Below are positions 1 to 64,000 of a DNA stretch of 64,000 nucleotides, in pieces. The translations under genes were made by a program, and so were the position numbers. Origin of the DNA: Aphrocallistes beatrix (Eukaryota; Porifera; Hexactinellida; Sceptrulophora; Aphrocallistidae); assembly GCA_963281255.1 (NCBI GenBank), contig OY725489.1, positions 1,178,001 through 1,242,000 on the forward strand. The letters run 5' to 3'. A model generated the notes under the pieces. The model saw only the letters and a program-made list of their open reading frames with translations, had not been told where the DNA came from and made no database searches. Numbering within the stretch: position 1 is the stretch's first letter; each line of letters opens with the position of its first letter.

Positions 1-60
1 CATGAAATTCCATCAATCCAACAGAGTGAAAATAGCATTCATTCACTTGAAGCTCCCGAA

Positions 61-1419
61 ATGAGGATGATTAAATCTTCAAAAGGAAGAGATAAATTAT
101 CTTTTGATGGCTTTATCTATAACTTTCAACGTGAAAGTAATGACAAGAAGCAATGGCGCTGCGAAGTGAAGAGTTGCAAGGCTCGTCTGCATACAACTGG
201 ATTTAATGTTTTAAAAAAGTTAGGGGAACATAGCTACAGTGTGGAGATTGGAAAGGAGGAAGTTTTTGAATTTCGAGCTGGAGTGAAAAGACGAGCAAGA
301 GAGACCAATGACAACCCCCATCGGATAATTGCTGAAGTTGCTAAAACCCTTTTACCTTCAGAGAAAAGTCTGAAGAAAATATGCCATAGAGCTCGGCCTG
401 CCCCAGTTAACCCCACGTCCCTATGTGATCTCATCATGGATGAAAATTTTCAAACTCTGGGTGGCAAAAGGTTTCTATCGTATGATTCTGGGCCAGAACT
501 AGACAGAATATTAATGTTTGGCACTGAAGAAAACAAGAATATCTTATCATATTCTACAATATGGATGGCTGATGGCACATTCAAAACAGTCCCTTCATTA
601 TGTAAACAGCTATATACTATCCACGGGCTAGTCGGAGGGGTCTACCCATTTCGTGAAGGGCACTTGCTCCCTTATATCTACGTATTGCTTCCCGGTAAGA
701 GTGCATTCCATTATAATAAGATGTGGCAGGTAATAAAGCAATTATGTCCCGATAGCAATCCCCAGTATCTCTTAGTAGATTTTGAACAAGCTGTTATTAA
801 CGCTTTCAAAAAGATATGGCCAATGACGTACATCAAGGGCTGTTTCTTTCATTTATCCCAGTCAGCTTATCGGAAGGTACAGGAATTAGGTTTGCAGAGC
901 CGGTATTTGAGCGACCCTGAATTTTCCGTCTGGATTCGGATGTTACCAACATTGGCTTATCTACCTCCGCAGTTTGTTCTTTCAACCTTCGAAACGCTGA
1001 AGATGCAATTTCCAGTTGAAGCGCTACCTCTGCATTCTTATTTTGAGAATACCTATGTTGGGAGAAGAGATGAGTTTGGCAATAATATTCAGCCTTTATT
1101 CCCAATACAAATGTGGAATAATTTCCACTTAGTTGCATATGGAATTCCGACAACTACCAATGCAGTGGAAGCATGGCATCGTGCTTTCAGAGTTACGGTG
1201 GCTTGTCATCATCCTACATTCTGGAAGTTCTGTGACTCATTAATAATCGAACAGGCAAGCGTTGAGCTGAGGCAGGCACAGTATTATACCGGAAAGCCAC
1301 CGAAAGAATCCAAAAAATCCCTTGAGAACGAGTCTACACTGGTACACCTAGTAATGAATTACTTCACAAGGCCTGTTATAACCTATCTTAGAAGTATTGC
1401 CTTCAAATTTTCAATGTAA
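61..1419 (+). CDS. FLYWCH-MULE DNA transposase (possibly 5' partial)
   Basis: The protein is 452 aa from the first ATG, but the frame stays open to base 1, so the true start may lie outside the window. Residues about 10-60 resemble a FLYWCH zinc finger (F-x-Y, W-R-C, C-x-A-R-L-H spacing). The remainder is a MULE-type transposase core: MADGTFKTVP carries the first acidic residue, LLVDFEQA the second, followed by GCFFHLSQS, and TTTNAVEAWHRAFR supplies the late Glu/His. Such proteins cut and paste Mutator-like elements. The reading frame is undamaged, so it may be recently active or domesticated. Terminal inverted repeats cannot be judged because the left flank is missing, and none is obvious on the right. 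The MULE call is firm; activity is unknown. Confidence 0.85.
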   Translation: MRMIKSSKGRDKLSFDGFIYNFQRESNDKKQWRCEVKSCKARLHTTGFNVLKKLGEHSYSVEIGKEEVFEFRAGVKRRARETNDNPHRIIAEVAKTLLPSEKSLKKICHRARPAPVNPTSLCDLIMDENFQTLGGKRFLSYDSGPELDRILMFGTEENKNILSYSTIWMADGTFKTVPSLCKQLYTIHGLVGGVYPFREGHLLPYIYVLLPGKSAFHYNKMWQVIKQLCPDSNPQYLLVDFEQAVINAFKKIWPMTYIKGCFFHLSQSAYRKVQELGLQSRYLSDPEFSVWIRMLPTLAYLPPQFVLSTFETLKMQFPVEALPLHSYFENTYVGRRDEFGNNIQPLFPIQMWNNFHLVAYGIPTTTNAVEAWHRAFRVTVACHHPTFWKFCDSLIIEQASVELRQAQYYTGKPPKESKKSLENESTLVHLVMNYFTRPVITYLRSIAFKFSM

Positions 1420-1714
1420 AATTAAGTTTTAGGTGTGAGATCAAAAGTAGTGATAACAAAAGGTTATTTAGCAGTCTAGCTTTTGCAATCTGTAATATTG
1501 TATTTACTGTAATTGCAATATATTATATCTCTCCACCTTAATGAAAATGCATATACTGCCATCAATTGTGATGCGAACATGGCGGGGGGTAAATATTGAG
1601 AAATAGGGAGGATTCATCTTTTCGCAATTTGGAGTGGAAGATAAATTGCAACTTTTTGCAAACGAATAAGGTCTCGTAAACTTAGAGGACATTATCAAGT
1701 TAGCAAAACAGATA

Positions 1715-2624
1715 TCTTATATATTAAAATGCTAGGATTTTTTTGTTTTTGTTTGTCCGAATTGATTGAAGAATTGGCAAGTCGTAGAGATACGAAAATT
1801 GGCATGTAGGTGTCAAATGATGAATCTAGGATTAAGTTCGAAAATCTAAGCGAAATTTTCACACCTCTGCAAAACAAATGGAAAACAAATTTTCACACCT
1901 TTTCTATACAAAATAAATGACTACACTATCACAATAGAAACCATTGTACGACACTACAATAGATCGTCATTGTTGTTAATATTTCAAAGCCACAACTTAT
2001 GTTTGATATCTTAAATGTATTATAGTATTTGGCAATAAAAAAGATTATCTGCATATTTTCACACCTTTATATACATATTTTCACACCATTTGATGAATTT
2101 TGAAAATAATGCTAGAGACTAGCTTCCAACGGGTGACATGGGGTTTTTAGGGGTGTAGATTTCGAATATCATATTTTCAGATCTATATGATAAATTATTT
2201 GTTTACTTTTGTTTACATTAGATACATAAAGTAAACAAATCTCAAAAATATGCTAGAAACTTGCGTTCAACGGTTGACATGGGGTTTTCAGGGGTGTAGA
2301 TTTCGAATATCATATTTTCGAGTAAATTTGATGATCAATTTGTTTACTTTTGTTTACAATAGATACATAAAGTAAACAAATCTCAAAAATATGCTAGAAA
2401 CTAGCTTCCAACGGTTGACATGGGGTTTTTAGTGCTGTAGATTTCGAATATTATATTTTCGGATCCATGTGAGAAATTTTTCGTTGACCTTTGTTTAAAA
2501 GATTTATATAAAGGAAAAAAATCCCAAAATATGTTAGATTGAGTAACTCCAGGCACCCGCAGGGTGACTCTGCGGACACGCAGTGTCCGCAAGCCGCGCA
2601 GCGCAAGCAAGCGAAGCGTGCTTG
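1715..2624 (+). mobile_element. Helitron-like non-autonomous element H1
   Basis: The left end is A|TCTTATATATTAAAA followed by a T/G-rich run and a conserved GAATTGATTGAAGAA block. The right end is a GC-rich triple-hairpin tail finishing GTGCTTG|T. Five separate heads in the window start A|TC, and all complete tails end CTTG|T, which fits Helitron insertion between A and T without target duplication (canonical Helitrons end CTRR). Three tandem units of about 140 bp sit inside. There is no Rep/helicase coding. Confidence 0.65.
2105..2535 (+). repeat. Three tandem units of about 140 bp inside H1
   Basis: Each unit begins near ATGCTAGARACT, contains CAACGG.TGACATGGGGTTTT and GTGTAGATTTCGAATATCAT, and ends with an inverted pair TTTGTTTACTTT / AAAGTAAACAAA. 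Unit starts lie near 2107, 2250 and 2390. The third unit has diverged at its 3' end. A related solo copy lies on the minus strand near 35345-35430. Confidence 0.8.
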
Positions 2625-3407
2625 TACCTATTATTCTGACATTGACAGCGAGGCTATGAGGAACGTAACGAGCAATAATAATGGATCTGAGGGGCTTGCT
2701 CCCAGAAATCTTTTACGTTTTAGACGCTCAAATTCGATCTGCAGCTATTCTTTTTACCTAACGAGAAACAACTTTAAAATTAAGTACAGTCGGACCGATT
2801 TGTTCTTATTATTTCTTTTCAGATCAAAATAGTAAGAATAAACCGCGAGTAATAACTGATGGAATATACTAGTAAACTAGGAATTTCTTGCAACATCAAA
2901 AGTAGAAAAAAGGATTAGTAAGGATAACCTGGTGTAAGGAAAAAACGGTTTCGACTGTATATTACTTCTCGCGCATGAAGTCGTCATTAGTACAAAAGTA
3001 CGAATATCTCAAGAACATTTTTCATATAACCTTACATTCAGAAAATTAATACTTGCTGCAATAAGGTTGGAATAATTCATGATCTTTTAAATACTCACAT
3101 TTATTTTACCACCCCTGCTCGACTAGGATATCGGGGGTGAATACATATGTTCCTATATGAAGTACGGGAACAAATGTAGACTACCACGAAATATCCTACA
3201 ATACAGTTGAAGATGACATTCAAAATTGCTCAATAAATTATTCCAATTTTGTTTTGCCGAGTGTGAATTCTTACTTACAAATTCCTACTTTGATCATATT
3301 TTTTTCAGTTCAAATGTATCAGTTTTCATGCCCGGTAGATAGTATAGCATAGCCTTTTCAATCTATTGAGTAGGTTATGTACGTATACAGGTATGACGCT
3401 TTACATG
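2625..3407. other. Intergenic, no gene seen
   Basis: AT-rich DNA with short spurious frames. The longest crosses the GC-rich Helitron tail and is composition-driven. No RNA gene or clear repeat is recognised. Confidence 0.6.
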
Positions 3408-3415
3408 CTGTAGAG

Positions 3416-3755
3416 CAGTGTTTCTCAAACTAATTTAGCACACCGCCCCCTAATCAGGATTTTACTGTCGACACCGCCCCCTCCCCTTACTCATGATCCG
3501 TAAGCCATCAACAGTGTAATTATTGTATTAATTAGTCACGGGAAACCATTGACAGTGTGATTATTGTACTTTCTAGCTCTAACAACTACAGTGAATGTTG
3601 AAATTTGTTTCAAAGATTGACCATCAATATTCTGGAATACACTTTTTTTTTGAGGTTCAAATATCGTAGATGTATTGCTAACAAAACACATTAGCGCCCC
3701 CCAACAACCTTTCAGCGCCCCCTGGGGGCTCTACGGCCCACTTTGAGAATCACTG
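3416..3755. mobile_element. hAT MITE copy 1
   Basis: A 340-bp element with imperfect terminal inverted repeats (CAGTGTTTCTCAAA on the left; reverse complement of the right end CAGTGATTCTCAAAG). It is flanked by an exact 8-bp duplication CTGTAGAG at 3408-3415 and 3756-3763. The length of the duplication and the CAGTG ends are typical of hAT transposons. The body contains repeated GCGCCCC/CCGCCCC blocks and no coding sequence. A second copy lies at 7282-7649. Confidence 0.92.
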
Positions 3756-4148
3756 CTGTAGAGTAAAATAATCGATCAGCAGGCAACTATCGCTTCATCC
3801 TGCAAACAATTTTTCATTTGCTAGTTGGGATTTTTATTAGAATTAATAACGACATGTCACTGCACCCACCAGTGATGACTACCTTGACATTCGATAATCT
3901 GCCGTTCCGTAATATAACTTAATGAAGCACATAAATTATTAAATATTTCTTTCGATAGTATTCCAAAGAGAGGGCCGATTAACATTCGGATATATACGGT
4001 ATGCTTATATATAAAATTGATCAAAATTCATATATTAGCCATTTATATATATATATACGTACTTGTATACGCGTAATAATTATATTCTCTTTCAAACTTT
4101 TTTAGTTAAAGCATTATGATGGGATACCGAAATACAATATATAATATC

Positions 4149-4367
4149 CATACATGCCAACCTGAGCCATGATAAAAGCGGGACGCGGCGTTGAATTTCG
4201 CGGGACATGACGGGATGCAATATAAATATACTATACATATATGATACAAAAAAGCGGGACATAATGGGGAAATTTCATGTAAAAGCGGGACACTCGAGAA
4301 AATTAGCTCAATAGAAGAGTGAAAAAAGCGGGACGTCCCGCCAAAAACGGGAGAGTTGGCAAGTATG
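4149..4367. mobile_element. CATGCCAAC-family MITE copy 1
   Basis: Ends are CATACATGCCAAC on the left and GTTGGCAAGTATG on the right, an imperfect inverted repeat. The body repeats GCGGGAC motifs on AT-rich DNA. Related copies lie at 18184-18353 and 53216-53404, with the same order of internal blocks. It is non-coding. The superfamily is uncertain; a TA target is plausible. Confidence 0.8.
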
Positions 4368-5281
4368 AATATCGTGTATACTATTATTGTATTGGATCAA
4401 AATCTAACATAATAATATTGGAAGCAGATTAAATATTTATCCGGGTTTAGTTTTGCATATTTAATGAAACTTTATGATACGTAAATTTTTGTAAAATACT
4501 TTTGCGTGAGAAATATAAAATCTCTTCTCTAATAATGGTATGATCGTTTTGATTATTGCGGCATAAGGACGCAATTTTAAGGAATTATGTTAAAACTATG
4601 ATGTAAACATTTGATTATCAAACCCTTACCTGGCTCATTCAAATTCTAATAGAACAGAAACTCCTAACTTATGATAAAAATCCTAACTAAAAATCCTAAC
4701 TAAATAATAACCTAACGAATCTTTATACATAATGCAATATTTATTTCGATGTATATGCTAGATGCCTAAATAATGCGGTTGATCACATACCACAAGTTAT
4801 GTATACTTTCAACGTATTACATTCTTTCACAATTTAACGATTCTGAAATAGCAATCGTCAAATATAGTTGCTATTGTATATTTTGAAAATTATTATATTC
4901 AGATCTTAAATAATAAAGAATCAAAGTGAGCTTTCATTTCATCTTTATTTTTAGCTCTGTACACAAATGTCTCACTCCGAGCTCTTGCTCGAGTTTCAAA
5001 TTTGATGCCATTTTTCGTTGGAAAAAACAAAGATGGTCAAAACAGGATAAATTGAATAGGCTATAATCTGGAAACTAAATATAGTAGGTCTTGAAATGAA
5101 GTAGATCTGAATAGAGAATCGTCTAAGGTTCATTAATAATACAAATACTTGGTTTCGATTGCACTACAGACATAATAAGAGGGTAGGGCCGAGAACTTAT
5201 TGAACGCCCGTAGTATATAAGCAAACCTAACGTTAAGTTAAACATGTACTGCTTCACTTTGACTTAATTGGATACTCTAAT
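4368..5281. other. Intergenic, no gene seen
   Basis: AT-rich, no convincing coding or RNA feature. It forms the upstream region of the broken membrane-protein gene that follows. Confidence 0.6.
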
Positions 5282-6441
5282 ATGCCATTTTTTAATTTTA
5301 GTTATGATTCTGATTCTGATGAGTTAGTGAAACATTTCCATGATATAATATCTTTTTTGAATTATATAGGTCAGGCATTATTATTGATATACGTACTTTC
5401 TTCCTGCATTTGGCTTTTCTATGTGATTCGCAAAATTCATTTTCACTTAAAGGAGAAAAGACTCCTAGAAGCTAAGAGATCTTCGGGAATACTCTTAAAC
5501 CCCATAGAACTAGAATACAAAATCTCCTCTGCCAAATCAGAATTACTTCGTTTTTGGATATTCTTTATTTTCGTTTCTGTTGAAATCCTCTTTGGGTTAG
5601 ATCTGAATATTTATGGGCCATTTGTTGATCATATCAGTCACGGTTCCATAAATCTCGGATATAATTGCACTCTACAGGCCAATACTTATCTCGCTCGACA
5701 ATATGTTTTGGAACCAAGCTTTTTTCTGACAAATTTATTAGTTGTTCTTTCACGATTTGCATATTCTCTAATGATTTGGTTGTCCGGTATCTCTCTTCTC
5801 AACTTAAGTCATGCAGCTTTAGAGCGAATTCATGCCAAGAAGATTATCAAATATATCTTAATCGTGTTTTTTATAAATTTGATAATTGCTGTCGGAGCCA
5901 TCATCCCATACACAAGCTTAGTTTTTGCATTAATTCAAAGCATAATGGATCAAATCATTTTCTTTATTCTGCTGTATTAGTGAGGAAGAAATTTTTTCCA
6001 GCTATGCACTCACGTGGTAGATTTGCATGACAAAATATATGCAGTGAAAAGGAAAAACTCATTGAGAGTCGCAAACAGAAAAGACTTTTGAAATTATACA
6101 AATATGTGATTGTTTTCTTCATGATAACTTTTCAGATAAACATTCTCAATGGACTAATATTCTACAACGGATACATTATATTGGAATCAATATGTATGAA
6201 TCCTTGTTGGTTTACTGTGACATATCAGTTGCCTGTATTTCAATTGTCTGTTCCAACTATCAAAATACTATCATACATCATTATTGGGTTCTTTTTCGGA
6301 ATGCGATTAATTGGTATCATTGTCTACTTCAATTTTACTGTAATGAACCTCACGATTAATTGTGTCATCTCTTGGCCGCGTTTAAAAAAGCAGTTTGCTA
6401 TGAGAAACAAATCCTATCGTTTTCATCTAAGGCGCTATTAA
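5282..6441 (+). pseudogene. Seven-helix membrane protein family member, broken
   Basis: An ATG at 5282 opens 232 residues with five hydrophobic segments that align with the intact relatives at 10683-11789 and 12716-13930. Shared landmarks are YNCTL after the second segment, LLNLSHAALERIHAK after the third, and IPYTSLVFAL. Near 5940-5980 the homologous frame shifts (the SAVLVRKK segment lies in another frame). An in-frame TGA at 6028 follows, and homology resumes to 6441 with MNPCWF and a last helix. One frameshift plus one stop makes this a pseudogene unless there is an assembly error or an unrecognised intron. Confidence 0.75.
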
Positions 6442-7198
6442 TTAGAAAGCTACACTCTGTGCTTTCGATACTTTTCTTGCTTAATTATTGTATCTACTCA
6501 CAAAATAATGATTTGATTCAACAATATGATTTATTTTGCTGTAATTTCTTTATATTATTAATTGTTGTATTCCAATAATTTGCTATTTGTAGTGATTAAT
6601 ATTTTAAATAAAGTATTATAAAAATGCTCACATTGGACCTCAAAGGATTGATAATGGCAGGGATCAGAATTAAAGTAGTTGTTCCGTAGTGATGGTCCGG
6701 CATGACCATCATAATTTTAAGAGAATGCAAAATTTTTAAATTGTCACCTAATGCTTTTAAGAGTTTAGACTCCGATTTTTTTTCTTTTGTTTGCGATGTT
6801 TAAAGTAAACAAAATTTAAATTATCAATCAACAGAGAATGACTTTCAATGAGACATCTAGGATTTCATGGTGTATATTACGGCTATAAAATTAGAGAGCG
6901 TTTTGCAAATATTTTTTCGTTTTGTTTTTGACAAGCAAAGATTGCTTGAGTTAATTTACGATAATATTCATCATCACATATTATCTACCTTCTACTTCAT
7001 TTATCTCTTCATGACTTTCCCAACATTGAATTTCTAGGTCAATTTATAAATGTTTATATTATATCGTCAGTTCGTCACAATGTATTTCATCTTCTACTAC
7101 AAGGATTGCTCAATAAATAATGGGAGTTTTATTAATAAAAGTTGTACTATTCCATTAGTAGAAATCCCTGTAGTACTTGTATCTAGTTACATTCATCA
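6442..7198. other. Intergenic; diverged relative of the 140-bp repeat
   Basis: AT-rich. Around 6780-6890 there are traces of the repeat seen at 2105-2535 (the AAAGTAAACAAA end, CAATGAGACATCTAGG, GTGTATATTACGG). The short frame at 7050-7304 runs into a transposon and looks spurious. Confidence 0.5.
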
Positions 7199-7882
7199 TT
7201 CTAAAATCAAGCAAACCAACGGACATTATAGATGGGAGATATACCTTATAGGATTAGTCATAATTGAGATATACCTTATAGCAGTGTTTCTCAAACTAAT
7301 TTAGCACACCGCCCCCTAATCAGGATTTTACTGTCGACACCGCCCCCTCCCCTTACTCATGATCGGTAAGCCATCAACAGTGTAATTATTGTATTAATTA
7401 GTCACGGGAAACCATTGACAGTGTGATTATTGTACTTTCTAGCTCTAACAACTACAGTGAATGTTGAAATTTGTTTCAAAGATTGACCATCAATATTCTG
7501 GAATACAGATTTTTTTGAGGTTCAAATATCGTAGATGTATTGCTAACAAAACACATTAGCGCCCCCCCAGCGCCCCCTTACATTATAGCGCCCCCAACAA
7601 CCTTTCAGCGCCCCCTGGGGGGCTCTACGGCCCACTTTGAGAATCACTGCCTTATAGGATTAGTCATAATCGAGATAGTCTTACATAAGTATAACGTAGG
7701 CACAAAAATAATCCCTTAAACAAGTATGATCTGAAATGATTTGGGTTAAAATACTATCATGCAACCAAAATGTATTCAATCTGACATCAGCACTTAGATC
7801 TGTTTAAGAGTAGTATATCCTCAATATGAAATATTTCTATTATTTCAGTGAAGTTTACATGACTTGACAATAATTTTAGTGT
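7199..7882. repeat. Segment duplicate with MITE insertion (filled site)
   Basis: Apart from the insert, this matches 10125-10403 base for base over nearly its whole length, starting TTCTAAAATCAAGC and ending at ATTTTAGTGT. Copy 1 carries a 30-bp tandem duplication and then the hAT MITE at 7282-7649. The other copy shows the uninterrupted site. Confidence 0.9.
7282..7649. mobile_element. hAT MITE copy 2
   Basis: A 368-bp relative of 3416-3755 with the same CAGTG ends. It is flanked by an exact 8-bp duplication CCTTATAG at 7274-7281 and 7650-7657. It has an extra GCGCCCCC repeat block compared with copy 1. The unoccupied target sequence is preserved near 10170. Confidence 0.93.
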
Positions 7883-8032
7883 TGCCTTCAGTCGAATAAC
7901 GTTAACAACAATCGAGGTATGTATACGTGATTATATTATATCATATTGTGCGTTATAATCAATCATTTTGATGATAAAATAACTTTAATGATCAGATAAT
8001 AGATTAAAAGTATTTGTATCTGTATTCAATCA

Positions 8033-8803
8033 TCTTATATATTAAAACTCCAGGATTTTTTGTTGTTTTTTTTTGTTTGTTTGTTTGTCCGAATTGATTG
8101 AAGAATTGGCAAGTCGTAGAGATACGAAAATTGGCATGTAGGTGTCAAATGATGAATCTAGGATTAAGTTCGAAGATCTAAGCGAAATGTTCACACCTCG
8201 CCGAGATAGGTGACAAAATGTGCTGACCAATCAAATTCGATTATTTTATAATGCAAATACATTGGAATACAATAGAAGTGACTTATGCATACAATCAAAA
8301 GAACTAATTGTGATTGAAATTCATTGGTTTATGTGAACCAATCAATTATCAGCCTTTTATAATGCCATTCACACGATTCTATTTCATATAAATGACTGAA
8401 TACTGCTATTTTGAGTCTATAATTTGATTGTTAACAACAATTAAAGTGTGTTATATGCTACGATCAATCAATTCGATCATAAAATAACTTTTAACGACAT
8501 GTACTGGAATTGATTATTTTAGTATAATAATCTTTAGCAATGTGAACTTTGTGTTTTCAAATTGAGCTTACATTCAGGATTAGTTGGCTTAATACGAATT
8601 AAATTATATTTATCACGAAACAAAATTTCTGCTACAGTTCTGATTTATTAAATGTAACCGTAGACAAATGACAATCCAGCGTAATTAGTATAAAACAAGA
8701 ATGCGACGTATTGTTTCTCTAATATCCGCAAGCGCCCACTGGGTAAATCTGCAGACACGCAGTGTCTGCAAGCCGCGCAGCGCAAGCAAGCGAAGCGCGC
8801 TTG
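8033..8803 (+). mobile_element. Helitron-like non-autonomous element H2
   Basis: The head is A|TCTTATATATTAAAAC, then a TTTGTTTGTTTG run and the same GAATTGATTGAAGAATTGGCA block as H1. The tail is a GC-rich triple hairpin ending GCGCTTG|T. The middle hairpin, GCAGACAC-GCA-GTGTCTGC, carries a paired change relative to H1. Length is 771 bp. The head half has an inverted partner immediately to the right. Confidence 0.7.
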
Positions 8804-8811
8804 TTTATATG

Positions 8812-9150
8812 AAATAGAATCGTAATAAATCGCATTATAAAAACCTAATAATTGATTGGTTCTCGCTTGAACCAATGAATTTCAATCACAAATGTACCTT
8901 CGATTGTATGCATTGTAAATGTAGTCACTACTGTTTAGATCATATTGTATTTGTATTATAAAAGAACCGAATTTCATTGGTCAGCACAGTTTGTCACCTA
9001 TCGCGAGGCGTGAAGATTTCGCTAAGATCTTCGAACTTAGTCATAGACTCATTATTACCTGTGTACCAAATTTCACATTTCTAGTACCTCCCAGTTCCTC
9101 AATCAATTCTGTACAATAAAAAAACAAACATTGCGTTTTAATATGTAAAC
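8812..9150 (-). repeat. Inverted copy of the H2 head (fold-back arm)
   Basis: Read on the minus strand, this runs from a head-like ACATATTAAAACGC through the conserved ATTGATTGAGGAA block to CGATTCTATTTCATATAA. It parallels 8033-8395 in reverse, so the two can pair as a long stem with H2's distal half as the loop. The arms have diverged by point changes and small indels. Confidence 0.75.
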
Positions 9151-9540
9151 ATAATTTAAATATCAGCTGCTGTATTTTCCATCATGCTAAATTAAACAAT
9201 AGAATTGGTGTATACATAGGCGCCGAACCCGTGGGGGCTGGGGGGATCGAGCCCTCCTGGATTCGAAGATGGCCCATAGACGCAATACTAATTTTAGAGC
9301 TGAACCCCCCTAAGTTTGGCGCCCCTGGGTGTAGACGTAGGTATAAATGGCGTAAGACTCAATATTTTAGAATATAAACTGGGAATATGAAGTTGCGACT
9401 CCTCTAAATTTATTTTTCAGTATCACGAGTTCTTCAACGTCATCGTCAGGAAAATTCTAAAATTATACAAACAAACTTTATTTGCTATTTAAAGATTCAA
9501 TAAGGAAAAATTTTCTTTGAAATATAATATCTTTTTACTA
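9151..9540. other. Intergenic with a small GGCGCC-ended palindromic repeat
   Basis: Around 9219-9312 an AGGCGCCGAACCC end faces a TTGGCGCCCCTGG end, consistent with a short repeat. No gene is recognised. Confidence 0.4.
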
Positions 9541-10124
9541 CTTAGGTCATTTCAAAAGTACTGATCACCCCCCACCAATTCGATATTAAGCAACGACTGA
9601 TGTGTCATTTAATTACATATTCTCGAAATAGTCTCCCTTGACGCGAATATACTCCTTTAGACGGTCTACCTAGGAGCGGAATGTCTTTTTATACTCCGTC
9701 TGTGGGATCGATTTCAGGTACTTATGAATGGCGAATCCGATCTCCATTCGACTAGTGAACTCCTTGTCAGAGAGATGACTTTTCTGCTTTGAAAACAACC
9801 AGAAGTCACACGGACTTAGGTCAGGGGAATAGGGAGGGTGATTCAGTGTTTGCATCCCTATATCCTCGATGTATGCGGCGACTTGTTTAGTTTTATGGCT
9901 ACTGGCATTAGCATGTAGAAGTTTTATTCCACGAAGACCAGTTCTCGGCCGACGCTCTGCGTACTGTTTACTGACTTCTGCGAGCACATGAGTGCATAAA
10001 AGTATCCAGCAACATTCTGGCCCTTCGGAACGCAAACTTGAGCAACTGGACCGTAGGCGTCAAATGCAATTTTGTACATTACCTTCTTGGCACGGAAATC
10101 TGGACGCGGTTTTTTAGGTCGGGG
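9541..10124 (-). pseudogene. Mariner-type transposase relic
   Basis: Two overlapping minus-strand frames, 9924-10124 then 9670-10035, carry the C-terminal half of a Tc1/mariner transposase. They include KVMYKIAFDAYGPV and PKGQNV in the first frame, and LLHANASSHK (second acidic position replaced or degraded) with HPPYSPDLSPCDFWLF (the D34D region) in the second. A frameshift separates them, and the N-terminal DNA-binding half is missing. The relic stops where the duplicated segment at 10125 begins. It is inactive. Confidence 0.85.
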
Positions 10125-10403
10125 TTCTAAAATCAAGCAAACCAACGGACATTATAGATGGGAGATATACCTTATAGGATTAGTCATAATCGAGATAGTC
10201 TTACATAAGTATAACGTAGGCACAAAAATAATCCCTTAAACAAGTATGATCTGAAATAATTTGGGTTAAAATACTATCATGCAACCAAAATGTATTCAAT
10301 CTGACATCAGCACTTAGATCTGTTTACGTAGTAGTATATCCTCAATATGAAATATTTCTATTATTTCAGTGAAGTTTACATGACTTGACAATAATTTTAG
10401 TGT
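10125..10403. repeat. Segment duplicate, empty site
   Basis: A 279-bp copy of the 7199-7882 segment lacking both the hAT MITE and the 30-bp tandem duplication. It preserves GATATACCTTATAGGATTAG, the ancestral insertion target. Confidence 0.9.
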
Positions 10404-10682
10404 CAGCCTAAAATTTTAATGTTGTGAATACGTATGCTTGAGCTCCAAAAGTTTAACAGTTATCGCTACGCGGAATAACACTCAAAACTTGGATTATTCA
10501 TTAGGGTTAATCACGGATAATTAATAACTTGAATATCATGTTATGAATTTCAAAAGAAAATGTAATCGCAAGTGGGAGATATTTTGATGTTATGTACCTG
10601 TAATACTAAATAATATCATTGACGAATTAAATACCAAGTTTCTAAATAAATAGGTAGTGTAAGTTTCATTTTTTAGTAAATA

Positions 10683-11789
10683 ATGAATACTACTTTGGAT
10701 TTATTCGATATTGTTGCAAATTATTTTTTATTTGCTTTTGGAGTTCTAACATTTACACAGAACATCATTTTATTATTCTGGTTGCTTCATGTTGTTTATT
10801 ACATATATACGTCTGCTAAAAGATGGTTGGGATTAAAGAGAAGAATAGAGGGAGGATTAGAGGGTAGCAATGCTTTGGTTAACAAACTCTATTTCTACAA
10901 AGAAACCACTGTCCGATATGCCATTTTCCTCATCTTATTACTATTCGAGATTGGTTACTTCCTAGATTGCAACTTAGATCTTGTAATTTCATTGTTTTTT
11001 GAAAAACAAGATGCTGATATCCAGGTTCGTCCTAACTGTACACTCTCTAAAGGGACAATAGCAACTCTTTTCTTTAATTTGAATCCAATCATTCAATTGC
11101 TAAATATCTCTTCGATACATGGCAATTCTCTTATCATCTCTTTTTTATGGATGTATGCAGTATTGATGTTGCATTTAACTGATGCTGCTAGCGGGAAAAC
11201 TACACCCCAAAAGAAATTGGTTATATGGATAGTAATTGGATTTGTGCAACATATAGGTCTCTTCCTACTGAATTCAATCCCATGGATTGCAATTTTTGCA
11301 CTCATGTTAGAGCCCATTATGTCTCAGTTCAACTTTATAGTTGCTGCCGTTTTGGCAAGAAGATTTCGGAATGCTATGAAGAGCCGAGTTAACATGGCGT
11401 ATCATACTAGAGATGTTTCTTATGAGAAACAGCAAAGAGCATTGTTGAGACAATACAAAATTTTGATTCCTTTTTCATTGGGGATTTTTGAGATATTCTA
11501 CCTTATAGCTATACCCTTTTACTACACATATGCTTTGTTAGAAACAATACTGTTCAATTCATGTCTTTTTTATCTCCCCAAGTTAACTCTTAGCGATAAT
11601 GTCGTAAATAACTTTCTTTTGTATAGAATAGTATCACTCGTTTTCCTACGTTTTATAGAAACATTTTGTTACATGCGTCTTTGTTTGTTCAATATTATTT
11701 TGGTCTGCAAATTCATTAGGTCCAAATGCAAACATGTCCGTTACAGATATCATGTTGGTGGCACACTCAATTCTCCATTATTGAATTAA
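10683..11789 (+). CDS. Seven-helix membrane protein, lineage family
   Basis: A single-exon protein of 368 aa with about seven hydrophobic helices. Family landmarks: a long first helix followed by a basic loop (SAKRWLGLKRR), PNCTLSKGT after helix 2, LMLHLTDAASGK after helix 3, IPWIAIFALML around helices 4-5, and FNSCLFYLPKLTLS before helix 7. The Cys in the first and third presumed outer loops are shared by all four relatives here and could form a disulfide. I do not recognise a named family. The layout (N-terminus outside, seven helices) is receptor-like, but this is inference and a transporter is not excluded. Its codons are AT-rich like the flanking DNA. Confidence 0.75.
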   Translation: MNTTLDLFDIVANYFLFAFGVLTFTQNIILLFWLLHVVYYIYTSAKRWLGLKRRIEGGLEGSNALVNKLYFYKETTVRYAIFLILLLFEIGYFLDCNLDLVISLFFEKQDADIQVRPNCTLSKGTIATLFFNLNPIIQLLNISSIHGNSLIISFLWMYAVLMLHLTDAASGKTTPQKKLVIWIVIGFVQHIGLFLLNSIPWIAIFALMLEPIMSQFNFIVAAVLARRFRNAMKSRVNMAYHTRDVSYEKQQRALLRQYKILIPFSLGIFEIFYLIAIPFYYTYALLETILFNSCLFYLPKLTLSDNVVNNFLLYRIVSLVFLRFIETFCYMRLCLFNIILVCKFIRSKCKHVRYRYHVGGTLNSPLLN

Positions 11790-12715
11790 TTAAATATTCC
11801 TGTGTTTAAGTATTATTTTGCTTCTAATTCCAATACATGTATTATACTCAAAATGTTGTTAAATATTATGTTCAATTTCTGAAACATTAAATTAAAAGGA
11901 ACAGTAAAACTTGAAAATTGTTGGGGAGATGATTAATAATTCTAATCGCTGTAAAAGTATATCTACTTACTGGCTGGCTATTCAATAGTTTAACTATAGG
12001 ATGAGATATTTATTGCGTGGACAGCGTACTTAAAGTCCATACCATCCTGCGAAATCAAACAGTATGTACTTATGTAGGATACCTTTATGTTCTGCTTATG
12101 AAGGTTTCTGATGTGTCCCTGGGTTGCATGTCCCACCCCTGAAATCTGACCATAGATCCAACCTTGCCAGTGACATCTTTCTTTATGAGCTTTATCTATG
12201 TTAACACAGACTGGAACTCAGAGTTAAAAACCTTCACCTTTTTCCTGAATAGAGGAACTAGTTCGAATCTTGCCTGATACTTAATTTTTTACTCAGTCAA
12301 TACTCCTGACTAGGGAGATAGAGAGTTCCCAGTTGATGGATGCTATGGCTAATAGTCAAGCATTCTCCGAGAAGTGGACATCTCACGGACAAAAGCGATG
12401 TCCCCAATAAGTCCGTTATTCTGATACTCCACTATACTCAAATATATAAAATTTGTCATTTTGATCAATGATCAGAATACCCAGAATGATTACATAAATG
12501 CTCACCGTAAAATCAGGGGATTTATATCTTAAATTAGGTTTTATTGAGAACTCTGAATTAAATTCACTAATTTCTCCTCTCGTAAGCTTGCAGTGATTCC
12601 TACAAAATGCTGAGATAAGTGAATTTATACTTCTAACAGCATCGTTAGCATATAATGTTTTGCTCCTTTCCACTAGTATAAATTGCCTAATACTAATTTC
12701 AATGAATCAGTTGCC
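11790..12715. other. Intergenic between two seven-helix genes
   Basis: AT-rich DNA. The minus-strand frame at 12416-12673 has no recognisable features. The region should contain the promoter of the downstream gene, but no motif stands out. Confidence 0.5.
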
Positions 12716-13930
12716 ATGTATTCTATTCAGCCACCCAACTATTATCCTACAGAGCCATCCTACCTGTACAACTATAGCAAAAATACGCAGCCTAATTATT
12801 TCACACCAAATTTCGCTCTTTTCTTGACAAATTATGTGATCCACGATATAGATATTTTAGCCTCTTTAATTGCATTCATTTCTGTCCGGATAACCACGTT
12901 ATACATGATATACCTTAACTTACCTTGCTCTACATATACTTGTACTATATTACTCCTACCAAACTTTAATTCTGCATTTAACATGAACAAGGAAGAATAT
13001 GCAATATTTCTCAAAAATGAATTTAGATCTCGTAACATACTCTTTCTTCTATTTCATCTTTTTCAGTGTTTATTCTTCTTCTGCTACACGGCTATTGGCT
13101 TCTGCCCCGTACTGGAGTCTCAATCAGTTCCAATATCACGTGAGTGTGCTCTCCATCCTCGGACTTTTCTAGCTAGTTTGTATAGTAAGGATGAAAATGT
13201 AATTTGTCATAAAATATTACTCCGCTTACAATATTTCAGCTTTTCCATGTTGATATGGTCATTTGGTGCAATACTCCTTCACTTCAGCTATGCAGCTATG
13301 AATCGAGTTCATAGCAAAGCTTTGTTTCCTTACTTCATTGCCGGATCTTTGATTAACATTCCCTTATTTGTTTGTTTCTTCTTTCCTTATACGAGTATTT
13401 TCGCCATAATTCTTCAAGTCTTCTTGAATCTAGTCAGTTGGTGCGTTGTTTTATACATTTCGTGTAAGAAGTTGACACCTGCCGTTCAGAATTGGTTGAA
13501 AAATCAATTTGATATTGTTAACCTCGATAAATTTGGGAGAATTCAAAGTTTCGTTAAAGTATGGACTCGAATGAAATCAATTTTTCTCTATACTCTGGGA
13601 GCATCTGTTATCAAAGATGTCATATTCTCTCCTCTCCATCTCGTCTTTGAGTCAGTATCAGTTAACGCGTGTTGGTTTAATGCAATACTCCATTTTCCTA
13701 CATTCAACCTGTCTCGAAATACTATTGAAGCTCTATATGCATTTAGTCAGGCTTGGTTTGCCTGTTCACGAGTTGTTGAGGTTTTTATTTTTTATTTTTT
13801 TGCTATTATCACTGGCGCAATAGCATTCTTTGTTCTCTATTGGATATATTTACAATATAAAAATACCTTTTTAGTTAATAAAAAGATATACCGCTACAGG
13901 ATTTTCTCCCATCCTAATCGGAGATTCTAG
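12716..13930 (+). CDS. Seven-helix membrane protein, lineage family
   Basis: The frame opens upstream at a TTG, but the first ATG is at 12716, giving 404 aa. The N-terminus before helix 1 is Tyr/Pro-rich and longer than in the relatives. Landmarks match the family: RECALHPRTFL after helix 2, ILLHFSYAAMNRVHSK after helix 3, FFPYTSIFAIIL at helices 4-5, VNACWFNAILHFPTFNLS before the last helix, and a short basic tail. It lies in tandem with the relative at 10683-11789. No intron is visible. It could be a receptor or a channel/transporter; nothing in the sequence decides. Confidence 0.75.
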   Translation: MYSIQPPNYYPTEPSYLYNYSKNTQPNYFTPNFALFLTNYVIHDIDILASLIAFISVRITTLYMIYLNLPCSTYTCTILLLPNFNSAFNMNKEEYAIFLKNEFRSRNILFLLFHLFQCLFFFCYTAIGFCPVLESQSVPISRECALHPRTFLASLYSKDENVICHKILLRLQYFSFSMLIWSFGAILLHFSYAAMNRVHSKALFPYFIAGSLINIPLFVCFFFPYTSIFAIILQVFLNLVSWCVVLYISCKKLTPAVQNWLKNQFDIVNLDKFGRIQSFVKVWTRMKSIFLYTLGASVIKDVIFSPLHLVFESVSVNACWFNAILHFPTFNLSRNTIEALYAFSQAWFACSRVVEVFIFYFFAIITGAIAFFVLYWIYLQYKNTFLVNKKIYRYRIFSHPNRRF

Positions 13931-14317
13931 TAGTTAATGATGTGATTGTATAGTACAGCTCCTCTCTACTTTTCTAAATATCAATTACATTAGGATGCAT
14001 GCTGTTTTTATCCATTCCTGTCTGTAATCACATATTATTTTGTATGATATTTCATTATATTTGTATATATATTTTATATACTCAGTTTTTACTTGTTGGG
14101 CGATCGGAATTGTATCGAAATTAATATTGCGGGAATTCTCAAAATTTTAAATTACGGTAAAGAGCTTATACAGTATTTGAAAAGCCATAACAAAAATACT
14201 CCCACATGCCAAAAATAAGTTTTCTGTGCCTGGCAGTTCCTTCAATCAATTCGTTACAGAGATATATATCTTACTATTAAAACTTGATTAATGGGTATAC
14301 GTATATATATATATATA
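13931..14317. repeat. Helitron-like fragments: inverted body piece and a plus-strand head
   Basis: Positions 14187-14260 hold, in reverse, the conserved GAATTGATTGAAGGAACTGCC / GGCATGTGGGAG body block. At about 14269 a head A|TCTTACTATTAAAACTTG points rightward, then runs into (TA)n and the pogo-like MITE. No tail of its own is visible, so both are fragments. Confidence 0.6.
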
Positions 14318-14659
14318 CACTCGAACCTCTCTTATCCGGACCTCCGATATCCGGGCACCTCTCTCAACCGGGCAGCCCTTTCGACATTTAGTCAATATGC
14401 ATTGTCCTATTTTCAAGTCAATTATTAACCACAATTCCAGCAATCATTATCATGTAATATTATTTTTTGACATTAATATGTAATTAGTAAAAACTGTGGG
14501 TTTTGCTTACTGAATACTTACGTACTCGTATATTGTCTTGGTACGTAAATATTATAGAATAACCTCATGTGCATAGACATGTTTTCGAACTATCCGGGCA
14601 AATTCTGTTATCCGGGCACCCTCCGGTCCGGCATTGCCCGGATAAGAGAGGTTCGAGTG
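14318..14659. mobile_element. Pogo/Tigger-like MITE
   Basis: A 342-bp element with about 20-bp inverted ends (CACTCGAACCTCTCTTATCC; right end GGATAAGAGAGGTTCGAGTG), flanked by TA inside a (TA)n run. More TCCGGGCA-type motifs lie just inside both ends. TIRs of this form with a TA target are typical of pogo/Tigger elements. No transposase is present. Confidence 0.88.
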
Positions 14660-14677
14660 TATATATATATATATATA

Positions 14678-15220
14678 CAAGCGTGCTTCGCGCTTGCTTG
14701 CGCTGCGCGGCTGGCGGACACTTTGTGTCCGCCGGAGGCTCCCTTCGGTCGCCTGGAGTCACATTGGTTAATTATATGGGAGATAACATCTCTAAATATG
14801 TCTGTCCTACTGTGCTAATCGATATCACTCGAAAAATCACCAAATTTGTGAATTTAAAAATTTTTGATGCGTAATGATGACGTCATAACAAAGTGATGAG
14901 TCATCATTTTTTGATGATAGTTGCATCATATGTGAGACATGTTAGTATACAGATTCTATTAAAATTTCAGCCTTCTATCTCCTATAATGGCTGAGTTATT
15001 CCCGAATAACTGTGTTGCTAAACTTTTTAAAATGTGACAATGACGTCATAATTCCATGATGAGTCGACATTTGAGTTCAGAACTTACTGGAGCCATAGCC
15101 AAAATACTCCCACATGCCAAAAATTAGCTTTCTATGACCGGCAGTTTCTTCAATCAATTCGTTACAGATATATATATATATATATACACATACACAATAA
15201 TCGAGTTTTAATAGTAAGGA
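14678..15220 (-). mobile_element. Helitron-like non-autonomous element H4
   Basis: On the minus strand it starts A|TCCTTACTATTAAAAC, passes a (TA)n tract and the GAATTGATTGAAGAAACTGCC block, and ends in a triple-hairpin tail finishing GCTTG|T. Length is 543 bp. The middle hairpin is GGCGGACAC-AAA-GTGTCCGCC. It abuts H5 in the opposite orientation. Confidence 0.7.
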
Positions 15221-15228
15221 TATATATA

Positions 15229-15558
15229 TAACGAATTGATTGAAGAAACTGCCGGACACAGAAAGCTGATTTTTGGCATGTGGGAGTCTTTTGGCTATGG
15301 CTCCACTAGATTCTGACCTCAGACGAAAATATCAACTCATCATGGAATTATGACGTCATTGTCACCTTTTTATATTTAGAAATTTCAGTTTTTCGACTCT
15401 AACTCAACCATTTTTTCGTGCGATATCGATTATAACAGTAGTGCAGGCGTATTTAGGGATGTTATCTCACTTATAATTAATCAATGTGACCCCAGGCACC
15501 CAAAGGGCGCCTCCGGCGGACACAAAGTGTCCGCCAGCCGCGCAGCGCAAGCAAGCGA
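15229..15558 (+). mobile_element. Helitron-like element H5, head-less, inverted partner of H4
   Basis: It begins at AACGAATTGATTGAAGAAAC and follows the H4 body in mirror image to a triple-hairpin tail that stops at AGCAAGCG without the last hairpin arm. With H4 it makes a near-palindrome of about 880 bp with a (TA)n centre. A further minus-strand head (TCCTTACTATTAAAAC) lies at about 15583-15602. Confidence 0.7.
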
Positions 15559-15639
15559 ATATATATATTCAAACATTAATCGGGTTTTAATAGTAAGGAT
15601 AAGAAATAAAAACTGTCACTACATACTGATGATAATATT

Positions 15640-16541
15640 CTACGAGTTGAAAATTCTCTTTTCAAAAATACTTCTTTCCAATTGGGTATCCATCATCTTC
15701 TCAATTTTCTGATTCTGTTCCTGAGTCAATCGAGTTTTCCACTCACCCACTACTCCCCTGCGTAAATGCAGGTCGTTTTCATTTCCTCTTTCTTTCAATA
15801 CTCCATTGTAAGAAAAAAGCTGGTTAGTTTTCATTTTTTCGAAATCTGATTCCTTCGTAATCAATTCAAAAACTTTTTCAGGCAGTTTCAGTCCTAAAAA
15901 TTTAGCAATTTCTTCAATTTTACATTTGAAATTACAATGTAGTTCTTCGTAAGACAGAATTAGTATATTAGGATCATTCCTAACTTTCCACCATCCTTGA
16001 ATATGATCGAACCAACTCCCATAGGCTACTTCCCCACTCATCCATAGTTCAAAATACTGCTGAAGTGTGCTGTCAAAATCAAACTTTTTTTGCCACAAGT
16101 ATGGAAATAGTTAGACACTAGGTTATCTTTAGGGTTTCTAAAGCAATAGATATATTTCACTTTAGGATTCTTAGGAATTAGTTGATAAGGTAGATGCGTT
16201 TTTAGGATGCGAGGGTCTGCTAATGCTTGAAATTCACTCTTAATAGTTTGTTTTCTACCCTTCAATTGCATTTCAGAAACCTCCTCCTCATCATACATAG
16301 GCACATCTATGAATGGAGATTGTGTGAAGAACGAATCCTTTAGAACCTCACCAGTCACCATGATGAGCAGGATATGCTGCAACCATGTGGTCCCGGATCT
16401 GGGATAGGTGCAGAGGAGTATATCGCTGTCTCTTAGAGAGAACTCGGTGGTTAGGTCTGTTATCCATTGTGAAGTCGTAAAGGGAGGAAAGAGCATTCCA
16501 TTACAAAACAGATATTGTGGGAGTGATGATGATTTAGCCAT
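15640..16541 (-). pseudogene. Cytosolic sulfotransferase (SULT) with one frameshift
   Basis: Two minus-strand frames form one SULT of about 300 aa. Residues 1-150 carry the PAPS 5'-phosphosulfate loop CTYPRSGTTWLQ, the catalytic-His region KTHLPYQL and FRNPKDNLVSNYF. The second frame carries SGEVAYGSWFDHIQGWW, the Ser/Glu stretch LILSYEEL and the 3'-phosphate motif RRGVVGEWK. They meet at a run of seven T at 16085-16091, where one base is gained or lost. All catalytic landmarks remain, so this is either a very young pseudogene or a homopolymer sequencing error in a working gene. SULTs transfer sulfate from PAPS to small hydroxyl or amine compounds in the cytosol. No intron is seen. Confidence 0.85.
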
Positions 16542-16639
16542 TGTCTACAGTCACGTATATGTTATTGACATGTAAGCTGCAAGAAATACTTCAATAGGCT
16601 GAATCTCTCAGCTACACATGTAGCTACACATGTAGCTAC

Positions 16640-16745
16640 ATATATTTCCCTTATAATTAACTAATGTGATCCCAGGCGATCGAAGTGAGCCTCCGGCGGA
16701 CACAAAGTGTCCGCCAGCCGCGAAGCGCAAGCAAGCGAAGGGGTT
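16640..16745 (+). repeat. Decayed Helitron-like tail (copy E)
   Basis: It carries the conserved TTATAATTAACTAATGTGA lead-in and the GGCGGACAC-AAA-GTGTCCGCC hairpin, but the first hairpin is degraded (GGCGATCGAAGTGAGCC) and the terminal CTTG is lost. No matching head is nearby. Confidence 0.7.
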
Positions 16746-16899
16746 TGTTTTGATTAAATGAATTCGATGATTGAATAGAATTATATATGTGACAAATCTA
16801 GCTGGTCCAGCTTTAGTAGGAATAAGTTTCTAGGTGTGAAAAACTGTATATACACATAATACATACATGCGTATATCCATATACCAGCGAAATCCACAT

Positions 16900-17602
16900 T
16901 CACGTTACTTGGGTAATACGTGGCCAGGTGGCATCCTAGTTTCGTTCTCTATCACGACACATTGCCCATCATACAACCCGACATCGTGTGCCTCTAGGTT
17001 CAGATCCTTTATCAGCTCATAATTGTATGTCCCGTGGTACAGGTACCTAAGTTGGTACGAACTTCTTTGCTAGATTCGATCTCAAAAACTTTTTCTTCTC
17101 CAGAACGCGGATCGTGTCATACCGCGATATTCGTACCATTTTATACTCACTCTCTTTGAGATAGAGGCAGGCTTTCAGAGCGAACGGGTAAATCTCCGCC
17201 TCACACTGCGAATTTCCCGCACTCCACCACGCGACGAGAAATTGGGATGGAATCAGGCATAATTCCGTACCAAGCACACAGTTTGTAGTCTAATTCGTTC
17301 ACTTGGTGTCGCCGCAATTTATGGTGTTCTAGGAGGTTGCTGTTGTCGATAGGTCCCGGGCGTGCCACTTCCTTTCCAGCACTCGCTCTGTCCCAACTGT
17401 CGTCGCCGACAAACCGCATCCACTGCTTGAACCAACGAATATGTACCAGGAACCACTTCTGTCCAGTTTGTAAGGGCTTGGACAGAAGAGAGTTAATTTC
17501 GTTTCTTTGAATATCGAATGGAGGAGACTCATCATGTTTTGTGGGAATCTCTTCTGAATTAGAGTCGACATCGTAATGCAGTGTGGTATCCATTTCAGCC
17601 AT
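16900..17602 (-). pseudogene. USP4/11/15-type DUSP-UBL fragment
   Basis: From an ATG at 17602 (frame 1) the protein begins with an acidic stretch, then IQRNEINSLLSKPL and a DUSP domain: WFLVHIRWFKQWMRFVGDDSW, RPGPIDNSNLL, NELDYKL and SRRVVECGKF. A frameshift near 17205 continues into CEAEIYPFALKAC. A second shift near 17045 continues into RYLYHGTYNYELI and GLYDGQCVVIENE, the UBL domain. This order matches the N-terminus of ubiquitin-specific proteases 4, 11 and 15. The catalytic Cys/His boxes are absent; coding similarity stops at a possible splice donor (AA|GTAACG) near 16908, followed by a Helitron tail. It is a truncated gene copy with two indels. Confidence 0.85.
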
Positions 17603-17608
17603 GAGCAC

Positions 17609-18183
17609 TACAATGCTAATGGACCATGGATATTGGATAATGTCAATTCAATAATACTATCTTTTCATGAGGTATTAAAAACTACTATTTGCATATACCG
17701 TATATTAAAAACGTTCATCCGCATTCGGATGAACATTTTTAATAGCTCTATTTGCATGCGATAAATTATTATTCGCATGAGAAAGTAATTAATACATCCC
17801 AAGTGACCATCCAAATCCTGGTCTGACCAGCATTTCCAATCAAAACCAGCATGATCCGAGTGACTTCAAAAATAATTTTACTCAATTGTTGCCTAGTTTA
17901 CTTTTCAATATTGTAAAGACATACTTTGTACAATAAATTAATCGCTTCTGATAGCAATTTATGTATTACATAATTCCATTTATATAAACATTTTTGATTT
18001 TGTGACTATGTCAGGAGACTCAGGACCAGCATTTGGATCCTGCCAAGTTGGGATCTATGGTAATTTTCAATATAGGCAGTGATGACATTATATGCAGTAA
18101 CTGAATATTGAAGCTGGCGGTGGAGCTAAACAAGTTTCCAACTAACAATGGCTTTAGATAGGATTATAGACAGTGGTGCTCCA
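17609..18183. other. Intergenic with a 42-bp hairpin
   Basis: No gene is seen. At 17703-17744 a 19-bp stem (TATTAAAAACGTTCATCCG and its complement with one mismatch) closes on a 4-base loop. It may be a remnant of a small palindromic element. Confidence 0.6.
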
Positions 18184-18353
18184 GACATGCCAACTTGGGC
18201 CATGATAAATGCGGGACGCAATAGGAAAGTATTTCTATATGGAATTAAAATAAGGGGCGTGGTGGGGAAATTTCCATTAAAATGGGACACAATTAGCTCA
18301 GTCGAAGAATGACAAAGCGGGACATCCAGCTAAAACGGGACGGTTGGCTGTAG
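18184..18353. mobile_element. CATGCCAAC-family MITE copy 2
   Basis: Shares ACATGCCAACTTGGGCCATG, GCGGGACGC and AAATTTCCATTAAAA blocks and the GGTTGGC right end with copies 1 and 3, but is shorter by an internal deletion. Confidence 0.75.
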
Positions 18354-18856
18354 GAAATTATAGATATTCCTAATGTGTTTCCATCATATATTTAAAAGCG
18401 CATGCGCTACTTACTTTTAAATAGCTCTGTGTTTCAGCTAATGTTCTTCCTCAATTGGGGATGTATTGTCTTACTCTTCTGGATCAATTTAGTTCTGCTA
18501 ACTGCCACCATAGATTAGATATATCTCCTGATTTATCATTAAAATATCCCACAGTTTTATCCATGCTTAGTTTATCAATTTGAGTATGTAATTCTACCTA
18601 GCTAATCTCACAAGTTCAGCACACTGACAAGTGAAATTGAGACCTTCCTAGAAATCAGAGATTCAAGTTTCCAGTTTAGATGTCGCAATGTGTCTGGTAG
18701 AGCCAGCGAGATGTTGCCTTTGTGAGTAAGCATTGATGTTCTTATGCAGATTTGTTCTAATAACTCTGCGATTTAGGGAGTTTTCCAGAAGAATAAGAAG
18801 ACAGGTAATTTGACATGAATTTCCCTAATTCAATAATAATTTATTTTTCAGTAATA
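18354..18856. other. Intergenic, no gene seen
   Basis: AT-rich unique-looking DNA without recognised features. Confidence 0.5.
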
Positions 18857-18924
18857 CAGTCCACTTCCGAAAACCGGGGCGCCCAGCTCTGGTCCCGAGG
18901 TGCCCCGGTTTTCGGAGTGGACTG
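18857..18924. mobile_element. 68-bp pogo-like hairpin element
   Basis: CAGTCCACTTCCGAAAACCG on the left faces CGGTTTTCGGAGTGGACTG on the right, a stem of about 26 bp with one bulge and one mismatch and a 15-base loop. TA precedes it; the right flank is CA. The CAGTC ends resemble pogo/Tigger TIRs. It may be the minimal form of a TA-targeting MITE. Confidence 0.75.
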
Positions 18925-20094
18925 CATTATGTGGTAATCAATACTATTATTTGTATATGTATATCCATCTCGAACTCTCAGAGAAAATCAAACCTGTTCG
19001 ATATCGCGAATATTCGAAATAATGAATGCTTACATTTTAAATGTATAATTATTAGTCTTAGCAATCAGCCAGTCAATCAAAACTATTTTGCTGACAGAAA
19101 ATTTTATCAATGTTGTGATGCTGTAGACTTAAAACGGATTAACTACAGCGAACTTGACTGTGTTGACATCTCGAACGAATTTTCATTACCCTCGTTTTAC
19201 CATTAAATTTTATTTTGAAATACTTTTCACTAAAATCTGTTCTCTCTCTAATTATCTATTGTCCTTATTCTGTGATATTCCACATGGGCAGCTTATCCAT
19301 GCATGTACCATGGATAGACAATGAGAGGAACCCTGTACCCCGAATGTCGTTAATCTCGCACTACTTCCACTGAAAAAAGCACAGCCTTTTAACTCGAACT
19401 TGGATTTCCGAATTATTTTGATTAATGTCCAGTCTCTTATAATCAAGATTTTTATTTTTTAACGACAGGAAATTCAAAGGACACAAAATTATATTCTCGC
19501 AGCAAGCCTATTTTCCGCCAGGGCGCGGTTCCAAAATTTCAGGGGACAAATCCCCAGATCCCATTTATCGATCGCTTGTCCACCCAATTCTTTGGCGGCT
19601 AGCGCCACCCCTGATTCATGTCACTAACCACATCAGGATATATTACCGTTTACTAACCTCGGTAATTAGATTGATTCGATTATTATTTCAATCTCACATA
19701 ACACATTAACTTAAACTTCAATGACTCATGATAATAGATCAAATTCAAAATTGATTTCTTACACCAAAATGTTCTAACCTGATCTTACCTTACATTATCG
19801 ACCTTTTAACAGGCTCGTTTGCTAGCAACCCCATTAATTAACTGTTTCGACTGTCAGAAACCCCAAACGAGAATGCTAGATACGCCTTCCAGGTACCCAG
19901 AAAACCTTTTTTAGTAACACGTAATTATTTTTAAATTGTCCAGCATTCAATTAAAATCTCTTTGCCACTTTAATTTATACTTTTGAAATTATATTCATTT
20001 AGTCTCTACACAGGGAATATCTTTGTTATTTGTTTACTACATACATGGCTATTTACTACATATTAGATGGGATCTGGTATAGTTTAGGATGAGA
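18925..20094. other. Intergenic, no gene seen
   Basis: Short frames only. At about 19514-19612 a CCGCCAGGGCGCGG end faces GGCGGCTAGCGCCACCCCTG, possibly another decayed palindromic repeat. Confidence 0.45.
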
Positions 20095-21246
20095 CTAATT
20101 ACAGTTAGGATCATAATAACTATATTCATATTCATTTCCAGCTTCTTCATTGTTGCTCTCTGTGAGGAGCGAATTGGACAGATAAGCGTCTTTCATGCTC
20201 TGTCTCTGTTTCGGTTTCTTCTTTTGAATTTTGTAATAGTAACACGCGATGACGTAGATCTGTACTGTGAACAGTCCTGCGTGGAATATCACGTTCAACC
20301 AGCTGGACGCTGACTTCGTGAGGACGTAGGTTCTTGCGGAGTAGGATTCAGGCGCTGAGAATTGTACTTTGAATGTGCTTACAATCCAGCAATGATTCAT
20401 GGCGAATGTCTCCACGACCGTATACCCAGAGAATGTCATATCTCTAAAAATGTAGATCTGGAAAAGTAGCACTAGTGCGATTGTGACGATGATGTATTGC
20501 TTGAACAGCCATCTCCTATACTCCATGAAGCACGAGTTGTTCCTGTAGCCGTATTGGAGAGCTGTATTCGCCTTCTTCACTAGAGACAGGAACTTCACTC
20601 CCTGCAGTGTTGCAGCAGTTAGGATGGCCTGGCTTACAACAACGGTTAGGAGTACCTTGAAGATGCTCATGATCGGGATGCAGCTGACAGTGACTACCAC
20701 CACTGGTGCTATGCCCCCCAATACCGAGTATATAACTAACTTTTTCCGCTCGACCAACTTATTCATCGCTTTACTAATGTGTGAAAGGAAGATGAGCGAA
20801 ATCCATAGTCCATACACGAATAAGCCATTCTGAAGGCTTCGCATGAGTCTAAATGCGATTACTGGAATCGTGAAATCGTACTCATGCGCCAAAAACGTCC
20901 CGTTGACCAGAACACAGTCGTTTGAATATTTTTGGACTGGGGCCTCTGAGATGTGATCATTGTTGACACTCAGAATTGTCTCGCCGTTATACAGCAGCAA
21001 GTAGAGCAGCTCTATCACGAGCAGTAAGAGGAGCAGAGTCAGTCTCAGCTGTTTCTCGATGTACTTCCATTGACACGTCTCATACCCGTACTGCTCTCCC
21101 AGGTGTCGGATGAGTCTTCTCTTCTTCGCCACTTTAGCTAACTTCCTGATCGTGAAGCCGAGTCCTACCAGCACAAAGCAATTGTTCAGAATGCTCATGG
21201 CCAGATTCAGGTAGAACACTGCTGACAAATACAATTCAATCGTCAT
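20095..21246 (-). CDS. Seven-helix membrane protein, lineage family
   Basis: A single-exon protein of 383 aa. Helices fall at roughly residues 5-30, 67-90, 130-157, 166-190, 192-215, 249-272 and 318-343. The loop after helix 1 is strongly basic (AKKRRLIRH). The loop after helix 2 has NDCVLVNGT, a Cys next to an N-glycosylation site. ISLIFLSHISKAM follows helix 3, CIPIMSIFKVLL spans helices 4-5, and MNHCWIVSTFKVQF precedes helix 7. The tail is charged and Tyr-rich. It belongs with the three plus-strand relatives upstream but has higher GC at third codon positions, and it lies head to head with DYNLRB, 386 bp apart. Function unknown; receptor-like by layout. Confidence 0.78.
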   Translation of the reverse strand: MTIELYLSAVFYLNLAMSILNNCFVLVGLGFTIRKLAKVAKKRRLIRHLGEQYGYETCQWKYIEKQLRLTLLLLLLVIELLYLLLYNGETILSVNNDHISEAPVQKYSNDCVLVNGTFLAHEYDFTIPVIAFRLMRSLQNGLFVYGLWISLIFLSHISKAMNKLVERKKLVIYSVLGGIAPVVVVTVSCIPIMSIFKVLLTVVVSQAILTAATLQGVKFLSLVKKANTALQYGYRNNSCFMEYRRWLFKQYIIVTIALVLLFQIYIFRDMTFSGYTVVETFAMNHCWIVSTFKVQFSAPESYSARTYVLTKSASSWLNVIFHAGLFTVQIYVIACYYYKIQKKKPKQRQSMKDAYLSNSLLTESNNEEAGNEYEYSYYDPNCN

Positions 21247-21631
21247 GTTGATTTTTTTAATTTTCTTCTGTAATTCTTCTATTTATACTGAATTGAGTTG
21301 TGATGTATGCAATGTTAGTTAAATCAGTTTAGTTGTGATGATAACTGCTGAGTGTAATACTAGTATATACAAGTAGAAAAGTAAATTATGTTATTTACAT
21401 TACATTTAAGATCCATTTAAGATGCATTACATTACATTTAAGATGCAAATATACAGATTTACTCTGATTTACCTTTTGTAAGCAGGAAATTTTAGTTTGA
21501 AATTTTATCATATTGAAACAATTGCTTAGTATTATCCAATACTATTTCCCTTTGGAAAGTACAACTAAACATATCTTAATCATGCACAAGGTTAGCAAAT
21601 AGATTAACTAATATTTGGAATCAGTTCTATC
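21247..21631. promoter_or_regulatory. Shared divergent upstream region
   Basis: This 385-bp gap separates the starts of a minus-strand membrane-protein gene and plus-strand DYNLRB, so it should hold both promoters. An imperfect direct repeat TTACATTTAAGAT(GC/CC)AT lies near 21400-21445. No TATA box is convincing. Confidence 0.4.
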
Positions 21632-21925
21632 ATGAGCGAGGTAGAAGAAACAATGCGGCGCATACAGTCACACCCAGGAGTGATAGGGGTCATCATCGTG
21701 AATGCAGAAGGTATCCCGATCCGTACGACGATGGACAACTCGGCCACCACTCAGTACGCCGCGCTTATCCAGCAGCTCAGCTCGAAGGCAAAGAGCGCCG
21801 TGAGAGACATAGACCCACAGAATGACCTCTGTTTCCTCCGCATCCGCACGCTGAAGCACGAGATCATGATAGCTCCGGACAAGGAGTACCTCCTCATTGT
21901 CGTTCAGAATCCTTCGGAAACTTAG
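21632..21925 (+). CDS. DYNLRB: Dynein light chain roadblock
   Basis: A 97-residue protein, the usual length for DYNLRB1/2. The whole protein is one roadblock/LC7 domain: it starts [17 protein letters not shown] and contains [15 protein letters not shown], the QQLSSKAK helix, [15 protein letters not shown] and LIVVQNP, all highly conserved in the family. It works as a homodimer on the dynein intermediate chain in cytoplasmic and ciliary dynein complexes. It has a single exon and GC-rich codons typical of well-expressed genes. The call is secure; which of the two vertebrate paralogues it corresponds to is not meaningful here. Confidence 0.97.
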
Positions 21926-22657
21926 CAGTCTCCACTACCACAATAACTATCCTCATATTCCTGTATTCACTCGTTAATACTACTGACTGCGTTTTGATCA
22001 ATACTCGTGATATGTAATATTATCACAGCAATTATGTTGAGTTATTTACTTAGCTCTGGTGATATTAACTAATATTTTCATGCAGGATGCATCACACGTT
22101 TAGACAGGTATTTTCTCCCTCAGGTTATCCAATATCGTGTCATCTCTCATGACTTAATATTCATTTGGATTTATGAAATCCTGAAATAGATTAGGCGGGG
22201 TTTATTAATAATATCTAACTTTGCATCACCTAGAAAACCTAACAAATTTGTTCTGAAAATTGTAAACACTGAAATCCTCTTCTCACTACCACGAACTGCA
22301 GAATCTTCTCGATTTGAGTTCATAATTTTGGCCCAAAGGTTATTTTATCAAATTCATTTCCCGTGAAATATCGTTCGACAGTTAGTCCCTTTAGAGATAA
22401 TGAGTCCGACATTGATATAGAATATAGCCCCCCCGGTCCGGATATGTTTTTCTCCTGACTCGATATCTCAGCATCCCTGGTTCACTTGCCTGTAGAGACG
22501 TGTGTACCCTCCATCATGCAGCGTGTTCAATCTTTTGCATTAATTAAGCTATGCACTGATATTCCTTGAACTTTTGAACTTATTCCTTATTCCCTACAAG
22601 GTATTAGTCTTTTATGTAGCATCAACGTTTTCTAAATCTTCACATCACTAAGCACCA
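21926..22657. other. Intergenic between DYNLRB and Dicer
   Basis: Holds the 3' end of DYNLRB and the presumed Dicer promoter and 5' UTR. No coding frame or repeat is recognised. Confidence 0.5.
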
Positions 22658-23489
22658 ATGGCTTCTGGCCGCTCACCTCAGAGCTACCAATCTAGAGAGA
22701 TGCAATCTTATCCCGACAGAGATTCCGAAGCGACAGAATCCCCCTCCAGGGTACCAAGACCCTATCAAGAAGAACTCCTCCAAATAGCTCTCAAGGAGAA
22801 CACCATTATCGCGTTAGGTACCCATAACAATTCAGTATTTTCAAAACATTTCTATCATTGGTTGACTTGTTACAGAAGATCACGAATCTCTCTGATACGG
22901 ATACGTTTATATGTTACAGTTAAAACGTCAAATCTTATTATGGAAAATACCTGAAAAATTTCAGTTATATAATACCTGAAAATTTTCCATCAGTTATTAT
23001 GCAGAATACCTGAAATCTTTTTGTATTTTACATAACTTATTTGACGTTTTAATTGTAGCATATATACTTTTATTCTAAATCGATATACAGTCAGGTTCGC
23101 TTATTATGAACCCGCTTATTATGAACATTTGTTTATTATGAACTAACTCTCTGGTCCCAATTCAACAGGTTCCATAGGATTTGTATTAGGTCGAGTTCGC
23201 TTAATATGAAGTCTCTATTATGAACAGATTTTTGGTCCCCTGGTGGTTCATAATAAGCGACCCTGACTGTAGTTACCGATTTTGATTTTTCATATCATTT
23301 CTTAGGGAATTTAACCTAGATTTCTCGATATATTTTAGAGGTAATAGTTACTCACACAACCTGTTTATCTCCCACTAGGCACTGGCTGTGGTAAGACGCA
23401 CATTGCCTGTATGCTCATCAACGAAATGGCGCGCGATTGGAGTTCAGCAAGAACGAAAGGGCTGAAAGTGTTGTTCTTGGCACCAACAG
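22658..23489 (+). CDS. DICER1: Dicer exons 1-2: N-terminus and Walker A
   Basis: Exon 1 starts [11 protein letters not shown] and ends at IIALG; exon 2 completes the nucleotide-binding loop as [13 protein letters not shown] and ends LKVLFLAPT. The 561-bp intron 1 carries a 182-bp pogo-like MITE. The splice phases (G|GC and ACA G|AT) fit exon 3. Confidence 0.9.
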
Positions 23490-26400
23490 GTCAGCGTTTC
23501 AATTTTATTTTTCGTTAACACACAACAAATATACTCCTAGCTAGTATTTCAATATATGAACGTACACCTATCTCTACCTAGTAATGCTCTATGCATTATA
23601 GAAGAATAATGAGCAGGATGATCACTGGAGCTAGGAGGACAGCTGCCAATATGATCTGTGTCTTGTAGTACCGCCACAAGATGAACTTGAAACTCTTGAA
23701 AGGGGAGGTGAACCAAGCGAATGAGGTGGCTGGCCTATTCGGCTTGTCCAGGTGTGGGTTTGCATTTGGTTCGTCCCGCCCCTCTCCCGCTGGTCTCTCC
23801 GCTGCCTCTTCCGCTGTCAGCAGTTCAATCTCCATTTCTACCTTTCCAGTTATGGTCGGGTTATTTCCGTCTGGGTTTTTAATGACAGGCCACCAGCCAC
23901 GCATCCGCTTCCTCTTGAACAGGTTGTGTGCGTCCAGGAAGTCCTCCATCTGCTGCAGACTGCACCGGCTGGATGAAGAAGCGGGTCTGAAGAACTGAGT
24001 CAGTTTGAATTCAGCAGTGCCGATGAAATCCTCTGGGAGGAAGATGTCATTGTCCCACACCTGCACTACCAGCTCAGGTTCCAAATGCGTCTCCGTGGCG
24101 TCAATCTTCCAGAAGTGCTCCTTCTCCTGCACAACGATCTCCTGGTCTATTGGCAGGTACTTGAAGGGGAACACCAATCTCCAGTTGAACATTCCCTCTC
24201 CGTCCATGCTCCGATAATGGACGTCAGTCGATTTGCTCTTATTCTGTCCACGCAGGAATGCCTTGACGTAGATGTCCACTGCTCCCTCATCCTGGTAGAT
24301 AGGATTGTCTTGCAGCTCCACTCCTTTGGCATTCCACACCACAATCCTCAGCACCATGTCTTCAGGCTCTCTGACAGAGATGTCAACTGGTTTGGGAAGA
24401 AGACCATCCGATTTGGGGAAAATATCCACGAACATTTGTAGATACCCCTGAGGTATATCTCCTTGTATGGGATTGATGAGCTTACGTTCCTCGATGTGGT
24501 CTGGAACGTGATCAAACAAGTTTAGAAGATAGAGAGCCAATCTCTGCTTCTTACCACCTAGCTGTCTCATGAGTACCTTGCGTGCTGTGTCATCTCTGAT
24601 CTTAGGCAGTACTCCATCAGGTTCGAAATCATCCGTCAGAGTGAACTTCTGTCTACACACTTCAACTTCCGTATTTCCCCTCCACACTGCCTTGCCATAC
24701 TGCTTCGCCTTCAAGTACCTGTCCAACAGGTCTGAGGGCTGCAGTTGGTGCCTCCATTTGCAAGGGCCTGAGATGAAATAGTGCTTCGGAATGCCACAGG
24801 TGGCTTGGAAACTGGTTAGAAACCTGTTCTCAATGTCTACGCTGGTGTAGCCTATCAGGTCATCCGCTGAGGTAGCATCATGGTCCATCATGATGACTCT
24901 CATCTCGTGCTCTCTCGGCAGCTGCGATTCAAACTCGAACATTTTCCCGAACGTAGGATTGAGGTTGTTGGGTGTGTAGTTAGCCTTGTCATTCACTACC
25001 TCCTTGTCCCCTAGCACGATCTTGATGTAAGGATCCGACTTTCCGAACGGATCTTGTGGGGTTAATTGCTTTCCTTTTATAACATACACCCTCACGGTCA
25101 CCTCGTGTACGCCGTGCTCTGGAATGTCTTTGAACAAGAGCGGAATTGTTTGTGAGTTTGCCTCAGGGAGAGGATACACTTTAACGTCTCCTTTGAATAG
25201 TCCCATCGTTTCTAACTTCCTTTTAGCAGCTTTTCCACGTGTCAGTTTGAAGTCTTTAGTTCGATCTCCGAAATTTTCAAACGACTTTTCAATCTCTCTC
25301 TTGAAATACTCCATCGGCTCGTAGCCCTTGTCTACGAACCCAGAGGACTTATGCTCATCTCCGATACTCGCGTAGTATCTGCTCCACCAGTCGAAATCTG
25401 AATAGTCCAGATCTAGGTCGGCGGTGTCGATAGTTCCGGTGTCGAACTGGACGGTGAGGTGACTCAGAGCGTTGACTATCTTGGTTTGGGGACTCGGGGG
25501 TTCCTGAAGTTCTAATACTAACACCTCTCCTCTCCTCTCCTTCAAGTTGGGAAGGAGAGTTTCCGCCTGAGCAGAGCCTGGTGTGTGCACGAGGAATGGC
25601 TTCAACGAGGTGACCGTGTGTACTCCGACGATGGGGGTGCGGCCGAATAGCCTCTTGTCTAGAACTTGTATCTGCAGCGGGGGCATGTACACTGCTTCTT
25701 TAGGCAGGTCACATTCTATGTGTAAGCTTGGATGCGGAAAATTCGGATTAATAGATGCGTTTTTTATCGGTTCGCACTCAGCTTTCTCATCACCACAGGT
25801 TATCCTGACGAAAGGGTTATCTATAGAGGTTAACTGAAATCTCTTCATGTCCCTCACTCCCCATAGTAGAGCTTCTATCCGCATTTTATGTGTCTCGGGA
25901 CGTATCGACACAGGGACCTGATGATAAATGTCATCTGGAGAAAGCTGGAGTGGTTCAACTTTACTCAAATTCTGGCCATCAGGGTCTAGGAGAATAAGTT
26001 CAAACGAGGCTAGAAGCTCTCCCGCATCCAACCCTCCATGTGTGATGTCATACCATCTCAGCTTGGGTGGTGGTCCATCGACAACCAGTCTCACCTCCGG
26101 CTGTATCACCGTCTGCCCGAGAGGCTCAGTGACTAGCATCAGATCTTTGTCGATGAAGTCAATTACTATGATTGGAGGTGCGTTTTTGGTGAGTTCTGGT
26201 TCCCCGGAGAGAATGACGTCATTGAATGTCAGGGTCTGGTTCCAGGTTGGACATAATGTCTTGTTAATCGTGTGAGTTTTCTGACTCGAGTTTACGAAAG
26301 AGACGACTGCGTACGGATCAGAGAGTCCGTTCTTATCTCCTGATAGGAGTGTGCGTGCTTGGTAGATGTAAGCTCGCAGCATCCATTTGTACTCCGTGTC

Positions 26401-29400
26401 AAAGTTCATGAACACTCGGGGGGATTCGCGATGAGCTTTCTGCTTTCTGCTTGTTGTCTTTTCCTTTTTACTTTTGGGTGAATCTAGAGTAGATTCCTCA
26501 CTGGAGATGTTAAAAAGACTAGAAGAGTTTTTTTCTGTGGCTATCATTCTCTTCAGCCATCTCCTCCGTCGGAAGAAGTGTGTTATCTGCTTGACCCGGT
26601 AGAATGGTCCGCTGATCGTAGTAGCGTACTCCCACTGCTCATCTTCACTGATAGTCTGCGGCGGCTCTGTCTCAGATCTCACTCTCACTCGCACAATCTT
26701 CCTTCTCCTGACTACGGAATCCTCTCGCTCTATCGGATGGAATGCTTCTCTTAAATCAGCATTGTTACCATACTCCCATCCCTCCTCGTCTACTGCTCTA
26801 TTCGTATCAACAGTCCAGCTATCTTCCTTCCACTCCCAACCCTTGGTGCACTTTATGCTATTAGGATCAGAATTCTTATACCCGTCTTCATCTTCCCAAG
26901 TTAATTTAGCCTCACCCCAATCTTGGTCCTCATCATCTTTAGTTTTCACTTCGAATGTCTCTTCCATTATTTCTTTCATTTTGAACTCAGGATCGTACTC
27001 AGCATCTTCTGCTGAAGATTTGAACCATTCTCCGTCCCATCTCCATCCTTGAGGCAGTTGAAATGAGTCTTTCGGGAGACTGAAAGTGCCGGTACTATCC
27101 GACCATGCTGGTACCAATCCGAACATATTAGTGCCCCATGAAATCCCTTGTGTCAACTGGTTCTCGTAGGTTTCTGCGAAAGTCATCACAGTTCCCCCTG
27201 GAATGCATTCTTCCATATTACCTGTGTTCCTCTCTCTCCCCATCCACGCCACCAGCCTCACCTGTGCTCCTGTGTCCGCTCTCTCTTCTATTTCGACGTT
27301 TCTCGGCGGTTCTCTTAGAAACCGCGTGTGTATCTTTCCGCAATAAGTTCCCTTTGCTAGTGGGTTCTTGGAGAAGAAAATTTCATGAGCTGGGATTCGA
27401 GTTACTGCCACGCGGTCAGTCCCATGAATCATCCAAATAATCACGTCTGGGATTGAAATCTGGCTTTCCACAGTCAGGCATTTGATCCTGTTGAGGATCC
27501 CTTCACAACTCTGTAGGATGTAGTCCGTCTTAGTCAAATCCTCTCTAATCTTAACCAGCTCGTCGAGTAGGGACACTCTTTCCCCCTCGCGGATATTCCG
27601 CCAGTGGATATCTAACTCAGTGTGGGCATCTCTTGGCATTAGAGGCAAGGGCTCGTTCAACATACTGGACAAGTTATCGAACATGTTAGTGATTGCTTGT
27701 AGTATATCAGTCGTATCAACATCGCTCTTATCCATTTCTTTCACACTCTCTATCTCTTTATCGAACAGCTCTGCGATGTGTGTTAGAATATTCAGGCACT
27801 CAATCCTGTATGTATTGTTCTCCCAGTAGCAAGGTATCACGCAGCAGGGTTTCTTGTTCCTCCACGGGAGGAAGTAGAGGTGTTTGTCCTCGGACACAGG
27901 CTTGGTTGGCTGGGTGGTGCTAGGAGCAGGTATCGCATTCGGGTCTTCTCTGTACCCATAACTCCCGATGCTGACTTCAAATGAAACTTGTTGTGTGTGC
28001 TGTGCAAGCTGTGTTGCGTGGAAGAAAGCGACATAGACTCGATGCTTGTGTCTTTTCAGACTTTTCGCTAACGTTTTCGGCATTGAAAAGTGAGAATTCT
28101 GTGTATTCTTTGGGTATTGGCCGAGTTCCGTGCTCAATTGCATCAATAGTCTACCTCTGTAAGCTACGCCCTCATACATGCCCTCATTCAGATGTTCGTA
28201 CTCTGACCCTATGTGCTTGAACTCCCGTGTAGAGCCGTAGAAGTTGACCCATGCGGGTCCAAACATGGGTAGAAACCCCTTATCACCTTCAGGGATGGAC
28301 AGGTTAGAGAGGTAGAGGAACGCTGTGCCGATAATATCGTCTTGGGTGGCTTTATCCTTGTCATACAGTTGTATTTTTATTCTCTCACTCATAGATGGGA
28401 ACCGTGTACCTAAGTTGAGTGTTTCATTCCATTCAGGGTTGCATGTGACCCATCGTACCCCTGTACTCACCGTGTGTCCCGCATAGCTCACAGAGACATA
28501 CGGGTCCACTAGGTTCTTCGCATCTGTTGATTTCAGACGAAACGTTTTCTTCACTGTTTCCAAGTAGACTGGGTCCATTTGCGGAATGTCTTCGGCTCTA
28601 TAGATGCGGAGTTTAAAGGTGGCAGGTTGTAGGTTGACCCCTGCAGGACGCAGCAGGTTTCCCTCTATATCGTCGATGTGAGAAGTAGAAGGGTCATAAG
28701 GGGGCAGTGCGGTTGCATTGTCTCCAGGTCCAACCACCTGGAAGCTCATCTTGAGAAAGCCCTTAGGTCCTGATCCAGTGTCCTTATTGCTGGTCAGTAA
28801 GATCCATTTCTGTAGGAATCCGTGTTCTGGCTCATCGTAGATAGCGCCTACATCCATCTGGAAGCTGCCTATCAGATTCTCCATCATCACATACTTGCTG
28901 TTAACCACCTTTATCATTACCATCGTGTTGAATAGCTCCGCTGGTTTGGCGCTGATGTGGAATATCAGGATCTCGTCCCACACAGGGTTTGTACTGCTGT
29001 CAACACTCGACGTGCTTTTGGTCTGACTCCCAATATTAACCGCGCAGGAGGGATTAATGTTGCCTCCGCCACCTGCTAGTCTACGCGCCTCTATGCAGTG
29101 CACCTGTACTTGGAACTCAAGTGTTTCATTCGGGAGTCTCTTTCTAGCTTGACTACGTTTGAATTTCTCCGCTCTCGCCTCTGCAGATTTATTGCTATCC
29201 AGTCCTTTCAGGCCTGCAACATCGTCTCCTTCATTCTCATTATCAATAATGTCCCATTCTCCCTCCACATCTCCATCTCCTGTCCCCTCTTCTGCTCCTC
29301 CAGACATACCTACGGACTCCCGCTTAGTGCCACTGTGCTTTTTCCCTTTAGCCGTGTAGTGCACTATCAGGTTTACAATTCCTTGTGTTGGATGGCCTGA

Positions 29401-32400
29401 TCTGTCGAGGAGGCTTTGAGCTGGGATCGCTTGTGTGCCTGAGGCCACAGCTGTCCGTATTGGTATGGAGGCCTTCCCCATCAATTTGTCCCTCTCAAAC
29501 GTGTTTTCATCTTTAATTTCCAATTCGATTGTTTCGCTCCCATCTAAGGGCGAATTCAACTCAAACTCCAGGACTTGGTTCCATACAGGATTCAAATTCT
29601 TTTCAACAGTGCGTGTCTTTGAAGATTTGGTCTCGAACTTCACGATACAGTAAGGATCGCTCTTCTTTGTCCATTCTTGATTTTTTAGTCCAGACGCACT
29701 CTTAACTTCAACTCGCAACATTCTAAACTAAATAAGTGTTGGAATAGTTAACATAGTTTTAGCGGCTTTCATCGATTTAGAACTCCGAATACTGAATATT
29801 TAATAGAAATATTGCAACATTTCGTGATTGAATGGATTCCCATTCTTTTGATATGACACAATCGTAAAATGGAGAATTATCATCATTTTTGGTTCATTGA
29901 ATATATTAAAATTTCTTAATCATTATACATAAGGAGTTCATAAATAATTTAAACTCATTATTAATCTATCTCCTATTATTTGAGTTTTCCCTTGCACATA
30001 CTCGACTGTCACTTATCCTCACAACTATACGTAACATGCCTATTCCTATTATGAAGAGACCAGATCAACTATCGTATTAGCTAAAGCTAATCTTCCCAGA
30101 AAATTCATTTTATTGCTGTTGCAGTATCCGCCTAACTGATAAATGATATCTCTAGGTGCGAGTGTTGAATTTCCTTAATTTGTTAATTAAAATATTTTGA
30201 TTACTGATAATTCCCTGAAAATAATTTCAATAATATTCAAGGTGACCGTAGTGTTTGCCTTACTTATTAAAGCAGATGTTTGTAAATATAAATATCCTAC
30301 CTATGTGTATATGATCAGCAGTATGTACATAATTGCCTATTCTAAATGAGGTCATTGCAAGATATTACTGTTTTACCTCGTGTGTCTAACTGACATTCAG
30401 TGCATTATCATGAAGCAGTCACTCACTATTCAGTAAGATACCATAAGAGTCTGTCATGATTGGCAGCCACTCAGCTCAATTCTTAATACAGCTTAATTCC
30501 TAGATGCGCTTGTGCGACAGCAGACTAATGTGATAACTGACTCTACACGATTACGAGTGAACTACTACATGGGAGGTAGTGGGGTGTCTGAGTGGAAATG
30601 TGCAGATTGGGAACGAGAGTTGCGCACACTGGACGTTATGGTCATGGTAGCGCAGACCGCACTAAACGCCATTAATAGTGGAGTGCTCCCAGTTTCATGC
30701 ATCGGACTGCTGATATTCGACGAGTGTCACCATGCCAGGAAGAACCACCCGTACAGAGGCATCATGCGGACGCTGGAGACTAATTCTGCAAAGTTGAACT
30801 GCAACTTCCCTAAGATACTTGGCCTCAGCGCATCCATCGTTACCAAGTAAGCGCTGCCTTTACCTATATATACGTTTATATACATATTCACTCACTCTCT
30901 TACCTATCTACATTAAATAATTTATATATGATTTCGTATAATGTACCATCCTACTCTGAATCCCTTGAAATATCTTCGTTGATTCTACTAATATTTTGAT
31001 TGTGTGCTTTTACTATTCAGATAAATGAGCATTAGCAAGTTTAAATAAAACACCCAAGGGAATATCTGCAGTGTTTGTACTCCCATCTTGAGTTTGGAAA
31101 TCTCGAGAATAATAGTAAATCATAAGAAACATCGTTAAAATGTACCCACAGTCCACTCCACTGTTATGTGTGTGTGCAATTGACTCCATTCATGAACTCT
31201 GACCACTCCCTGGGTAAGGCAGGACACGAGTGTTATACTGAGCCAATGAATTTTTTTAAAATGGTGATATTTTATTTTTCCATTAATCATAATTTTTATC
31301 CCCAATTATGTACTAGAAATCTAAAGAATTTGGATAAAGTCGAAAATGAAATATTGGAGCTAGAGCACATCCTCCATTCAAGAGCAATCACTACCACTGA
31401 CACGAAGGGAATGTCTGTACACGTGACTAATCCCAGCGAAACAAATGTTTATTTTGATGAATTCGACATTGATAAGTTCAAATTAGCTCTCCAAAAAGTG
31501 AATGAGATGAAGTCATTTCTGGAGGTATTTCTACACAAAGATCAACTCAATCCTGGCAGAGAATTTTCTGCTAAAAATGCTGTCGAAGCATGCAAAAGCT
31601 GCATTACTGACTGCACGTATGCTCTGGGAGAGCTGGGAGTGGAGGCAGCCACCAGATGCATAGACCTGTGCGTTGAAGGTCTGGAGAAGTATCGGGTTAA
31701 TTACCTAGCATCCCAGAAGTCCTATTTAGCTAGATTCTCCAATCTCAACGAGCTGGAAACCCATTTCTTCTGTAATACTATTTCAGTGTTGAAGAAGTTT
31801 AAGTATGATCTGAAAAGATTCGACAGTAGGTAAGTGATTTCGTAATACTAAACTGATCCTGATTCAGATGAGAGAAAATGAAAATACAACTACATCATTT
31901 TAATTCATATTTTTAGTGACGATAAGTACAGTCCTAAAGTGAAGCAGCTATGTGTAACAATTAACAACTTTATCAAAAGCAAAATCTCTAGCTCGATAGA
32001 ATATTCCAAAAGTCCCAGTCCCATGTGCGGTATCGTCTTCACTTATAGGAGAATTGCCGCTGTGTTGTTGGAGTGGATTTTTAACGAAAAGAGGAGTGAA
32101 GTAGCGCCATCTGGTGTGAAATGTGGTCATGTGGTGGGACATGGAGGTAATTGTGCCACTTCGATTGGAGAGATGGACATAAATGAACAGGAACATGTGG
32201 GTATCTATTACGAGTTTTAATATATCTATTAGTTTACTAACAGAAGTGCCCCTAAACAACCTGAGTATACCCGGATACGCTCACTTGTTTGAAGTTGTTT
32301 CATATTGTCATTTCAGTTTATTTGCCCCGTGTTTGTTATTTTTTTAGGTGTTGGCCGCACTCTGATAATCTCTAATAAATTATATTCGTACATAAATGTT

Positions 32401-35400
32401 CTTTTTAGGTTTTACGGAAATTCCGCTTCCACACCCTCAATCTGCTGACTGCTACGAACGTGCTGGAGGAAGGGCTAGACGTGCCTCAGTGCAATCTTAT
32501 TGTTAGGTTTGACTTACCTACAACTCCCCGCAGCTACATCCAATCAAAGGGCAGAGCTAGAAATAAAGAAGCGCTCCTCTTCCATATGATTCCTAAGGTT
32601 GGTTCATCTGAACAGACTTAGTGTGCTTCCTATGTCATTACAGTATTTATTGCATCTATCTGATCCAATATAATATTAGTACGTATTATCCGAGTACGTA
32701 CTGACCGAGTTCTACTGTATTAGTAAACCACAAAATAGTTTAATGTGGCTTTTAATTAGTTACTTTTGTAGTATTGTTATACATGTCTCGTGCTGTCCAG
32801 TGATCTAGTTTAGATATTTTGAATCTGTTAGGGCAATAAATCAATTTATGCATTTTTTCAATGAATAGTACTATTCGGCTGAACCGGATATCTGGTGCAT
32901 CTCTAATCTCTTGTGGAGTTTAAGAGGTCTTCAATGCCACTTTTACCTGGGGTATTTTCTATTTATAGTCTGGACCCCCAATTTTATATGGGTTCCCCGC
33001 CCAAAATGGCTTAAACAGGAATTGACGCAACACATTCCTGGTATAGGCGGGGTTATTAATTAATATCATAAATTAATAAAAATTCTTAACCATTTAACCG
33101 AAACCATTTTTTTCATAGAAAGGGATGTTCGAACATATGCACAATATTGATACATTCCAGCGCATCGAGAAAATGCTGACGAGTACGTGCAGCTCTAGAA
33201 GCGATGCTAGCCTAGAGCACAGGAGCGATCTGGAAGACATTCCTCCCTATACAATAGCCAGCACTGGAGCTAAGCTCACAGGCACTTCTTCAGTGATGCT
33301 TCTGAACGGGTATGTGTCTCCTTTCATGCTCATAATGTTATTGCGAATTCAGTAAATCATAATATAAAAATGTCACGTTTTCTTTTTTAGTTATTGTCAA
33401 CGCTTCTCTAGGGATCCTTATTCCGATTCTAAACCTTTCTGCCTTTCAAAAAAAGTGAATAATCACAATACAAGTGGTTTTATATGCAAACTTCGCCTTC
33501 CAGAGAAAGCTCCTTTGCAAGATGTTATTGAAGTAAGACACTTTTATTCTCATACAAGTCCTACTTTAATCTCATAATGCTAGAATTGGATTATCCTAAA
33601 CTGAGCATTGCTTCTGAGCCTTTCCTTGATCTTGGAATGCAGCATCCATTCAATATTGAGTTGTATCAGACATGAATTATTTAGTTATACATAGCATTCA
33701 ATGTAATGGTATGTAATTAGGAATGTGCTGCCACTTTCCTGGAGTCTTACGCGTTGAATAACTGACAAATCTAAACTTAATTAACAGAATTGGGCAATTT
33801 TTCATTTGTAAATGGATACGTATTGTGTCTAGACATGTCTAAACAAATTTCTAATAGAATTAGCTTTATATTCAATCTATAGAGTGACGTGTGGCCCTCG
33901 AATGAACTAGCCAGAAGAGAGGTGCATATGAAGACCTGTGTGAAGCTGCATGAAATTGGGGAAATAGATGATTATCTCCATGTAAATAAGCCTACTAGTG
34001 ATAAGCAGTTGTCTTCACTGCTAGAAGGATTGTCTGGACTCACTCTCCCCAATAGCAAGAATAGTTATTATGAAAATAAGGTCAGTTGAGTGTGCTATGA
34101 CTACACATGTATTGATTCTATATACATTTGTGTAATTATACTAGGTACGTAGATAGTGCTGGGTAAGAAGGTAAAATACAAAGGTTTTAGATCTTATAAT
34201 ATATTGTCTGGCCACATAATGGCTATGTTATATCATGCGTTGAAATATTCAACTATTCTAACTATTCAATTCTAACTATAATACTATACGTAATAATAGT
34301 GGTGTTAATATGATATGGTTATCTCTAGTTGAGCTAATCCCATTCTAATATTTAATCTCCGTAACTCGACACGACATAATCCATTCTATAGTCCTACTAC
34401 TAAGAGAATATAAGCTCTGTGTTCAATTAACCCAGACTAAATATCCTTGATTCGTTGCGAGTGAAATACTGTATCAGAATGGCAGTCGTGTCTCAACCTA
34501 AGATAACCCATACTGACGCAGAGAATGTGTTGAAATCGATGGAAGTTTCAAAAATTAGGGGATGGAATGAGAAAGACGTAGCTGAAAATTTCCTAAAACC
34601 GCTTGGGTTTGAGTATAGCGCTAAGATATTCGAGGAAAACAAGATTACTGGAGTGTGCCTCTTAGCGATGACGGATGCGCATTTGAAAGAGTTGAACATC
34701 CTTTTGCTCGGCGACAGGATCCACATGGTGGAGTACCTGGAGGTTCTGAAGAAGAAGAGGAAGCAAGAGGACAGGGGGAAAACTCTCTGGGAAGGTCAGA
34801 CCCCGGTGAAAGCGTATGCCTATTCGGACAACTGCTGTCAGTGGGTATATTGGTGGTGCTGTCCCTGCTTCGTGTATAAGACCACCTGGAGAATCACTTC
34901 TCAGGGGATTAGGCACAGGAAACCGCGCGTATTTGGCGAGGCTGATGCCGGGTTTATCGACTTCCGATTCTTGAAAGATATCGAGACGCGCCACGAGAAT
35001 CGATGCGGGTGCTGCTGCCAGTACCATCAACTGGTACTGTTTGCTGACGACGCTTCCACCCAGAAGAAAGATGCCGATGGTACCGAAGAGTTGATCATCA
35101 TTTCGCATCCGGATTGTTTGCACATTGAAGATGTCGTTAGGAATGCATGGACTGATGTTAAGCTAGTCGCCGACTGAGCTTGCGTGTAACAGCAGTACTT
35201 TTGTGATTGTGAACTTTCTATTTTCTAGTATTTAGGTTTGTATATGAGGCTATCTATGGGTTTATATATCTAGCTTTTTGTAAGAGTGCTCTAACTATTA
35301 GTTTTTAAACAAAAATAAAAAAATATTTATAATTATAGAATCAAAAACACGATATTCGGAATCTACACCACTAAAAACCCCAGATCAACCGTTGAAACCT

Positions 35401-38400
35401 TGTCTCTAGCATTTTTTTGGAATTTATTTACTTTAAGTACCTATTATTTTTTAAAAATTTTTTGGATTCTCTTGCCAGTTCTTTTAACAAACAAACAACA
35501 AATATTAGCGTTTATACATAGTAAAAGATTTAATATTTTCCTATTCTTTTACCAGATAACATAAAAGGACGTATACTTCGTATAATGTTAACCAATATTG
35601 AGTAGAATCGAAATTACTTTATATTAACAGCTAGACATAATTTGAATCTAATTATTCATAAAGTTAAATTCTACTTCTGTATTTATTGGGATATTTTTCA
35701 TTTGTTTTAAATGCCTATGCTTTTGCTTATTTCAGCTATAGATGTACACAATACAGATATCGTACCAAATACTCCAAATTTGATATAATCGTATTGTTAG
35801 ATTTCACAGACGTCTGTACCATTATACTATAAGGGCATCTCCCTATAGGAGATCTGCTAAAAGTCTGAAATTACCAGTTTACATTGTAAAAGTTTGCGAT
35901 TGAAATATATTGTCTTATTGTCTGAATTAAAAAACAATCCACCATCATACAGAACTACATCCAGCTTCATGTTGTATCATCACACTCCGATATGTGGGAA
36001 CATATTTCCATCATGCCTGGAGTGTTTGATCAATATTTGTTAAGTAAAAGTAAAGTAAAGTTTAAGTATATTCTAACAGAATTTACCTCCTATCGCCCTA
36101 TTCAGTAGCACGCCTCATGCCATTCTCACTTGTGTTCCTTTTTATTTTTAAATAAAATCTCTCTACCAATGAAAAGTGTACTTAATCTCATACTTGCAAT
36201 GTACTATGGATTTTGCTAACTCATTTCCGATTAAGTATTTTGGGCGGGGAAACCTTAGAAATGTGGGCTCCCTACTTACTATAAATATAATGGACCCCAT
36301 GTCATTGCCGTTAGTACATATATTTGACTTGATTTCCTCATCTCTGTATTCATTGCTTGACTCCTGTCAATTTTATAAAGTAGTATATTTCAATGTTCCG
36401 GAACAGTATCTCCGTGTTTCGTTCATTTCTTACAGTGAAGAGTTCTTGGAAGCTCCAATGTTTTAGTTCCGAATCCGCTAAGACCGATTCTCCTGATACA
36501 AACTATTATCAGGCGAAAATGGAAGAGTTCCTGTCCGCAAAGAATAGACTTGCTTACATAATGGGAGCTGATCCTAACACTTTCACTGAGGGAGAAATGA
36601 AGGGGGCACTCACCTACCTAATTCCTCACCACATCCGTCCAGTCGCTACCCGGCCTCACATCCTGCATCCAGACGAGCTGAAACGAAGAAATAGAGTAGA
36701 GTTGAAAGTTCTGAGAGCTGATGTGAATAGCCGCCCCCTTGAACCCGGGTTCTATACCTCCAATCCGTTCTACCATAACTTCTTGCTAGATGTGATCCGG
36801 TTCAAGAAATATCTAGACACAGATGATGAGTCTTTCAAGCCTAAGAACATCACAGACCTCCCAGAGCCTGAAGACTGTACTCTAGAAACAATTCTAGATG
36901 CAAATGTATTCAAGTTTTTTGATAAAGATTCAATTGAGCTGGTTATCGGCGAGACCTTGTCGAACTGGTACTATGATAGCGTGCGAGAGGAAATAACCGG
37001 ACTAATCAAGTATCCAGGTGCGAACGAACTTGTGCTTACCTTTGTGAGGCCTTTCTTTCGGCCTTTGTTGAAAACAACGCCGAATATCAACGAAATCACA
37101 GAATACACTCACGAGTCGGGGGTACAGGTAGTCGAGCAGACAGGAAAGCGTAAATCGAGTAGTTCAGTGGTAAAGGTTTGGCGTGGAGACGGCTATATCA
37201 CTGTCAACGGTCGGTCTATGAGTGAGTACTTCAAGACCTTCCAGGACATGACACAGATCCTGTATCCGCTCAATATTATCGGAGCATTGGGAAAGTTCTC
37301 TGTAGATTGCCAAGTAGTGGATGGGGGCTCCTCAGGGCAGTCTGGAGCTATCCGTATTGCGCTCGCTAAAGCGCTCGCTTTCCTGGAACCTCAGTCTGCG
37401 CATATTCTCTCCGGCTCCGGCCTGCTGTGGACAGATTACAGGAGGAAGGAGGGGAAAAAACCGGGACGGATGAGAGCGAGAAGAGGGTTCACCTGGAGGA
37501 AGCGATAATCGATATTGTTAGATTCATTAAATTATAATTTGACTATCAAAATTAATAGTGTCGTAAACCATTATTTTAATTAAAAAGGAAGTAATTACAA
37601 CTAAAGTATCTAACAATGCTACAAAATACACAAGGGTAGACTAAAAGAAAATAACAGAACTCTATTCACAAACATGTATAATGTAGTACTACTCTGTCCT
37701 ACTCGGTTCTTAATACCCGTTTTGAGAGCCGAACTTATTCTCTATCTTCGCGTTGTTCGGGTTCTCCGGGGGGAGAAGTTCTGGATGGGTGGACTTGATC
37801 ACTTCGTATAAGACCTTGGCTGTGAGGGCTTGTCCCATCCTACTCGTATGAAACCCATCCACTGGTTCTATCAGTTCCCATCCTTCCTTTCCTTGACTCT
37901 CCCACTCTTTGATCATCTTTGCTATTGGGTTTTCAATGTAAACTAACTTGATTCTTTTGTAATTTTTCCCATCCACCACTTCATTGAGCGCTTTACTGAG
38001 ATTCAGAGCTCTATCATTGGTCACATTCCTCCAAGTTTCATTATCATTCAACCATCCGAAGCACGGACTGATCTCGAGACAGTTTAGATAATTGTAGAAC
38101 TGTCTGTAAGTAATGTCTTTTAAGAAGCTGGAAACCGGATGTATACGGTTGTGCATGTTATCGTAGAGAACGCGTCCGTCCGCTAAGCCTACTGCCAGCA
38201 CTACGCTGCTCTCAGGAAGAGTAGCCTCGAGGTAGTCTAGCACTTCATTCATATTCTTCTTGAACTCATCCACCGTGGTCATGTGATCCATTGAATGGTG
38301 GCTGTTGCATACGTCATTGCCAAGTAGAGCAAGCACTGCGAATATTGGTTTGTCTCTAGTGATGTTCCTTGCTAGGGTTTTTATGATCTTAAAGATGTTG

Positions 38401-41400
38401 GTTGAAGAAGCTCCATTTACAGCTATGTTCTGATAATCTCGATGGTTGCATCTATTCAAGTCGAGGAGTTGTTGGTAGAGAGACTTTACCTCGCCTGTTG
38501 CAGTGTCCCACTCGGACAACTTGTAGCCAGTGGCGGCGGACTCCATCGGCCAGTCAAACTCATTCTCAACCATTTCCGGTAGGTACTTATACGTTTCCGG
38601 TCCTATCTCGATTGGATCTACCAGTTCTCTTGGTAAATGGAAGTGTGCTCCGACACTATCTCCGTACACCACAGAGCCCATTGATTGTGTACCCCTGCAC
38701 CAGAGGTCTTCGTAGCTCTCCCCTGTATCGGCATCTATGCCTACGATCCCGTTACAGTTCGTATCGACTACTGCATCGTGTCCATCTCCTCTTCCTGGGT
38801 AGATTAGTTTATCGAAGTCATTACAATCCTTTCCTCTCCACGATGCACCTCTCAAAGTCCTTATGACTGAGAAATGGTCTTGATCCAGGTCCTGTGCAGG
38901 ATAGTGATCTTCAACCAGTTTAATTATCTTGCAGATTTCCTTAAAAGGCTCGAAATCACACATATCTTTCGGCATATGCGTTGTGAAGTGCTTAGCATGG
39001 CGATACCTGCTCACGTGAGCAGCTATTCTCCCCATGTCCCTGTGTCCAGGGTACAGAGTGCATTCTGTTTCTTTTCCTTTGCAAAGGGTTAGTCCGCGGC
39101 AGATTTTGTCCGGGTGTGTTGTCTCCTCTAACAGAATGAACAGAGGTAGACCGAATATATCAACGATATCTGTACAAGCTTTCCCGTATTCGCCCGGCAT
39201 ATAACTGCATAGCGTTTCTAATCCCTTCTCCACTGTAATGTTATTGTACTCGACATACTCCAGTACCACACCCACTACCATTGTGCATCCCACGCACCAG
39301 TAATCGCACGAGGCCGTCTGAATGTTCAGACTCAGAATCAGCGAGATGATAGTCAACAGACTTGTACACAATTTCATTTTGTATTTGCATTGCAAGAGGT
39401 TGGGTATTGTCACTTTTATAGAATTCTCTTACTACCTTTTCTAGGTAGAGAGACTATCAAGTTGTATTAGGTCACGTGCTCTAACTTCCTAATGATAACA
39501 TCACTTCCAATAATTCTAGTCTAATTCAGGAATATCCTATTTTTATACTTTATGGAGTATGTGTCCAGCTCTATTCGTGTCCTATTAGCTTAATATTCTG
39601 TTAGTTAAGACATTGAAAAACTTACATTTAATTTCATTGCTTTAAATCTTTTTGTGAAGCCATTATTTATTTCCTACTCATTTCCATAGATTCCCTCTGC
39701 TCTGAGAAAACCTCTGCAGCTCTACTATGACGGCAGTTCCCCACACTATATCTACCGATTCATTATAGTGCATAGGGAGAGTGAGGTTCCATATTGGGGA
39801 CAGGATAAAGACGAAGTGTCCCCCTTCGATCCTAACAACTACATTGGAATCATCACAGCAGAGAGTTTGCCGTATGCACAGGTATCCAAGACATTAGCCT
39901 AATACTTACTTGCTTATATAATATTCTCTTGATTTTCTCAGTTCTGATTCACTTACAATATAAGCTTTGAATTTCAATGTTCTTATAGATTCCAACGTTT
40001 GAGATCTTCTACCATGAGTTGAATTTGATGGTATCTTTGGAGCTGATAGCAACCAGGACTCCACTGAACAAGATCTACTCCCAGTTAGCCAAATTCCAGG
40101 ATTCAGTTTTCACAGAAATAATTCGTTGCAACATGGAGATCTTCAAGTATACACCAAACGAGAGTAACAAAAGAAGTTTTATGATATGTCCGCTTATTGA
40201 CCTTGAAGGGGGGAAGTGGGATTTTGATACCGAATGTTTGGATCTTTTCATATCGAATGCACCACTGACAGCTGATTTCGATGAATTCTATTTAAACCGC
40301 GTTGTAACATCTAGTTACCACGTTCCTAAGAGGTATTTCCATATCGTGAAGGTTAGTGACCGAATAACACTAAGGTCGCGATTCCCAGACCCCGAATATC
40401 CCACCTATGAGGACTACTATAGATTCAAACGAGGCATTACGTTTAGAGAGGAGGATTATTCAAAACATGCTCTTGAGGCTGTGTATGTGTCGGGGCACAT
40501 TAACCTGATCACTTCTAGGTAATCTGAGTATGAACTTTAATATGATTTGTCTTATTTAAATTCCAAAATATATCATGAGAATTAGCCTATTTTTGTTTTT
40601 GATATTTTTCAGTTTTCCCCTCTAATCATGTAGACATAAGACTGTCCAAGGCAAAGACCTTCCCAAGCGCGACTTTTCCCGGCATCAGAACCTGAACCTA
40701 TTCTCCCCTCACTTGACTGCACACCCCATCCCCAGCACCCTATGGAGACTCTGTGTCATCCTCCCATCCATCCTCTGGCGCCTGGAGAGCTTCCTGCTCA
40801 TGGCAGAGGTAGCGTCTCGCGTAGACGGGGTAGGGAGGGAGGGGGGAAAAGGGTACAGTATCCGTGAGGGACCTGATGTTAATGGTGTAAGACATGGTCA
40901 TCTCAACTATGAAACTCAACCGGAATTGTGCATTGAGAAGTCATCTTACGGTGAGAGTCCTAACCTCATAACTCTACTCACTGCCTGCACAGGTAAGTTC
41001 ATATAGAAGTAGATACGGCATAGTATTTAATGATTCACTAAAATATGACTCGTTTTATTATATTTATAAAGCACCCAATTTTGCGATCTTAAATTTGAAG
41101 GGAGATGTCTCTCATTTGCCCACAGAATCCTTGCTAGGAATATTCAATTGATTACTTCGATTAATCGGACATAGTATAATTTCCATTATTTTGTTTTGAT
41201 TAAGCGAGGTTTCCAATTGAGCGAAGTAGTTTCACTATTGCATGGGAATAATTCCTTTCAAAACTTGTCCCACTATGTAGTTGTCTCAAAATCTTAATTT
41301 TGATTCTATACTATATTAAATCAAAATGCGATTGGTGTCTACATCTTAGATGCCGTCGTAAACGAAATAAAAATAAGAGATCCAACTGACCCACTTTCAA

Positions 41401-44400
41401 TTACCTCTAATATATCGCCCCTCATATTTAACATTTTTCAGATTGATGTTCTTTTAATACAAGTACGTTATTTCAAAATCTACTTTACAAAATTACGTGT
41501 AATATAAGCGATCACTATCAACAAGCCTTGCAGGTAGGAGACAGTTGCTCTTTTGTACAATTTGATGCTGAAAAAGTTCCTATCTTCCCTAATAACACCC
41601 AACTTTTCTCCGGATAGCGACAAGTCTATTGTTCTGTCTCCCGGAATTACCGACATGTCTTGGTGTTCTTGTTCGATGATGATACTCATTTCCTTCTTAA
41701 ACCGCAATCGGATCTTTTTTCCACCACAGCGGAGACTGAATTTCGTCATGGCGCGGTTCCATTTAATCTTAGTGTCAGTGGGCGGTTTTGCTAATGTTGG
41801 ATCAAGAAGGTTATTTAACATGATATTTATATCTTCGTTTCTAGATGCTCTTTGTCGTGATAGCTTCATGCTACGTCCCATTGATTGGGAGAGTCGGGCG
41901 ATTTCTAAATTATATCCTAGCTGATGCTTCTGTATAACGAAAGTATTTTGATTTCCAAGCACCCCTTTCTTCTCCAGTTTGTAAGCGAAGAGATCTATCT
42001 CCTCACTGAATTCTCCCGGGTAGCATAGCACGGTGTGATGGATGTTTGTCTGTTTCTGAAACAGCCTGGGGAGTCGTGTCATATCAATTCTGTTCTCTTT
42101 CACAGCAGTCATGCACAGCTGTGATAAAGTGGGGACAGTTCTGTACAACACTAGACTTCCAACCTCGGCCGTAGTTGCGTAGACTAGAACATTCATGTCC
42201 GGACTGAGTGAGAGTGACGTCACGTGGTTTTTAATGGGAAGTTTATAGTTTATCACCTCGTGGCCTTCTTTCAAGCTTAAAACTGACAGACGCCTCCCTT
42301 CTATCGCTGTATTCGTAGCGACCAGTAGTAACCCATGCTCAGGGTATACGCTGTAGTGCTCCACATCAGATTTCAGTTCTTTAGCGGCTGTGAATGAAGT
42401 ATGGAAGAGAGTCAAGCACTGATTCGTGTCTGTAACCAAGAGGTGTCTCGGCGCAAAGAAACTGATCTGTGTGGAGTAGAAGAGAACGTAGGTGGAGGTG
42501 ATAACCCAGTGGAGGCCTTGCGTGGAGACCTCTATCACGAGGTGGTAGGGCACTGTTATGAAGATAGAACTGTCGTCATGACTCCACGCTAATCGCTGAC
42601 TCGGCGTTTCTCGCTCTCTGTGCAGCAGCCCCTGTCCCACCAGATGCCGCGGGTAGCACACCTTGGCGTGGGTGATCTGAGACTGAGAGAGGCTGGAGTA
42701 GACGTAGAGCGTCAAGGGGTGGCCTCTCTGCGAGCTAGCGCCAAGACAAGCTAGCCTGTTCCCATCATGGGACCAGTTGAGCCCCACTGTTGTGTTCTGG
42801 GTATAGTTTGGAGGTGTGAGTAAGCGCGTATCAACTTTAGGCGGTGGTTTGATATCCAACAGCATGACTGCACCGCTACGATCCGCGATGGCAGAGTAGG
42901 CGTGAGTGGAAGAACAGCTGATGTGTGTTACAGCGCCGAGATTTAGTGAAAGGGTGAGGCTCTGTGGGTTTGCTGTGATCGGGGGTATGGGGTACCAGGT
43001 CACACCTACGCTCCCATTCTGCAGTCCAGTGATGAGACAAGAGGAGACGGGGGAGATTCGCTGCCAGGCTAATGCTGATACAGACACTGGCGTCTTGATT
43101 GGAGTGTAGCGAGAGGGAAATATTTGAGTTATCATTTCATTTAGTTTCGTTGTTTCCTACATTATGATTCATTTATAGTTTCGACGCGATTGATACTTGT
43201 CTGTGGTTCTAGTATCGTGTTATTGAACGTGTCAACAATTCTTTTCGATTGTATCAAATTCTGACTGGACTCTTTCATCATTGACAAACTTGACATGTCT
43301 GAGAGTAACATTAGAATGGAATGTTATTTCATCAGATTACTTGAAATATTATAGGCAAATTTGAAACTGGAAATATTAGCACATATTAATGCTATTACAG
43401 TATACATAACGACATTATGGATACGTATCAGTCTTTGGTGGTTTCAATTGTATTAGTATTTAAAGGAGACAATGATAACACAAATTGAATTTAATGTTTA
43501 TGCTGATTAATCAGATGATAATGTTAGATTCTTCTAGCTAATCTGGTTAATTATTAATGAGTATGTTAATGTGTAGCTGCTTCAGCTGGGGACCTGGTGA
43601 ATCTCGAGCGCCAGGAATTTCTAGGCGACAGTTTTCTCAAGTTGATCTCCTCGATTCACTACTTCACTACTGACAGCAAGAGGAGTGAACGAGATCTGAC
43701 TGAACTGAGACTGAAGTTCGTATCTAACGAGACATTGCATGCACTGGGAGTGAAGAAGGGGTTTGTGAATGTGATTAGAGTTGCAGCATTCGATGTGCGA
43801 ACTCACTACTCACCTCCTGGCTACTCCTTCAAGACACAAGTACTAGAACGTATGAACTCATCCATTCCTTAACAAACGTCACATACATCTTAGTCTTGAA
43901 TTCTGTTCATTTCTAGATTCGATCGAACGCATTCCTCCTGGTAAAGATATGATGACAACAGCAGAAGGGTTCCGTATTCTCTCAGAAAGTCGAGGAAATA
44001 TCTTCAAAAATAATATTGTCACTGCACATCAGCTACCATTCTGCTTCCAGCAGTTCAACGACAAGACCACTGCAGACTGTATGGAAGCTGTACTCTGTGC
44101 CTACGTGCAATCAGGAGGGATACACCAAGGAATCAAATTCCTATCTTACCTCGATCCAGAAATAGGATCTAGTACTTCATTCACTAGATCCAACCCCAGC
44201 GAGCATTTCGCAGAGATGGGACACTTTTTCAGTCCTACTAATGCCTTCTCACACTATTGGCATGAGTATGAGAGTAAGAATCTACATTTGGAGTACTCTC
44301 CTGGGGAAGTGAGCGATCTGCCTCCTGAAAAATGGAGGAGAATACAGCAGTTCCAGACTAGTTTGAACTATAAATTCAACAATATTCTCCTTTTGGTTGA

Positions 44401-45774
44401 GGCTTTCACTCATTCTTCTTTCATGGCTAAGATCACTCCAAGCGGCAAAGCAAGGTTGAATTTGCAAGTACAGTCGAATTCTGTTTTTTTTGTCCATTGA
44501 TTTCATAACCTAGGCAACAAAAAAACCCCGACTATTTTGTAATGGAGTTACTACTAATATAAAACAATGTTTATAGAGAGCCTAGCAACAAAAAACAAAG
44601 ACAAAAAAATGGGGTCAAAGAAAACCGACTTCGAATGTATAAACTTGATTCAGATTTGTGTTTTATTTGATATTTTTAAGTACACTTTCTTTAGGCCCAG
44701 CTATCAGCGTCTTGAGTTTCTCGGAGACGCTCTCTTAGACTATTTCACCTGTGTTTACATGTACCAGAAATATAAGAACTTTCTGCCTGAACAGCTGACG
44801 CAACTAAGAACGGCCGTGGTCAACAACAAACGATTGTCTACAATCGCACTGAAATGTCACTGGTACATCTGTATCCTCTCCAATGAGAAGCTCGCCGCTT
44901 CCATCAACTCCTCTTATTACAGCTACCAAGAAGAGATGACCAGTGTATGTATTAGCCATAGTAATTAGTACTATTAGTACTCCATAGTAATCGTTAGTCT
45001 TTAGAATGTTCATGTTTTAGAGTCAAGACTATGGACGGATACAGTATCCGAAACCTCTCGCTGACGTTGTAGAGGCAGTTGTAGCAGCTGTGTTTGTAGA
45101 TTCTAAATTCTCACTTGACACAATTTGGACTGTATTCAGTCCAATCTTCAAACCAATTATAGGTCAGTTAATTAACATTTCCGATCCCTGTTCTCGTCAG
45201 TCATTAGAACTTTTCAAAACTTTGTCTGTGTACGGATGATGGACAGTAATTTGAAAGAATTGCGTGACATCTCCATGACACTACGGTATGAGGACAATAA
45301 CTGATAACTGGATTGTTTAGATGAACTGGCGTTGAACATACCTAAGAACCCAGTCAACCTCCTCTACGAGCGTGTCCCCCGAGACCAACTCGCCATAAAG
45401 TAAGTTTTCATTCTTACCAGATGTCACATGGTCATACACGTATGTACTTACACATATGCTGCGTCATCTCCGTTTCTGGCTGCCTTTTTAATTTAGAGAA
45501 ACGTCTTAATGCCATTGATAGATGCGAATAAGATTTGTCATTGTTAATAGCAAATAAATAGTATACTAGTATATCAGTGAAAGTATACACATTATTACGT
45601 AGTGATTTGACACTTAATACCTGCAATAGGATTAAACGACTGGACAGACAGAAATACGAGTGCACTATCCGCGTAAAAGAGATGATTTACACTGAATACG
45701 GAGACTCGCAGGACACTGCCAGGTATATCTGTGCTCAGACAGCGATACAGGATTTGACTCGAGTTGTTTTGTGA
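22658..45774 (+). CDS. DICER1: Dicer, 18-exon gene with nested genes in its introns
   Basis: Dicer cuts double-stranded RNA into small RNAs. My exon model (all GT-AG): 22658-22817, 23379-23489, 30504-30846, 31317-31829, 31917-32196, 32409-32597, 33119-33309, 33391-33532, 33883-34080, 39690-39881, 39989-40518, 40634-40992, 43577-43849, 43917-44454, 44695-44944, 45021-45162, 45321-45399, 45630-45774. They total 4,635 nt, an exact multiple of three, giving 1,544 aa. Order: DExD/H helicase with Walker A GTGCGKTH and DECH box, insertion helices, helicase C-half ([19 protein letters not shown]), dimerisation domain, platform/PAZ, two RNase III domains and a short dsRBD-like end. It is shorter than human DICER1 (1,922 aa). 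Introns 2, 9 and 12 hold five other genes. The weakest junction is the exon 14 donor (AG|GTTGAA). Confidence 0.93.
23088..23269. mobile_element. Short pogo-like MITE in Dicer intron 1
   Basis: A 182-bp element with ends CAGTCAGGTTCGCTTATTAT and its near complement ATAATAAGCGACCCTGACTG, flanked by TA on both sides. Internal CTTATTATGAAC motifs repeat. The same family occurs at 49689-49872. Confidence 0.9.
23596..29721 (-). CDS. Type-I ferlin (dysferlin/myoferlin-like), nested in Dicer intron 2
   Basis: A single uninterrupted frame of 2,041 aa, close to human dysferlin (about 2,080). Approximate order: C2A 1-110, C2B 200-335, FerI and C2C 365-490, FerA/FerB 650-820, DysF 885-1060 (tryptophan-rich [18 protein letters not shown]), C2D from 1110, C2E from 1277, C2F from 1537 ([21 protein letters not shown]), C2G from 1789, and a C-terminal anchor at 2019-2041. 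Ferlins are tail-anchored calcium sensors for membrane fusion and repair; the DysF block places it with dysferlin, myoferlin and FER1L5 rather than otoferlin. Opposite in strand to its host gene. A 6.1-kb gene without introns is unusual for this family. Confidence 0.95.
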   Translation of the reverse strand: MLRVEVKSASGLKNQEWTKKSDPYCIVKFETKSSKTRTVEKNLNPVWNQVLEFELNSPLDGSETIELEIKDENTFERDKLMGKASIPIRTAVASGTQAIPAQSLLDRSGHPTQGIVNLIVHYTAKGKKHSGTKRESVGMSGGAEEGTGDGDVEGEWDIIDNENEGDDVAGLKGLDSNKSAEARAEKFKRSQARKRLPNETLEFQVQVHCIEARRLAGGGGNINPSCAVNIGSQTKSTSSVDSSTNPVWDEILIFHISAKPAELFNTMVMIKVVNSKYVMMENLIGSFQMDVGAIYDEPEHGFLQKWILLTSNKDTGSGPKGFLKMSFQVVGPGDNATALPPYDPSTSHIDDIEGNLLRPAGVNLQPATFKLRIYRAEDIPQMDPVYLETVKKTFRLKSTDAKNLVDPYVSVSYAGHTVSTGVRWVTCNPEWNETLNLGTRFPSMSERIKIQLYDKDKATQDDIIGTAFLYLSNLSIPEGDKGFLPMFGPAWVNFYGSTREFKHIGSEYEHLNEGMYEGVAYRGRLLMQLSTELGQYPKNTQNSHFSMPKTLAKSLKRHKHRVYVAFFHATQLAQHTQQVSFEVSIGSYGYREDPNAIPAPSTTQPTKPVSEDKHLYFLPWRNKKPCCVIPCYWENNTYRIECLNILTHIAELFDKEIESVKEMDKSDVDTTDILQAITNMFDNLSSMLNEPLPLMPRDAHTELDIHWRNIREGERVSLLDELVKIREDLTKTDYILQSCEGILNRIKCLTVESQISIPDVIIWMIHGTDRVAVTRIPAHEIFFSKNPLAKGTYCGKIHTRFLREPPRNVEIEERADTGAQVRLVAWMGRERNTGNMEECIPGGTVMTFAETYENQLTQGISWGTNMFGLVPAWSDSTGTFSLPKDSFQLPQGWRWDGEWFKSSAEDAEYDPEFKMKEIMEETFEVKTKDDEDQDWGEAKLTWEDEDGYKNSDPNSIKCTKGWEWKEDSWTVDTNRAVDEEGWEYGNNADLREAFHPIEREDSVVRRRKIVRVRVRSETEPPQTISEDEQWEYATTISGPFYRVKQITHFFRRRRWLKRMIATEKNSSSLFNISSEESTLDSPKSKKEKTTSRKQKAHRESPRVFMNFDTEYKWMLRAYIYQARTLLSGDKNGLSDPYAVVSFVNSSQKTHTINKTLCPTWNQTLTFNDVILSGEPELTKNAPPIIVIDFIDKDLMLVTEPLGQTVIQPEVRLVVDGPPPKLRWYDITHGGLDAGELLASFELILLDPDGQNLSKVEPLQLSPDDIYHQVPVSIRPETHKMRIEALLWGVRDMKRFQLTSIDNPFVRITCGDEKAECEPIKNASINPNFPHPSLHIECDLPKEAVYMPPLQIQVLDKRLFGRTPIVGVHTVTSLKPFLVHTPGSAQAETLLPNLKERRGEVLVLELQEPPSPQTKIVNALSHLTVQFDTGTIDTADLDLDYSDFDWWSRYYASIGDEHKSSGFVDKGYEPMEYFKREIEKSFENFGDRTKDFKLTRGKAAKRKLETMGLFKGDVKVYPLPEANSQTIPLLFKDIPEHGVHEVTVRVYVIKGKQLTPQDPFGKSDPYIKIVLGDKEVVNDKANYTPNNLNPTFGKMFEFESQLPREHEMRVIMMDHDATSADDLIGYTSVDIENRFLTSFQATCGIPKHYFISGPCKWRHQLQPSDLLDRYLKAKQYGKAVWRGNTEVEVCRQKFTLTDDFEPDGVLPKIRDDTARKVLMRQLGGKKQRLALYLLNLFDHVPDHIEERKLINPIQGDIPQGYLQMFVDIFPKSDGLLPKPVDISVREPEDMVLRIVVWNAKGVELQDNPIYQDEGAVDIYVKAFLRGQNKSKSTDVHYRSMDGEGMFNWRLVFPFKYLPIDQEIVVQEKEHFWKIDATETHLEPELVVQVWDNDIFLPEDFIGTAEFKLTQFFRPASSSSRCSLQQMEDFLDAHNLFKRKRMRGWWPVIKNPDGNNPTITGKVEMEIELLTAEEAAERPAGEGRDEPNANPHLDKPNRPATSFAWFTSPFKSFKFILWRYYKTQIILAAVLLAPVIILLIILL
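29722..30503. other. Remainder of Dicer intron 2
   Basis: AT-rich DNA upstream of the ferlin start; it probably contains the ferlin promoter. It ends at a TTCCTAG acceptor for Dicer exon 3. No other feature is seen. Confidence 0.5.
30504..34080 (+). CDS. DICER1: Dicer exons 3-9: rest of helicase and dimerisation domain
   Basis: Exon 3 carries [11 protein letters not shown], the DECH box ([16 protein letters not shown]) and ILGLSASIV. Exon 4 is the helical insertion ([10 protein letters not shown]). Exons 5-6 carry the second RecA lobe: [56 protein letters not shown]. Exons 7-9 carry the dimerisation (DUF283) region ([17 protein letters not shown]). The introns are 80-470 bp except intron 6, which holds part of a dispersed repeat. 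Confidence 0.9.
32940..33060. repeat. Dispersed CCCCGCC repeat, copy 1 (Dicer intron 6)
   Basis: GGGGTATTTTCTATTTATAG, then TTCCCCGCCCAAAATGG and GACGCAACACATTCC. The same order of blocks recurs at 54270-54395, and a shorter inverted relative lies at 36236-36305. Confidence 0.65.
34479..35177 (+). CDS. SAM-domain protein with Cys-rich segment, nested in Dicer intron 9
   Basis: The frame is open from a TTG at 34455, but the first ATG is at 34479, giving 232 aa. Residues about 20-90 form a SAM domain: W-x-E-K-D-V-A-x-x-F, [32 protein letters not shown] charged linker ([12 protein letters not shown]) follows. Residues 115-140 are rich in Cys and Trp ([14 protein letters not shown]), and a second Cys cluster [13 protein letters not shown] precedes a C-terminal half that reads like a small beta-rich lipid- or protein-binding module. 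SAM domains mediate oligomerisation; the Cys clusters suggest palmitoylation or metal binding. I do not recognise the full architecture. Same strand as Dicer, single exon. Confidence 0.75.
   Translation: MAVVSQPKITHTDAENVLKSMEVSKIRGWNEKDVAENFLKPLGFEYSAKIFEENKITGVCLLAMTDAHLKELNILLLGDRIHMVEYLEVLKKKRKQEDRGKTLWEGQTPVKAYAYSDNCCQWVYWWCCPCFVYKTTWRITSQGIRHRKPRVFGEADAGFIDFRFLKDIETRHENRCGCCCQYHQLVLFADDASTQKKDADGTEELIIISHPDCLHIEDVVRNAWTDVKLVAD
35178..36392. other. Dicer intron 9, between nested SAM and MRPS9 genes
   Basis: Contains a minus-strand solo copy of the 140-bp repeat at about 35345-35430 (CGATATTCGGAATCTACACC, TAAAAACCCCAGATCAACCG) and a short inverted CCCCGCC repeat relative at 36236-36305. 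No extra gene is seen. Confidence 0.6.
36393..37508 (+). CDS. MRPS9: Mitochondrial ribosomal protein uS9m, nested in Dicer intron 9
   Basis: A 371-residue single-exon protein. The N-terminus ([16 protein letters not shown]) is basic and amphipathic, as expected for a mitochondrial presequence. Residues about 40-240 match the long metazoan extension of the mitochondrial protein. The S9 domain occupies about 255-371: [50 protein letters not shown] and the basic tail [16 protein letters not shown], which in ribosomes reaches the P-site tRNA. It is a structural protein of the mitochondrial small subunit. It lies on the same strand as Dicer and ends 202 bp before the convergent acyloxyacyl hydrolase stop. 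Confidence 0.95.
   Translation: MFRNSISVFRSFLTVKSSWKLQCFSSESAKTDSPDTNYYQAKMEEFLSAKNRLAYIMGADPNTFTEGEMKGALTYLIPHHIRPVATRPHILHPDELKRRNRVELKVLRADVNSRPLEPGFYTSNPFYHNFLLDVIRFKKYLDTDDESFKPKNITDLPEPEDCTLETILDANVFKFFDKDSIELVIGETLSNWYYDSVREEITGLIKYPGANELVLTFVRPFFRPLLKTTPNINEITEYTHESGVQVVEQTGKRKSSSSVVKVWRGDGYITVNGRSMSEYFKTFQDMTQILYPLNIIGALGKFSVDCQVVDGGSSGQSGAIRIALAKALAFLEPQSAHILSGSGLLWTDYRRKEGKKPGRMRARRGFTWRKR
37710..39377 (-). CDS. AOAH: Acyloxyacyl hydrolase, nested in Dicer intron 9
   Basis: The first ATG in frame is at 39377, giving 555 aa (human AOAH has 575); the frame extends upstream only from a GTG. It has a hydrophobic signal peptide ([16 protein letters not shown]), then a saposin-B domain with paired Cys ([33 protein letters not shown]), a linker with calcium-site-like Asp runs ([15 protein letters not shown]), and a GDSL-type hydrolase with [11 protein letters not shown] carrying the catalytic Ser, plus GNDVC and DGFHTSRMG carrying the Asp/His. 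It is predicted to be secreted or lysosomal. In vertebrates it removes secondary acyl chains from lipopolysaccharide and some phospholipids. All catalytic landmarks are present. Confidence 0.95.
   Translation of the reverse strand: MKLCTSLLTIISLILSLNIQTASCDYWCVGCTMVVGVVLEYVEYNNITVEKGLETLCSYMPGEYGKACTDIVDIFGLPLFILLEETTHPDKICRGLTLCKGKETECTLYPGHRDMGRIAAHVSRYRHAKHFTTHMPKDMCDFEPFKEICKIIKLVEDHYPAQDLDQDHFSVIRTLRGASWRGKDCNDFDKLIYPGRGDGHDAVVDTNCNGIVGIDADTGESYEDLWCRGTQSMGSVVYGDSVGAHFHLPRELVDPIEIGPETYKYLPEMVENEFDWPMESAATGYKLSEWDTATGEVKSLYQQLLDLNRCNHRDYQNIAVNGASSTNIFKIIKTLARNITRDKPIFAVLALLGNDVCNSHHSMDHMTTVDEFKKNMNEVLDYLEATLPESSVVLAVGLADGRVLYDNMHNRIHPVSSFLKDITYRQFYNYLNCLEISPCFGWLNDNETWRNVTNDRALNLSKALNEVVDGKNYKRIKLVYIENPIAKMIKEWESQGKEGWELIEPVDGFHTSRMGQALTAKVLYEVIKSTHPELLPPENPNNAKIENKFGSQNGY
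39690..40992 (+). CDS. DICER1: Dicer exons 10-12: platform, PAZ and connector
   Basis: Exon 10 begins [15 protein letters not shown] (platform). Exon 11 carries [49 protein letters not shown] and [18 protein letters not shown], the PAZ region that holds RNA 3' ends. Exon 12 starts at 40634, where the alternative acceptor at 40613 would hit a stop, and reaches the conserved [11 protein letters not shown] and [16 protein letters not shown], ending LLTACT. Confidence 0.9.
41480..43135 (-). CDS. WD-repeat-like propeller protein, nested in Dicer intron 12
   Basis: A single-exon protein of 551 aa. The first about 330 residues show spaced WD/YVTN-like blades: [12 protein letters not shown] with [75 protein letters not shown], and [18 protein letters not shown]. 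The C-terminal about 200 residues are non-repetitive and end in a hydrophobic stretch ([16 protein letters not shown]). I cannot assign it to a named WD family. It is predicted to be a scaffold; its position inside Dicer does not by itself imply a link to RNA interference. Confidence 0.75.
   Translation of the reverse strand: MITQIFPSRYTPIKTPVSVSALAWQRISPVSSCLITGLQNGSVGVTWYPIPPITANPQSLTLSLNLGAVTHISCSSTHAYSAIADRSGAVMLLDIKPPPKVDTRLLTPPNYTQNTTVGLNWSHDGNRLACLGASSQRGHPLTLYVYSSLSQSQITHAKVCYPRHLVGQGLLHRERETPSQRLAWSHDDSSIFITVPYHLVIEVSTQGLHWVITSTYVLFYSTQISFFAPRHLLVTDTNQCLTLFHTSFTAAKELKSDVEHYSVYPEHGLLLVATNTAIEGRRLSVLSLKEGHEVINYKLPIKNHVTSLSLSPDMNVLVYATTAEVGSLVLYRTVPTLSQLCMTAVKENRIDMTRLPRLFQKQTNIHHTVLCYPGEFSEEIDLFAYKLEKKGVLGNQNTFVIQKHQLGYNLEIARLSQSMGRSMKLSRQRASRNEDINIMLNNLLDPTLAKPPTDTKIKWNRAMTKFSLRCGGKKIRLRFKKEMSIIIEQEHQDMSVIPGDRTIDLSLSGEKLGVIREDRNFFSIKLYKRATVSYLQGLLIVIAYITRNFVK
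43577..45774 (+). CDS. DICER1: Dicer exons 13-18: RNase IIIa, RNase IIIb, dsRBD-like end
   Basis: RNase IIIa starts in exon 13 with [22 protein letters not shown], keeping the Glu and Asp of the metal site, and its second acidic pair lies in exon 14 ([12 protein letters not shown]). RNase IIIb spans exons 14-16: [28 protein letters not shown] and [15 protein letters not shown], again with Glu/Asp and Asp/Glu retained. Exons 17-18 end in a short dsRBD-like sequence ([16 protein letters not shown]). Both catalytic centres look intact. Confidence 0.92.
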
Positions 45775-45942
45775 TTATTAATTAACAATTTTGTGAAAAT
45801 TGTCTCCTAATCATTTCATTTGCCTATTTTTTAGTATCTTTCACAATACAGTAATATTGATTGATATAAAATCGATTGAATTATAAATTCTTTAAACTCC
45901 TTTCCCTTTCTTTAGTCAGACAGTTACGGATTAACTTAAGTA

Positions 45943-46101
45943 TCGACGGTAATGCGGAAATGGTTCGACTTTTCGAAAAAGGAAATAGTTCGACTTTTTA
46001 TCATTAGGATTAATGGTGGTTTTTATGTGAACTAATTCCTTTTTTGGAAAGTCGAACTATTTCCGTTTTTTTGCGAACTATTTCCACCATACCGGTATCG
46101 A
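45943..46101. repeat. Fold-back repeat between Dicer and PIK3R
   Basis: Five variants of GGAAATAGTTCGAC, two in plus and three in minus orientation, form an imperfect palindrome whose ends read TCGACGGTAATG and CATACCGGTATCGA. It probably is a small inverted-repeat transposon. It occupies much of the 443-bp gap ahead of the PIK3R start. Confidence 0.7.
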
Positions 46102-46217
46102 CTACACTATATAGACCAATATTACCCAATTTCTAAACCCTGTAGCGTATTATTTGTTATAATCTCATGTCCTGACTAAATTGACATTTTCATTGCCCTT
46201 CAGCTTAAATACAGATA

Positions 46218-49200
46218 ATGGCTCTTAGCCAAGCCAGACTGAAGGAGTATTTAGACAACTTCGATGATCTTATGAAGTTCAAAAACAAGAAGCAAACGTT
46301 TGAAGAAACGAAGCGATTCTGGTCCGACATGGCAACAGAAGACAAACTCACATCCTACATAATCTCACTCATTTGTCGCGTCATCACACTGGACACAATC
46401 CCTTCTGACACCAAATTGTTTGATATATACGATGCTCTCATCCTCAAATGCGACAGCAGGTCTAACTATGAGAGTTGGACGGCCGCCTTGATAAAAGAGA
46501 AAGAAAAAGACAAGAAGTCTAAGACCACCGTCTACCTGCCTGACCCGAAAGAGATTGTGCAATTGCGTACTAAGATTCTGTTGACACTCAATTTCATAGT
46601 TAACTTCTACCCCGAAGGTTACAATATTGGTCAGATTGCTACCCTGATCTCTCGTTGGAAGATAGCGAGGGAGTCAAATAAACTCTTAGAATTCGAACAA
46701 AAGACTATATCGTTATGGGGTGACATTGATAGCCGAGACGTGCCCAAGATCCTACGGAAAGGTTCTTCCGCTGATAAGAGGGGAAAGGGAGCATCTCAGC
46801 AGATTTCGATTCTAATCAAACAATGTGTCGGTAAGATGAAGCGGGGCATGGGCGGACAGTTCCCAGACTTTTCTCCTTCACTCTGTGTAACCGGTCCGGT
46901 ATGTGATTCTCTCTGTTACCTCAAACTCATCTCACTCCTAGAGCAGCATCCAGTGAACTACGTCTCTGCACTCAGCTTGATCCTGCAGGCTCTGACTGAG
47001 CTGAAGGAGGAGCAGTATCGTCCTGTGACAACCAGCGTGCACTCGCATAACAAGCCAGAAGACAAGGAGCGTCTCCTGCCCTACCTACAACTGTTTCGAG
47101 AGTTCGTTACAAGGGCTCCGTCCATCAGCAACAACCTACTGGACCAGGCTTACAAGACGGTGTACGGCTTCTTCCTATGGCCAGTGCCTTACTGCCACAG
47201 CGCGAGTGAAGTTCTCAACTTCATCGACGCAGAGCGCATCTGTCCTGGATTCTCCTACAGAAACCGAGTCCTGAGCGAGCATAACATTCCTGTTAAAGGC
47301 AGCACTATCAACAGTGTTGAGAAGATCCACCTTCTAATTGACTACGCAGCCCCGCAGGCCCTATCTCTAAGGGAGGTGTTTAAGAAGACACAGGGAGACG
47401 ACAAAAGTGTCAAAATCCACTTACTGATGCGGGCGTTTATCGCAATTAAAGGTGTTAATGTGGATCTAGAGAAACTGGAGAAAATTCTCAAAACTGCTGA
47501 CTCGGAGATCCTGGACCTCTGGCTCTCTGAATACATTAACAATACACACGAGGTGCTCTACGAAGGATTGGTCGACTCTCAAGATATCATCGACAAGCAT
47601 CTCACCCTGATACTGGAGAAGATGGTCGCTTTTTTTAATGAAAAGAATCCCGATGAGAAGATTGGAAATCTGAACGACATCATAGAAAATCCTAATCAGA
47701 CTAAGTTGGAAGGATTCGGCGCCGATATTCTCCCACAAACTCCGATTCATGTCAGGTTCCTCAACTCTCTTATGGAGCCAAAATCTCCTGAAGATATCAT
47801 TGATGAAATTTTGGCAGATGGCACTGGGAAATCACGTGGTCCACTCCGGGGAAAGATAGACAAGAATCGACCGCAATCAATGCACTCTAGCATGAGCAAC
47901 AATTCCTTTGCCGATGATGCTTCTTTCTTATCTCGTACGGGTAGCGGCGGGAACTTAGAGGTAGCCCCGACAATCCGGCAAATGACCGTATCAGAAAAGG
48001 TTAAGAATTTCCAGAAAAAAAAGCGCAATGAATCTCAGTCTCTGAAGGACAGCGCTGAAGAGACTGAGGACGTACAGGTCATTGAGCAAGAAGAGGTCGG
48101 GAAAGATGACGTAATATTCGTAGATATATTCGGAAATATTGTGAGTGCCAAAGAGAACACCCTACCTCGAACCAAGCGTGGCATTCTGACTCAGGAGCTG
48201 AGAGAGGGTAGGGCCATTCTAAAACTAGTGATAGCAGGAGATGACAAGTCAGTGGCTATGGTCATGAAGGCGTATTTACTAGCTAAGTCCAAGCACCAGA
48301 TGTACGATACTGAAGTTCAGTTCTACTACATTCCACTCTCCAATGCTGAAACGGTGAGCGGCGGTGAGGGGCAGCTGTTCGCGGGTACGCTGGATATGGG
48401 AGAGCTGCAAGACCCCCTCACCAAGTTCTTCTATGAGAACCAGCCCAGTCGAGGGGGAGACATCTGGATGGGGCGGCTGCTGGGACACCTCGACGGGTGG
48501 TACGAGAACTTCGTGACCCTCCCCATACACTGTGCGCTCCAACTCCTCCCGCAGTTCAGTCTCTACGTGGACGACTCGGGCGATGTAGATAAATTGAAAT
48601 TACGCGCGAAAAGGTACCCCAAGTCCGGCGTTCTACCGCATTCACCTGTGAAAGTAATTCGAGACACGATTGTGAATTATACGCGAGAGGCCACACAGCT
48701 GCTCACCATTCACAATTACTACGTGGAGATGACGGACAATCGCGGCACACGCATTGAGTGTGTCATGTGTCATAGACTGGAGCTCATCACACGAGATCCC
48801 AACCAGAAATCCACACAGGTCGGAACTATTCCTAAGCCGGCATCCATCCGCCTGACCCTACACGCTATCCAGCTAGACGGTACCCCCTACCCTCTCATAG
48901 AGGTGCCGTACCAAAAGTATTTCGTACTCAAAGCAAGTAATGTTCCTAAACCCGGCGATTTCTGGGCCGCGAATCCTGCTGACCTAGGGTTCGAGGTCCA
49001 CGCAGTTGTGGCGGAGAAGGTAGGCGGTGGTGCTCTCACGAAGTCTCGATACGGCCCTAGCGACCAGCGGTACAATTGGTATGTGAAGCAGGTTGTGATC
49101 GAAGCGCAGGAGAAGGAGACCTTCCACGTGTCGATAGACAAAGAGAATCCGCACGGAAACGTCCGCAAGCTGATCATCAGGCCGACTCGTTTGGACATGA

Positions 49201-49280
49201 AGAGCATAGATAAAGCATCCCCGCAGTTCCTAGACGACTTCTCCGTCTCCTTCAAGACGTACTGGCCTGTAGACCTGTAG
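46218..49280 (+). CDS. PIK3R5/6-like: Class IB PI3-kinase adaptor, p101/p84-like
   Basis: A single-exon protein of 1,020 aa. Identification rests on two blocks recalled from p101 (PIK3R5) and p84 (PIK3R6): FFLWPVPYCHSASEVLNFID with GFSYRNRVLSEHNIP at about residues 314-352 (human p101 has a near-identical WPVPYC block followed by TFIDAE and SYQRLVRAEQGLP), and LGHLDGWYENFV at about 754. Human p101 is 880 aa. In vertebrates these adaptors tether p110-gamma to G-beta-gamma downstream of GPCRs. Residues about 530-640 are low-complexity and Ser/Lys-rich. No SH2 or kinase domain is seen. I am confident of the family; whether it is closer to R5 or R6 is open. Confidence 0.85.
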   Translation: MALSQARLKEYLDNFDDLMKFKNKKQTFEETKRFWSDMATEDKLTSYIISLICRVITLDTIPSDTKLFDIYDALILKCDSRSNYESWTAALIKEKEKDKKSKTTVYLPDPKEIVQLRTKILLTLNFIVNFYPEGYNIGQIATLISRWKIARESNKLLEFEQKTISLWGDIDSRDVPKILRKGSSADKRGKGASQQISILIKQCVGKMKRGMGGQFPDFSPSLCVTGPVCDSLCYLKLISLLEQHPVNYVSALSLILQALTELKEEQYRPVTTSVHSHNKPEDKERLLPYLQLFREFVTRAPSISNNLLDQAYKTVYGFFLWPVPYCHSASEVLNFIDAERICPGFSYRNRVLSEHNIPVKGSTINSVEKIHLLIDYAAPQALSLREVFKKTQGDDKSVKIHLLMRAFIAIKGVNVDLEKLEKILKTADSEILDLWLSEYINNTHEVLYEGLVDSQDIIDKHLTLILEKMVAFFNEKNPDEKIGNLNDIIENPNQTKLEGFGADILPQTPIHVRFLNSLMEPKSPEDIIDEILADGTGKSRGPLRGKIDKNRPQSMHSSMSNNSFADDASFLSRTGSGGNLEVAPTIRQMTVSEKVKNFQKKKRNESQSLKDSAEETEDVQVIEQEEVGKDDVIFVDIFGNIVSAKENTLPRTKRGILTQELREGRAILKLVIAGDDKSVAMVMKAYLLAKSKHQMYDTEVQFYYIPLSNAETVSGGEGQLFAGTLDMGELQDPLTKFFYENQPSRGGDIWMGRLLGHLDGWYENFVTLPIHCALQLLPQFSLYVDDSGDVDKLKLRAKRYPKSGVLPHSPVKVIRDTIVNYTREATQLLTIHNYYVEMTDNRGTRIECVMCHRLELITRDPNQKSTQVGTIPKPASIRLTLHAIQLDGTPYPLIEVPYQKYFVLKASNVPKPGDFWAANPADLGFEVHAVVAEKVGGGALTKSRYGPSDQRYNWYVKQVVIEAQEKETFHVSIDKENPHGNVRKLIIRPTRLDMKSIDKASPQFLDDFSVSFKTYWPVDL

Positions 49281-49688
49281 ACCTCTGTAGCGGTGTAGTG
49301 TGTTCTTTTGGAAATTTGTTATTTTTTCTTCATTTGAAACTTTTTTTTGTATATATTCGTTTATTATATATAATGTTTTTAGCAAATTAAACTATTTGAT
49401 GTTCTTATTAAGCGCTGATTAAATGGTTTTGAGGATTTAATCACAATTATAAGTATCTGTATTCGGCTAGAAAATACACACAGGCTGACGCAGCTTTAAA
49501 ATTTTCTTGTACGTGTAAACTGCACATTACTGAAGTGCTTTCAAGAGACAGTAAGCGCAATTGAGTCAACAGTGAAAATAATGTTCTTAGTTCATATATT
49601 AGATATTATTAACTTTTAAGATTCGGATTAGAGAATATTAACTGTGTACAAAGTAGAATATTATAAGTATCAACAAACTTACATACTA
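49281..49688. other. 3' flank of PIK3R-like gene
   Basis: AT-rich; no coding frame. It ends at a pogo-like MITE. Confidence 0.5.
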
Positions 49689-49872
49689 CAGTCAGGGTCG
49701 CTTATTATGAACCCGCTTAATATGAACATTCGTTTATTATGAACAACCTCCTGTTCCCAATTTCATTTTTTAGATAGGATTTGTATTGAATCAAGTTCGC
49801 TTAATATGAAGTATCTCTATTATGAACATATTTTTTGGTTCCCTGGTGGTTCACAATAAGCGAACCTGACTG
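49689..49872. mobile_element. Short pogo-like MITE, second copy
   Basis: A 184-bp relative of 23088-23269 with ends CAGTCAGGGTCGCTTATTAT and AATAAGCGAACCTGACTG. TA follows the right end and CTA precedes the left. Confidence 0.9.
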
Positions 49873-49982
49873 TAATACAATGGCAGTATTTATCAGGAGC
49901 ATTTATTTGAATGAGCTAGTTTCAGTGTGTAAATGTAGTACAAGTGTTGCATACATACAATGCAATGAAAGAATAAACTAGA

Positions 49983-51386
49983 CTAAATAAGCCAGAGAGG
50001 AAGGACGAATTTGGACTTGACTTCAAGTCTGAAGTACACGCCTCCATACCTCGAGTACTGGTAGAGGTCATTCTCGCTGACGAAATGATCTATCCCCAAT
50101 CGAAGGGGGCCTGGATCTTGGTTCACTCTGTCGAAGTACGTATCTTCATCCAGCACCATCAAACTGCTGTGGTGGTTCCTATCTTCATACTGGTTCAGGA
50201 CAGAGAAGGTAAACTCGCCCGTGAACGGCCAAATCATCATCAAATCGAATTCCCCTCGCATCGGTCTAACATAGACGGAGAGGTAGTTTGCTTCTTCTGC
50301 CACGCACGTATCAATCTCCATGACAAACTTGTACCCTTTTGGAGCTGAGTAGAGCGGTTTGCTTGTAAGTTTCATCTCATTTCTATTCCAACGCGCCTTG
50401 ATGGCTGGCACATGCCATGTGATCGTTCCGTTGCTAGCGGCGGCATCTTGGTGCAGCACGGAGGTATCGAGTGAGATGGCCATCATCTGTTGGTGCAGTG
50501 ATTGGAGTTCGTACTGCAGCTGTTGGTTGAAGGTCTTCTGAGCTTCAGATTCCGAGCTAAGCTCCTCGATCTTATTCACACATTCCTCTTTCTCCCCTTC
50601 TAGTATTGAAACTTTATCACAGAGGTAGCCCATGTGTCGCGCTTGTTCCTTCTCAACGTGTGCGTCCATATCTTCCTTCATGAGAGCGGTGTAACAACCG
50701 AACTTCATGAAGGGGCACTGGACTATCATCGCAAGACATTGCTCAATCGTATGCTCGTTGTACTCCTTTCTAGGGATCGACCCTCTAGAGCAGTGGTGAG
50801 GGCATTCCAGAGGTGTTTCTGAGCACTCGCTTGTTTCATGGTTCATCAGATCTTTTCCTGCCATCCTCTTTCCACAGTATTTACACTCCTGTTCTTTCGC
50901 AGTGCAGGTAACCTCGTGCTTCTCACGATCCATCCTTTGGTAGACTATTGGACAGCCGTTGGTACACTTTAAACGGAAAAATCCACACCTTTTGATGTGT
51001 CCTTCCACCTCGCTAAGTTTCCCCCTCCAATCGCATCCCCTTTGCACCAGGGGGCAGTGGATCCGCCTCTGCAGCACATGCTTGTCCACCTGCTTCATCT
51101 TCTCTATCTTCACGTCCTGGAAGACGCGGCTGTCTTCTGGACAGGCGCTAAGGTTGTCCAAGCATTTCTTACAGAACACATGATCACACTCCACCACGCG
51201 ATGGGAGTCACGCACGATTCCGTTACAACTTGTGCATACAGGAATCTTTTTGCTCCCTGGCTCGTTGAAAAAATAGTTAGGATTGTAGCCTCCATGTCCC
51301 AAGCGTGATTTTAAATACAACACATCATATATCTCATCTTCCTGCGTATCTTGATAGATATTGCTACCAGAGCTTCTATTAGCCAT
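49983..51386 (-). CDS. TRAF-family RING ubiquitin ligase/adaptor
   Basis: A single-exon protein of 467 aa with full TRAF layout. The RING finger lies at about 51-87 (CTSCNGIV, HRVVECDHVFCKKCL, ACPEDS), followed by three or four TRAF-type zinc fingers at about 105-250 (CPLVQRGCDWRGKL, RCGFFRLKCTNGCP, ECKYCGKRM, CPFMKFGCY), a coiled coil at about 255-300, and a MATH/TRAF-C domain at about 318-467 (TSKPLYSAPKGYKFVMEI, NYLSVYVRPMRGEFD, LMMIWPFTGEFTFSVLNQ, DHFVSENDLYQYSRYGG). TRAFs form trimers under TNF- or Toll-type receptors and activate NF-kB and JNK signalling. The zinc-finger count and MATH motif resemble the TRAF2/3/5/6 group; finer assignment is not possible by eye. Confidence 0.93.
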   Translation of the reverse strand: MANRSSGSNIYQDTQEDEIYDVLYLKSRLGHGGYNPNYFFNEPGSKKIPVCTSCNGIVRDSHRVVECDHVFCKKCLDNLSACPEDSRVFQDVKIEKMKQVDKHVLQRRIHCPLVQRGCDWRGKLSEVEGHIKRCGFFRLKCTNGCPIVYQRMDREKHEVTCTAKEQECKYCGKRMAGKDLMNHETSECSETPLECPHHCSRGSIPRKEYNEHTIEQCLAMIVQCPFMKFGCYTALMKEDMDAHVEKEQARHMGYLCDKVSILEGEKEECVNKIEELSSESEAQKTFNQQLQYELQSLHQQMMAISLDTSVLHQDAAASNGTITWHVPAIKARWNRNEMKLTSKPLYSAPKGYKFVMEIDTCVAEEANYLSVYVRPMRGEFDLMMIWPFTGEFTFSVLNQYEDRNHHSSLMVLDEDTYFDRVNQDPGPLRLGIDHFVSENDLYQYSRYGGVYFRLEVKSKFVLPLWLI

Positions 51387-52029
51387 TTGGATTAGTTATT
51401 AAATTATTTACAATCGAGTTAATTTCATCAATTATTCCAACCCTGTAATACTATCATCTCGAGTATAGACTTATCAAATCTACTCTATACTTATGCTCAA
51501 GGAGTTATTCATGTGCATAGTCTAGTGATATGGCCATGAGAACTAGGATCAGTTTACAAGCAAATAAATCTGACAATAGCAAGGAAGGCAACATCACATT
51601 TCTTGTAATAATGATTGAAGAAAGAATACTATACATATAGAGGGGAGATAGGATTAATTGGGGAGGGGCACGGCCTCACAACAATTTCCTGACTTATCAG
51701 GTTCAAAGAACTGACATTGGAATATTGCCTTACAATGTAAGATATGATTCAGTAAACTTTCAATTGGTCACATTCCTTGAGCACGATATGTAAATATTAT
51801 CCTATAAGCAATTATTTCTGAAAATAATTTTTTTGTTCAGACAAGTGGTTGCAACAAATCATCACACTAGACTTGTTTCTAATCTCAGTTTACTTGGGTC
51901 ATAGTATAATCAATGACTTAGTTTTGAGCACCAAACTAGCCTCAATTGGATAAAAGCATTTAAATAGGCAAATCGACTCGACAATCTCAGTGATTCAATT
52001 TGTTCATTTTAATAGGATTACAATTACAG
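51387..52029. other. Divergent upstream region between TRAF and NHL genes
   Basis: AT-rich, no gene or repeat recognised. It must carry both promoters. Confidence 0.5.
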
Positions 52030-52980
52030 ATGGGAAACGACAACAGTCATAGCCGGGGTAGTATAAGGCCACGAGTGGTTCGCCCCTACAGCATGCCAGC
52101 CCCGATAAGAGACACGATATGCAGTAGCTATCATGAAGATTACGTAGTTCTAGATGAGAAGCCTGTTCAAGAGAATGGAATATTATCAAAAGCTATAGCA
52201 ATCGAACCTTCCACACAAAGTCTGTACTTTGTTGATGAATCCAGTCACTCTGTCAGAGTAATGTCGCCTGATTTCTCTCAAATGTTCAGGTTTTCAGGTG
52301 GGAAACACCCCATGCATTATCCTTGGGGCCTATGTATCAAACTTAACAAGGTGTATGTCACAGAACATTATTCAAGTCTAGTTTCTGTTTTCACTTTGAA
52401 CGGAGAACGCATCACGAGATGTTCATATAGGTTAACGAAGAATCCTAAACAGAATCTGGGGTTTCTTACCGGACTAGCAGTAGACGATACTGGCAATATT
52501 TATATCTGTGACCTGTCAAATCACAAGATAATAATATTAACCCATGATCTAGAAGGTTTCACCGAATTCGGCAGGTCTACCCTTCAACAACCAAGAGACA
52601 TTAAAATTTCCGGCGAATCTCTAATTATACTTGACTCGCTACAGGGAATGAAGAAAACAATATATGCTGATGACTGGGTGTTGAGAATATATTCACTGAA
52701 AGAGGAATTGCTAAAAGTAATTCGATTAGAAACTAAAAATGTGTACTTTTTTGACATAACAAAGGACTCCAACTTTGTCATCAGTGGTTCAACTCAAATC
52801 AAGCTGATATCTAAACGTGGGATCAAGTTGAAAACATTTGAGAATGGCATTCTAGACACTCGTACAACATACCAACCTGGAATAGTGGTTGATATGCAGA
52901 CTAATGAGTTGATAGTAATGAGTAATGTTGAATTCGGGAAAATAGCTTTCATCAAGTTTTTAATTAATGAATATGTGTAG
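52030..52980 (+). CDS. NHL-type beta-propeller protein with myristoylation-type N-terminus
   Basis: The frame is open from a TTG at 52000, but the first ATG is at 52030, giving 316 aa. The N-terminus MGNDNSHSRGS fits the N-myristoylation pattern (Gly2, small residue at 6). The remainder reads as NHL/six-blade propeller repeats: KAIAIEPSTQSLYFVDESSHSVRV, YPWGLCIKLNKVYVTEHYSS, FLTGLAVDDTGNIYICDLSNHKIII, QQPRDIKISGESLIILDS, DWVLRIYSLKEELL, IVVDMQTNELIVMS. No RING or B-box precedes the propeller, unlike TRIM-NHL proteins. I infer a membrane-tethered scaffold; the family is otherwise unrecognised. Confidence 0.78.
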   Translation: MGNDNSHSRGSIRPRVVRPYSMPAPIRDTICSSYHEDYVVLDEKPVQENGILSKAIAIEPSTQSLYFVDESSHSVRVMSPDFSQMFRFSGGKHPMHYPWGLCIKLNKVYVTEHYSSLVSVFTLNGERITRCSYRLTKNPKQNLGFLTGLAVDDTGNIYICDLSNHKIIILTHDLEGFTEFGRSTLQQPRDIKISGESLIILDSLQGMKKTIYADDWVLRIYSLKEELLKVIRLETKNVYFFDITKDSNFVISGSTQIKLISKRGIKLKTFENGILDTRTTYQPGIVVDMQTNELIVMSNVEFGKIAFIKFLINEYV

Positions 52981-53215
52981 TATTAAACAGATCTCGTTCA
53001 CATTTTTTCTCTTATTCATTTTAAATCTACCATTAAAATAACAAAATACTTTTGTGCCGCTATATGTCGCTGACTCTAGCGATGGATATGGCAGTCAGGT
53101 TGTCGAAGGGGTATTTGCTAGCAGGGAGGGTGGCTGTCGCTGTTTTTAGGTGAGGAAATATGACCTAAAACCACAGATCTCAGGAGTTTTTAGGCTAGCG
53201 GCATTGTCGCTAGAG
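52981..53215. repeat. Left part of a palindromic element hosting a MITE
   Basis: CTATATGTCGCTGACTCTAGCG at about 53061-53082 is mirrored by CTAACGTCAGTGCCATATAG at about 53404-53423. It also carries GGCTAGCGGCATTGTCGC just before copy 3 of the CATGCCAAC MITE. This suggests an older element interrupted by that MITE. Confidence 0.45.
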
Positions 53216-53404
53216 CATACATGCCAACTTGAGCCATGATAAAAGTAGGATGCGGCGTTGAATTTCGTTGGACATGGCGGGATGCAATAGAAAAGTATTA
53301 TACATGGACTCATAAAGGAGACATTTCATGTAAAAATGGAACACTCGAGAAATTAGCCCATAAGAAGAGACGCCCCTCCAAAAACGGGACAGTTGGCATG
53401 TATG
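53216..53404. mobile_element. CATGCCAAC-family MITE copy 3
   Basis: The ends GCATACATGCCAACT and AGTTGGCATGTATGC are exact inverted repeats including flanks. Its body is the closest to copy 1 (ATGATAAAAG, GCGGCGTTGAATTTCG, TTTCATGTAAAAA, ACACTCGAGAAA). Confidence 0.85.
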
Positions 53405-53423
53405 CTAACGTCAGTGCCATATA

Positions 53424-53970
53424 GGTATTCTGTAAAATATACACATGACGTACGTAGTATACGTTTTCTCAATATTTTGATTGCATTCACATTGGTTGGT
53501 TGTTATTAGTACATTGCCGTTTCTAGCTCTGTCAACGTGTTGCGTGCAGAGGTTGTCAACAGAATCTGAGATGTGAAGTGCCCCATTCATACCAAATTTG
53601 GTATGCAGGATCCCTCTATGTGATATTTGTGTGGCTAATGCTTATTTTCCACTTTGTGCTGTCCAATTATTGCACTTGGAAAGTCATAATCAAATAATGT
53701 GAATGTTTCATGATTTGGTATCACATATTACACAAAATCTCAACGATTAATATGTTTCACTGTGTAGAAGCTAGAAAGCGATTTTCACAATTAGTAGATT
53801 ATGAAAACATTTTCTCTTATCCGCTAGCGACTGACATTTTAAAAAATGAATCCATCTTATTGACAAAGATACGTGAGACAGAATCGTTTAATGTTATTAA
53901 TAAATAAATAAGTAAATAAAAGTATAAGTGATATCGGATATACATAACTGATAGGTCAGTAGTGCAGTGT
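53424..53970. other. Intergenic, no gene seen
   Basis: AT-rich, with one short frame at 53710-53907 that has no recognisable features. Confidence 0.5.
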
Positions 53971-54207
53971 TTAATTAAATCCTTTCCACAGATAGCTATT
54001 CTGTATCCCCATCTCCTTGCTAGATCCTGTCCGCTGGCTGTCAGGAACTCGAGTGCACACCTTACACAGCCGCTCTACGATCTCTTCCATCTCTTCTTTC
54101 CCCACACACTTGTGGCCGTACTCTTTATAAGTTAGATCCTTTTTTGCTCCTCCGCGGTTGTTAGGCTTAGCACTTAGTTTCTCGTCATTTTCTTTCTGTT
54201 TTTCCAT
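53971..54207 (-). CDS. Small hypothetical protein, 78 aa
   Basis: From its ATG the protein begins with a charged, Lys/Glu/Asn-rich stretch (MEKQKENDEKLSAKPNNRGG), then a compact segment LTYKEYGHKCVGKEEMEEIV-ERLCKVCTR, and finishes PDSQRTGSSKEMGIQNSYLW. It has no signal peptide or membrane helix. The balanced, non-repetitive composition, a run of codons less AT-rich than the flanks, and an isolated position between genes favour a real gene. I do not recognise the family. Chance cannot be excluded for 237 bp. Confidence 0.5.
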   Translation of the reverse strand: MEKQKENDEKLSAKPNNRGGAKKDLTYKEYGHKCVGKEEMEEIVERLCKVCTRVPDSQRTGSSKEMGIQNSYLWKGFN

Positions 54208-54831
54208 CAGGATTAGTTACTAGCAATCATAACGTAAACAACAACATAGGTTAAAGTTATTTTAGACTTGTACCCCCGGATGGCTTGGGTTATTTTCTAT
54301 TTATAGTAAATACTCCGAATTTTTATGACTTCCCCGCCTAAAATGGATTAAACCGGAAATGACGCGACACATTCCAGGGGCAACGGAGATAAAGATAATA
54401 ATTCATTATTCAGGGCTGTTTGAGATGATCAAATTATATATGTTACCTAGCGAGTGAGACCAAAATGAAATTGAGTCAGTTTATTTTCTAGAGTTCTATT
54501 GAGCCCTTAAAAATAAAATAAATGAAGCAGTCAAGTTTATGTCTAACACCTAGTATCAGATACTACAATGCAATGCAAAAAAGTACTTCATAAATAGTTC
54601 TATCCTCCGAATAAACATTCGTAATTGCTATACTACAATTTACTAAGAATCGTGTATTCTTGTATACAGCATAATGACATACGAGATATATACATGCTTA
54701 TAATAAATAGGCAATAGCTAAGAAGCCTAGTAGGATTCTAAAAAGTTATTAGATAGAGAGGAAATATATGAAAATCGCTGACAAGCAACAAAAACAAAGA
54801 GGAAAGAAAGAAGATACAAATAACATTAAAC
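54208..54831. repeat. Intergenic with CCCCGCC dispersed repeat copy 2
   Basis: At about 54270-54395 it shares GGGTTATTTTCTATTTATAG, TTCCCCGCCTAAAATGGATT and GACGCGACACATTCCAGG with the copy in Dicer intron 6. The remainder is AT-rich 3' flank of the intersectin gene. Confidence 0.6.
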
Positions 54832-57800
54832 TTATATGATTAAATTCACATCCCGTGTAGCGTATGGCTGCGTGTAATCAGATCTCAAAGCCTCGGCTAT
54901 CCCTCCGCCTACATCCGTGGAGATTTCGAATAATTTGTGGTCTTGGCATCTCTCAATTCCTTCACTCAACAGTTTCAACCAATTCCTGCACGAGGGCACT
55001 CCTTCTGCTCGTAGCTGTAGAGAGCGGATCTGATTTTCTAATGAGTCAAAAACTTCCAATAAAAAGCAACACTCGTCTCCCTGGCACTGCTTAACACAAA
55101 CCATATTCTTGAACTTGTACGGACATCGGTAATTGATTAGCTTCGATTCGTCGTCTTCGAAGAGGTCGCTTGTAGAGGTGTGGCGCTGGAACAAGTTCTT
55201 GGAGGCTCTGGTCAGTAGGAGAAGGTCGTTGAACAAGAACCCGACCAACTCCTTGTTACTATTCGTCTTGACTAGCTTCCCAGTATACAGCAGCCGTCTA
55301 TCTCCTTCCTCCTGACAAGAGAGAATATTCTTACAGATAACCTCGTTCTCCACAAACTCCACATGCTTCAGCACCCACTCCACCTTAGTCTTGTTCTCCT
55401 CTAGCCGCACCGCTTCGTTCGCCTGCAGGCAGATCTTCTCGAGCTCAGAGAGACACACCTCGATCTTACTGCGCAGTGCGCCATCTCCGCTAGGACACAG
55501 CTCTAACAGCCTCTTCATGAAGAGCTGGTACTTGGTCACTCTCTGCATCGGTTTGAGCATGAAGCTGCTGATGGGAAGGGAGGTAGTCCTGGGGTCTTGA
55601 TTCCACATACTCTGTAGCTCGCGGATGGACGCGTCTCCCTCCAGCTTCTTCTGCAGCAAGCTAATGGCATTGCTCTGGTTAGCACACCAGGCTACGAACT
55701 GCTGGAAGTAGGACGTATGTGAGTGGAACAGGTTGGTCATTGAGGTGAAACTTTTCTTTGGGTCTTGAGGGTCTGTCTCCATGCCTTCCGCCATGCGTCT
55801 CGATACAGCGACCAGTTCCCTCCAGTTCACCATTATCTGCTTCTGCTGCACCTGTGTTAGCAATCGATTCTTCTCAATCGGTTGGAAGACCAGCTCGTCG
55901 ACAAGATTTAAGTCATTCAGGTAGGCCAGCTCGGAAGACACTATCTCTGTGATAACGAACTCCATCTCTTTCTCAAGGGATCGAGTCCCACTCTCGACGA
56001 ATACCTCTCGAACCTCTTGCACATTGTTAGCTGGGAATAAACCAATCTTCCCATTCAACTCCCCACACCACCAATGCTCTGTTGATTTGGAAATAAAGGT
56101 GATGACGTCACCTCTCAGGAAGCTAATCTCGTCATCATTCTGAGCTGTGTACGCGAAAACAGCCGAGTATTTAGGCCCGAGGCTCTTCCTCACATACTTG
56201 AGAGGGAAGTAGCCCCTCTTCCCGTTCAACTCCCCAGTAGCCCACTCCCCGTCCACAGCCACTAGCTGGATCAGATCTCCCCTCTTGAAGGAGAGATCTT
56301 CGTTGTAAGCTTGAGAGTAGTCGTAGACGGCTTCGTAGTAGCTGCCTATCTGAGGGGATGGACTCCTGCTGGATGGGGCTTGCTCTGCTACGGGAGGAGG
56401 GGGAGGAGGAGGAGGGGTGGGGGCTTCAGATTGTTTGGTAGGAACGAATGAACAGGGGAACCATCCTGAACTCCCAGAGCTCTCCACCTTCCCATAGAAC
56501 CACTTCCCGTTAGCTCTGCTCTTCGTGATGTAGAGCCTATCTCCCGCTTGAAAAGAGAAGTTCCCTCCTCTCTGCTTGAAGCGCATGCTAGCAGTGGTGG
56601 TGAAGGGAGCGACGGAGACCTCTTCTTGCGATGCATCCACACTGGCTGCTGTGGGCGCAGGGTTGGAGTGAGGCAGACTAGTAGACCTGGGAGCAGCTTG
56701 TGGGAACGGGTTCGTGGGCTGTGACTTGGAAACGCTGGGTACTGATACGTCTGACTTCATCTCTACAGACGTTGTGTAGACAGTGTTAGTTTGCTCGAGT
56801 TTCTTTTTCAACTCGTGCACCGATCTGCGACGTGTCGGGGGATAAGTCGGGCTGTCCGGGGTGTGGGATGCAGGAGTCGAAATGATACGCTTAGGCGCGA
56901 TAGGAATCTCGATATTGTCGTAGATGGGACACTCGTCTGTATTAGCACTGGGCAGACGCTGACTTATCTTAGCAACGTAGTTGGCGGGAAGGTATCCACT
57001 CTTACCGTTACACTCTCCGTACAACCAGTCGTCGTGTTTCCTGCTGATTCGGATATTGTCATTCTTCTTGAACACAAGGTCTCCTTCCTGAGTGCCGTTA
57101 AAGTCGAAGAGAGCCAGGTACATTTCTGGCTTATCAATTTGAACTTGGCTTTTTGGCAAATCCCTAACTTCCTTCTCGATTTCGTCCTTCTTCTCTTCTC
57201 CACCCAAAACCTTGTTTAGAGCAGAAGAGATATCCAAGACAGGTTTTGTCTCTTTGGAAATCTCAAAAGTCCTTTCAAAGCTATCGTCGAACAGCTGATG
57301 CCCCCCGCCAACTGCAAGCCCTGCCACTGCCTTGGGCTGTGGTTTTCTAGCGCCTGTAGATTTCGGTATTTGGACAACGGAGAATTTAGGAAACCAACCG
57401 GAGCTGCTTCCAATAGTCCCATACAGCCATTTGCTCTGCGTTTTCTCCTTCGTCACTGTGATCACCGCTCCCTTCTCGAAGCTGATCTGCTCTGCTATCC
57501 TCGCCTTGTACCCTACCTTGGCCTCCACTTGGTACGGCTCCACGCTTACACTTTCAGACTCATTTTCTAGCTGCGATTTGGTCAAGTACTTCTGCGGCTG
57601 TGCGTAGAGTTCTTCCACTGGCTGGGCTGGCTGTGTCTCTGTCTTGCCTGCCTTCTGACTCGGGTCTCCATACGGAACGGGAACAGGGGGGGCGGTACGT
57701 GACTGCAATTTCTGTACGTAACTCTCCGGGACTATTCCAGTCTGCCCGTTCACCTCGGCCCCCATCCATCCATCATCCGGCCCGTCGAACTCCGGGCGCC

Positions 57801-58228
57801 AAGACAACATGTCCCCTTTCTTGAAGCTGAGCACCCCCTCCTCGTTGGACTCGAAGTTGTAGAGAGCTGAGAGTCGCTGTGTTGCCTTGGTGGCAGCGGT
57901 GGTGGTGGTGGATGGCACCGGCTCCAGGGAAGACTTAGTCGGGTAGTTGGTGGATCTGCTGGGCTTCGCTTCTTTGTCGGAAGAAGACTGGGACCTCCTC
58001 GGAGACGCTTCGTAGTGGATGTTATCCTGCACTGGAGAGATAGAAGACCGCGACTTCTCCGCCTGCTTCTGCGTATTGAGGTCTGCGTAGAACTCCATCA
58101 AGGTGTTGCTGTCCACATAGGTGTCGTGCTGTACCGATACAGGTACCGGTTTCTGTTTCGGTTGGGAGGGGGCGGGAGTGTCCTCAGGGATGATTGGGTT
58201 GTAAGATGTCAGGTAGATTTCTTCCTTG

Positions 58229-58310
<82 letters not shown>

Positions 58311-60438
58311 GATCTGTTTGTTTTTGTTTAGATGCCTGAGGAGACGCGGTTATCAGTGAACTCCCAGCTGTTTCATAGATTGAGTCTATTTTCAGACTAG
58401 GCAGGGTCCCTTTCGACATGGGAGGCACGCGTATAACTTTGCTCTCCCTGGGCGGGGGAGGCTGCGTGGCGGTGAACACGTTCATGAGGTCGGGGATGTT
58501 ACTGTGTCTGTTGGCATTGGCTGCATTAATGCTACGCAGCGACGCTTCGAACGGATCAAACTTCACGTCCTGGGCAGCTGTTTGTCTGCTGATGGGGTTC
58601 GCTGGCGGTTCAACGAGTGCGCTTACCGGCCTGCCGACTGAGTGCAGATCTAGCTCGCCTCGCTTCCTGCGCACCTTGCATTCCAACTGGTGGACTCGTT
58701 GCTTGGCATCTCTGGCCTGCTGGCTGGTGCGAGAGAGCTGCTGCGTGAGGCCGGCGAACTCGTCGTTGAGGGGAGACTCTCTCGCGTCGAGAGACGACTT
58801 CTCCTCCTTCAACTTGCTCAGCAGTGCGGTCAGCTGACTCACACCCCCACACAGACTCTGGTGCTCCTGCAGATGCTCGGACTGAGCGGATTCCCTCGAC
58901 TTCAGATGTCGTTTCAGCAGTTCCTTCCGGTTGACGAGGGAAGCGAGTCGGTTGGTCTGAGTCTTCACTTGTGCCTGCAGCGTCTCCTTGTCCTGTATCT
59001 CTGGCGCCGGCGCATCCCGACTCTGTTCCGTCTGCATCTCCCTCTTCAAGCTGGTGATGAACTGGTCCTGATGCCAGAGGCGGGACTCCAGGTCCACCTT
59101 GCGCATGTCCAGGTGCTCCTCCTCCGCCTGCAGAGAGGAGACCTTGCTCTTGAGGGAGTCCACCTCCTCGTTCAGCCGCTGCCTCTCCTGCTCCAACTGC
59201 TGCCTGCGGATCTGGACCAGCTGTCGCTCCTGGTCCAGTTTGATTTCCTTGATGGAGTTGGTCCGGCGTCTCTCGTGCTCCACTCTCTCCCGGTCCAAGC
59301 GCAGCTTCTCCTCGGACTTCTTCTTGAACAACAGCTCAGAGGCCCGCTTGTCTTCCTGCTGGAACTGCTCACTCATGCGTCTCTGCAGGATCTGCTGTCC
59401 CCTCAGGAAGTTCTCTCTCTTCGAGTCCTCAAGACTCAGTTTCTTATCCTTCCTCATCTCGACGCTGTCATCAGTCAGTATCCCTGGTCCAAATTCTCCC
59501 CAGTTGCTCTTGCCCGTGTCTGCCTGCTTAAATGCGGACATATCCAGTTGGAACACATCTACGTGTGCCTGTGGCTGTGGTTGTGGTTGTGAGAAGCTAA
59601 CAGGGAGTGTGGTGGACACATTTATAGGAGGCGTGGTGTGTGATGGTTGTAGGGGGGAGAGGGGACGAGTTGGGAAGGAGAGGCTTGAGAGGGAGGCGAG
59701 GGGTCCTTGTGGGGGTGAGGGTGTTTTCCTCAGCGTCGAAGAGAGGTTTGAGGCATTGAGGTGTTGAGGTAGGGTGTCAGGCATTGCCGTGTCCAATTTC
59801 GCACATTCAATGAGATGCATTGCAAGCACGAACTCGTGTGAACTGAGTCTTCCATCCTTGTCACAGTCTGCTAGCGACCAGATCTTCCCGAGAATGGGGT
59901 TGGAGAGTCTAGAGCGGGACATGGTCGCCTTCACCTGCACCCCTGTCACGAACCCAGTGCGGGCTGTGTCCAGTGAGTTGAACTGTTGGATGTACTTGCG
60001 TTTCGCGTTCGGATCGATAGCTGGGATGTGTGAGGTGTCAGGAGAGGGGTTGCGGTTGTAGAGTGGGTTCCCTGTTGTGGTCTGTGTTCGGACAGCAGGG
60101 ATCTGAGGCTGTAGGGAAGGAAATGAAGAGGACATTGGCTGTGTCGACGCTGCGAGGACTTCTTGAGGAATGAAAGAAGGGATGGGGTTCCCTCGACGGA
60201 CACTCTTGATCACAGCCATCGCCATCTGGAACTGTTGGTAAGAGATCTTTCCTCGCTTCTCCTGGTCCACCAAGCTCCAAATCTTCCAGAGGGTGTCAGT
60301 GGAGAGACCGGAAGTGAGGAAGAAATTTCGGGCTTTGTCACCTGTGAGGAGCTCATGCGTATTGCCTACCAACTCCGCGAACTTCTGCTGGAACTGAGCT
60401 GAATCCTGAGTTGTGATTGAGTAAGGATTGCTATTCAT
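54832..60438 (-). CDS. ITSN: Intersectin (EH-EH-coiled coil-six SH3-DH-PH)
   Basis: A single-exon protein of 1,868 aa. EH1 at about 10-95 (FLTSGLSTDTLWKIWSLVD), EH2 at about 140-225 (IWSLADCDKDGRLSSHEFVLAMHL), a long coiled coil at about 330-610, then a linker with a pure glutamine run at about 709-736. SH3 domains start near residues 851, 966, 1104, 1271, 1364 and 1421, each with an ALYxF-like strand and a GxxPxxYV-like end. DH at about 1490-1680 (ERKxxxE-like start, FMLKPMQRVTKYQLF), PH at about 1700-1840. Long vertebrate intersectins have five SH3 domains and a C-terminal C2; here there are six and no C2 is visible. Intersectins couple clathrin-mediated endocytosis to Cdc42 activation and actin. 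The identification is secure. Confidence 0.95.
58229..58312. repeat. Pure CAA/TTG microsatellite inside intersectin
   Basis: About 27 uninterrupted TTG units on the plus strand encode CAA glutamines on the minus strand. No CAG interruption is seen. Confidence 0.95.
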
Positions 60439-61718
60439 TTCTAAGTCAATAGAAGATAAGGTTAGCTGACATTAGAGGTTTTCGGTCGGAACATACATGA
60501 GACGTTTATTCATATAAATAGTTCTTAGATGAACTTTGTAGAATTGAATCTTGCTAGTTGTAGGGAGAAGACCGAATTATGAATGAGTGCATACACACGT
60601 GCAATATGTATCTCCCTCACCATATACTATATGTATATATCGTATATAGTCGAAGAGAGCCCTGTCTTGGACAATCACCTCCCCAAAGAGAGTGCTAAAA
60701 TTCGTTATCCTTAGGACAATGTTTTTTTATCAAACTCTTGCTTCCTTCAATTTATTTAAACCATGCAATGCTTTATACATAGCATTCGATACAGCAGTGG
60801 ATGAATGCGCTCTGGTTTTAGACCTGACAACCGATCTTTTGATGTGTCAAAAATGAACATACAGTCAAAACCGGGATTTTCTTACTTTCGCTTTTTCACA
60901 CCTTTTCACAAAAGGTGTCAAAATGTATAAGCCAAAATAGAATCCAAGGTTTTAACATTTGGCTTTGATTTATTTGACGAATAGTTAGATCTAACTCAAT
61001 GAATATAAATCAATCACAATGACTCCCTAAACTTGAAATGGAAATTAATCAAACGAGATCTCCATGATTACTATTTGGTATTCATTATGTAGATTTGAAA
61101 TATCACATTTTGTGTCCTACGAGTCACTTAATGGAGCTGCACTATCAGTCTGTCCATGACATTTTTTCTTATTATATATTGTGTAAGAAATCCAAAATCT
61201 TAATTATGTATTTTCAATTGTTTTTTCTTACTCGATTTTTTCAATACGTATTTTCCACCAGCAGCAAATTTTGCTAATAATCTACGTATAAATTTCTTTA
61301 ATAGTCAGCAAGTTAACAATACACGTTTCACACCTATACCATTGTCCATTGTTTCCGAATAGTCCACCTGGGAAACCTTTCCATTATTTTTCTTCTTGCT
61401 ATGGGGTATTTACACAATCGTTATTCCTTACTATTTGAACCTGTAAAGAAATAGTAAGAAAAACGGTTACGAATGTATTACCTCTTCTAATGGTTTTCAG
61501 CAAGCAATCCTTAATTAATGTGGCTAAGAGGCTAGGGGGTGGAAAAGAGTGATAATAGATTACTTCAAAAGTCTAGAGTTCAATAATAATTACTCTTCGA
61601 GCTACCCCATTATCAGATAGATAGAGTGTTAGTGCCGCATTTTCAATCAAAGCTAACCTAAAAAGCCCACCAGATGAATACTTCTAATCTGAATGCATGC
61701 AATGTTTAAATTTGGCCG
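60439..61718. other. Intergenic between intersectin and U2AF1
   Basis: AT-rich. One perfect 9-bp hairpin with a 3-base loop at 60898-60918 (ACACCTTTT/AAAAGGTGT). The frame at 61095-61277 has no recognisable features. The part next to 60439 should hold the intersectin promoter. Confidence 0.5.
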
Positions 61719-62489
61719 TTACATTCTCTCTCTGGATCGAGACCGTCTCCGCTCTTTATCCTTCCTGGGGGAGCGGCCACGCCTCCCACCGGGGGACTTA
61801 GACCGGCGTCTGGGAGACCTGCTCCTGGATCTACGTCTGGGCGGCGGAGACCGGCTACGGGACCGATGGGGCCTGGCAGGAGGAGATCTGGAACGTGAAC
61901 TCCTCCGTATCACCTTGGTACCGTACAATTGGAAGCGGAGATCTTTGGAGATGGGTTTCAAGTGCATGAAGTTGCAGTAACCGCCACGCGTACAGTCTCC
62001 AGTCTCATACTGGCGGCAGCAGGCCTCGCGGAAGTCCGTGACTGGAGAGAGCTCAGCGCGAATAGGCTGCCCGTTGAACCATCTGTTGTTGAGTGAGAGA
62101 ACTGCTTTCTCTGCGTCTTCCTCGCGTTTAAACTTCACGTAGACATTCCCGATCAGATGATCGCCGAGGTTGTCACACACATTCAGCTCCTCTATGTCTC
62201 CATACTTCTCCTCCAGCTCGATGAACACGTCCTCGAAGAAGGTGTCGTAGTACTCCTGCTGCTCTTCTTCACTCATGAGAGAGAACGTCTGTAGCGTCCC
62301 GTCCGGGTTCTGCGTCCGCGTGGCTGGGTTCTGGTACAGATTCTGCATCAGGATTGTCTGACTGAAGGTAGGCTTGTTGTGTAGACGGGAGCAACCCTCT
62401 CCGTGTCTGCAGGCGCCGATCTTGAAGTAGAAGGAACAGTTCACCTTGTCCTTCTCTGTTCCGAAGATAGAGGCAAGGTACTCTGCCAT
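61719..62489 (-). CDS. U2AF1: U2 snRNP auxiliary factor 35-kDa subunit
   Basis: The frame opens at 62510, but the conserved start MAEYLASIFGTEKDKVN is at 62489, giving 256 aa. Order: CCCH zinc finger 1 (CSFYFKIGACRHGEGCSRLH), atypical RRM/UHM (EEKYGDIEELNVCDNLGDHL, GNVYVKFKREEDAEKAV, NNRWFNGQPI), CCCH zinc finger 2 (CCRQYETGDCTRGGYCNFMH), and an RS-rich tail. It recognises the AG of 3' splice sites as the partner of U2AF65. The first 29 residues match human U2AF1 and the zinc fingers are nearly identical. The tail is a longer SR/RS block and lacks the glycine run seen in vertebrates. The 17 GT-AG introns of Dicer in this window fit an active spliceosome. Confidence 0.97.
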   Translation of the reverse strand: MAEYLASIFGTEKDKVNCSFYFKIGACRHGEGCSRLHNKPTFSQTILMQNLYQNPATRTQNPDGTLQTFSLMSEEEQQEYYDTFFEDVFIELEEKYGDIEELNVCDNLGDHLIGNVYVKFKREEDAEKAVLSLNNRWFNGQPIRAELSPVTDFREACCRQYETGDCTRGGYCNFMHLKPISKDLRFQLYGTKVIRRSSRSRSPPARPHRSRSRSPPPRRRSRSRSPRRRSKSPGGRRGRSPRKDKERRRSRSRERM

Positions 62490-62778
62490 TATAACTGTTT
62501 TGCTTAGCAAGGTACAATTATCATAAGTACAAGCTCGAATTTAAAATGGAAATCCACACTCGTTGGATATAGTAGATAGTGGTTCTAAGAACATCGTGGG
62601 AGTTAATGTACTACATATGTTTACATACATAGCTATATATCTAGTATATCTGCAACAAATTGATTGAAGAAACTGCCAGCCATAGAAAATTTTTTGGCAT
62701 GTGTGAGTCTTTTGGCTATGGCTCCAGTAAGTTCTGACCTCAGACTATTAATATATCTTAATATATCTCAAATATGAT

Positions 62779-63586
62779 CAGGGTTGGAATTTAACCCGGG
62801 TTAAATAGGTTTTGCCCAGCCCAGTGGGTTAAACCCGGGTAAAATCCGGGTTTAATTAGTTTAACCCGGGTTAAAACGGGTTTTATTCTCCAGAAACGGA
62901 TTTTCCCAGTCATTGTCTTTGTTTTCAAATTCAACGATATAATTAATTATATTAGCGTATTTATTGTAAGAGGTGCATATCAAAATCTAATACACTAATG
63001 AAAATCTAAAACAAATGAAATGCAAATCACCATTCAAACTCCACTGAACCTCTCAATTCCCGATAACATCTTACCAATTTTGCTGGTTCTCTAAGTCTAA
63101 TCTATTTCGAAGTTTGTTCTGGACTAAACTAAAGTTAGAAAATATCCGCTCAATTGAAGTATTTATGCGCCTCACCTTGGACCTTCTACTTTTAGAAAAA
63201 AAGCTTTGAACAGGATCACTGGGCCACCAACAAAACTTGCCATTATACATGTACCTGCTATGATTAGAGTATAAGATGAACAAACTGCTCTATATACTAG
63301 TATCTTTTGATTGTTTACTTAAAGCACTTCAGATTGTTGTAACTTTTAAGAAATTCCATGTTCGTACATCAGGTCTTATTAAAAACATAATTACGGAATC
63401 TCAATATAATACTTGCAATATAAGGATTTTCAATCCAAACAATTGATATCGCTAAAATTAACTTGATTTACAAGTACATTAGAATAAAACCCACTTTAAC
63501 CCAGTTTAACCCACAAAGGGGGGTTTTGCCCAGCCCGGGTTAAATCCGGGTTTAACCCGGGGAGTGGGTTAAATTAGCCAACCCTG
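62779..63586. mobile_element. hAT element, internally deleted, inside H7
   Basis: An 808-bp element with ends CAGGGTTGG and CCAACCCTG and an exact 8-bp duplication AATATGAT at 62771-62778 and 63587-63594. Subterminal TTAACCCGGG repeats flank both ends. It contains a remnant of the transposase dimerisation region. Confidence 0.93.
63071..63283 (-). pseudogene. hAT transposase C-terminal remnant
   Basis: A 70-aa frame on the minus strand ends TSIERIFSNFSLVQNKLRNRL, the signature of the hAT C-terminal dimerisation region. The catalytic core is absent. It sits inside the 808-bp hAT element, so this is a deletion derivative of a full transposon. Confidence 0.8.
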
Positions 63587-63867
63587 AATATGATGCATTT
63601 TTCATCCAAAAATAATGACTCATACTGTTATCACGTCATCATTACGCATCAAAATTGAAAAATTGGAAATTCGTGCGATAAAAGTAAGACAGAAGTATTT
63701 AGAGATGTTATCTACCTTATAATTAATCAATGTGAGCCCATGCACCCGAAGGGTGTCTCTGGCAGACACAAAGTGTCCGCCAGCTTCGCAATGCAAACAA
63801 GCGAAGCGCGCTTGTTTTCCAAATATTTAGACTGATTTCATTGTTTTTCGATGGAGATTCATGAATA

Positions 63868-64000
63868 CAAGCGCGCTTCGCTTGCTTGCGCTGCGCGGCT
63901 GGCGGACATTTTGTCCGCCGGAGGCGCCCTTTGGGTGCCTGGGGTTACATTGATTAATTATAACGGAGATAACATCACTAAATACGCCTGTCCCACTGTT
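63868..64000 (-). mobile_element. Helitron-like element H8, tail in window
   Basis: On the minus strand the tail ends GCGCTTG|T at 63868, with hairpins GGCGGACA-AAA-TGTCCGCC and GGCACCC-AAA-GGGCGCC. The body runs off the right edge. It faces H7 tail to tail across 53 bp. Confidence 0.7.

Follow-up and report, generated by a model that had tools for sequence, protein, structure and literature searches.

The Dicer gene found at 22658..45774 on the plus strand of the window (the whole stretch of 64,000 nucleotides that was analyzed) is very probably the canonical Dicer of a hexactinellid sponge, three of whose 17 introns house five independent intronless genes, each of which would have transcription of its own and would need no regulatory link to the host. 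Exon decoding gave 18 exons, a coding sequence of 4635 bp (a multiple of three), and a protein of 1544 aa. The decoder combined simple GT..AG splice scores with codon log-odds for which long open frames served as training set; the guest ORFs were masked, and the start and stop were fixed at the positions 22658 and 45774 proposed by the first-pass annotation. Its 18-exon structure with a length divisible by three was recovered by this decoding at two of four intron penalties, identical exons being obtained at penalties 6 and 8, compared with 21 exons at penalty 4 and 17 at penalty 10. It counts against our reading that the antisense guest ORFs had to be masked and that the decoding differed at the other two penalties. 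At all four, introns 2 and 12 kept their ends, as did intron 9 or its counterpart. In unmasked decoding, exons ran antisense through the ferlin, acyloxyacyl hydrolase (AOAH), or fifth guest gene depending on the penalty, and these models were rejected. Each of the 17 introns starts with GT and ends with TAG, GT..AG having been imposed by the decoder and T at position -3 being only slightly favored over C.

The three guest-bearing introns measure 7014 bp (intron 2, 23490..30503), 5609 bp (intron 9, 34081..39689), and 2584 bp (intron 12, 40993..43576), which reproduces the lengths of 7.0, 5.6, and 2.6 kb noted before. The remaining 14 introns span 67-561 bp, and 12 of them do not exceed 470 bp, so that the earlier statement that most other introns lie between 65 and 470 bp also stands. 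Once the guest coding sequences are subtracted, introns 2, 9, and 12 would measure approximately 0.9, 2.1, and 0.9 kb; they are long because genes sit in them. Along the plus strand, exons 1-2 (22658-22817 and 23379-23489; span 22658..23489) encode the helicase motif I region, with a Pfam DEAD match at residues 34-209, and intron 2 splits this helicase domain at residue 90. The remaining helicase and the Dicer dimerisation domain are encoded by exons 3-9 (30504..34080), which are followed by intron 9 at residue 709, whereas the putative platform and PAZ region and the start of RNase IIIa belong to exons 10-12 (39690..40992). Intron 12 (residue 1069) falls close to where RNase IIIa begins; exons 13-18 (43577..45774) encode RNase IIIa, RNase IIIb, and a dsRBD-like end.

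The predicted protein can be assigned to the canonical animal-type Dicers based on its sequence. Its best solved-structure match is 7zpi_A, named Endoribonuclease Dicer (E 4.3e-151), which is mouse Dicer; the solved chains of this name come from mouse and human. Pfam matches over the cut-off were obtained for both helicase domains (PF00270, E 3.8e-17; PF00271, E 4.2e-15), the Dicer dimerisation domain (PF03368, E 3.5e-17), and two RNase III stretches (PF00636), and the translation contains EFLGD and later D..E motifs, presumably the catalytic acidic residues. The host resembles animal Dicer in having a helicase, a dimerisation domain, a putative platform/PAZ region, two RNase III domains, and a dsRBD-like end, but differs from it in that Pfam gives no match for PAZ and places the platform and dsRBD matches below the cut-off. 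Residues 753-1003 nevertheless align by phmmer to a solved Dicer fragment (E 4.2e-21).

In addition, the genome contains three further Dicer-type genes, located on contigs C14 (L021), C2 at 1.83 Mb (L022), and C17 (L023), each encoded in a single long open frame (1522, 1508, and 1511 aa). In L023, the helicase GKT and DEAD-type motifs are missing from the translation and no Pfam helicase match was obtained. Two Dicers apiece have been reported from two demosponges, according to the part of that report considered here (PMC4752309). Outside these four Dicer-type genes, a single RNase III match (E 1.3e-4) was observed at C1:316092-316346, which could represent Drosha or another RNase III protein. 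Four PAZ-domain (Argonaute-type) matches within about 15 kb at C13:446328-460862 probably form a tandem cluster.

The intronless paralogues were used in place of cDNA for checking the guest-bearing junctions, which is evidence at the protein level. Against all three, junctions 2 (residue 90) and 12 (residue 1069) align without gaps over the eight residues displayed on either side, and junction 9 (residue 709, within a shared Y-x-x-K-[I/L] stretch) is gap-free for six residues before and seven after, with gaps beyond; junctions 2 and 9 are also gap-free nearby in the displayed part of the alignment with the solved Dicer chain. Reading past the donor leads to a stop after nine, two, and four codons in introns 2, 9, and 12, respectively. 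These observations support the earlier claim of a single Dicer gene that would be continuous across three long guest-bearing introns. It is quite unlikely that the segments instead represent at least two distinct genes, such as a helicase-only and an RNase III-only gene, separated by ordinary genes. On that view, the guests found on the host strand between exons 9 and 10, followed by poly(A) hexamers, would suit intergenic neighbors, and a two-strand gene finder gave Dicer as separate pieces; however, intron 2 cuts the helicase domain, intron 12 lies near the start of RNase IIIa, all three junctions are gap-free nearby when compared with intact intronless Dicers, the frame of exon 9 meets a stop two codons past the donor, and the open frame of exon 10 has no ATG. 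That gene finder merged neighboring genes in its first run and broke Dicer into pieces at a higher intron cost, and neither run was used as a count of nested genes.

By coordinates, the coding regions of all five guests lie wholly inside one host intron each. Every guest is a single open frame, three being antisense to Dicer and two on the same strand. Intron 2 contains a ferlin gene on the minus strand (23596..29721, 6126 bp, 2041 aa) with Pfam C2, Ferlin_C, FerB, and FerI domains. Intron 9 contains three genes: a SAM-domain protein gene on the plus strand (34479..35177, 232 aa; Pfam SAM_1, E 5.9e-8), the gene for the mitochondrial ribosomal protein uS9m (MRPS9), also on the plus strand (36393..37508, 371 aa; Pfam ribosomal S9), and an AOAH gene on the minus strand (37710..39377, 555 aa) with Pfam saposin and lipase domains. 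The ferlin, SAM, ribosomal S9, and AOAH saposin and lipase matches passed the Pfam cut-offs, and solved structures were matched by AOAH (a solved AOAH, E 3.8e-128) and by uS9m (E 1e-42). The fifth guest, in intron 12 (41480..43135 on the minus strand, 551 aa), has an intact frame and may encode a beta-propeller protein. Its domain matches are solely to beta-propeller families and all below the cut-off (best E 0.001), a PDB search gave nothing at E 0.1, and an AlphaFold model built from a two-sequence alignment was unusable (mean pLDDT 34.6). The earlier description of five single-exon guests holds in that each is one open frame and ferlin, SAM, MRPS9, and AOAH could be identified, whereas the name 'WD-repeat' for the fifth, resting on sub-cut-off matches, is not established. 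Base shuffles of two sampled regions (five per region) yielded no ORF of at least 250 aa.

Elsewhere in the genome, a ferlin paralogue is encoded by a single frame of 2162 aa, the SAM guest has two single-frame paralogues (50% and 48% identity), and the fifth guest has a single-frame paralogue (43% identity) and a weaker match (27%) with an internal stop, whereas the guest copies of uS9m and AOAH are the only genomic matches to these genes. As the guest paralogues are single-frame or the guests are lone matches, these searches revealed no surviving intron-bearing parent of a recent guest copy. The guests probably came into the Dicer introns as intronless gene copies, either retroposed or duplicated, in a genome where single-exon genes abound, and may have been retained since intron space tolerates genes. 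Each of them would have a promoter and a poly(A) signal of its own within the intron spacers, and the Dicer pre-mRNA would be read through, with the long introns spliced out normally; a regulatory link between Dicer and its guests would be unnecessary. It is very unlikely that the introns hold a conserved multi-gene nest of the sponge lineage, with Dicer output being tuned by transcription of the guests. If it were true, the RNA-interference enzyme would be tied to translation in mitochondria (uS9m) as well as to lipid/membrane genes (AOAH and ferlin).

Candidate poly(A) hexamers were located from the sequence and by themselves do not prove usage. For ferlin, an AATAAA at 23504..23509 (minus strand) lies between the ferlin stop and Dicer exon 2, 14 bp from the exon. 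An AATAAA on the host strand (35314..35319, plus) is found about 137 bp past the stop of the SAM gene, and the hexamer nearest to the fifth guest, an AATAAA on the minus strand, is 61 bp from Dicer exon 12. The uS9m and AOAH genes are convergent, with 201 bp between their stops (37509-37709), and their ATTAAA hexamers at 37526..37584 overlap on both strands (37526 and 37579 on the plus strand for uS9m; 37575 on the minus strand for AOAH). If these hexamers are used, the mRNAs of the antisense guests would end within introns or at an exon edge, and would thus have little or no complementarity to Dicer mRNA.

This bears on the proposal of the first-pass annotation that antisense guests pair with the Dicer pre-mRNA as double-stranded RNA in a loop of Dicer self-regulation, which we consider highly improbable. 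Three of the five guests are indeed antisense, the ferlin AATAAA is so close to exon 2 that the transcripts may overlap slightly where the exon ends, and in C. elegans a host gene can be induced by a gene nested antisense within it, as described in the relevant part of PMC12274878. However, introns contain both the coding regions and the closest hexamers of all three antisense guests, leaving little or no mature complementarity, and opposite-strand nesting is the usual bias (74.3% in human and 77.8% in mouse, as quoted from PMC8467205). With the predicted guest transcripts ending within introns or at an exon edge, the proposed loop was not upheld. That an assembly join put unrelated genes into the Dicer introns is scarcely credible: the window contains no N and lies within a 7.6 Mb contig, and three joins would be required, each with a matching frame and GT..AG ends.

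The assignment to a hexactinellid sponge was judged from the mitochondrial genome, contig C28 of 17,996 bp, with COX1 recognized by Pfam. The cox1 frame has 16 AGA, 14 TGA, and no TGG codons; the nad3 frame has one TGG codon, and a nad1 stretch whose frame is provisional has two. The contig also has an atp9-like frame, and nad3 adjoins cox1; these genes were named by eye from their translations. The whole contig has an A+T content of 71.3%, an AT skew of 0.17, and a GC skew of -0.29, compared with 70.7%, 0.18, and -0.28 given for Aphrocallistes vastus in the consulted part of its mitochondrial report (PMC2267718). Traits described there for hexactinellid mtDNA were found here, including AGR as serine, rare TGG, atp9, and positive AT with negative GC skew. 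The cox3 gene (8806-9590, named by eye) is shifted by +1 at TGG-GGA (residue 140), and a cox3 frameshift at the same position has been published for A. vastus (PMC2267718). In that species, the 17,427-bp mtDNA is described as having a +1 frameshift in cox3 and another in nad6 (PMC2267718), whereas here the nad6 frame (also named by eye) is open and without a frameshift. The unbroken nad6 and the different mtDNA size indicate a relative of the published A. vastus and not that species itself, and the genome would thus belong to a hexactinellid sponge near Aphrocallistes.

Intronless genes are widespread in this genome. Two sampled regions contain 16 (84 kb) and six (60 kb) non-overlapping frames of at least 250 aa, and 14 of 16 PAZ matches in the genome lie within open frames of at least 500 aa. 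Among the kinase matches listed, 115 of 130 show no stop across 240 or more of the 263 positions, a count made by reading the listing and based on 127 scored candidates out of 460, with a bias towards intact ones. The two-strand gene finder at higher intron cost predicted single-exon genes in 16 of 21 cases (84 kb) and seven of nine (60 kb); these counts cover predictions of about 120 aa or more with a score >15, some of which are antisense to larger genes and probably false. Within the window, a PI3K p101-like adaptor (1020 aa, 46218-49280) and an intersectin-like protein (1868 aa, 54832-60438) are each encoded by a single open frame, and a sulfotransferase on the minus strand (15640-16544), probably encoded by two exons, falls into two open frames that overlap. 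The minus strand at 7.6-17.6 kb was scanned against Pfam in three frames for a possible second host; this gave a DUSP domain and no protease domain, and a second nest in the window is not claimed.

Among sponges, nested genes have been recorded from one glass sponge and from some, but not all, of the others. In A. vastus, 2,432 of 19,578 genes (12.4%) were reported as nested, with 12,409 single-exon transcripts (PMC10282587, table 1). In the same table, counts are 3,358 for Amphimedon, 5,032 for Sycon, 0 for Ephydatia, and 83 for Oopsacas minuta, the other annotated glass sponge, whose low number speaks against our preferred reading; low counts were suspected by the authors to be an effect of annotation settings. 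They also give 5 to 10% nested genes as typical of other genomes, consider about 10% nested exonic bases normal across phyla (methods), and suggest retrotransposition as a possible primary breaker of synteny (section 2.2), in the sections of PMC10282587 drawn on here. The word 'Dicer' is absent from the main text of this paper, as are 'Dicer' and 'nested' from that of the O. minuta genome paper (PMC10280926). In open-licence literature on nested genes and sponge Dicers, Dicer is not named as a nested-gene host in titles or abstract openings, and no paper combining Dicer, Hexactinellida, and introns was found in such literature.

In view of these reports, the claim that so many guests in one gene are striking is weakened as regards the kind of arrangement: the layout is already known from A. 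vastus, with its 12.4% nested genes and mostly single-exon transcripts. The locus provides a clean, dense case of gene nesting in a compact animal genome, in which the sole genomic matches to uS9m and AOAH sit in the introns of a core RNA-interference gene and intronless Dicer paralogues offer an internal check on splice junctions. It should also be a good place for studying how a host transcript gets past same-strand poly(A) signals. As in A. vastus, which by mtDNA belongs to the same sponge class and counts the single-exon glassin gene among its 2,432 nested genes (PMC10282587, as far as consulted), genes lie in host introns and many are single-exon; unlike in that report, five guests share one Dicer host here. 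Mammalian nested genes, as characterized in the part of PMC8467205 considered, are similar in that internal genes are typically short and intronless, external genes have large introns, and most pairs are opposite-strand. They differ in that frequencies of 4.3-8.7% over seven vertebrates are given there, whereas here three of five guests are opposite-strand and one guest coding sequence extends over 6.1 kb. The Dicer locus is therefore a dense example of the published genes-within-genes pattern and not a new kind of arrangement.
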